32,402 nt of DNA from a virus (IMGVR_UViG_3300046474_000592:1-32402), one strand, 5' to 3'; shown: positions 1 to 32,402, numbered from the stretch's first letter. Notes: generated by a model not told the origin, from the letters alone. Translations and numbers: made by a program.

Positions 1-963
1 TTAAAAGCTTGCAGCACCCGGCGGCGTGAGCGCGAATGGCGCGAAAGTTTGCTGGAACTGAGGTTGTGCGCGCGAAGCCACGCATGTGCCGGCATCATTC
101 TCAATCAGCTTGATGATTTGACCCATCGAGCACGTGTGCATGCAGGAATGATGCACCGACAGTACCAATTCCTGCAAAGTAGGATCGCTCTCCAGTCGCA
201 ACACTTTTAATCCAATACTTTCACATTGGTCAACTGGGATGTGACGGGCATGGGTTTTATGCGCATCATGATCAGAAAGAGACGCGACAACTCGGTTAGC
301 GCGTTCCTCGCGGTCTGCATCGGATGCGAACATACCTGAGACTAGCCAGCTCTTGACGATTTCTTTGGACATTACGGTCGCGCGGTGGCACGAATCCAGA
401 TAGGTTGGATGATACTTCCCGATGATCGTTTGCCAGAGCGGGATGCAGTGCGGATCTTTTTTGATTTCTTCCAACGCGCGCTTGAACTCATCCAAAACGG
501 CGGGCATGGAGACACCACCCAACTGAGGATCAAAAGGTCCAAGGCTGGATTGCTTACCAAGAATAATCTCTTGAGTGCTGCATGCGATCATCGTGCCCGC
601 TGACATCGCCATTTGCGGCACGATTGCCCGAATGTTCACGCCGAACATGGATCGCAAATACGCAACTATGGATTCTGCCGCAGCAATGTCGCCACCTGGC
701 GTATGCAAAACTAAGTCGAGACCTTTGGATCGATCCATCTTGTGGATCGTGGTCATAAATCCATTGGTGTCTTCGTCGCCGATTGCAATTCCGCGAAGAT
801 TGGGGTCCACACTAAGGAAGCCCGAGTAGTACACAATGGTATTGCGCTTCGTGTACTCGGCAAGTTTTTTTACATGCCCTCGTCGCACAAGGTCCAGTGC
901 GTTTGGTACGCCCTTGTTCGCGAGCTCTTGGATTTCCGTCAGTATCTCAGACCAGTTTGGCAT
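1..963 (-). CDS. SDH-family ClpP-fold serine protease
   Basis: A 320-aa protein of the SDH/SppA-like clan of ClpP-fold serine proteases. A glycine-rich LHTPGG segment at about residues 87-92 fits the oxyanion/substrate strand. The nucleophile is probably Ser121 in MAMSAGTMI, and a GKQSSLGPFDPQ segment at about 136-147 matches the conserved active-site loop of the family. There is no N-terminal signal peptide, so it is probably cytosolic or peripheral. ATG starts at 963 and the gene ends on the first base of the window, so its downstream context is missing. It lies 6 bp after a 68-aa ORF read in the same direction, so the two are likely co-transcribed. It is outside the integrase, so it is either host flank or prophage cargo. 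Family assignment is firm; substrate is unknown. Confidence 0.8.
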   Translation of the reverse strand: MPNWSEILTEIQELANKGVPNALDLVRRGHVKKLAEYTKRNTIVYYSGFLSVDPNLRGIAIGDEDTNGFMTTIHKMDRSKGLDLVLHTPGGDIAAAESIVAYLRSMFGVNIRAIVPQMAMSAGTMIACSTQEIILGKQSSLGPFDPQLGGVSMPAVLDEFKRALEEIKKDPHCIPLWQTIIGKYHPTYLDSCHRATVMSKEIVKSWLVSGMFASDADREERANRVVASLSDHDAHKTHARHIPVDQCESIGLKVLRLESDPTLQELVLSVHHSCMHTCSMGQIIKLIENDAGTCVASRAQPQFQQTFAPFALTPPGAASF

Positions 964-969
964 TAGTGA

Positions 970-1176
970 TCAGATCCCTGTGCAGTTGGAATACACAATA
1001 TTGACGCTGTTATTCGTCAACGTAAAAATCTTGAAAGGCGCAGGCATTGCCTGAGCTGGTGCGGTGCCGTGGACGGCATTTTCTTTCGGTGTGAAGTGCT
1101 CTGCATACAACTCGGCGTACGTCTTGCCACTTTGCGCCGGTGTAATGGCAGGTGCAAAGTCGTTGGTTGCGATCAT
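970..1176 (-). CDS. Small hypothetical protein upstream of the protease
   Basis: A 68-aa ORF that I do not recognise. It begins at ATG 1176 with an AAGGGG Shine-Dalgarno about 7 nt upstream, and its stop lies 6 bp before the protease start, which suggests a two-gene operon. The middle is rich in Ala and Pro, and the C-terminal third is polar with one Cys. No membrane segment or domain is visible. A partner or substrate role for the protease is possible, but only position supports it. Confidence 0.5.
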   Translation of the reverse strand: MIATNDFAPAITPAQSGKTYAELYAEHFTPKENAVHGTAPAQAMPAPFKIFTLTNNSVNIVYSNCTGI

Positions 1177-1538
1177 AAAGAAGCCCCTTGGGAGATGTAA
1201 AAAAACAAACTGTTGAAGTACGACGAATATTAAAACGATCTAGACCGAATTAGCACACTAATGGTCAAATTATTTGCAAAAACGTGAAACTAAGCAACGA
1301 AAAGTGTGCTTTCGATATTGTCTCGTGCTGAATTGTTCCCCAGCGACGTCAACGAAAACCTTCAATTAAACCACAGAACTGACAGCGTAGTCAAAAAACA
1401 GTCCCTTTGCCGTTTACAGAATTCTCCTCCCCATATAGCGACAAATTTCTCGGCTACGTTAACTGACGATACACAGAGTCCCAATGAAGAACTGTGCGAC
1501 ACTTAGCTTATGTATGAACGAGTTTTCTCCCCATAACA
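1177..1538. other. AT-rich gap next to integrase (candidate attL region)
   Basis: This 362-bp stretch has no convincing gene; a 66-codon + strand ORF at 1306-1506 lacks a ribosome site and looks random. It is clearly AT-richer than its surroundings. It contains a short palindrome ATTAGCACACTAAT at 1249-1262 and a 9-bp direct repeat CTCCCCATA at 1427-1435 and 1527-1535, exactly 100 bp apart. The integrase gene ends at 1539, so this is where an attachment site and integrase arm sites would be expected. No tRNA gene end was found here and no matching repeat was identified at the right side. Confidence 0.35.
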
Positions 1539-2570
1539 CTATTTAGTCGGCCGGACTATCTTGCCTCGGCGAAGGTAGTGACGTTGAGTCGTCTTTACGT
1601 TGCCGTGGCCGAGCAAATCACTCGCAGCTTGTTCGCCGAGCAAGTCGCTCGTGTCGTCAGCAGCCTTCGCACGTAGGTCATAAAAATGGAACGCGCGGAT
1701 CTCATTCGCCATTTCAGGATGTGCCTCGGCTGCGAGTTTTCGTGCATCATGGAAGTGATTGCGCAGCACCGCCGCCGTCATTCGCTTGCCATTGATATTG
1801 GTCAGCAGACCCGCAGTCACTATTTTATGCTTGGCCTTTCTGGCGCGAATGCGCTCCATCAACTCCGCTAATTTTCCCGCGATACGAATCCGCAGCGGCT
1901 GCTTGGTTTTCGCCTGTGTAACGATGAGATAACCGTCGACAACGTCATGCTCGGACATGCGCAGCGCGTCCGCCGGCCGCTGCCCAGTCAGGTAGGCGAG
2001 ATCCATTGCATCGCGTAGAGGCGCGCTGCCCTTGTCATAGACTGCCTTGAACATGGCATCGGTGACATACAGCATTCGCTTGTCCAGAGAGTGGCCCTTA
2101 ATGCCCTCGCAGGGATTGGGCAGATCCGTATAACCCCAGCCCCGAGCGTGATTCCACATCGTCGAGAAGAGGCGCTTACAGCGGTTCGCAGTTGTAGGGA
2201 TGCTGGCGCGATCATCCAGAAACATACGAATGTTCATGGGCTTGATTTGGTCAAGCGGTGCGTCTTTAAACGTCTCAATTAGGTGGCGTATGTCGGACCG
2301 ATAAATCTTTGCGGTATTTTTTGCGAGTTTGGGAACCACCTCGACCAGATAGCGTTTCTCAACATCAGAGAACAGCGTGCCCCTGACTGGCGCGTCCACC
2401 ACGACGAAATCGGCATACTTGCGTAATGCCAGTATGAAATCGCCGCCGAGCGGGATTTCCTTGCGCTTTCCATCGATAGTGCTGCGAAGGTAGTAGTAGG
2501 CCTTACCGCCCCAAACGCGCTTTCGCATGTGGGGCGGTAAATTCAGATTAACGGTTGGCTTTCTGCCCAT
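1539..2570 (-). CDS. int: Tyrosine-type phage integrase
   Basis: A 343-aa tyrosine recombinase that integrates and excises phage DNA. The N-terminal 60 residues resemble an arm-binding region, followed by a SAM-like core-binding domain (about 65-155) and a catalytic domain (about 165-335). Visible catalytic residues are Arg198 (GQRPAD), Arg300 (YDLR), His321 (LLGHG) and the nucleophile Tyr332 (RHYLRR). The first His of the usual HxxR box is Tyr297 here, a variation I believe occurs in some phage integrases. ATG 2570 has AGGG upstream and overlaps the end of the DUF4224 gene by 23 bp, so the two are coupled at the end of the left operon. Confidence 0.93.
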   Translation of the reverse strand: MGRKPTVNLNLPPHMRKRVWGGKAYYYLRSTIDGKRKEIPLGGDFILALRKYADFVVVDAPVRGTLFSDVEKRYLVEVVPKLAKNTAKIYRSDIRHLIETFKDAPLDQIKPMNIRMFLDDRASIPTTANRCKRLFSTMWNHARGWGYTDLPNPCEGIKGHSLDKRMLYVTDAMFKAVYDKGSAPLRDAMDLAYLTGQRPADALRMSEHDVVDGYLIVTQAKTKQPLRIRIAGKLAELMERIRARKAKHKIVTAGLLTNINGKRMTAAVLRNHFHDARKLAAEAHPEMANEIRAFHFYDLRAKAADDTSDLLGEQAASDLLGHGNVKTTQRHYLRRGKIVRPTK

Positions 2571-2769
2571 GACTTACCCTTGGTTGTATCCATAATTTTG
2601 TTTGCGTGGCCTCTTTTCGCCCTTCTAAGGCAGCGACGGTAACGACAGGCCGGCCGATTGCATTTACCCAGAAGGCAATGCCCATCAATCGAAGTTGCTC
2701 TACCTGTTTCGATTTGATTCGCCGCCCCGTGAGGATCGCGACCTCGTCCAAAGTAAGGAACGTGCTCAT
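2548..2769 (-). CDS. DUF4224 protein, probable excisionase
   Basis: A 73-aa protein matching the DUF4224 pattern: FLTLDEVAILTG, then KQVEQL, then GIAFWVNAIGRPVV. This resembles a compact winged-helix DNA-binding fold. The family is usually found directly upstream of phage integrases, as here, where it overlaps the int start. A recombination directionality (Xis-like) role is inferred from size, fold and position. ATG 2769 is preceded by AAAGGA at a good distance. It sits 65 bp downstream of parB in the same leftward operon. Confidence 0.75.
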   Translation of the reverse strand: MSTFLTLDEVAILTGRRIKSKQVEQLRLMGIAFWVNAIGRPVVTVAALEGRKEATQTKLWIQPRVSHGQKANR

Positions 2770-2834
2770 TGCGATTCCTTTCTAGTTAGCTTGCATGCAT
2801 CATCTATTTCGACTCCTAAAGATCTGGCATCGGG

Positions 2835-4706
2835 TCAAGTGCGCTCCGCCAGTGAAACTGACAGCGCGCGATTTTTCTTAACCTTAATAGTCGGGCCGGT
2901 CGTGTGCTGTGCTGGGGAGTCAGCTTTTGTTTTCAGCTTCAAAACGGCGCGCTCCGACGTTGGAGTAGCTTGAGTTGCCGGGGTAACTGGCTCTGATGCT
3001 GTAGCCTCGTCCGTTTGGCATTCAGCGACAATGTTTGTTGGCGAGATATCGAGCTGGCGATAGTCCTTTGTTGGATCAAGGCCTTCGAGCTTCGCCAGTG
3101 CTTGCAGCGTGTCAACGCCATAGTTGTCTTCGAGACGATCTACCTCCCAATGCTGAACGCTGAGGAACTCCCCAATGAGCAGGTCGAGAACAATCATTTG
3201 GATTTGAGCGTATTCAGCTTGATCGATGTACGCGCACACGCCAGCATCGCTGCGGTCTTCGAACGAATATAGGTCGCCAATCAGGTCATCTGGCAGCGCA
3301 TGCTCACGTACGAGTAGCTTCGCAATTTCACGGAACATCTCCAAGCTAAAGCCGGTATGCGTTGAGCTGCGGATCTCCCGGTATAGTGCTACGCGCTGAG
3401 ACGTGATTTCTGCCGCAAGCCGTTCCTTGTCAGCCTTCTCCTGCTGCTTCTTTACAGCGGCGGCTGTGGGCTTGCCTGTTGATGGCTCATTGGCGATGCG
3501 GGCTTGATGCACACTCTCGGATTCGCATGCCCCGGCCTTCTCCAGCGCGGCTTGAATATCCGCGCGATAGTAAGCTGCTTCCACGCTGCCATCTTCGCGC
3601 TTGATGTACTTCGCTGGCGACGGCGTTTCGACTTCGGCCAAGTGCTTCTTGACGGTTCCGGCCATGCCGGTCGCTGGCGATACGCGGTCGAAGGCACTCA
3701 AATGGTGGTCTACCGTTACGAGCTCAGCATCGCGGCTCCAGTTTTTGGCGGTAATGTTCTTGGCTTCTTCGCCTTCTAGAACCGGAATGCCGGACTTGTT
3801 TGCGACGACGATCACGCGCTGATAGTGTGCAGCCTTCTTTTCGGCAAAGCAGTCTGGATCTGTGCATACGTCTGCACTCTTTGCGTCGGCGTAGATTTCT
3901 GGTTGATTGCCGGTTCGCTTCGGGCACTTCACGCAGTTGCCGGCACTCGCCAGCAACTTGGCATCTTTGACGTCAAACGGCGCGTCAACCAATTCGAGCG
4001 TATAGCGGCTTGCGATGTGAAGTGCAGCTTGGCGAACGGACATTGGCTCGCCATTGTGCTGCGGCGCCATAATTTCATTGAGTGCCTTGTCTTGCAGGTC
4101 CGGCGTCGGTATGCGTGCGATTAGCAAAGCGGTCGAGGCAGGGAAGCGCTTTACATCATCGAGGAACATCTCACGCGCCTTGAGCGACAGCGCGCACAGT
4201 TTGAGCCGTGCGTAGACATAGGATCGGCTCTGCTTCACCCTTGCCGCCAACTGATCGGCGTTGTAGCCGTGCTGGAGCATTAACTGCTCAAATCCGATTG
4301 CTTCTTCTAACGGGTGAGGGTTCTCGCGTTGGATGTTCTCCAGCAGTTGAATCTCCGCCGCCTGTTTGTCAGTCAAGACACGAATGCTGGCAGGAGCTTT
4401 GCTCAGGCCGGCGAGTACGGCTGCGCGGAAGCGGCGCTCGCCAGCGACGATTTCCAGAATTTGCGGCGCGGCGGCGGTTGGTACAACCGGGCGCATGACG
4501 ATAGGCTGCAAAATGCCAACCTCAGCGATGCTATCGGCCAACTGCTGCAATGCTTCTGGATTGAAGCGCGTGCGGTTGGTGTACGAAATACGCACCAGAT
4601 AAAGTGGGACGTCGCGATAGCCTTCTGTCAGCAAGTCATCGGCGATGATTGCTTGATCAGCGGGTGCGAGAACTACTGGTGGTGGAAGTGCGACGAGCTT
4701 ACTCAT
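2835..4706 (-). CDS. ParB/Spo0J-family DNA-binding protein (orphan, no ParA)
   Basis: A 623-aa ParB homologue. The N-terminal CTP-binding domain shows the GERR box (residues 89-92) followed by RAA, and the ENIQRENPHPLEEA segment (123-136). A helix-turn-helix follows at about 149-172. A four-cysteine knuckle (Cys258, Cys261, Cys281, Cys286) follows, then a long charged, partly coiled C-terminal half with a Thr/Ser/Ala-rich tail. It is about twice the length of chromosomal ParB. No ParA ATPase is encoded in the window, so classical partition is not supported; ParB proteins with this motif act as CTP-dependent DNA clamps loaded at palindromic parS sites. Five copies of one palindrome in this window are candidate sites, one of them inside this gene at 3862-3877. 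A regulatory or genome-organising role is inferred. Confidence 0.88.
   Translation of the reverse strand: MSKLVALPPPVVLAPADQAIIADDLLTEGYRDVPLYLVRISYTNRTRFNPEALQQLADSIAEVGILQPIVMRPVVPTAAAPQILEIVAGERRFRAAVLAGLSKAPASIRVLTDKQAAEIQLLENIQRENPHPLEEAIGFEQLMLQHGYNADQLAARVKQSRSYVYARLKLCALSLKAREMFLDDVKRFPASTALLIARIPTPDLQDKALNEIMAPQHNGEPMSVRQAALHIASRYTLELVDAPFDVKDAKLLASAGNCVKCPKRTGNQPEIYADAKSADVCTDPDCFAEKKAAHYQRVIVVANKSGIPVLEGEEAKNITAKNWSRDAELVTVDHHLSAFDRVSPATGMAGTVKKHLAEVETPSPAKYIKREDGSVEAAYYRADIQAALEKAGACESESVHQARIANEPSTGKPTAAAVKKQQEKADKERLAAEITSQRVALYREIRSSTHTGFSLEMFREIAKLLVREHALPDDLIGDLYSFEDRSDAGVCAYIDQAEYAQIQMIVLDLLIGEFLSVQHWEVDRLEDNYGVDTLQALAKLEGLDPTKDYRQLDISPTNIVAECQTDEATASEPVTPATQATPTSERAVLKLKTKADSPAQHTTGPTIKVKKNRALSVSLAERT
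3862..3877. repeat. Dispersed 16-bp palindrome, copy 1 (parS-like candidate)
   Basis: GTGCATACGTCTGCAC, one base away from the perfect palindrome GTGCAGACGTCTGCAC. It lies inside the parB-like gene, where it encodes residues around Cys281 of the zinc knuckle. It is the leftmost of five copies. Confidence 0.7.
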
Positions 4707-4719
4707 GTTTTGGCCTATG

Positions 4720-5229
4720 TTAATCGCGGTCGTTTGCCGCGATGCGTTTGAAATCGATACGTGGTATTAAGCGGCGTGGGCGCTTGCGGGCATAGCTGCT
4801 AATTGCGATGCTGAGCGCTGGATGCTGCATAGCGTCTTTGAACGGCTGCTCAATCCGCAGCGCTCGGTGCGCCGCCTCTAGCAGGCCGCTATTTGGCTCG
4901 GTTGGGTGGACGGCAATAGAGCAGGGCGTTTCGCCCTGTGCGCTCGCGGCAGCAGCGTAGGCATGAAAGCTACTAGGCGCTTTGGTCAGATATGCCGTGG
5001 TTGCGCCAATGGTGCGAACCTTGACGATGAACTCAGTTAGAAGATGCTGATGAACCGCTGCGGCCAGTCGCAAATCATCGGCGGTATCGCCGGGCGTTCC
5101 GGCGAATCCAGTGGATGCGAGGAGTTCAATCGCACTGCTTGCGGCCGCGCTTAACTTTGCGAATGAGGCGTCAACTGCGGCCGCGCAGTCGTCAATGGTG
5201 CTGGCAGATAAGGTGCGTGGCACGTTCAT
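4720..5229 (-). CDS. Hypothetical left-operon protein, alanine-rich
   Basis: A 169-aa protein that I do not recognise. The N-terminal two thirds is Ala/Ser-rich and probably helical. The C-terminus is basic, with a KRPRR cluster near residues 148-152, so nucleic-acid contact is possible. It starts at ATG 5229, whose ATGA overlaps the stop of the preceding 67-aa gene, which indicates translational coupling. It ends 13 bp before parB, so the three genes are one transcription unit from PL. Confidence 0.6.
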   Translation of the reverse strand: MNVPRTLSASTIDDCAAAVDASFAKLSAAASSAIELLASTGFAGTPGDTADDLRLAAAVHQHLLTEFIVKVRTIGATTAYLTKAPSSFHAYAAAASAQGETPCSIAVHPTEPNSGLLEAAHRALRIEQPFKDAMQHPALSIAISSYARKRPRRLIPRIDFKRIAANDRD

Positions 5230-5429
5230 TTGCGCACCTCGGCCGTCGATGGTGGTGCGGTGTGTGCAGACGTCTGCACGCGTTGCACTGGCGGGTTGAG
5301 GTTGCGGGCCTTGATGTAGTCGTGACCTTTCAAGCCCTGAAAGATATCGTTACTTACGGCGACCGTTCGCACCTTGCCAAATAGATCGTCGTCGATTGTG
5401 TGAGTGCTGCTCAGGTTTGATACGTTCAT
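5226..5429 (-). CDS. First gene of the left operon, hypothetical
   Basis: A 67-aa protein that I do not recognise, acidic in its first third and polar and proline-containing towards the C-terminus. It is the first gene after PL. ATG 5429 follows GGAG by 7-8 nt, but that site is part of a predicted mRNA hairpin (5434-5458). Copy 2 of the dispersed palindrome lies in its 3' end and is translated as VQTSAH. By lambda analogy a leftward first gene could be an antiterminator or early regulator, but nothing in the sequence proves this. Confidence 0.55.
   Translation of the reverse strand: MNVSNLSSTHTIDDDLFGKVRTVAVSNDIFQGLKGHDYIKARNLNPPVQRVQTSAHTAPPSTAEVRK
5264..5279. repeat. Dispersed 16-bp palindrome, copy 2 (perfect)
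   Basis: A perfect GTGCAGACGTCTGCAC, inside the 3' end of the 67-aa gene and about 40 bp before the start of the next gene of the left operon. Confidence 0.75.
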
Positions 5430-5433
5430 TTTC

Positions 5434-5458
5434 CACTCCGTTGAAAGATGGCGGAGTG
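5434..5458 (-). promoter_or_regulatory. RBS-sequestering hairpin in the PL leader
   Basis: CACTCCG and CGGAGTG form a 7-bp stem around an 11-nt loop. On the leftward transcript the 3' arm carries the GGAG ribosome binding site of the 67-aa gene, so folding would hide it. The hairpin sits right at the predicted 5' end of the PL transcript. Confidence 0.5.
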
Positions 5459-5459
5459 A

Positions 5460-5488
5460 ATATTACTAATTGGTAATTTATAAGTCAA
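5460..5488 (-). promoter_or_regulatory. Leftward early promoter PL
   Basis: On the minus strand, -35 TTGACT (5483-5488) and -10 TAATAT (5460-5465) are separated by exactly 17 bp, a near-consensus sigma70 promoter. The -10 overlaps operator OL1 and the -35 abuts OL2, so repressor binding should block it. It drives the parB-int operon. Confidence 0.85.
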
Positions 5489-5531
5489 CACCAAATGGTG
5501 ATGTTATTGGAAAAAATTACCATCTTGTAAG
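5462..5531. promoter_or_regulatory. OL operator cluster (three sites)
   Basis: Three 16-bp sites related to ATTACCAATTGGTAAT: ATTACTAATTGGTAAT at 5462-5477 (one mismatch), AACACCAAATGGTGAT at 5487-5502 (12 of 16) and ATTACCATCTTGTAAG at 5516-5531 (12 of 16). Centres are 25 and 29 bp apart. They overlap and flank PL as in the lambda OL region, and match the OR sites 1.2 kb to the right. Confidence 0.75.
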
Positions 5532-5541
5532 AGAAGAGGCG

Positions 5542-5564
5542 AAAAAAATCGGCCGTAGCCGATT
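5542..5564 (-). terminator. Rho-independent terminator after the RHH gene
   Basis: Read leftward, AATCGGC-TACG-GCCGATT is followed by a run of T. It lies 54 bp after the stop of the ribbon-helix-helix gene and just before the OL cluster, so it insulates PL from upstream transcription. A second, AT-rich hairpin (TTGCTTT/AAAGCAA) lies at 5571-5587. Confidence 0.8.
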
Positions 5565-5617
5565 GGTGCGTTGCTTTTTGAAAGCAATTGGTTAGTGGTA
5601 CTCGGTGCCTATGAGAT

Positions 5618-5854
5618 CTAGCGCTCGCGAACTGTGCGTAAAATTTCTTTTGCTAGGGCTTTGATCTCGGAATTCTCTTCTTTGAGCGTCTCCAAGGAAG
5701 CCAGCACCGGGGTTTGCGTGAGCCGGGCTAGGATTTCAGCGTTGATAGAACGCTCGTTCAGATCGGCAGCCTTCTTGATCTCCGCGTGTAGTTCCTCGGG
5801 TATCCTAAGAGCCGTTTTGATACGAATGGTATTCTGCTTTTTTGCTATGGTCAT
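5618..5854 (-). CDS. Arc/Mnt-type ribbon-helix-helix regulator
   Basis: A 78-aa protein with the Arc-family pattern: a short N-terminal basic strand containing NTIRIKTALRIPEEL (about 8-22), then helix A with HAEIKKAADLNERS and helix B with INAEILARLTQ. The C-terminal part (about 50-78) is a charged probable coiled coil. It should bind DNA as a dimer through the beta-strand. The start chosen is ATG 5854, whose ATGA overlaps the stop of an upstream short reading frame; a GTG further up (5902) has its Shine-Dalgarno about 20 nt away and fits less well. It lies between the OL operators and the repressor, so it probably acts in the lysis/lysogeny switch. Confidence 0.8.
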   Translation of the reverse strand: MTIAKKQNTIRIKTALRIPEELHAEIKKAADLNERSINAEILARLTQTPVLASLETLKEENSEIKALAKEILRTVRER

Positions 5855-5913
5855 CGCGCGATTCTCGCGCGTTTGTGTACAATGGTGGAAAAGTGCTGAC
5901 ACTTTGGTGGCAC
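5851..5913 (-). CDS. Short leader peptide coupled to the RHH gene
   Basis: A strong AAGGAGG (5923-5929) is followed 9 nt later by GTG 5913, opening a 20-codon frame (starts V-P-P-K-C-Q-H-F) whose TGA overlaps the ATG of the ribbon-helix-helix gene. An ATG at 5922 in the same frame is too close to the Shine-Dalgarno. No other ribosome site for the regulator is apparent, so its translation may depend on this leader. The peptide itself resembles nothing I know. Confidence 0.4.
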   Translation of the reverse strand: MPPKCQHFSTIVHKRARIAR

Positions 5914-6032
5914 TTTTACCATCCTCCTTACTCTAGTCTCAGCAGCAATAATCCCATCAAAAAGTTGCCCAAAGGATTCAGGTATTCTTTTTGAGATATA
6001 TTCGCCATTTACAATAAACAACAAGTAACACA

Positions 6033-6209
6033 ATGCCCGGAACGATGACGCCAGAAACACGCCGTTTATTAGATGCCTATTTGGCAATGAACTTGGAGGC
6101 TAGGGAGCAGATTTTGAAAGTTGCGGAGGGCATGGCTGCCCGCCACCCAGCAGAGCGCACGGTGGCGTTAAGACTGGTTTCCAATAACGGTGACAAAGCG
6201 TTTCTCTGA
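6033..6209 (+). CDS. Small hypothetical protein converging on the repressor
   Basis: A 58-aa ORF starting M-P-G-T-M-T-P-E-T and ending at TGA 6207-6209. Most of it reads as one or two amphipathic helices (LLDAYLAMNLEAREQILKVA), a pattern common in helical tails of phage regulators. The 3' end overlaps the 3' end of the repressor gene by 42 bp on the opposite strand. No clear Shine-Dalgarno is seen; TTGAGA and a TACAAT-like element lie upstream, but at a poor spacing. An accessory or antirepressor role is only a possibility. Confidence 0.5.
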   Translation: MPGTMTPETRRLLDAYLAMNLEAREQILKVAEGMAARHPAERTVALRLVSNNGDKAFL

Positions 6210-6632
6210 AACTTCCGCTGCAATAATAATCGAGCTTCGCCCGACATCTGTGGCTTGTCGGTAGTTTGTTAGCAGTTCAAGTTCTGTCATGTCGACATAC
6301 ACGAGAGCTGCTTTTCCCTTTTCAATGTGGGCCAATGGCACGAGATGCGGTGCTGCTATTTGCGCGACTTGTGTCTGCGCTGCTGGCGCAGCAACATGCT
6401 CGTCAGATGCTGTGTCGGTTGGTTCTTGTGGCGTGTCCAGCCAGCCGGCGGGCAGGCCGGCCTTCCTTTCCAGATTTCGTGCTTTCTTTTCGCCAAATGA
6501 CTTCGTGCGAAGTAAGCCCGAGATTTCCCCCTGATTCTCACCGGTCTCATCGATAAATCGCGCTTGCGAATCGTCGTAGCGCTCTTGGATTAGCTGGCGA
6601 AGCCTTTGGCGGCGAATGTCCTGTATCTGCAT
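6168..6632 (-). CDS. CI-like phage repressor without peptidase domain
   Basis: A 154-aa protein. Residues about 1-65 form a lambda-repressor-like HTH domain (QARFIDETGENQGEISGLL as the recognition region, then GWLDTP), as in betaproteobacterial phage repressors. The middle is Ala/Gln/Thr-rich and flexible, and residues about 110-140 form a short helical segment. There is no S24/LexA peptidase domain with a Ser-Lys pair, so RecA-stimulated self-cleavage is not expected. It is divergent from the Cro-like gene across the OR operators, which supports the repressor assignment. ATG 6632 has GGGGA about 9 nt upstream. Confidence 0.8.
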   Translation of the reverse strand: MQIQDIRRQRLRQLIQERYDDSQARFIDETGENQGEISGLLRTKSFGEKKARNLERKAGLPAGWLDTPQEPTDTASDEHVAAPAAQTQVAQIAAPHLVPLAHIEKGKAALVYVDMTELELLTNYRQATDVGRSSIIIAAEVSEKRFVTVIGNQS

Positions 6633-6651
6633 GGCTTGATTGTCCCCGCCG

Positions 6652-6707
6652 ATTACTGTTTAGTAAATAACCAAACGGTATTGACCTAGTCATTACCAAT
6701 TGGTAAT
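6652..6707. promoter_or_regulatory. OR operator cluster (three sites)
   Basis: A perfect palindrome ATTACCAATTGGTAAT at 6692-6707, ATAACCAAACGGTATT at 6667-6682 (12 of 16) and a weaker ATTACTGTTTAGTAAA at 6652-6667 (11 of 16). It lies between the divergent repressor and cro genes. The same motif recurs at OL. Confidence 0.8.
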
Positions 6708-6709
6708 AT
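6681..6709 (+). promoter_or_regulatory. Rightward early promoter PR
   Basis: TTGACC (6681-6686) and TAATAT (6704-6709) are separated by 17 bp. The perfect operator occupies the spacer and reaches into the -10. Transcription would start about 6-7 nt after the -10, at or next to the cro ATG at 6716. Confidence 0.85.
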
Positions 6710-6715
6710 TTGCAA

Positions 6716-6967
6716 ATGGAAAGCTTACTTAAATTTCTAAATGGCATGGAAAAGGCAGATCGGCTGGCATTCTGCTTGGCCTGCGATACCTCGGAACGCT
6801 ATCTCAGAAAGGCGATTTCGATCAATCAACAACTGGGCGAAGGCCTGTGCATACGCATAGAGCGTGAATCGCAGCGACAAGTTTGCTGCGAGATGCTTCG
6901 TTCTGATGTTGACTGGGCCTATCTCCGTGGCACCTGTGGGTGTTGCTGTGCCTTTCCCAATACCTAG
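6716..6967 (+). CDS. Cro-like regulator (YdaS-type)
   Basis: An 83-aa HTH protein. The start was moved to ATG 6716. The pattern LLKFLNGMEKADRLAFCLACDTSERYLRKAI, split over two helices, followed by SQRQVCCEMLRSDVDWAYLRGT, matches the YdaS/Cro family found opposite phage repressors. It should bind the OR sites and favour lytic growth. The ATG is only about 7 bp from the PR -10 and no Shine-Dalgarno fits, so the mRNA is probably leaderless. A Cys-rich C-terminus (CGCCC) is unusual. Confidence 0.8.
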   Translation: MESLLKFLNGMEKADRLAFCLACDTSERYLRKAISINQQLGEGLCIRIERESQRQVCCEMLRSDVDWAYLRGTCGCCCAFPNT

Positions 6968-6980
6968 AACTTTACACGTC

Positions 6981-6993
6981 TGAAACGGTTTCA
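6981..6993. promoter_or_regulatory. Inverted repeat upstream of ymfL-like gene
   Basis: TGAAACGGTTTCA is a perfect palindrome around one central base, 25 bp before the YmfL-like ORF. It could be an operator for another regulator, but it occurs only once and no matching promoter was identified. Confidence 0.3.
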
Positions 6994-7018
6994 AAAACCA
7001 TAATTTTTAGGAATTAGT

Positions 7019-7507
7019 ATGGATCTTCGCAAGGCAGTTGTACGAATGGTGAATGCAGTGAACGGCGGCTGGACTGTGGCTGCTGCGCATTTGGGAATGA
7101 CGGAAAACGCGCTCCGCAATCGCGTTTACGAGACCAAGGGACAGACGTTATCGACTAATGACAAACTCGCGCTTCAAGACTTATCGGGTACGCGGCATTT
7201 TGCCGAAGCGGTGGCGGCGATTAGCAATGGTACGTTTACCCCGTTGCCCGAAGTGGGGCAGCTTGCCAGCGATTCCGTGCAGCAGCAGTTCAATCAAGTT
7301 TACGTACAGTTGGGCGAGCACTTTAAGCTGTTCATGGCCGCCATTGATGACGGTGTCATCGATACCGTAGAGCGAGCCGACATTCAAGAGCATGGTGCGG
7401 AATTGCATCGAAACGTCGAGCAGTTGCGCGTGCTGATGTTTAGCATGTACTGCCGTGATACCGGTAAGGCCAAGGTCGGCGTTTCTGCGGAGGTGGCTCA
7501 TGGCTAA
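7019..7507 (+). CDS. YmfL-family putative regulatory protein
   Basis: A 162-aa protein of the YmfL type, a CII-like regulatory family. The N-terminal half has an HTH pattern: VNAVNGGWTVAAAHLGMTEN, then ALRNRVYETKGQ, and a GTRHFAEAVAAISNGTF segment at about 57-74. The second half is helical. It follows cro in the rightward operon, the place of cII in lambda, so a role in lysogeny control is inferred. Its stop overlaps the next gene's start. Confidence 0.75.
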   Translation: MDLRKAVVRMVNAVNGGWTVAAAHLGMTENALRNRVYETKGQTLSTNDKLALQDLSGTRHFAEAVAAISNGTFTPLPEVGQLASDSVQQQFNQVYVQLGEHFKLFMAAIDDGVIDTVERADIQEHGAELHRNVEQLRVLMFSMYCRDTGKAKVGVSAEVAHG

Positions 7508-7928
7508 TCACGAACTGCCTCGCCGCGAGAGCTCGCGGCACGTCGCGTTGCGCGCCCTGCATAACATGGGCGGTGATGGCAAGATTCCAGCTTGGATGCG
7601 TGTGCTGAACTGGAAAGGCAAGCAGTTCTTCTTTTATCGCGATGTGGTGGCCGGATTAGAGCGCTGCGGCTTGGTCGAAACGGAGGGCGGTGAATGTAAG
7701 GTTACTCCAGCCGGCCGTATCTATTTAGGTGTACCAGTAGATCAGGCTCCCAAGGAACCCGCTATTCCTGTTGGCCCGCGCTATGTGCCGCCGCAACGAC
7801 CACTCAATCTGAATCGTCATCGCCCAGCTATGCCAACGCGGGACGGCGCATTCGATTTTCGCAGCATCCCGTCGCGCATGGCTAATGAAAGCGTCCCATA
7901 CAAGGGCGGTGCCGCGCGCTTCCTCTAA
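7500..7928 (+). CDS. Hypothetical winged-helix-like early protein
   Basis: A 142-aa protein starting at ATG 7500 inside the end of the YmfL gene (8-bp overlap). An upstream in-frame start at 7455 is less likely. Residues about 12-75 (VALRALHNMGGDGKIPAWM, FFFYRDVVAGLERCGLVET, then VTPAGRIYLG) look like a winged-helix fold ending in a turn typical of such domains. The C-terminal half is proline- and arginine-rich and probably disordered. I do not recognise the family; a DNA-binding role fits the position before the replication genes. Confidence 0.55.
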   Translation: MANHELPRRESSRHVALRALHNMGGDGKIPAWMRVLNWKGKQFFFYRDVVAGLERCGLVETEGGECKVTPAGRIYLGVPVDQAPKEPAIPVGPRYVPPQRPLNLNRHRPAMPTRDGAFDFRSIPSRMANESVPYKGGAARFL

Positions 7929-7945
7929 AGGCTGATACACCTTAT

Positions 7946-9073
7946 ATGAATTACTACCCTCATCACATCGGCGACTTCAACAGCTCGACCCGGCATTTAA
8001 CGCGCTTAGAGCGCGGTATCTTCCGGGACATGCTGGATCTGTACTACGAGAAGGAAAGCCCGCTGCCCGCAGACCAGCGCACGTTGTTTCGCCGTTTGCT
8101 CATCGTGACGCCTGAGGAGATCGAAGCGGCGACGCAGGTGCTCGCAGATTTCTTTGTGCTGACCGATGCCGGTTGGGCTAATGCCCGCTGCGAACAAGAG
8201 ATCAGTGACTATCGCGCCGGTCAGCGTAACGCGAATGCTGGCGCACGCGCTCGTGCATGGCAGGCCGTCGAGAAACGACTGGCGACTGACATTGCCGGGA
8301 CTAACTACCTCATGGCCGAGCAGCGGTTGTTGGAGTTCGTGCGTCAGTACGGCGGCTCGCCAGAGACCGATGCGCAGGCTGAACGTATCGCCAGCTTGAA
8401 GCAGCCACCCAAAGGCGGTTTTGATTTCGACGCTGCCGGCATCGGCTTTCTTTCGACTGGCAGTTCGGCTGGTGCGCCAGCAGTTGATTCGGAAGCCAAT
8501 CGCGGATCAATCGCGGATAGTCCTCGGATCAACCGCGATGTATCCGCGCATGAACCGCAGATCAATCGCGGATCAATCGCGGATGATGCGCGGATGCCAA
8601 TCGCTGATCCCAACCAGAACCATAACCATAACCAGAACCATAACCATAACCAGAACCACTATACCCCCCCAACACAGCCAACACAGATCGGAGACTGCGC
8701 ACGCGGTGCGGTGGCCTTGAGCGTGGAATTTCGCAAGCATGGGGTGATGACGCAGCCAGCTAACCCGGTCTTGCAGGAAATGGCCTCGCAAGGTGTAACG
8801 CCGCAAACCGTGGCCGCTGCCTGTGAGGAAGCCCGCAAGACGAAGCCCGGATCGTTAAACCTCGGCTACGTGAAGGGCATCTTGGAGCGCTGGGCGCGAG
8901 AGGCAACGGCCATGAACGTGTCCGGTGCGCGACAACAGGCACGCCATCAGGGAAACAACTTGACCGCCACGCGCATGGCGACCATTGCAGGATTGACCGG
9001 AGGAGCAACGCATGTTGCAGCAGACAACATCATCGACATTACCCCATCAGCCGATACCGCTCAGTTGGGTTGA
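7946..9073 (+). CDS. DUF1376/YdaU-type replication initiator (O-like)
   Basis: A 375-aa protein. The N-terminal DUF1376 domain (about 1-95; YYPHHIGDFNSSTRHLTRLERG, split after ST, then a compact winged helix) is common in phage replication initiators. A linker (about 150-250) contains repeated NRGSIAD and NHNQ elements whose DNA forms the candidate origin. The C-terminal part (about 255-340) is helical and may contact the P-like loader. ATG 7946 has only a distant AAAGG. Its last 62 bases overlap the P-like gene. Replication initiation is inferred by analogy to lambda O and the downstream P-like gene. Confidence 0.8.
   Translation: MNYYPHHIGDFNSSTRHLTRLERGIFRDMLDLYYEKESPLPADQRTLFRRLLIVTPEEIEAATQVLADFFVLTDAGWANARCEQEISDYRAGQRNANAGARARAWQAVEKRLATDIAGTNYLMAEQRLLEFVRQYGGSPETDAQAERIASLKQPPKGGFDFDAAGIGFLSTGSSAGAPAVDSEANRGSIADSPRINRDVSAHEPQINRGSIADDARMPIADPNQNHNHNQNHNHNQNHYTPPTQPTQIGDCARGAVALSVEFRKHGVMTQPANPVLQEMASQGVTPQTVAAACEEARKTKPGSLNLGYVKGILERWAREATAMNVSGARQQARHQGNNLTATRMATIAGLTGGATHVAADNIIDITPSADTAQLG
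8496..8664. repeat. Iteron array and AT-rich repeats: candidate phage origin
   Basis: CAATCGCGGAT occurs exactly at 8497, 8508, 8563 and 8574, with weaker copies near 8530 and 8598. Paired copies are 11 bp apart and the pairs 66 bp apart, so all face one side of the helix. They are followed at 8612-8664 by an A-rich block built on AACCATAACCATAACCAG. Iterons plus an AT-rich stretch inside the initiator gene is the layout of lambda ori. Confidence 0.65.
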
Positions 9074-9719
9074 ATCGCTCTTCAAACGGATGTTGTTTTC
9101 GTATGGAACGCGCTTCGCGGATCTTTGGGCGGGCGTCGATAGCAACGAGCTGAAAGCATTTTGGGCAGATCGACTGGGCGCATTGACGCGCGATGAACTC
9201 GCTACCGGCTATCGCATGATGGAGTCGTTGGGCAGACCGCCGACACTGCCGGAATTCATCAAGCTCTGCCGTCCCAATCTCGATCCTGAGGTTGCGTTTT
9301 ACGAGGCGATAGAGCAAGGGCGTAAGCGTGAGCTGGCAGACCCTGACAACCCGGACGAGTGGTCGCATGCCGCGATCTACTGGGCGTGGGTCAAGGTTGG
9401 AGGATTTGCGATTGCCAATCAGGGATACGAGGCGTTGCGCTCGCGCTGGTCGGAAACCCTGCGCAATTGCGCCAATGATCCGGGCCTGCCGGCGGTGCCG
9501 AAGAAGGAGCTGGCACTGCCCGCGCCGGGTAAGACCAGATTACAGCCGGAGCGTGCAAGAAAGCTTCTGGCGGATTTGAAAGTAAAAACCATGCCGGCCA
9601 GTGTCATTAGCCGGAACACGGATTGGGCGGAATCGATATTGGAGAGGAATCAGCGAGGCGAGATAGTGAGCATCGCGGCATTGGAGATGGCAATGGCCGC
9701 GTTAGGCAGGCGGACGTAG
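9012..9719 (+). CDS. Replication protein P-like (helicase loader)
   Basis: A 235-aa protein. Residues about 16-90, with the patterns SLFKRMLFSYGTRFADLW and FWADRLGALTRDEL followed by RPPTLPEFIKLCRP, match the phage replication protein P family. This family delivers the host DnaB helicase to the initiator at the origin. The C-terminus is helical and basic. ATG 9012 has a good GGAGG 8 nt upstream and lies inside the O-like gene, so the pair is coupled. Confidence 0.8.
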   Translation: MLQQTTSSTLPHQPIPLSWVESLFKRMLFSYGTRFADLWAGVDSNELKAFWADRLGALTRDELATGYRMMESLGRPPTLPEFIKLCRPNLDPEVAFYEAIEQGRKRELADPDNPDEWSHAAIYWAWVKVGGFAIANQGYEALRSRWSETLRNCANDPGLPAVPKKELALPAPGKTRLQPERARKLLADLKVKTMPASVISRNTDWAESILERNQRGEIVSIAALEMAMAALGRRT

Positions 9720-9761
9720 TGAACGAATAGCGAATGAACGAGGGCGGAAAGGAAGTTGGGT

Positions 9762-10334
9762 ATGGGGGCAATGTTGGAAGTTGAAGGTCTGGTGTTTGTT
9801 GAGGAACCAAAGCGCGTCGCCGCCGCGCGCGTGGAGCATGATGTGCGTGGCCTTGCGCCGATGGGACAGCGCGCGTTTCATGCACGCATGGAGAACTGGC
9901 GTCGTGTTGTCACCAGCAAGGCGGGCGCGGGTGCATCGGCATCGGTGTGCGCAACGTGGGCGCGGTGGTACGTTGCGCTGCGCACGTCGGAAGCGCCACC
10001 GCAGCAAGACGTGCTGGACGAGAAGTACAAACCGCCGCGCCCGCTTGTGTCGGCTGACGAGCTAGACGGTTGGCTGGTGGAGGAGGCATATCGCAAACTG
10101 TCTGATTTCAATGACCGTATGGCGCTCAAGTGCCGTCACATCTATGGCTTCGATGAAGCGCGCACGCGCACGAAATTGAATGGTGTTCGTGGTTCGCATG
10201 TGCGCTTGGTGATTGCGCGTGCAGAAAAAAATTTACAAACCATCTTGAAAAAGCTTGACGATCAAAATATGATTCGACCTACAACTTGTCTGCCGGGGTG
10301 TCCCGAGCCTACAGCCGCAACGGCGTCTCCTTGA
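9762..10334 (+). CDS. Q-like late regulator candidate
   Basis: A 190-aa protein. ATG 9762 was chosen because AAGGA lies 8 nt upstream. The C-terminal part (VEEAYRKLSDFNDRMALKC, then HIYGFDEARTRTKLNGVRGSH and a helix with VIARAEKNLQTILKKL) resembles the compact helical C-terminal region of phage Q antiterminators and related DUF1133-type proteins. The location supports this: last early gene, with a strong promoter in its 3' end and a terminator 38 bp after its stop, before the packaging genes. The family call is tentative. Confidence 0.5.
   Translation: MGAMLEVEGLVFVEEPKRVAAARVEHDVRGLAPMGQRAFHARMENWRRVVTSKAGAGASASVCATWARWYVALRTSEAPPQQDVLDEKYKPPRPLVSADELDGWLVEEAYRKLSDFNDRMALKCRHIYGFDEARTRTKLNGVRGSHVRLVIARAEKNLQTILKKLDDQNMIRPTTCLPGCPEPTAATASP
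10245..10273 (+). promoter_or_regulatory. Candidate late promoter PR'
   Basis: TTGAAA (10245-10250) and TATGAT (10268-10273) are 17 bp apart, inside the 3' end of the Q-like gene. A transcript starting near 10280 would meet the terminator at 10372 after about 90 nt, as lambda PR' meets tR'. Confidence 0.6.
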
Positions 10335-10371
10335 TGGAGGCGCGCGTGCGTCTGTAGCGTAACAAGTAGCC

Positions 10372-10399
10372 AAAGGCCCGCCAACCAGCGGGCCTTTTT
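10372..10399 (+). terminator. Rho-independent terminator (tR'-like)
   Basis: AAAGGCCCGC and GCGGGCCTTT form a 10-bp stem with a 6-nt CAACCA loop, followed by T residues. It separates the early operon from the packaging genes. Confidence 0.88.
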
Positions 10400-10412
10400 C
10401 ATTTCTACGGTC

Positions 10413-10428
10413 GTGCATACGTCTGCAC
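10413..10428. repeat. Dispersed 16-bp palindrome, copy 3
   Basis: GTGCATACGTCTGCAC, identical to copy 1. It lies 13 bp after the tR'-like terminator and before the HNH gene, at the early/late boundary. Confidence 0.7.
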
Positions 10429-10444
10429 AAAATCGGAGGCGACG

Positions 10445-10795
10445 ATGCCCATCTCAGCGCCGCGTCCTTGTTCCTTTCCGACTTGCTCAGTGCTGGTGCG
10501 TGACGGCAGTGGCCGATGCGCTAAGCATCCTCGCGAGCAGTGGCAGCGAGCGAAGCCAACCAAGCGCATCACTGGACGGCGATTGCAGGCGATGCGTGCA
10601 GCGCTGTTTGCTCGTGAACCGTTGTGCGCTGAATGCACAAGGCAGGGACGAGTAACGCCAGCAACGCAGCGCGATCACATCATACCGCTGGCAGAAGGCG
10701 GCGTAGATGACGAGACGAACGAGCAGGGCTTGTGTGAGCCATGCCACGATGAAAAGTCAGCGCGTGAAGCAGTGCGTGGACGACGCAGGGCGTAG
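10445..10795 (+). CDS. HNH endonuclease (packaging-associated)
   Basis: A 116-aa HNH nuclease. Zinc-binding CAEC (about 60-63) and CEPCH (about 98-102) pairs surround the core RDHIIPLAEGG...N. Small HNH proteins next to terminase genes in HK97-type cos phages assist cohesive-end cleavage by the terminase. ATG 10445 has GGAGG 5 nt upstream. It is the first gene after the late terminator. Confidence 0.9.
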   Translation: MPISAPRPCSFPTCSVLVRDGSGRCAKHPREQWQRAKPTKRITGRRLQAMRAALFAREPLCAECTRQGRVTPATQRDHIIPLAEGGVDDETNEQGLCEPCHDEKSAREAVRGRRRA

Positions 10796-10995
10796 CTGCT
10801 GACCGGTTGCCTGCGGCATCGGTCGAACAGTTCGAGGGGGAGGGCGGGTCGAAAGTCGGGGCCGAATTTCCCGGAAACCGACTGGTTCCCTGAATTTTTT
10901 CGCGGAGTGAAAACTACCCCCTAGGGGTTTCACCCTTTCCGGCATTACACCCCATCCCAACAACAACTTCCGGCAGTCGCGGTGGAGTTTCGATC
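10796..10995. other. Candidate cos region between HNH and terS
   Basis: A 200-bp non-coding gap at the usual position of cos in this phage type. It holds a G-rich stretch (10834-10860) with GCGGGTCGAAAG at 10844-10855, which resembles the GCGGGCGAAG cohesive end I recall for phage phiE125. An imperfect inverted repeat lies at 10907-10933 (GTGAAA...CCCC / GGGG...TTTCAC). The cleavage site cannot be fixed from sequence alone. Confidence 0.5.
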
Positions 10996-11478
10996 ATGGA
11001 TATCAAAAATCAATTCGGCACGGCGCTGCCGGCGGTCGGTGCCAGCGCCGTGACTGCGGTCGGTGCGCTGTCGTCGCCCGCGCCGCCGCCAGCAATTGGG
11101 CTGACCAGTCCAGAACAACAAGTCTACGACTACATCTGCGAATCACTGCGCAGCGCCGGCATCGAACACATGACGGCGGGAATGCCGATTGCCGTCATCG
11201 TGCGTACGTTCATCGACTGGATGCGGGCGCGGGAGGAATGCGAAGAGAAGGGCCGCGTACAAATTTCTAAAACGGGTTGGGCGACGCCCACGCCGTGGGC
11301 AGATGACGAAAAGCGTTTGAAGATGGAGTTGGGACAATGGTTGCCGAAAGCGTGTCTGACAATTCCATCCCTCGCGCGGGTCCGAAAGGACACCGGGCCG
11401 CAGGGGCAGCAAGACGATCTATTCGCAAGCCTCGTAAATCACGGCATAAGCTCTCCCCGAAAAAACTCGCCGCACTGA
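10996..11478 (+). CDS. Terminase small subunit (P27 family)
   Basis: A 160-aa protein with the P27-type organisation: a flexible Ala/Pro-rich N-terminus, then a helical domain from about residue 35 (SPEQQVYDYICESLRSAG) that contains the DNA-binding helices. It should recognise cos and recruit the large subunit. ATG 10996 has GGAG upstream. The last 142 bases overlap terL in another frame. Confidence 0.8.
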   Translation: MDIKNQFGTALPAVGASAVTAVGALSSPAPPPAIGLTSPEQQVYDYICESLRSAGIEHMTAGMPIAVIVRTFIDWMRAREECEEKGRVQISKTGWATPTPWADDEKRLKMELGQWLPKACLTIPSLARVRKDTGPQGQQDDLFASLVNHGISSPRKNSPH

Positions 11479-13190
11479 CGCCTGACGTCCTGCACGAGTG
11501 GGACACGGCCTACGGGTTGCCGGTTTTGCGCGGTGAGGTGACAGTTGGCCGGTACGTATTCCTCGCCGTGCAGCGGCACTATCAAGACCTGATCGACGGC
11601 GCATATCGCGGCCTGTACTACTCGCCCGAGCATAGTCGCCACATCATCGACTACATCCAGCGCTTCTTTGTCCACATCAAGGGGCCGCTGGCGGGCAAGC
11701 CGATCTTGCTCGACCCTTGGCAGCGCTTCTGGACGGCGGTGCTGTATGGCTGGCGTCGCGCCAGCGATGGCGGTCGCCGGTTCAGTCGCGCATACGAAGA
11801 GGTCGCGCGCAAGAACGGCAAGAGCACTTGGAAGGGGCCGCAGGGAGCCTACTTGTTCTCGATGGATGGCGAGGCTGGCGCGGAGGTGTACGCGGTTGCC
11901 ACAACACGCAATCAGGCGATGACGGTTTTTAAGCCTGCCTTCGACAACATCCGGCGCTGGGCCAAGCGCTCGCCGGGTGTCGCCCGGTCCTTCAAGATCT
12001 ACGCGGGCCTCAATCATGAAAAGGTCGAGCTAGACGATAACTCGGTGTTCATGCCATTGCCGGCGAATGCAGAAAATCTCGACGGTTTAAATCCATCGGC
12101 CATCCTGTTTGACGAGCTGCACGCGCAGAAGCACCGGGACGTGTGGGACGTGATGGAGTCGGCACTGGGCGCGCGGAGCCAACCGCTGCTCTCGGCCATC
12201 ACTACGGCGGGCTTCATCCTCGACGGCATCTGTACCGAGCTCCGTGATTACCTGATCTCGGTTCTGGAGGGGCGACGCAAAGACGATTCGTTCTTCGGCT
12301 ACGCCTACACGCTGGACGAGGGCGATGATCCTTTCGATGAATCGAACTGGCCCAAGGCCAATCCCGGCTTGGGCTTGTCTAAGACGGTTGAGTACATGCG
12401 GGCGCAGGCACGCAAAGCTGCCGCCTTGCCGGGCGCGCGCGTGAACTTCTTCACGAAGGATTTGAATATTTGGTGCAACAGCGCCGACGGCTGGTTTGAT
12501 ATGGCAGCTTGGGATGCCGGCAAACGCAAGTTCGATCCGGCGGTTCTCAAGGGCCGTCGCTGCTATGGCGGTCTTGATCTTGCATCCACGCGCGACCTGA
12601 CCGCCTTCACTCTAGTGTTCCCGCCGGATGAAGAGGGCGAGGATTGGTATGTGCTGGTGTGGTTCTGGTGTCCGCAGGACAAGGTAACGACGCAGTCGGC
12701 AGATGACGCCGCGCCTTACGAGGCATGGGTTCGCGCCGGCTGGCTCACCGCTACAGAGGGCAACGTCACTGACTACGGGCCGGTGCGCGACAAGATCCTG
12801 CAAGCCATGCGCGAGTTCGAAATTGTTGAAATCGGCTTTGACCGCTGGAACGCGTTGCAGCTCGCCAATGAACTCATGGCGCAAGGCGTGCCATTGGTCG
12901 AGGTGCCACAGAACACGGGCGGCATGTACCCCGGCAGCAAATTGCTGGAAGAGCTCGTGTACGGCAAGCGACTCCAGCACGGCGGCAATCCAGTCTTGCG
13001 CTGGTGCGCCAGTAACACGGCTCTCCTGTTCGACACGAACGGGAACTATCGGCCAGACAAAAAGAAGTCGAATGCCAACGGTCGAATCGACGGCGTTGTA
13101 GCAACCGTAATGGCCTTGAGCCGGGTAGCTGCTGCCAACGATCTAGAAGGCCAGTTCGATGACTTCATCAACGGATCAATCAGCACATGA
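11337..13190 (+). CDS. Terminase large subunit (HK97 type)
   Basis: A 617-aa packaging motor. Walker A is ARKNGKST (about 157-164), Walker B is AILFDE with Asp259-Glu260, and the nuclease domain opens with GGLDLAST near residue 405. It cuts cos and drives DNA into the prohead through the portal. No in-frame ATG exists near the terS stop, so translation must start inside terS: ATG 11337 has GGAG 8 nt upstream. A basic stretch at about 18-40 (many Arg/Lys) precedes the conserved domain. The stop overlaps the portal start. Confidence 0.95.
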   Translation: MVAESVSDNSIPRAGPKGHRAAGAARRSIRKPRKSRHKLSPKKLAALTPDVLHEWDTAYGLPVLRGEVTVGRYVFLAVQRHYQDLIDGAYRGLYYSPEHSRHIIDYIQRFFVHIKGPLAGKPILLDPWQRFWTAVLYGWRRASDGGRRFSRAYEEVARKNGKSTWKGPQGAYLFSMDGEAGAEVYAVATTRNQAMTVFKPAFDNIRRWAKRSPGVARSFKIYAGLNHEKVELDDNSVFMPLPANAENLDGLNPSAILFDELHAQKHRDVWDVMESALGARSQPLLSAITTAGFILDGICTELRDYLISVLEGRRKDDSFFGYAYTLDEGDDPFDESNWPKANPGLGLSKTVEYMRAQARKAAALPGARVNFFTKDLNIWCNSADGWFDMAAWDAGKRKFDPAVLKGRRCYGGLDLASTRDLTAFTLVFPPDEEGEDWYVLVWFWCPQDKVTTQSADDAAPYEAWVRAGWLTATEGNVTDYGPVRDKILQAMREFEIVEIGFDRWNALQLANELMAQGVPLVEVPQNTGGMYPGSKLLEELVYGKRLQHGGNPVLRWCASNTALLFDTNGNYRPDKKKSNANGRIDGVVATVMALSRVAAANDLEGQFDDFINGSIST

Positions 13191-14422
13191 TGAAATTTTT
13201 TACCTCACTGCGGTCGTACATCGGTCGCGCGGGTGCGACTGCTGCGACAACCGGCGTGCAAGACGGCCTGCCGGGTAGCTCGCTGATTGACGAGACGCGG
13301 CAGCTCGGCGTTGACGGTGCGCTGCAACTGAGCACGGTATGGGCCTGCGTGGACCGCCGTGCGACGACAATCGCCAGTTTGCCGTGCTTCGTCTACAAGC
13401 AAGTATCGGGCGAGAAAACGCTGGCGCGTACGGATCGGCTGTACACGATCCTGCACGACCAGCCGAACTCGCGGATGACCCCGTTTGAATTCTGGCGCGC
13501 AATGATGATGTGGTACGACATGCGTGGCAATGCCTATGCACGCATTGACCGCGATAGCAAGGGCGAGGCCTTGGCCCTGTGGCCCATGCCAAGCGATCAG
13601 GTCGAGCCCATCGTGTTAGAGAGTGGCTCGATGGTGTACCGCTATCGGATCGGAAACGATATTGCCGTACTGGCCGCAGAGAACGTGCTGCATCTAAAGG
13701 GCTTGGGCAACGGCACTATCGGCCTGTCCAAACTGGAGTTCATGGCAGCGACCATCGACGGCGCTGCCAAAACCCAAAACGACGCTCACAAGATGTTCGG
13801 CGCTGGCGGCAAGCCTTCGGGCGTGCTGATGCTCGACAAGGTGCTCAACAAGGAACAGCGCGAAGCGGTCAAGCGCAACTTCGCCGACCTTGGCGAAGGC
13901 AGCACGAATCGCCTGCATGTGCTGGAAGCGAACATGAAGTACGAGCAGGTATCGATGACGCCGGCTGAACGTCAACTGCTAGAAACGCGCCGCTTCGACG
14001 TAGAAGAGATTTGCCGCTGGTTCGACGTTCCGCCTGTGCTGGTGCATCACGCCAATGTGACGGCGTGGGGCTCGGGCATTGAGCAGATCCGCGAAGGCTG
14101 GTGCGTGTTCTCGATCATGCCGATGATCGTCAGCATCGCACAGGCGATTCGCAAGTGCGTGCTGACGCCGCGCCAGCGCGCCACGATGGTAGTCGAATTC
14201 TCAATGGATGCCTTCTTACGGGCCACGCCTAAAGACCGCGCGGAAATCTATGCCAAGCATGTGCAGAACGGTATCCAGTCACGCTCGGAAGTGCGCCAAC
14301 TGGAAGGCTTGCCATACCGGGCCGAGGCCGATGTGCTCACGGCCCAATCTAACTTAGTGCCATTGGCAATGCTCGGCAAGGTCAAGGCCTCCGGTGGCGA
14401 TGGAAGTGCAATCGCACAGTAA
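13187..14422 (+). CDS. Portal protein (HK97 gp3 family)
   Basis: A 411-aa portal protein. The HK97-family landmarks are STVWACVDRRATTIASLPC at about 45-64, WYDMRGNAYARIDRD at about 109-123, and the FDVPPVLVH-containing segment near 280. It forms the ring at one capsid vertex through which DNA enters and to which the tail attaches. The ATGA overlap with terL indicates coupling; a second ATG three bases on is equally possible. Confidence 0.95.
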   Translation: MMKFFTSLRSYIGRAGATAATTGVQDGLPGSSLIDETRQLGVDGALQLSTVWACVDRRATTIASLPCFVYKQVSGEKTLARTDRLYTILHDQPNSRMTPFEFWRAMMMWYDMRGNAYARIDRDSKGEALALWPMPSDQVEPIVLESGSMVYRYRIGNDIAVLAAENVLHLKGLGNGTIGLSKLEFMAATIDGAAKTQNDAHKMFGAGGKPSGVLMLDKVLNKEQREAVKRNFADLGEGSTNRLHVLEANMKYEQVSMTPAERQLLETRRFDVEEICRWFDVPPVLVHHANVTAWGSGIEQIREGWCVFSIMPMIVSIAQAIRKCVLTPRQRATMVVEFSMDAFLRATPKDRAEIYAKHVQNGIQSRSEVRQLEGLPYRAEADVLTAQSNLVPLAMLGKVKASGGDGSAIAQ

Positions 14423-14431
14423 GGATATGAA

Positions 14432-15106
14432 ATGCTGATTAAAAAACTGCTCAAGCTGCAAGACGTGTCGCTCAAGATGCAAGGCGACAGCGGCGTATTC
14501 GCCGGCTATGCGTCGGTGTGGGGTGGCGTCGATACCTATGGCGACACCATCTTAAAAGGCGCGTTTGCGGAAACGCTGCGCGTCACCAAACCCAAAATGT
14601 TCTACAACCATGAGTGGCGCATGCCCATTGGCAAATACACGCTGCTCAAGGAAGACGATCACGGCCTGTACGTTGAAGGCGAATTGACGCCGGGGCTGGC
14701 GCTGGCGTCGGACGTGCGTGCGGCCATGCTGCACGAGACGCTCGACGGCCTATCCATCGGTGGCTTCGTAAAACGTGGCGACTACGAAGAAACCGAAACG
14801 GGCCGAATCATCCGCAAGTGGACGAGCCTGATGGAAATCTCGCCGGTCGTCTTTCCCGCCGACTTTAACGCCCGCATCGATATGGAATCGGTCAAGAGCG
14901 AAGATTTTGAGGATGAGCTGGCGCAGTGCCAAACCGAACGTGATTTTGAACGGCTCCTGCGGGATGCAGGTTTAAGCCGTAAGGGGGCGTTGGCGGTTGC
15001 CTCCCGCGCAAAACAGGTCTTTGCGGTGCGAGATGCACCTCAAGGTGCAATGGATGCGAAAACCGCCGATCTCGTTTTGCAGCGCCTTCAATGCTTGGCG
15101 CAATAG
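14432..15106 (+). CDS. Prohead protease (HK97 gp4 family)
   Basis: A 224-aa caseinolytic-like prohead protease. Conserved elements are GYASVWGGVDTYGD (about 26-39), FYNHEW with the catalytic His near residue 56, and GLSIGGF with the catalytic Ser near residue 108. It removes the N-terminal scaffold domain of the capsid protein during maturation. AAGGA precedes ATG 14432. It is followed by a hairpin with a T tract before the capsid gene. Confidence 0.93.
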   Translation: MLIKKLLKLQDVSLKMQGDSGVFAGYASVWGGVDTYGDTILKGAFAETLRVTKPKMFYNHEWRMPIGKYTLLKEDDHGLYVEGELTPGLALASDVRAAMLHETLDGLSIGGFVKRGDYEETETGRIIRKWTSLMEISPVVFPADFNARIDMESVKSEDFEDELAQCQTERDFERLLRDAGLSRKGALAVASRAKQVFAVRDAPQGAMDAKTADLVLQRLQCLAQ

Positions 15107-15129
15107 TAATCCCAACAATGAAACCACAC

Positions 15130-15151
15130 GCCGCCTTCGGGCGGCTTTTTT
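15130..15151 (+). terminator. Terminator-like hairpin before the capsid gene
   Basis: GCCGCC-TTCG-GGCGGC followed by six T. It lies inside the late operon between the protease and the capsid genes, so it must be read through by modified polymerase, or it sets the 5' end of a stable capsid mRNA. Confidence 0.75.
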
Positions 15152-15170
15152 ATTTTTAGAGAGGTAATTG

Positions 15171-16334
15171 ATGAGCGAACAGATTATGAAGGCGTTGGAC
15201 AACATCGAGTCGAAAATGTCGGCTATGTCCGATAAGGCTACGGCGGAAATCAAGGAACACGGCAAGGTGTTGGCCGATACTAAGAGCGCGCTGGAAAATC
15301 TCGGCGTTGAACAACGTACGCTGGCCGACCGCCTGCTGCAACTGGAGCAGAAGGGCAGCGCACAGAAGGACGACGACAAGCCGGCAGATGAAAGCGTGGG
15401 CGAGCTGTTCACTAAGCACGCCGGCTATGAAAACTTCCAGAAAGCAGATGGCCGTGTGAAAACCCGCGTGGAGGTGAAGAACACCGTCACCAACGCCGTG
15501 GCGAACACCTTCTCCGACCGCCGCCCGAGCATCATCGAAGGCGCATTCCGCGTGTTCACGCTGGAAGACTTGATGACGCGTCTGCCGACCACGTCCAATG
15601 CTATCGACTACGTGAAAGAAAATGTCTTCACGAATGCGGCGGCGGAAGCGGCGGAAGGCGTTGCGCGCGGCCAATCGTCGATCACGTTTGTACCGGGCCA
15701 GATGCCGGTATCGACCATTAGCCACTGGATCAAGATTTCGCGTCAACTGGCGATGGACAATGCGGCGATGGCCGCCTACATCAATCGCCGCATGGTCTAT
15801 GGCGTGGATCTGAAAGCAGAAAACCAGATCGTCGCCGGAACTGGCGTAGGTCAAATCTCCGGCCTGACTGCCGCTGGCAATTACGTTGCACACGGCTACA
15901 CCGCTGCGCTGCTGACTGCTGCCGGCTTGGCAAACAACCGCTTCGACTTGATCGGCAAGATGATTGGCGACTGTGCGGCAGCAGATGCGCCGGCAGAAGT
16001 CATCATCCTGAACACCGTTGACTGGTGGACGCTGCGCTTGGCGAAGGATTCGACTGGCCGCTACATCTTGGGCGATCCGGGCGTGAACATCGTGCCGATG
16101 CTGTTCGGCCTGCCTGTCGTTGCATGCAACGCCATGACCACCGGCAAGGTATGGGTTGGCCCACTGAGCCAAGCTGTAACGCTGTGGGTGAACGGCACGA
16201 TGGCGCTGGATCTGTCCGACTCGGACGGCGACAACTTCACCAGCGGCCTCGTCACTGTGCGCGCCGAGCGCCGCGCCGCAGTCACCGTCGATAAGCCATT
16301 CGCCTGCCGCTACGGCGACTTGGTCGTCGCCTAA
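15171..16334 (+). CDS. Major capsid protein (HK97 gp5 family)
   Basis: A 387-aa capsid protein. ATG 15171 has GAGAGG upstream; a TTG three bases earlier is ignored. Residues about 1-100 are a charged coiled coil, the delta domain that acts as internal scaffold and is removed by the protease. The HK97 fold follows: an N-arm around AFRVFTLEDLMTRLPTTSNAI, an E-loop-like stretch, a spine helix near KISRQLAMDNAAMAAYI and the P-domain near the C-terminus. Hairpins lie on both sides of this gene. Confidence 0.95.
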   Translation: MSEQIMKALDNIESKMSAMSDKATAEIKEHGKVLADTKSALENLGVEQRTLADRLLQLEQKGSAQKDDDKPADESVGELFTKHAGYENFQKADGRVKTRVEVKNTVTNAVANTFSDRRPSIIEGAFRVFTLEDLMTRLPTTSNAIDYVKENVFTNAAAEAAEGVARGQSSITFVPGQMPVSTISHWIKISRQLAMDNAAMAAYINRRMVYGVDLKAENQIVAGTGVGQISGLTAAGNYVAHGYTAALLTAAGLANNRFDLIGKMIGDCAAADAPAEVIILNTVDWWTLRLAKDSTGRYILGDPGVNIVPMLFGLPVVACNAMTTGKVWVGPLSQAVTLWVNGTMALDLSDSDGDNFTSGLVTVRAERRAAVTVDKPFACRYGDLVVA

Positions 16335-16341
16335 TACAACC

Positions 16342-16360
16342 GGGCCGGACCATCCGGCCC
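16342..16360 (+). terminator. Hairpin after the capsid gene
   Basis: GGGCCGGA and TCCGGCCC with a 3-nt loop, 8 bp after the capsid stop. There is no clear T tract, so it is better read as a stabilising or processing hairpin than as an efficient terminator. Confidence 0.5.
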
Positions 16361-16364
16361 ATTT

Positions 16365-16380
16365 GTGCAGACGTCTGCAC
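16365..16380. repeat. Dispersed 16-bp palindrome, copy 4 (perfect)
   Basis: A perfect GTGCAGACGTCTGCAC between the post-capsid hairpin and the Shine-Dalgarno of the next gene. Confidence 0.75.
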
Positions 16381-16391
16381 AGGAGAATAAA

Positions 16392-16766
16392 TTGAGTCAA
16401 GTTCAAGTAAAGATGCTGCTGACCTCGATCACGGCGCAATACGGCACGCTGAACCAAGGCGATACGCTGCGCACTTCCCCGGAATTCGCCAAGCACTTGG
16501 TCGAGGATTGCGGTGCCGCGAAGTACGTCGAGGCTGAGCAGGCACAAGCGCCTGTGACCTTGTTGGCCGACGTGCCGGCCGAGCTGGTCGTCAAGCCGAA
16601 AGCTCCGTCGCGCAAAACGGCGAAGCCGGAGGCATCGACTGCACCGGCTGGCAGCGATGAACAAGCCCCGGCAGATAGCGGTACGTCGGCAGATGGTGGC
16701 GGCGCGGAGTCCGTCGAATCGACTGGCATCGCCGCTGCAACCGGCGACGACGCTACCCAGCAATGA
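16392..16766 (+). CDS. Small structural-region protein with disordered tail
   Basis: A 124-aa protein starting at TTG 16392, with AGGAG 7 nt upstream; a GTG at 16365 inside the palindrome is rejected because it has no ribosome site. Residues about 1-50 (VKMLLTSITAQYGTLNQGDTL, then EFAKHLVEDCGAAKYVE) resemble a small phage fold found between capsid and connector genes. The rest is Ala/Pro/Ser/Glu-rich and low complexity. Function unknown; a head accessory protein is possible. Its end overlaps the connector start. Confidence 0.65.
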   Translation: MSQVQVKMLLTSITAQYGTLNQGDTLRTSPEFAKHLVEDCGAAKYVEAEQAQAPVTLLADVPAELVVKPKAPSRKTAKPEASTAPAGSDEQAPADSGTSADGGGAESVESTGIAAATGDDATQQ

Positions 16767-17317
16767 GCTTTCGGCGCATAAGCGAGCCTGTCTGCTTGCC
16801 GGTCGAACTCGCTGCCGCGAAAGCCAATTTGCGTATCGATGGCGACGACTTGGATGCAGTCGTGACCTTGTGGATTGAAGGCATCACGGAATCACTCGAA
16901 CACGAGATCGGGCAATGCCTCATGACGCAGGCGTGGTGTGGAGCGTTCTCGGGATTCAAGGATGGCTTGCCGTTGCCGCACCCAGCGACCAACGTCACGA
17001 AAATCGAATACGTCGATCAGAACGGCGATCTCTGCGAGCTGGACCCGGCGGCAGTGAAAATTGTGCAGAAGCGCTACAGCAGCAGCTTGCATGTGGTCGC
17101 GCCGGGTAGTTGGCCGTTGGCCGGCTGCGGTGAAGATTCAGTGAGTATCACGGTCGAATGCGGTTATGGCGGTGAACCTAAATTCACGCCGCGCAACGTC
17201 CAGCTCTACATCCTCGCCAAGCTAGTCGATCAGTTCGACCCGGCGACGCAAAGCGAGAAGAAGACGCCGCAATCGGTCTACATCGACCGCCTGCTAGATG
17301 CCTGCCGGAGTTACTAA
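16763..17317 (+). CDS. Head-tail connector, phiE125 gp8 / HK97 gp6 type
   Basis: A 184-aa protein with the phiE125 gp8 pattern: an N-terminal helical gp6-like region (PVELAAAKANLRIDGDDLD, about 14-32) followed by a beta-rich part with PLPHPATNVTKIEYVD and a C-terminal helix. It forms the ring under the portal that closes the filled head. ATGA-type overlaps on both sides show coupling. Confidence 0.85.
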   Translation: MSFRRISEPVCLPVELAAAKANLRIDGDDLDAVVTLWIEGITESLEHEIGQCLMTQAWCGAFSGFKDGLPLPHPATNVTKIEYVDQNGDLCELDPAAVKIVQKRYSSSLHVVAPGSWPLAGCGEDSVSITVECGYGGEPKFTPRNVQLYILAKLVDQFDPATQSEKKTPQSVYIDRLLDACRSY

Positions 17318-17640
17318 TGGCCGCATTTTCCATGACGCTAAACCGGCGTATCAAGATTATGAAGCAGGGCGGCAGTGACGAGCTGGGGCAAGTCGATCCG
17401 AATGCCTTCGTGGAGTTACGGCCAGCGTGGGCAAGTATCCGCAACATGACCGGCGCGGAAGCGATTCGTGCCGGCGCAATGTCCGACAAGGTGCATTGCT
17501 CGGTGCGCTTGCGCTACTGCACTGACGTGATGATCGGGATGCGCGTTGAACAGGCTGGCAGCGCGTACGTTGTTCGGGCCGTGCTGCCGGATGAGGCGCA
17601 ACGCCGCCACGTTGATCTCGTGTGCGAGGTAATGCGATGA
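17317..17640 (+). CDS. Head-closure / head-tail joining protein
   Basis: A 107-aa protein of the SPP1 gp16-like head-tail joining family: LNRRIKIMKQG at the N-terminus, then WASIRNMTGAEAIRAG, ending in short beta-strands. It should cap the connector. ATG 17317 overlaps the preceding stop by one base. Confidence 0.85.
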   Translation: MAAFSMTLNRRIKIMKQGGSDELGQVDPNAFVELRPAWASIRNMTGAEAIRAGAMSDKVHCSVRLRYCTDVMIGMRVEQAGSAYVVRAVLPDEAQRRHVDLVCEVMR

Positions 17641-18161
17641 GCTTTGGATTTCGACTCGATGCAACGGCGCTCGATGCAATGTTGGATGGCCTTGAAGATG
17701 ATTTGACGGCAGCAGCGCGGCCAGCAGCACAGGCGGCAGCGCAGATCTTGTATGACCAAGCGAAGCGCAATGTGGCGGCGCTCGGGCAGATCACAGGCAA
17801 TCTGGCTCGTTCTATCTATCAGGTGTACTCGCAGGACCAAAGTGCCGATGGCCGCGCCGTGTATCACGTTAGCTGGAATGCACGCAAAGCGCCGCATGGT
17901 GGCCTCGTTGAGTTCGGCTATGTCCAGCGCTACGCAACCTACATCGGCAAGAACGGCAATTGGTACACCGCCGTACGTGCGGAGATGCGCGGCAAGCCTC
18001 CGCCTTCGCGCCGTGCCTCTCAGGCCGTGAAGGATGCGTATTACGTCACTCTGCCACAGCCGAAACAGGTTTCGGCCAAGTCGTTCATGCGCGCGGCGGC
18101 GATCAAGCTGCCCGAGGCGAAAAGCGCGGCGGAAGCTGAGATTCTACGGAGGCTGTCGTGA
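17637..18161 (+). CDS. HK97 gp10-like head-tail protein
   Basis: A 174-aa protein of the HK97 gp10 family, typified by a long N-terminal helix (about 8-50), then TGNLARSIYQVY and a HGGLVEFGY segment at about 85-93. It is a minor tail/connector component. ATG 17637 overlaps the preceding TGA. Confidence 0.88.
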   Translation: MSFGFRLDATALDAMLDGLEDDLTAAARPAAQAAAQILYDQAKRNVAALGQITGNLARSIYQVYSQDQSADGRAVYHVSWNARKAPHGGLVEFGYVQRYATYIGKNGNWYTAVRAEMRGKPPPSRRASQAVKDAYYVTLPQPKQVSAKSFMRAAAIKLPEAKSAAEAEILRRLS

Positions 18162-18511
18162 CACTCGAAGCTTATTTGACTGCGCTGCTCAAGCAAGCAT
18201 GCGCGCAGACGTTCCCTGACTTTGCGCCGCCGGGGACCGCGCTGCCATACATCACGTATCAACAAATCTACGGCGAAGCGATTCGCTATTTAGGAAGGGA
18301 GGTGCCAACGAAGGAAAACGCGGTCATGCAAATCAATGTGTGGTCCGCGTCGAGAAAGGAAGCCAAGGCGCTGATTCTTCGCGTCGAGGAGCTGCTTATC
18401 TTGGCGACGGAGTTTCAAGCGTCGCCGCAGGCGGCAAGCGTCTCCGACTTCGAGGCCGGGTTGCCTGCCTATTGTAGTCGGCAGGATTTCAGCATATGGG
18501 CTGATCGATAG
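18158..18511 (+). CDS. DUF3168 tail completion protein
   Basis: A 117-aa protein with the DUF3168 layout: an N-terminal helix (LEAYLTALLKQAC), LPYITYQQI, then VMQINVWSASRKEAKAL and a C-terminal strand DFSIWAD. DUF3168 proteins (HK97 gp9-like) join the tail tube to the head. GTG 18158 overlaps the preceding stop. Confidence 0.87.
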   Translation: MTLEAYLTALLKQACAQTFPDFAPPGTALPYITYQQIYGEAIRYLGREVPTKENAVMQINVWSASRKEAKALILRVEELLILATEFQASPQAASVSDFEAGLPAYCSRQDFSIWADR

Positions 18512-18536
18512 CCCCATCAACAAGTAACACCACACC

Positions 18537-18570
18537 AAGCCGCCGGAAGCGATTCCGGCGGCTTTTTTTT
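18537..18570 (+). terminator. Strong terminator before the tail-tube gene
   Basis: A perfect 12-bp stem AAGCCGCCGGAA/TTCCGGCGGCTT with a GCGA tetraloop and eight T. Two shorter hairpins follow, CGTCC/GGACG at 18571-18585 and GCCCGC/GCGGGC near 18597-18608. No new promoter is evident before the next gene. Confidence 0.88.
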
Positions 18571-18625
18571 CGTCCCTATTGGACGCTCTACTTATGCCCG
18601 CGCGGGCAAGAAAGGTAATACACAC

Positions 18626-19273
18626 ATGGCAGCACGTCTCCCTGACGGCGCTATCGTCACCATTGGCACCGCCTTCGGTGCTCCTAAGGCGATTACCGGC
18701 ATTACTAACGCCACCCCCGGCGTAGTGGCATCCAATGCCCACGGCTTCCAGAACAACGATTTGCTGATTATGTCGTCGGGCTGGTCGAACCTGAATAACC
18801 GTGTCGTACGCGCCGCTGGCGTGGCGGCAAATGCGTACAACCTCGACCAGATCGACACCACGCTAACTACCTTGTATCCGGCTGGCTCGGGTGTCGGCAA
18901 TGCAACGCCAATCACGGCATGGACGCAGATCTCGCAGATCATGGATTTCCAAACCCAAGGTGGCGATCAGCAGTTCACCAGCGTGTCGTACATGGAGCAG
19001 AACTTCGAGATCCAGTTGCCCACGGTCGTCAGCGCCATGAGCATCAACATCAGCATTGCGGATGATCCAACGCTGGCCGGCTACCAAGCCCTCAAGGCGG
19101 CATCGGATGCGCGCGCGGTTCGTCCACTGCGCTTGCAACTGCCTGACGGTTCGTTCCTGCTGTACTACGGCATGGTGTCTTTCAACGAAACGCCGACCCT
19201 TGGCAAAGGCCAAGTCATGCAGGTGAAGGCGACCTTCTCGCTGCAAGGCAAACCGGTGCGCTACGCATCGTAA
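18626..19273 (+). CDS. Major tail tube protein
   Basis: A 215-aa protein of the siphophage tail-tube type. The beta-rich core includes TWTQISQIMDFQ-like and QQFTSVSYMEQNFEIQLPTV segments and ends with TLGKGQVMQVKATFSLQG. ATG 18626 has AAGGT upstream. Like the capsid gene, it is flanked by hairpins and followed by the tail assembly chaperones, as in lambda-like tails. Confidence 0.88.
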   Translation: MAARLPDGAIVTIGTAFGAPKAITGITNATPGVVASNAHGFQNNDLLIMSSGWSNLNNRVVRAAGVAANAYNLDQIDTTLTTLYPAGSGVGNATPITAWTQISQIMDFQTQGGDQQFTSVSYMEQNFEIQLPTVVSAMSINISIADDPTLAGYQALKAASDARAVRPLRLQLPDGSFLLYYGMVSFNETPTLGKGQVMQVKATFSLQGKPVRYAS

Positions 19274-19295
19274 TTTCCCATCCATCGCAACACTT

Positions 19296-19315
19296 CCGGC
19301 CGACTGTTCGGCCGG
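19296..19315 (+). terminator. Hairpin after the tail-tube gene
   Basis: CCGGCCGA and TCGGCCGG with a 4-nt loop, followed by a weak CTCTTTA tract, 23 bp after the tail-tube stop. It is probably a weak terminator or an mRNA-stabilising hairpin. Confidence 0.5.
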
Positions 19316-19344
19316 CTCTTTACTTACATCTATAGAGGCAACAC

Positions 19345-19794
19345 ATGGCAAAAATCGTACTGGGTCAACGTCCTGAAAAATTCTCGCGCGCAGTCAAGTT
19401 CGCGCTGCTCGACAACAGCACCGCGTGGATCAACGTGGATTTCAAATACCGCACTCGCTCTGAATACGGCGCATTCGTCGATACGTCGGTGGAGCGCTCG
19501 AAGAAAGCTGCGGCAGACGCCTTGAAGCAGGCCATTGAAGCAGCCGAACTGGCAGCAAGTGCCGGCGCCGATGATGCCAGCTACATCGAAAAGCTGCCGG
19601 GCATGAAAGACGTGCTGGACAAGTCGAGCGCCGAGAACGTGGAATTCCTGCTGGAAGTTGTGACCGGCTGGAATCTGGACGCATCGCTGGGCCGCGATTC
19701 GATTGTGCAATTGGTCGATGAATACCCACAGGCTGCGCTCGCGATCATCGACACCTACCGCTTGGCCTGCACCGAAGGCCGTCAGGGAAACTAA
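19345..19794 (+). CDS. Tail assembly chaperone (gpG-like)
   Basis: A 149-aa acidic helical protein in the place of lambda gpG, with VERSKKAAADALKQAIEAAELA-type helices at the centre. It should coat the tape measure protein during tail assembly. ATG 19345 has GAGG upstream. Its last sense codons contain the slippery heptamer GGGAAAC directly before the TAA stop, so a fraction of ribosomes can extend into the next ORF. Confidence 0.85.
   Translation: MAKIVLGQRPEKFSRAVKFALLDNSTAWINVDFKYRTRSEYGAFVDTSVERSKKAAADALKQAIEAAELAASAGADDASYIEKLPGMKDVLDKSSAENVEFLLEVVTGWNLDASLGRDSIVQLVDEYPQAALAIIDTYRLACTEGRQGN
19785..19791 (+). promoter_or_regulatory. -1 ribosomal frameshift site GGGAAAC
   Basis: In the chaperone frame it reads G GGA AAC followed at once by TAA, a canonical X XXY YYZ slippery heptamer. 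The next ORF is in the -1 frame and open without a stop from this point. Lambda G-GT uses the nearly identical GGGAAAG. The predicted fusion is 258 aa. Confidence 0.85.
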
Positions 19795-19811
19795 AAGCCA
19801 TCGCGCGGGCG

Positions 19812-20120
19812 ATGTACGAACGGCTGCCCGATAGCGACAAGCCGGACGCATTCGGATTGACGCGAGCCGACTTCGAGCGCGTCGCCGTCGAGGTATGGCC
19901 CGAACACTGGCGCGCATACGAACTGTTCTGCGATGTGCAGACGCAGTGGCGAACTGGCGCGGGCGGGCCGACAGGCCTTGACTACAACGTGCTGTATCGA
20001 CGACTAGACCGCGTGCAAGCGCGCTACGGCCTTTCCGACGACGAGCGCGATGGGCTTGAGGACGACGTCCGCGCGATGGAATACGAAGCATTGGCAGCGA
20101 TGCACGAGAAGAACGAATAG
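19812..20120 (+). CDS. DUF1799 protein, frameshift extension (GT-like)
   Basis: A 102-aa DUF1799 domain protein (W-P-E-H-W-R-A near residue 30, then GPTGLDYNVLYRRLD). The ATG at 19812 has no clear ribosome site, and the reading frame is open upstream to the slippery site, adding seven residues. It is therefore probably made mainly as the C-terminal part of a 258-aa -1 frameshift product, the equivalent of lambda gpGT, which links the tape measure to the tube protein. Confidence 0.82.
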   Translation: MYERLPDSDKPDAFGLTRADFERVAVEVWPEHWRAYELFCDVQTQWRTGAGGPTGLDYNVLYRRLDRVQARYGLSDDERDGLEDDVRAMEYEALAAMHEKNE

Positions 20121-20128
20121 GAGGTTCA

Positions 20129-23100
20129 ATGTCCGATGAGCGCAAGATTCAATTAGCAGTCGAAGTTGATGCCACTGCTGCGCGACCGGGACTGGCCGAG
20201 CTACGACAAGAGGTTCAGACTACCGCTGCGTCGGTGGCGCGCGCGGGCGAGCAGGCGAGCGCTGCTATGGACGGCATTGGCGACGCGGCGGCTGGTTCGT
20301 CGCGCAAGGTGGAAGCAGCCGAGCGCAACCTGATCGGCTCGATCCAGCGTGCGACAGCCGCAGCGCAAGCCGGTAGTCGTTCCGGCAGCGCTTTTTACGA
20401 GTCATTGGCGACTCAGCGCGGCGTTGACCCGCGTGCGCTTGAACCGTATCTGGCGCAGTTGCGTGCAGTCGAGGCCGCGCAGTCTGCGGCAAACAATGCC
20501 CTGAACGGCTCGCGCGCGTCGTTCGGCGGCGTCACCACGTCCGCTGCGCAGACGGCGGCAGCGCTGCGCGGTGTGCCGGCGCAGTTCACCGATATCGTCA
20601 CCAGCATCCAAGGTGGGCAAGCGCCACTAACTGTATTCCTTCAGCAAGGCGGGCAGTTGCGCGACACGTTCGGCAGTGCCGGCGCTGCCGCGCGCGGCTT
20701 GGGTGGTTATGTCGTCAGTTTGATGACGCCCCTTAATCTGGTCGCTGCTGCCGTCATTGGCTTGGCGGTTGCACACCACGCGGGTGCGGCAGAAGCCGAA
20801 GCCTACGGGCGCTCGTTGGCATTGACCAACAATGCAGTTGGCAGCTCCGTCGATCAAATGTCGGATGCCGCACGTAACATCGGCAAGATGACCGGCTCGC
20901 AGCGCGAGGCTGCCGGCGTGCTGGCGGAGCTGGCCGGCGCGGGCCAAGTTGCTGGCGACCGTCTCCAGTGGTACGGCAAGGTCGCTGTAGAGATGCAGCG
21001 CGACGTGGGCCGTGCGGCAAAGGAAACGATCAGCGACTTTACGGAGCTGGGCCAGTCGCCGGTTGCGGCGTTGGAAAAGATCAACGACAAGTACCACGTC
21101 GTTACTGCCGCCATCTATGAGCAGGTCAAGGCGTTGGAAGATCAGGGCAAGCACAGCGAGGCCGCGAAGGTCGCGCAAGACGCTTATGCCAATGCTATGG
21201 AAGCACAGCATGATCGTGTGCTCAGTACCTTGTCGGACTGGGAAAACGGTTGGTTGCGTATCAAGAAAGCTGCATCCGGCGCGCTCGATTCCGCTATTGA
21301 TCTCGCGATGGGGCGCGAGGCAACGAACTCTGAAAAGATCAATTCGTTGCTGCGTGAGCGCGAGTTGATCGAGAAACGCATCGCCAAGGCTGCGCCAAAG
21401 GGCGACGCCCGCCTCGATGCGGAGCTCCAGTTTGAGCTCGAACAAAACAAGGCACGCATCAACGCGCTGCGCGATAAGACGGATGCAACCAAGGCTGCTG
21501 CTAAGGCTGATGCCGAGGCGGCTGAGGTTAATTCGGCGCGGATGAAATGGGACAAAGACAGCGATCAATACCTGTCGCGTAATGCGCAGCTTGAGCGCGA
21601 CATTGCCAAGGCGCGCAACGAAGGCGCGGCGGCGCAACTGTCCGCTGGCGAGATTGAGAAGCGTATCGGCTTGGTCCGTCAGAAGTATTCGGACATTTTC
21701 AACAATCAGATCGAATCGCAGATTGCCGCGCTCAAGCGTCGCAATGCGGTTGAAGAAGAGGTGGCCGGTCGTGCCGGCGCGGCGCTCGCCTCGGCCCACA
21801 CTTCCGGGCAGGTCAACGAGGAAGATTACGTCAAAGGTACAGCGCAGATCGATCAAGCTGCGATTGCGCGCCAACGTGCAGGCGTGGAGGATGAATTGCG
21901 CCTGGCCATGCGCAAGCAGAATAGCCTCAAGGAGCAGGCCGATTTGCGTGGGCAATTGGCGCTGCTCGATGAGAAATCCACTTCCCGCCAGCTCGTGCTT
22001 GAAAACCAGCTCTACGAGTTGGAAGTGCGCAAGTCGCGTCAAGCTGCTGACAACTACGCCAACGCGGTTGAGGCGGCGGCAGGCGATACGCGTAGCCTTC
22101 AACAGCAAGTGCAGGCGCAGCGTGACTCCAATGCTCAGATCGGCTTGTCTGCGTCTGCCTTGGCCGAGCTCGAAGCTGTGCGTCTTGAAGCGCTGGCTAC
22201 CCGCAAGGAGGAGAACGCCGATCTCGCGGAAGGACTGGATCTCAGTGGCCGTATGTCCGAAGAGTACCTCGCGCAGGCGGCGGCACTTCGGGAACTGGCT
22301 GATGTCAAGCGCGAGGGGGCTGCAAAGCAGGTTGTTGTCAAGCAAGCAGAGGACGCCGCGCAGGCGTGGAAACGCGCTTCTCAGGAAATCAGCAGCAGCT
22401 TGACCGATGCCTTAATGCGCGGCTTCGAAGGGGGTAAGAGCTTTGCGGTCAATCTGCGCGATACCGTCGTCAATATGTTTAAGACGATGGTGCTCAAGCC
22501 AACGATCATGGCCGCTTTGGGCGGTTCCTCGTCTACCGGTATTGGTGGGGGAGGGGGAGTCGGTGCTGCCGGCGACTGGCTCAGTGCGGGAAAGATGCTC
22601 TATTCAGGCTTCTCTACTGGCATTAGTAGCAGCCTAGGCACTGCCGTTACGCAGCTCGGCAATCTGTTCGGATCACAGGCAGTTTCGTCGTTTGGTGCCG
22701 GAATGGGGCTGACCACTTCGCAGGCTGCGACTGCGTCGAGTGCATACGCTGCCGCTGGGAATTCGACTGCTGCAACTGGCTTAACGGCTGGTGCAAGTGC
22801 CGCGAGGGCGATTCCTATTGTCGGTTGGATCATTGCGGGCATGCAGGCTGCTAATGGCTTCATGAAGCAGGGATTTGAGCCGGACAACGGGACGCTCAAC
22901 CCAATTGGAAAGGCCATCGGCGCACCAACAAATTTTGAGTACAAGTCGTTGCAGTGGCTTGGCATGAATAAAACGCTTGCCAATATCCTCTCGGGCGCAA
23001 GCATCAATACCAAGCTCTTTGGTCGCGCGAGTCCAAAGGTGGAGAGCAGCGGCATTGAAGGCGCGGTGAGTGCATCTGGCTTTGCCGGGAATGCTTACGC

Positions 23101-25093
23101 CAACATTCTGGAAAAAGGGGGGATTTTCAGAAGTGATAAGCGCTATGTCAAAACGGCGGATCTCAGCGCGGATCAAGATGCGAGCTTAGACGATGTCGTG
23201 CATGCGCTGATGGATAGCGTAAAAGGGTTCGCTTCCACTCTTGGGCTTCAGACCTCGGCCATTGATGGCTACAACAAGCAGATCAAATTGCAGTTGGGGG
23301 CCGATGAGGCGCAGAACGACGAGGCGATTGCCAAGTTGTTCGGCGGTATCGGTGACGAGATTTCGACCTTATTGCTGCCGTCCATTGGCGAGTTCAAAAA
23401 AGGTAAAGAGACCTCGACCGAAACGCTGCAACGCATTGCTGGCGATTTCAGTGTTGTTGACAATGTCATCGCTGCATTGGGCAAGGATTCTGTGTCCGCG
23501 TTCCATGCAGTTGGTGTGGCATCGCTAGCTGCGCGTGAGCGCTTGATTGATTTTGCTGGTGGCGCTGATGCACTCAGCCAATCGACTGCGTTCTTTGTTC
23601 AGAACTTCTTGTCCAAGGCTGACCAGCTTGCGCCTATCGCGAAGCAGGTGGAAACCCAACTTGCGGCAATGGGACTGGCGGGAGTCAGTACCCGCGACCA
23701 GTTTGCAGCGGTCGTTCGTGGTCTGGACCTTTCCACTGAAGCTGGGGCCAAGCAGTATGTCCAGCTGATGGCCTTGGCTCCGGCGTTCGCGCAAGTACAC
23801 GAAGCGATGCAAGACGTGGGTGAAGCGCTCGCGGAAGCGCAGTTGAAGGCGCAGCAAGTTGCTGCCGCGCTGCTCTCCGATGTGGACAATTCGTTCTCTG
23901 TTTTGCAGAACGTGGTGGACCGAGAGAAATCTGCGCGCGCCGAGGCGCATGAGCTGGAGATGGTAGCGATCAATGCCCGCATCGAGGCGGTAAGCGCTTC
24001 GATCAGCAAAATCAAATCGCTGTCCGATTCGCTGCACTCGACCCTCGATCAGTTGCGCGCGCCGGGAATGGAGGCGGCAGACCGCCTCTCTGCTCAAGCG
24101 CAGATCAAGTCGGCCTTGGTTATTGCCAAAGCCGGTGGACCGCTGCCCGATGCCGATAGCCTGAAAAATGCGCTCGGTATCGCCACGCAGGATGCGTCGA
24201 ACCAGTTCAGTTCATTCACTGACTACCAGCGTGATTTCTACGCCACGGCCAGCGATATTGCTGCACTGGGCGACGTCACTGACAGCGCGCTCGATGTTCA
24301 GCAAGAGCAGCTTGATGTACTGGAAGCGCAACGTGATGTTGCCGAGGCAGCTTACAAGGCGGAGATCGATCGGCTCGATTCTCTCGTTCAATCGGCGCAG
24401 TTACAGATCGATGCTGTCAAAGGTGTTGATACCAGCGTGCTCAGTCTTGGGCAGGCGCTGACTGGTTTACAGACGATGATTCTTGCTGCCCAGCAGAACA
24501 GCGTCATCGCGGCCAATGCCGCCATCAGCAATGCCTATCAAACCGCATTGGGCCGGGTTCCTGACTCGGCTGGCTTGGCATACTGGCAGCAGCAAGCGCA
24601 GTCGGGCGCATCGACGTCGAACATTGTCTCCGCGATCAGTAATTCGACGGAAGCAAAGCTCGTCGGTTTGTATCGGTCGCTGCTTGGCCGCGACCCTGAT
24701 GCAGCAGGTTTGCAGTGGTGGGTCAATGCGACCGGCAACGGCGCATCGATGGCGCAGATCACAGGCGAAATCCTCAACAGCGACGAGTACAAGAAATTGC
24801 ACCCGTTTGCTGTTGGGACGAACTATGTGCCAACCGACATGCCCGCGCTGATTCATGCCGGCGAACGGATCATTCCGGCTGCCGACAACCGCGAGTTGAT
24901 GGCGCGGCTCAACCGCCCGGTTGAGCAGTCTTCCGTTCAGGCTGCGGACTTGCAGGCAATCCGTTCGCTCTTGGAGCAAATCTTTATTTCAAACAGCAGG
25001 GCAGCGGACGGCGCCGTAAGGACTGCCGACATCATCGAGCGGGTATCTGCCGGTGGTGGCCCGCTGCTGGTAAGAGTGGAAGGGGGAGTATGA
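20129..25093 (+). CDS. Tape measure protein with DUF4214-like repeats
   Basis: A 1654-aa tail tape measure protein. Residues about 147-195 hold the tail-length signature (ALRGVPAQFTDIVTSIQGG, then LQQGGQLRDTFGSAG). A hydrophobic segment follows at about 200-216, long coiled coils at about 230-780, a glycine-rich hinge near 800, and further helices. Residues about 1463-1559 contain two DUF4214-like units (LGRVPDSAGLAYW and LGRDPDAAGLQWW). The last 95 residues carry the conserved tail FAVGTNYVPTDMPALIHAGE. AGGAGG precedes ATG 20129. It sets tail length and enters the host envelope with the DNA. Confidence 0.93.
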   Translation: MSDERKIQLAVEVDATAARPGLAELRQEVQTTAASVARAGEQASAAMDGIGDAAAGSSRKVEAAERNLIGSIQRATAAAQAGSRSGSAFYESLATQRGVDPRALEPYLAQLRAVEAAQSAANNALNGSRASFGGVTTSAAQTAAALRGVPAQFTDIVTSIQGGQAPLTVFLQQGGQLRDTFGSAGAAARGLGGYVVSLMTPLNLVAAAVIGLAVAHHAGAAEAEAYGRSLALTNNAVGSSVDQMSDAARNIGKMTGSQREAAGVLAELAGAGQVAGDRLQWYGKVAVEMQRDVGRAAKETISDFTELGQSPVAALEKINDKYHVVTAAIYEQVKALEDQGKHSEAAKVAQDAYANAMEAQHDRVLSTLSDWENGWLRIKKAASGALDSAIDLAMGREATNSEKINSLLRERELIEKRIAKAAPKGDARLDAELQFELEQNKARINALRDKTDATKAAAKADAEAAEVNSARMKWDKDSDQYLSRNAQLERDIAKARNEGAAAQLSAGEIEKRIGLVRQKYSDIFNNQIESQIAALKRRNAVEEEVAGRAGAALASAHTSGQVNEEDYVKGTAQIDQAAIARQRAGVEDELRLAMRKQNSLKEQADLRGQLALLDEKSTSRQLVLENQLYELEVRKSRQAADNYANAVEAAAGDTRSLQQQVQAQRDSNAQIGLSASALAELEAVRLEALATRKEENADLAEGLDLSGRMSEEYLAQAAALRELADVKREGAAKQVVVKQAEDAAQAWKRASQEISSSLTDALMRGFEGGKSFAVNLRDTVVNMFKTMVLKPTIMAALGGSSSTGIGGGGGVGAAGDWLSAGKMLYSGFSTGISSSLGTAVTQLGNLFGSQAVSSFGAGMGLTTSQAATASSAYAAAGNSTAATGLTAGASAARAIPIVGWIIAGMQAANGFMKQGFEPDNGTLNPIGKAIGAPTNFEYKSLQWLGMNKTLANILSGASINTKLFGRASPKVESSGIEGAVSASGFAGNAYANILEKGGIFRSDKRYVKTADLSADQDASLDDVVHALMDSVKGFASTLGLQTSAIDGYNKQIKLQLGADEAQNDEAIAKLFGGIGDEISTLLLPSIGEFKKGKETSTETLQRIAGDFSVVDNVIAALGKDSVSAFHAVGVASLAARERLIDFAGGADALSQSTAFFVQNFLSKADQLAPIAKQVETQLAAMGLAGVSTRDQFAAVVRGLDLSTEAGAKQYVQLMALAPAFAQVHEAMQDVGEALAEAQLKAQQVAAALLSDVDNSFSVLQNVVDREKSARAEAHELEMVAINARIEAVSASISKIKSLSDSLHSTLDQLRAPGMEAADRLSAQAQIKSALVIAKAGGPLPDADSLKNALGIATQDASNQFSSFTDYQRDFYATASDIAALGDVTDSALDVQQEQLDVLEAQRDVAEAAYKAEIDRLDSLVQSAQLQIDAVKGVDTSVLSLGQALTGLQTMILAAQQNSVIAANAAISNAYQTALGRVPDSAGLAYWQQQAQSGASTSNIVSAISNSTEAKLVGLYRSLLGRDPDAAGLQWWVNATGNGASMAQITGEILNSDEYKKLHPFAVGTNYVPTDMPALIHAGERIIPAADNRELMARLNRPVEQSSVQAADLQAIRSLLEQIFISNSRAADGAVRTADIIERVSAGGGPLLVRVEGGV

Positions 25094-26022
25094 CGGCCAA
25101 GATAAGTGTTCTTGTGCCTGTTGAAGTTGACAGCAAGGTGCTGACGTCGAGCACCGCTGTCGAAACCTATCAGGACTACGTGGCAACAACCACGTATGCA
25201 AAAGGGAACCGGTGTGTTAGTCCAACGACGCACCGGATTTACGAAAGTCTCAAAGATATTAACAAGGGCAACGATCCAACGGATACGGCCAACTTAACCG
25301 GCGCTACACCTTGGTGGCTTGACTATGGGCCGGCCAATCGCTGGGCCATGTTCGATACCGATGTGAGCACGGCGACGGTCGCGCCGTCGCCGTTCAGCGT
25401 AGTGCTCCGACCGGGTTTTTTCAAGGATCTTTACCTTGGCGGGTTAGACGCCGATGAGATTGATCTTGTCGTGCGCAGTGCTCCCGGCGGCGAAGTGATT
25501 CGTGCCACGCATACGGTGTTGGAAGGCTCGAAGCCCGATGACTACGACGACTATTTCTTTAGTCACTTCAAACCACAGATCGATTTTATCGAGCAAGACA
25601 TTGATACCTACAACGCCGCCGAGATCACGGTGACGCTGACCAAGGCCAGCGGCAACGTGAAGTGCTCGGTAATGGATGTGGGCGACCTTGTCGAGCTCGG
25701 TAGGACGCTTAGCGGGGCAAAGGTCACGCCGAAGACGTTCAGCTACATCGAGCAGGACAAGTTCGGCGGCGCGAAGATCACGCGGCGCGGTGCGGCCAAT
25801 GATCTTGCCGTGTCCGGCGTGCTGGAGCGTAGCGATGCCGGCGCGGTACACCAAGCGCTCTTGAGCGTGCTTGATATGCCGTGCCTTGTCATGGCGAGCC
25901 AGCACGTTGATTACAGCCCCTTGCGCTGCTTTGGGCTCATTAGCGGCGGTATCGAGTATCCGAACATTCAAGACAAGTGCATGTTGAACATTAACGTACA
26001 GGGTTTAATTAAATGGCAGTAA
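25090..26022 (+). CDS. Tail tip protein, possible carbohydrate-binding module
   Basis: A 310-aa protein. Residues about 30-80 (TYAKGNRCVSPTTHRIYESL, then NKGNDPTDT and WWLDYGPANRWAMFD) resemble the aromatic pattern of CBM5/12-like modules that recur in tail proteins. The rest is beta-rich and unfamiliar. The position directly after the tape measure corresponds to distal tail or baseplate proteins. Its start overlaps the tape measure stop. Placement in the tail is firm; binding specificity is unknown. Confidence 0.65.
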   Translation: MTAKISVLVPVEVDSKVLTSSTAVETYQDYVATTTYAKGNRCVSPTTHRIYESLKDINKGNDPTDTANLTGATPWWLDYGPANRWAMFDTDVSTATVAPSPFSVVLRPGFFKDLYLGGLDADEIDLVVRSAPGGEVIRATHTVLEGSKPDDYDDYFFSHFKPQIDFIEQDIDTYNAAEITVTLTKASGNVKCSVMDVGDLVELGRTLSGAKVTPKTFSYIEQDKFGGAKITRRGAANDLAVSGVLERSDAGAVHQALLSVLDMPCLVMASQHVDYSPLRCFGLISGGIEYPNIQDKCMLNINVQGLIKWQ

Positions 26023-27827
26023 CACAACCTCCCGAAATTACCGCGCCGCCGGTCGCGCCACAGCGCAAAGACCGCAATACCTTTGCCGACCGGGTAGACG
26101 CTTTTCTGACGTGGATGATTGCAGCGGTAGCGCAATTTATGGCACTGGCTGCAAACGTCTGGGCCAACGCGACCGAGGCTTACAACGCCTCGTTGCAGGC
26201 GGTCGCATCGGCGACTATCGCATCGGCTGCTGCGAACACGGCGACGCTGACGGCCAACGCATTGCCGTTCAACGCTGCGACGAACTACACGCAGGGGCAG
26301 TCGGCCATCTCGTTGCAGAATTTCGTGGTGTATCGGCGCAAGTCTGCCGGCAGCTCGGCAACCGATCCCGCCGCCGATGCTGCGAACTGGCAGCGCGCGC
26401 TCGCCGAGCCGTTTGGCGCGGTCGATGCGCTAAGCATTACTGGCGATACAGCACTGACGCTCACTGCGCGAAACGTTCTGCGCGTGTCGTCCACCATGAA
26501 GAATTCTTCACTGCGCTTGCCGGCGGCGAACACTATCGTCAATGGCAATGGCACCTACATGGTGAAGAACGTCGGCGCGTTTGCGTTGCCGGTGCGCGAC
26601 AGTAGTGGAGTGCTTTTGGCAGTGCTTCCGGGCGGTGGTGGCTGCGGCGTCTTTGCCTGCGAAGATTTCTCGACGGCCTCAGGCCTGTGGTTAGTCATTG
26701 CTCCCGAAAACATCGGTTCGATTGCAACCGGCGGTGCAACGATCTGGGCTACGTCGGCATGTATTTGGATCGGCGTTTCCGCCATTCCCGGCGCAATCGA
26801 CAAGGCGTTGATCTGCTGGGCCGGTGGTGGCTATATGTACGCGGCCATTGCAACGCGTAGCGCTGCCGGCAGTGTGTCCATCGGCGGCGTTGCGACGATT
26901 GGTGCTTGCGATCTTGCATCCGGCGCGATGTGCATTGCACTATCGTCCACGGCGGGCTTTGTCACTCTACCTTACAGCGCTGGGCCATCTCATACGCTGT
27001 ATGCGCTGGCATTGAATGTGGCGACCAATGCCGTAAGTACGGCAGGCTCGAAGGCGCTCTACGGTAACTACGGCCTCCCCAACGGGGCGTTTGATCCGCA
27101 AGTGCAGGCAATTGATGCGGCGCGCGCAGCATGGGTGTATTCCTCTTCGACGGCATTGGCGTTGATCGTTGCGCAGCACAACGGCGCGGCAGCTCCAACG
27201 TTTTCGGAAACTTCCTTGGCGGCGACGCTGAGTAACTACCCTTCGATCTGTCTTGCCCATGTAGGTGGCGGGAATCTGCTGCTGGCCGGCAGCAGCGGGG
27301 CAACACTGTACTCGACAACGGGTGTGGCGACAGCGAGCCTTGGCACGCGTAGCTGGACCGGGCAATCGGTCATGGAAGGCAATAGCAACGCGGCAGGTTC
27401 GCGGATGTTCTCGCAGGGCGGCAACCGTGCAGCCGTGGTGACTGGCGGTGCAGCCAATGGCGTACGTGAGCGCACATTTACGCTCGCCAGCTCGGGCGCA
27501 GCGCCGAGCTTGCCGTCCGGTCATCGTCACTTTCCGTCCGGTACGAGCTCGAACGGCGTCGCCAACTTTACCGGCGCGCTGATCGGTTCGACGTACTGCA
27601 CGATTGGTATGACAACTGGCGGACGTGCCAATGGCCTGCGGCTTATGCGCTACGCCAACGATGCGCTGTATGAGTTCGCCTATGGCTGGCCGGACGATAT
27701 GCCGATTACCGGCTCGGCCGGCTTGAGCTGGAGCGCCGCAGGCGTGAACGGGCAAAACGCGATTGCCGTGTCGCTCGACTTTTCCAACTATCCACAAGTT
27801 GCAGCGCTGGAGGTCTGCAAAGCATGA
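26013..27827 (+). CDS. Probable tail fibre / receptor-binding protein
   Basis: A 604-aa protein. A proline-rich start is followed by helices at about 25-85 (DRVDAFLTWMIAAVAQF, then an Ala/Thr-rich stretch), typical of an attachment region. The remainder is a Gly/Ser/Ala/Thr-rich beta-type region without Lys/Glu-rich helices, as in trimeric fibres, ending in a short compact tip. A downstream fibre-assembly-like gene supports the call. It overlaps the upstream gene by 10 bp. Confidence 0.7.
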   Translation: MAVTQPPEITAPPVAPQRKDRNTFADRVDAFLTWMIAAVAQFMALAANVWANATEAYNASLQAVASATIASAAANTATLTANALPFNAATNYTQGQSAISLQNFVVYRRKSAGSSATDPAADAANWQRALAEPFGAVDALSITGDTALTLTARNVLRVSSTMKNSSLRLPAANTIVNGNGTYMVKNVGAFALPVRDSSGVLLAVLPGGGGCGVFACEDFSTASGLWLVIAPENIGSIATGGATIWATSACIWIGVSAIPGAIDKALICWAGGGYMYAAIATRSAAGSVSIGGVATIGACDLASGAMCIALSSTAGFVTLPYSAGPSHTLYALALNVATNAVSTAGSKALYGNYGLPNGAFDPQVQAIDAARAAWVYSSSTALALIVAQHNGAAAPTFSETSLAATLSNYPSICLAHVGGGNLLLAGSSGATLYSTTGVATASLGTRSWTGQSVMEGNSNAAGSRMFSQGGNRAAVVTGGAANGVRERTFTLASSGAAPSLPSGHRHFPSGTSSNGVANFTGALIGSTYCTIGMTTGGRANGLRLMRYANDALYEFAYGWPDDMPITGSAGLSWSAAGVNGQNAIAVSLDFSNYPQVAALEVCKA

Positions 27828-28447
27828 AAACTATTATCGTTTTGGATGGCATCGCCTTGTTGGCGGCTGACGCGGTGACGCTGTTCCCCGATCACGCCAT
27901 CATCAATGCGACGACGTTTGACGAGGCAGGCCTGCCGCTAGACGGCCAGCGCTTCCAGTGCTTCAACGACACGATGCAGGCGATCAGCGTCGATGAGCTG
28001 CCCGATCCTTGGGTAGCTGGCGCGTATCGCTTTGCGGACGGCCAGCTCGTTCTCGATGCCGATCTGCCGGCGTGGCGCGGCTACTTAGCCGAGCTCGATG
28101 ACGCAAAGCAGAAGATGAATGCGCGCATCAACGGCTGGCGCGCCGACGCCAACGGGACGACGTTCCCCTACAACGGCAAGCATGTGCAGTGTGACTTGAC
28201 CAGCACCATTGATCTGATGGGAACCGCCAATCAAGTTGCGCTGCACGGCACCTTCCCGCCGAATTTTCCGGGCGCGTGGAAGGCGTATGACAACACGTAC
28301 ATTCCGCTGCCAACGGTCGAGGATTTCAAGGCGCTCTATGAGGCGTTTACGCAGCGCGGCTCGCTTAATTTCCTGCATGCGCAGGAATTGAAATCGCGCG
28401 TTGCTGCGGCGCTGACGCTGGCGCAGCTCGACGCCATTGAATGGTAG
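27824..28447 (+). CDS. DUF4376-type tail fibre accessory protein
   Basis: A 207-aa protein whose C-terminal half (about 95-200) matches DUF4376: a helix with KQKMNARINGW, then TTFPYNGKHVQCDLTST and W-K-A-Y-D-N-T-Y-I-P-L. It lies directly behind the fibre gene with an ATGA overlap, the usual place of fibre assembly or fibre-associated proteins. Confidence 0.7.
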   Translation: MKTIIVLDGIALLAADAVTLFPDHAIINATTFDEAGLPLDGQRFQCFNDTMQAISVDELPDPWVAGAYRFADGQLVLDADLPAWRGYLAELDDAKQKMNARINGWRADANGTTFPYNGKHVQCDLTSTIDLMGTANQVALHGTFPPNFPGAWKAYDNTYIPLPTVEDFKALYEAFTQRGSLNFLHAQELKSRVAAALTLAQLDAIEW

Positions 28448-28455
28448 GGGTGCCG

Positions 28456-28938
28456 ATGATCTTGAAAACTCAGCCGGCGGGCTTCCATGCCGCGTTTTAT
28501 AAGGGCACCCGTCCGGGCTTCGCCGGCATCTACAGCCGTGTGGTGCGTGGCTGGGAAGGCGGTTCATATAGCCATTGCGAGCTGGTGTTCAGTGATGGCC
28601 GTTCGGCGTCAGCTTCGTTCATCGATGGTGGCGTGCGCTTCAAGGTTATCGAGTATGACCCTGCGAGCTGGGACTACGTGACGCTGCCGGTGGAGCTGGA
28701 AGCTACGGCGCGTGAGTGGTTCGTGAGTCACGAGGGCGAGGCGTACGACATTATGGGCAACGTACATTTTGTTATCGGCTTCGTCCCCGAGTCGCGTCGT
28801 AAGAAGTTCTGCTCCGAGGCGCTCGCCGCTTCGCTTGGCATCCCTGACGCTTGGCGCTTCGGTCCCAACGCGCTGGCCGCTGTCCTGCAATACGTGGTAG
28901 CCACGCCGGATGCGTTGCTGCTGGCTGCGCCTGTTTAG
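28456..28938 (+). CDS. Permuted NlpC/P60-like papain-fold enzyme
   Basis: A 160-aa protein starting at ATG 28456, with AGGGG 5 nt upstream; an in-frame ATG at 28441 lacks a ribosome site. A His in SYSHCELVF (His40) precedes a Cys in KKFCSEALAASLG (Cys119), the order of circularly permuted NlpC/P60 (YiiX-like) enzymes. The residues between are an acidic, Trp-containing alpha/beta region. It may act on cell wall or lipid amides at the tail tip or during entry. Activity is inferred only. Confidence 0.7.
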   Translation: MILKTQPAGFHAAFYKGTRPGFAGIYSRVVRGWEGGSYSHCELVFSDGRSASASFIDGGVRFKVIEYDPASWDYVTLPVELEATAREWFVSHEGEAYDIMGNVHFVIGFVPESRRKKFCSEALAASLGIPDAWRFGPNALAAVLQYVVATPDALLLAAPV

Positions 28939-29004
28939 GCGCTGCGAGAGTCAGCCCGCCGCAACGGTGGGCATCGTTTCCGGCCTCTGTGGCCGATCAA
29001 CTTG

Positions 29005-29026
29005 AACCCGCTTCGGCGGGTTTTTT
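29005..29026 (+). terminator. Terminator-like hairpin before the lysis genes
   Basis: AACCCGC-TTCG-GCGGGTT followed by T residues. It separates the tail genes from the lysis cassette. No separate promoter is visible downstream, so late transcription must read through. Confidence 0.8.
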
Positions 29027-29040
29027 ATTTCTATTCCCGA

Positions 29041-29256
29041 ATGACAATCTCGCACGAAGCAATCTCTTCTGTGGGGGCGAAAATCGTCCCTGTTACTCCG
29101 CCTGCGGTTGTGGTGGGTCTTAACGTCGCCGGCATCACATTGCCCGACATAGTGCAAATGCTGTCCATCTTCTGGTTGGCGCTCCTCATTTTCGACAAGC
29201 TCTGGTTGCTGGTTCTGCGCTGGAAGAAAGGGAAGGCCGACGATGAACCAACTTAA
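29041..29256 (+). CDS. Holin, small two-TM type
   Basis: A 71-aa membrane protein starting at ATG 29041 (an upstream TTG at 29002 would place the hairpin inside the gene). Two hydrophobic stretches, about 16-34 (VPVTPPAVVVGLNVAGITL) and about 40-60 (MLSIFWLALLIFDKLWLLVL), are followed by a basic WKKGK tail. The gene order holin-endolysin-Rz/Rz1 supports the call. It should form the inner-membrane lesion that times lysis. No clear Shine-Dalgarno. Confidence 0.8.
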   Translation: MTISHEAISSVGAKIVPVTPPAVVVGLNVAGITLPDIVQMLSIFWLALLIFDKLWLLVLRWKKGKADDEPT

Positions 29257-29755
29257 TCGAAGCGTCGTCATGGTGAGCGCCATGCTGCTGGCCGCGCTCA
29301 CGCAGCTCGAAGGCACGCGCTATGTACCGTACGAAGATATCGTGAACGTCTGGACGGTCTGCCAAGGCTATGCCGGCAAGGATGTTGTCCGCAACAAGGT
29401 GTACACGCCAGCCGAATGCAAGCAGCTTGCCGAGAGCCAGCTCGTCGCGAAGGGCGCGGAGGTACTTCGCTGCTCCAAGGTGCCGATTGCCCAGCATGAA
29501 TATGATGCCTACACGCTGTTTGCGTACAACGTTGGCACGTCGGCCTTTTGTGGTTCGTCGCTGTTGAAGAAACTCAATCAGGGCGATCACGTCGGCGCAT
29601 GTAACGGCCTGCTTGCTTGGGACTATGCCGGCGGGAAGAGGGTGGCGGGCTTAACTCGCCGCCGGCAGTTTGAGCGCAGCATTTGCCTTGGCGAGGCGAA
29701 GCTGGCCGGTGTCGCTACGCCGCGCCGTAACCCGGATCGAGTTGCCTATGTTTAG
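29243..29755 (+). CDS. SAR endolysin (GH24 lysozyme)
   Basis: A 170-aa T4-type lysozyme. The catalytic triad is visible as Glu23 (LEG), Asp32 (YED) and Thr38 (VWTVC). Residues about 8-20 (VVMVSAMLLAALT) form a weakly hydrophobic signal-anchor-release segment with small residues, as in P21 and P1 lysozymes. It would be exported by the Sec system, held in the inner membrane and released when holin depolarises it. It overlaps the holin end by 14 bp. Confidence 0.88.
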   Translation: MNQLNRSVVMVSAMLLAALTQLEGTRYVPYEDIVNVWTVCQGYAGKDVVRNKVYTPAECKQLAESQLVAKGAEVLRCSKVPIAQHEYDAYTLFAYNVGTSAFCGSSLLKKLNQGDHVGACNGLLAWDYAGGKRVAGLTRRRQFERSICLGEAKLAGVATPRRNPDRVAYV

Positions 29756-30272
29756 CCGCATGAAGGGCGTGGTGCTGCCGACGCCCGCTCGCTGGGCGGC
29801 CTGCGCATTGATCGGTGCCGTTCTATTCGGCTTGGGCGAGCTCGACGGTCAGCGTCGCGCTGGTCAAGCGCACATCGATTACGTGACGGCACAGGCGGAG
29901 CGCGCCATAGCCATCACTAAGGCACAGGCCAAGGTCGTTGTGCAGACGGAAATTCAATACCGCGACCGGATTAAGACGGTCTACTTGAAAGGAGAAGTAA
30001 TTGAAAAGCAAGTGCCTGTATACGTCACGGCTGTTGACGATGCTGTTTATGGTGTCAATGCTGGCTTCGTGCGCACATACAACGCCGCTTGGTCAGGTGA
30101 TGATCCCGGAGCCGCCGCCGAGTTTGACCGAGAACCCGCCGGCATTTCGATCTCTGAAATCGCGGAAGCCGACGCCTTCAACGCAACAGCATGCCGCGCG
30201 TGGCGTGAGCAAGCCTTAGCGTGGCGCTCGTTCTATGGTCAGATCAAGTCTGCAACGGACTCGCCGCATTAG
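29748..30272 (+). CDS. Rz i-spanin
   Basis: A 174-aa protein starting at ATG 29748, overlapping the endolysin stop. A single N-terminal membrane anchor (WAACALIGAVLFGLGEL, about 16-32) is followed by a periplasmic coiled coil. It pairs with Rz1 to fuse inner and outer membranes at the end of lysis. A longer frame open from 29670 lies within the endolysin gene and is not needed. Confidence 0.82.
   Translation: MFSRMKGVVLPTPARWAACALIGAVLFGLGELDGQRRAGQAHIDYVTAQAERAIAITKAQAKVVVQTEIQYRDRIKTVYLKGEVIEKQVPVYVTAVDDAVYGVNAGFVRTYNAAWSGDDPGAAAEFDREPAGISISEIAEADAFNATACRAWREQALAWRSFYGQIKSATDSPH
30001..30219 (+). CDS. Rz1 o-spanin lipoprotein, nested in Rz
   Basis: A 72-aa lipoprotein in the +1 frame wholly inside Rz. 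TTG 30001 follows a strong AAAGGAG. The signal peptide LLTMLFMVSMLASC ends in a lipobox with the acylated Cys24. The mature part is rich in Pro (PEPPPSL), as usual for Rz1. It should sit in the outer membrane and bind Rz across the periplasm. Confidence 0.85.
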   Translation: MKSKCLYTSRLLTMLFMVSMLASCAHTTPLGQVMIPEPPPSLTENPPAFRSLKSRKPTPSTQQHAARGVSKP

Positions 30273-30273
30273 T

Positions 30274-30289
30274 GTGCAGACGTATGCAC
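30274..30289. repeat. Dispersed 16-bp palindrome, copy 5
   Basis: GTGCAGACGTATGCAC, the reverse complement of copies 1 and 3. It starts one base after the Rz stop, in the 38-bp gap between the late operon and the converging DUF4145 gene. Confidence 0.7.
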
Positions 30290-30310
30290 ATGAGAGTTAG
30301 GTTTCAAGTG

Positions 30311-30958
30311 TTAAGTTTTTGCTCGCTGCGGGATTTTTAGTGCGGCGGAGCGTCGGCCATATATATAAATGGATTGCAGCAGATTTTCCGTTACGTCGAG
30401 CAAATGCGTAACATCTTGGTAGGTAGGTGCAAATCCGCGATGCATACTGGCGTGTCCTGCTTCCAACACGGGCTCAATTGCCTTTCTCTGAACTTTTGAG
30501 ATGAAGCCCTTTTCTTGGAAAGCATTGAGGTTGTTGGCGAACGTCTTGTTGTCGCCTGCTTGCTCAATCATTACGTGTTCGAGTAATGCGCGAATTCCAA
30601 GTGTCGCCAGACGTAGCGCGCCATTGCTTAATGCGATGTAGATTTCCTTAATGAAGGCGTGCTTCACTGGATTCTCGGCATTGTCGTCGAGGAATATCTC
30701 GAATAGCCACTCTGGGGCCTTTCTGGTTGTCTGTGGTGGGTAGTGTCGCTGGTCTTGTGTATGTCCATTATTGAAAATAATAACCATCGTGAATGCTCCG
30801 CAGCCAGCACACTTAGCAAACCTTGCTGTTTCCTGAACGTCCTCTCCACAGTCGTTTTCTTCATCATAGTAGTGGTGCATACGCGATTCTTCCGCAATCA
30901 CTTGATGATTGCGGTAACCGGCACACGTGCTGCAATGAGTTTGGATTTGATTGAACAT
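30311..30958 (-). CDS. DUF4145 protein with N-terminal zinc ribbon
   Basis: A 215-aa protein. Two pairs, Cys9/Cys12 and Cys50/Cys53, form a zinc ribbon, and the C-terminal half (KEIYIALSNGALRLATLGIR, then LLEHVMIE, HASMHRG) is the helical DUF4145 domain. The family often accompanies or is fused to nucleases and defence proteins, but its biochemistry is not settled. It is the third gene of a leftward run, 7 bp after the DUF2158 gene, and ends facing the phage lysis genes. It may be prophage cargo or a host gene. Confidence 0.78.
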   Translation of the reverse strand: MFNQIQTHCSTCAGYRNHQVIAEESRMHHYYDEENDCGEDVQETARFAKCAGCGAFTMVIIFNNGHTQDQRHYPPQTTRKAPEWLFEIFLDDNAENPVKHAFIKEIYIALSNGALRLATLGIRALLEHVMIEQAGDNKTFANNLNAFQEKGFISKVQRKAIEPVLEAGHASMHRGFAPTYQDVTHLLDVTENLLQSIYIYGRRSAALKIPQRAKT

Positions 30959-30965
30959 TGGTGGG

Positions 30966-31256
30966 CTAGCCTATTTGGTCAGATGGTGGGCGCATACAAG
31001 GGCTAGGTGCCGTTTTCGTGCTGGAGCTAGGTTGATCTGGGCGTTCAACGATGACGAGTTGGCCGGGGCGGAAAAGTTCGTGCTGCTCCACCCCGTCAAC
31101 TGTCCAGAAGCAAAGAATTCCATTGGCTACGCCTTCGCTGAAATGCTCGTCTCCCAAATCAGGGTTCACAACTTCCATGACTGGTGCGTTAGCCAGCCCA
31201 TCCATTTGTACCAAGTCACCCAATCTCGGGCGTCCATTTTCAAGCGGAATAGTCAT
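30966..31256 (-). CDS. DUF2158/YodC-like small protein
   Basis: A 96-aa protein starting at ATG 31256. The core RLGDLVQMDGL, VMEVVNPD, GILCFWTVDG and FRPGQLVIVE has the short beta-barrel pattern of the DUF2158 (YodC) family. The C-terminal 20 residues are Ser/Pro/Thr-rich. The ATGA overlap with the SRAP stop shows translational coupling, so it is expected to be co-induced with SRAP. Its function is unknown. Confidence 0.72.
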   Translation of the reverse strand: MTIPLENGRPRLGDLVQMDGLANAPVMEVVNPDLGDEHFSEGVANGILCFWTVDGVEQHELFRPGQLVIVERPDQPSSSTKTAPSPCMRPPSDQIG

Positions 31257-32011
31257 AGTAGTCCTAACTGGATAGGTGCTGGTTCGGCTGAAAGCTGTTG
31301 TTCCCCTTTGGGCTTTCGCGTTGTAGCCGGAGCTGCCCATGAAGTCATGAGCTCTGCTGGATAATGTCGTAGGAAGCTTCGGGCAAATTCTGTATCGTTG
31401 CAAGATAGCCATTCATCCCACTCTCCTTGCGGCACGATCACCAGCGAGCGCTTTTCATCTTCGGGCCTGTGGAAGCGGCGCATAAGCTCGTGGTCGTCAG
31501 CATTGATTGTCAACTGTGTAAATGCACACTCCGGGCCATTTGGCCCTGCCCATTCGCGCCAGATACCCGCCACAGCAAACATCGCCTGATCTGCCATTCC
31601 GATACTCCAGCGGACGGATTTTCCGGTCTCATAGCACGGTTCATAAAAGGCGGTAAGTGGCACGAGGCAGCGCTGGTGCTTCGCCCAAGAGCCTCGATAC
31701 ATTGGACCTGAACCAACGGTTTCGGATCTGGCATTCATCGTGTCAAACCACTTTGGCTTTGGTACTGCTTCGCCTCGCTCTTGAGCTTTGACTTTCTTTT
31801 TCTCGTAGTCCTGCTTTTGGAACTTCATTGGATACATGGCGTAGTTAGCTAAGAGTCCCTCGCGCTTCCCATCTGCCCGACGCCGGACGATGGGGGCCGC
31901 ATAGTCCTTGTAGGCCTCAGCAGCCCAAAAGCCAGTATCGTGTAGATCGATGATGACGCCCATCACTGCATCTAGCATTTCGGGATCGGGCGGGCGGAAG
32001 TTGACGCACAT
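31253..32011 (-). CDS. SRAP (HMCES/YedK) abasic-site protein
   Basis: A 252-aa SOS-response-associated peptidase domain protein. The start was set at ATG 32011, which gives Met-Cys, because Cys2 must become N-terminal to crosslink abasic sites in single-stranded DNA; AAGGA lies 7 nt upstream. Other family residues are visible: the NARSE motif (near residue 92), FYEP (catalytic Glu) and the RFHRPEDEKR stretch with the catalytic His. It shields abasic sites during replication. A LexA box overlaps its promoter. It is the first gene of an operon with DUF2158 and probably DUF4145. Confidence 0.93.
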   Translation of the reverse strand: MCVNFRPPDPEMLDAVMGVIIDLHDTGFWAAEAYKDYAAPIVRRRADGKREGLLANYAMYPMKFQKQDYEKKKVKAQERGEAVPKPKWFDTMNARSETVGSGPMYRGSWAKHQRCLVPLTAFYEPCYETGKSVRWSIGMADQAMFAVAGIWREWAGPNGPECAFTQLTINADDHELMRRFHRPEDEKRSLVIVPQGEWDEWLSCNDTEFARSFLRHYPAELMTSWAAPATTRKPKGEQQLSAEPAPIQLGLL

Positions 32012-32068
32012 GGCTGAGTCCTTGCGAGTTCGATACTCCATCATAGCGCTTTCTATCACAAGAGATTA

Positions 32069-32088
32069 TACTGTATGCATGTACAGTA
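32069..32088. promoter_or_regulatory. LexA (SOS) box in a divergent promoter
   Basis: TACTGTA-N6-TACAGTA contains CTGT-N8-ACAG, the gammaproteobacterial/betaproteobacterial LexA pattern with 7-bp arms. Read leftward, a perfect TATAAT (32065-32070) overlaps it and lies about 50 bp before the SRAP start. Read rightward, TATACT at 32067-32072 precedes the 107-aa ORF, whose ATG lies within the box. Confidence 0.88.
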
Positions 32089-32402
32089 AAATTATCCAGC
32101 GGAGATGGCTTGGAATCAAGCGTGACAACGTCGAGATTGTGAACGATCCCGGCGTGTATGCTGTTGTCACAATGTCTTACGCAGACGGGCATAGATGCTT
32201 GCATGCGCAGAAACATGGCATTACAAATGAGCAAGGCCGGGCGCTGCTGCCATTGTGGGATGCGGTATGTGTGGGAAAGGGGCCATTTGATGAGCTATGG
32301 CGTGGTTATCAGCGCGCAAAGCTGCCGCACGGGCTTGGCTTCGCTACCGTGATTCAGGAATGGTATATCGAGCATATTGATATGCGGCCGCCGCCGCTTT
32401 GA
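32079..32402 (+). CDS. LexA-controlled hypothetical protein, 107 aa
   Basis: A 107-aa protein that I do not recognise, ending at the last base of the window. A longer frame open from 31950 is unlikely because it runs antisense through the SRAP start. No in-frame alternative start is close, so ATG 32079 is taken; it lies inside the LexA box and about 7 bp after a TATACT -10, so its mRNA may be leaderless. The protein is mixed alpha/beta with many Trp and Tyr (RRWLGIK, LLPLWDAV, WRGYQRA, EWYIEHI). A link to SOS is inferred from the operator only. Confidence 0.6.
   Translation: MYSKIIQRRWLGIKRDNVEIVNDPGVYAVVTMSYADGHRCLHAQKHGITNEQGRALLPLWDAVCVGKGPFDELWRGYQRAKLPHGLGFATVIQEWYIEHIDMRPPPL

Follow-up and report, generated by a model that had tools for sequence, protein, structure and literature searches.

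Why would a phage that integrates into its host's chromosome encode a long ParB protein but no ParA, and carry five scattered copies of a 16-bp palindrome? We address this question for the window, a stretch of 32,402 nucleotides representing a complete IMG/VR virus record. The accessible part of a 2025 ParB-CTPase survey counts orphan prophage ParBs without a ParA motif and assigns them neither a DNA site nor a genome layout or regulation (PMC12704722); what we add to that survey is a candidate site for an orphan ParB together with its conservation. The VarioGold paper names ParB only as a domain hit and leaves palindromes and inverted repeats unmentioned (PMC9658991), and the authors of a 2023 paper knew of no characterised phage with ParB alone (PMC10286716). 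Our search of the full-text literature, with preprints and many subscription papers outside its scope, returned no report of the motif, nor one of a phage ParB combined with parS and CTP. Orphan ParBs are common on phages, and the 16-bp site, VarioGold as a cultured, integrated and inducible prophage, and a prediction on timing make their function testable.

Palindrome copies in the window

The palindrome GTGCAGACGTCTGCAC, made up of the half-sites GTGCANAC|GTNTGCAC and sharing its ACGT centre with bacterial parS, is perfect at 5264 and 16365, whereas the other three copies each differ by a single base, which is G6 to T at both 3862 and 10413 and C11 to A at 30274. All five copies of the original prediction are thus present with the same base changes, and no sixth copy within three mismatches exists in the whole window. 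Chance is excluded as their source by dinucleotide shuffles, none of 100 reaching five copies (0.22 expected). The copies had also been placed at functional boundaries; the positions hold, and the exact neighbours of the copies at 10413, 16365 and 30274 were corrected to terminator and HNH gene, capsid gene and TTG 16393, and the spanin stop codon, respectively (Table 1). The copy at 16365 is flanked by a hairpin following the capsid gene and by the ribosome-binding site of the gene that comes next, which probably starts at TTG 16393, and site 5 begins one base past the stop codon of the spanin-like gene (end 30272). The slot of site 2 recurs in the phages G027, G028, G003, G011 and G029.

Table 1. 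Positions of the palindrome copies, parB and the genes and promoters discussed here, in window coordinates
Feature	Position	Strand	Remarks
Integrase gene	1539-2570	-	
parB	2835-4706	-	623-aa orphan ParB: CTP-binding fold, ParB HTH, Cys4 motif, C-terminal region
CxxC...CxxxxC motif codons (C258, C261, C281, C286)	3849-3935	-	Invariant in 60 aligned ParBs
parS-like site 1	3862-3877		In parB, codons S277-A-D-V-C-T282; codon-level constraint in relatives
gp169 gene	4720-5229	-	169 aa, upstream of parB, possible partner; in 10/31 palindrome contigs
gp67 gene	5226-5429	-	67 aa, first gene of the parB operon; in 8/31 palindrome contigs
parS-like site 2	5264-5279		Near the 3' end of the small gene 5226-5429
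pL-type promoter of the parB operon	5460-5488	-	Overlapped by operator ATTACTAATTGGTAAT (5462-5477); consensus match only
CI-like repressor gene	6168-6632	-	PHROG transcriptional repressor
pR-type promoter	6681-6709	+	Operator ATTACCAATTGGTAAT (6692-6707); consensus match
CII-like gene	7019-7507	+	
parS-like site 3	10413-10428		Terminator 10372-10397 on one side, ribosome-binding site of the HNH gene (HNH/terminase operon) on the other
parS-like site 4	16365-16380		31 bp after the major capsid gene
parS-like site 5	30274-30289		After the spanin-like gene, between convergent genes

Codistribution of the palindrome with ParB

Scanning IMG/VR with the palindrome, we took 50 contigs from the matches listed, preferring long ones, and found a long ParB (open frame of 508-920 aa) in 39/50 of these listed matches, compared to 5/30 contigs for a control palindrome of similar make-up, which matched just 32 stretches (Fisher p about 1e-7). 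Restricting both sets to contigs of at least 30 kb gave ParB in 33/38 for the palindrome, again among the matches listed, and in 3/14 for the control. In each of the 50 contigs from the matches listed, between 1 and 8 places differ from GTGCANACGTNTGCAC by at most one base; the reversed control pattern matches in only one of the same 50. For the reverse direction, in which the palindrome was not used, an alignment of 28 ParBs retrieved 80 loci from bacterial genomes and 80 from viral contigs, the latter having given no match to a single-protein ParB search. With the parB frame masked, the exact motif occurs 41 times in the genome loci and 77 times in the viral loci (118 in total), whereas each of 59 letter-permuted palindromes occurs 0-1 times in the same masked loci.

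Of 31 palindrome contigs whose sequence was covered entirely or for the most part, 21 have parB relatives, 14 CII, 3 the repressor and 2 the Arc-type gene. No gene of the window recurs in a larger number of these contigs than parB; because this set was partly chosen for the presence of ParB, 39/50 among the matches listed is the unbiased figure. Phages with this ParB do not all show the palindrome: 20/160 relatives (38-50% identical in the N-terminal part) have no site within one mismatch in the locus stretch examined. De novo palindrome clustering of these 20 loci gave just GC-rich chance families, and therefore no alternative site can be named for them. Presence of the site is clustered on the ParB tree (29 changes versus 37 when shuffled), and sites are lost or missed many times on it, partly from incomplete loci. 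Three contigs of more than 35 kb with more than one site (G005, G014, G038) gave no ParB match; in G038, a 1011-aa frame occupies the expected place of parB downstream of gp169. One contig from the control scan, G052, has five sites of the GTGCGGACGTCCGCAC type, and the recognition helix of its divergent ParB is a different one; it resembles a specificity variant and therefore supports the pairing of site and ParB. The search for relatives of this variant ParB returned one distant match only, and the phage collection contains no near-identical phage to the window.

Across related phages, the sites recur in the same slots. The post-capsid slot is occupied in 6/13 phages (0.61 expected), among them Aval, in which the capsid protein is only 26% identical and the site is found 9 bp after its gene. 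VarioGold, too, has a site 31 bp past its annotated capsid gene. The slot preceding the HNH gene is occupied in 6/17 phages (0.67 expected), and the post-spanin slot in 4/5 phages with a spanin gene, at most 8 bp from the gene end (0.09 expected). Among the nearest relatives, this slot conservation is partly a matter of common descent. Near-complete ParB phages have 4-8 dispersed sites each, spaced slightly more evenly than random, with a mean longest gap of 0.40 versus 0.48 for random placement among phages that, being related, are non-independent.

Constraint on the 16 bp as DNA

The copy within parB allows the constraint on DNA to be separated from that on the protein. The exact palindrome is kept in 61 of the 85 ParBs with the peptide ADVCT, the alanine codon being GCA in 96% compared to 19% in the rest of these genes. 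For the first codon (Ser), AGT is used in 66%, AGT making up 6% of serine codons elsewhere. We considered whether this copy is a mere by-product of the conserved peptide and rejected this on the codon choice. Outside parB, conservation starts and stops sharply at the borders of the 16 bp in 101 distinct contexts, in which only positions 6 and 11 vary, and do so independently (26/101 contexts are C/C). This pattern favours recognition of two half-sites by a protein dimer and makes an RNA hairpin less likely. The computational evidence thus shows the 16 bp to be under selection as DNA. Codistribution, codon constraint and permuted controls agree with the original prediction of the palindrome as the putative parS-like site of the phage's own orphan ParB, a link that we regard as strongly supported from several directions.

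The ParB protein

ParB matches PF02195 in its N-terminal domain (E=5e-22) and PF17762 in the HTH (E=1.4e-9), these two being its sole Pfam domains; a canonical C-terminal dimerisation domain is not recognised. It carries GERR and ENIQR motifs, and the corresponding CTP motifs are widespread among its 160 relatives (GERR in 152/160, ENxQR in 159/160), so that at sequence level the features of a ParB/Spo0J/Noc clamp, i.e. an N-terminal CTP fold with GERR and ENxQR and a central HTH, are present. Sequence matches in the PDB are Spo0J, Noc and ParB, with KorB at E=3e-4, and Foldseek aligns the AlphaFold model (mean pLDDT 86) with ParB, Noc and KorB along some 200 residues of its N-terminal part. 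The Cys4 motif, found in 160/160 ParBs, and the C-terminal part of about 270 residues, which is folded in the model, have no PDB match. One of the invariant cysteines, C281, is encoded within the in-parB palindrome (S-A-D-V-C-T). The recognition helix KSRxYIYGRLKL, in which Y163, Y165 and R167 are near-invariant, differs from the parS-reading HTH; four specificity residues discriminate between parS and the Noc site (PMC7383237).

Integration, hosts and control of the parB operon

The phage is lambda-like, and its terminase large subunit is 61% identical to that of Burkholderia phage KS9, which has CII and a short 275-aa ParB and shows no such palindrome array. That it integrates, as predicted, follows from its integrase and from relatives lying in chromosomal contigs of up to 4.8 Mb. 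The hosts are mainly Oxalobacteraceae (Duganella, Massilia, Janthinobacterium, Undibacterium), Comamonadaceae and Rhodocyclaceae. In 17 host genomes (~94 Mb), 52 of 56 exact copies lie in prophage, with a single cluster of prophage size surrounding the ParB locus in each genome (clusters were judged by eye); the motif is therefore not equally common in the host chromosome, and a host-wide motif is excluded. At the level of sequence, these data confirm the ParA-less ParB with four to six scattered 16-letter sites as a trait of an integrating phage family of soil and water bacteria.

Within the window, consensus matches place the CI operator ATTACYAATTGGTAAT at 5462 and 6692, and an operator shared by pL and pR is likewise predicted in VarioGold and Aval, its sequence being different in each of the three phages. 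Since the repressor operator is shared by the promoter region of parB, expression of ParB is expected in lytic growth but not in the lysogen. By analogy to lambda pL, ParB is probably a lytic early protein rather than a plasmid partitioner or prophage silencer. The earlier suggestion of ParB silencing or organising the resting prophage is not supported, given the repressor operator at the parB promoter region in these three phages, and a role in prophage partition is unlikely both because the operon is repressor-controlled and because the phages integrate. Judged by position only, gp169 and gp67 are possible candidates for ParB partners.

Proposed role and alternative explanations

We propose, with a probability of roughly 0.78, that the palindrome is a loading site of ParB, whose CTP clamp spreads from it and organises or regulates the lytic phage genome. 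Release from the CI-like repressor would switch on the left early operon (gp67-gp169-parB). ParB dimers would then bind the four to six dispersed sites through their helix-turn-helix, close around the DNA in the presence of CTP and slide away from the sites over a genome of roughly 35 kb, so that a nucleoprotein covering all of it would form without ParA. We infer the likeliest use to be organisation or long-range regulation of the lytic phage genome, as for KorB, VirB and Noc on their replicons, and not segregation. Both uses appear nearly equal to us, with a slight preference for organisation, given that the sites keep clear of recognised promoters and are found at gene borders. A ParA-free ParB with scattered sites suggests a phage that may organise or control its own genome with a sliding clamp in lytic growth. 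If true, CTP sliding clamps would act in the lytic cycle of integrating phages as well as on chromosomes and plasmids. We give about even odds to the wider proposition of a widespread organising or regulatory system for the lytic phase of temperate phages, in which a repressor-controlled, ParA-free ParB-CTP clamp is loaded at four to six conserved sites across the genome, including one within the codons of its own cysteine motif, and sister lineages switched specificity (GTGCGGACGTCCGCAC, G052).

The same protein-site pair may serve long-range control of transcription, with clamps sliding to promoters, where a partner such as gp169 perhaps locks them, and setting early and late expression. This is a possibility to be taken seriously, although we hold it to have less than an even chance. 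In its favour, KorB and VirB regulate genes as CTP clamps acting from dispersed sites (PMC11790492), site 3 marks the transition from early to late genes just past a terminator, gp67 and gp169 are conserved next to parB, and one site is in parB itself. Against it, none of the sites overlaps a recognised promoter, most of them come after the end of a gene, and a KorA-like partner was not identified. True partition for an extrachromosomal prophage state, with a ParA borrowed from the host or with none, is improbable. The dispersal of sites resembles N15, and for the Lacachita phages, which have no integrase, partition without ParA has been proposed (PMC10286716); the phages studied here, however, have an integrase and reside inside large chromosomal contigs of their hosts, and their parB operon is under a repressor operator. 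The ParA-type ATPase domain PF13614 is absent from the window record and from all 32 phages (0/32), and the ParA-binding motif occurs in 0/160 ParBs, in line with the predicted long GERR-containing ParB without ParA. Of the traits of ParABS, putative replicon-specific parS-like sites are thus present, and ParA ATPase, ParA-binding motif and plasmid state are absent.

Two further explanations would take the palindrome away from ParB altogether. It might be the operator of the CI-like repressor, of CII/CP76 or of an Arc-type protein, with the link to ParB resulting from phage relatedness; three sites do lie in 5' leaders or gene borders, and CII relatives occur in 14/31 palindrome contigs. Yet the repressor (3/31) and the Arc gene (2/31) are rare among these contigs, the CI operators are another sequence and vary between phages while the palindrome is constant, KS9 has CII but no palindrome array, and the site within parB is held at the codon level. 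Ownership by another regulator, which would have undone the original prediction, is made very unlikely by this codistribution and by the different CI operators. The palindrome can also be drawn as a 6-bp RNA stem with an ACGU loop, and two copies follow terminator-like hairpins, but a function in RNA processing or termination, or as a mobile or packaging repeat, is scarcely credible to us: positions 6 and 11 are unpaired in the 26/101 C/C contexts as well as in others, which are A/C or T/C, the flanks have no common sequence, and some copies lie within coding sequence, where synonymous codon choice is constrained. The simplest reading remains that of a sliding clamp which is loaded onto a genome of this size at several points during lytic growth.

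Relation to known systems

KorB of plasmid RK2 and VirB of Shigella plasmids resemble the phage pair in being clamps of the ParB fold that act away from partition, from dispersed operators on a mobile element (PMC11790492). Compared to KorB, the phage operator is different, the similarity is low, no KorA was found, the element is an integrating phage and the regulatory role is putative.

The phages N15 (SopB) and P1 (ParABS) each have a ParB with several sites, which in N15 are spread over the genome. The likeness to N15 drawn in the original prediction stands for the dispersed sites only, since the SopA ATPase of the SopABC type is absent and the phage integrates rather than living as a plasmid; N15 and P1 combine SopA or ParA with plasmid life, whereas the phage of the window has no ParA, an integrase and a repressor-controlled operon.

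With the chromosomal ParB-parS systems (Spo0J, Caulobacter ParB) and with Noc-NBS, the phage shares a 16-bp palindrome, with the ACGT centre in the case of parS, and a protein combining an N-terminal CTP fold with an HTH; with Noc-NBS it also shares dispersed sites. The half-site is GTGCAN in the phage and TGTTTC in chromosomal parS, and the recognition helix is KSRxYIYGRLKL compared to GKSRSHVANxLRL in chromosomal ParB. Unlike chromosomal ParB and Noc, the phage ParB has the Cys4 motif and a large C-terminal region, is phage-borne and lacks a ParA motif. The spo0J gene of B. subtilis itself contains a parS site, which recalls the phage site inside parB.

ParB and its sites

The motif CxxC...CxxxxC is invariant in 160/160 ParBs of the relatives set, lying immediately after the HTH, and is likely a zinc site, one that canonical ParB lacks. 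The viral contig L410 encodes a divergent ParB of ~747 aa and carries the sister palindrome GTGCGGACGTCCGCAC at five places, at one of them as the hybrid GTGCGGACGTCTGCAC; this palindrome and ParB pair is possibly a specificity-switched relative. In L191 (G038), a contig with palindrome sites and without a ParB match, the expected parB place downstream of a relative of gp169, the neighbour upstream of parB, is taken by a 1011-aa frame that appears to contain a membrane segment, suggesting that ParB may have been replaced with the sites persisting.

The palindrome at 16365 contains the called GTG start of an ORF, the real start of which is probably a TTG preceded by AGGAG, probably placing the palindrome in the ORF's leader.

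Coordinates of the features discussed
Feature	Location	Remark
ParB C258, C261, C281, C286	window 3849-3935	CxxC...CxxxxC
CI-type operators ATTACYAATTGGTAAT	window 5462-5477, 6692-6707	over divergent pL/pR-like promoters flanking repressor gene
Weaker CI-type operator copies	window 5487, 5516, 6667	
Called GTG (16365) and probable TTG (16393) starts	window 16365-16393	
Sister palindrome	L410 (IMGVR_UViG_3300042198_000156) 1529, 3250, 6857, 8384, 14669	within 15 kb
Region with the 1011-aa frame	L191 (G038), contig ~30950-34621	
ClpP-like gene	window 1-963 (-)	left end

Past the integrase, the left end carries a gene for a ClpP-like SDH-type serine protease, being either a cargo gene or host flank.
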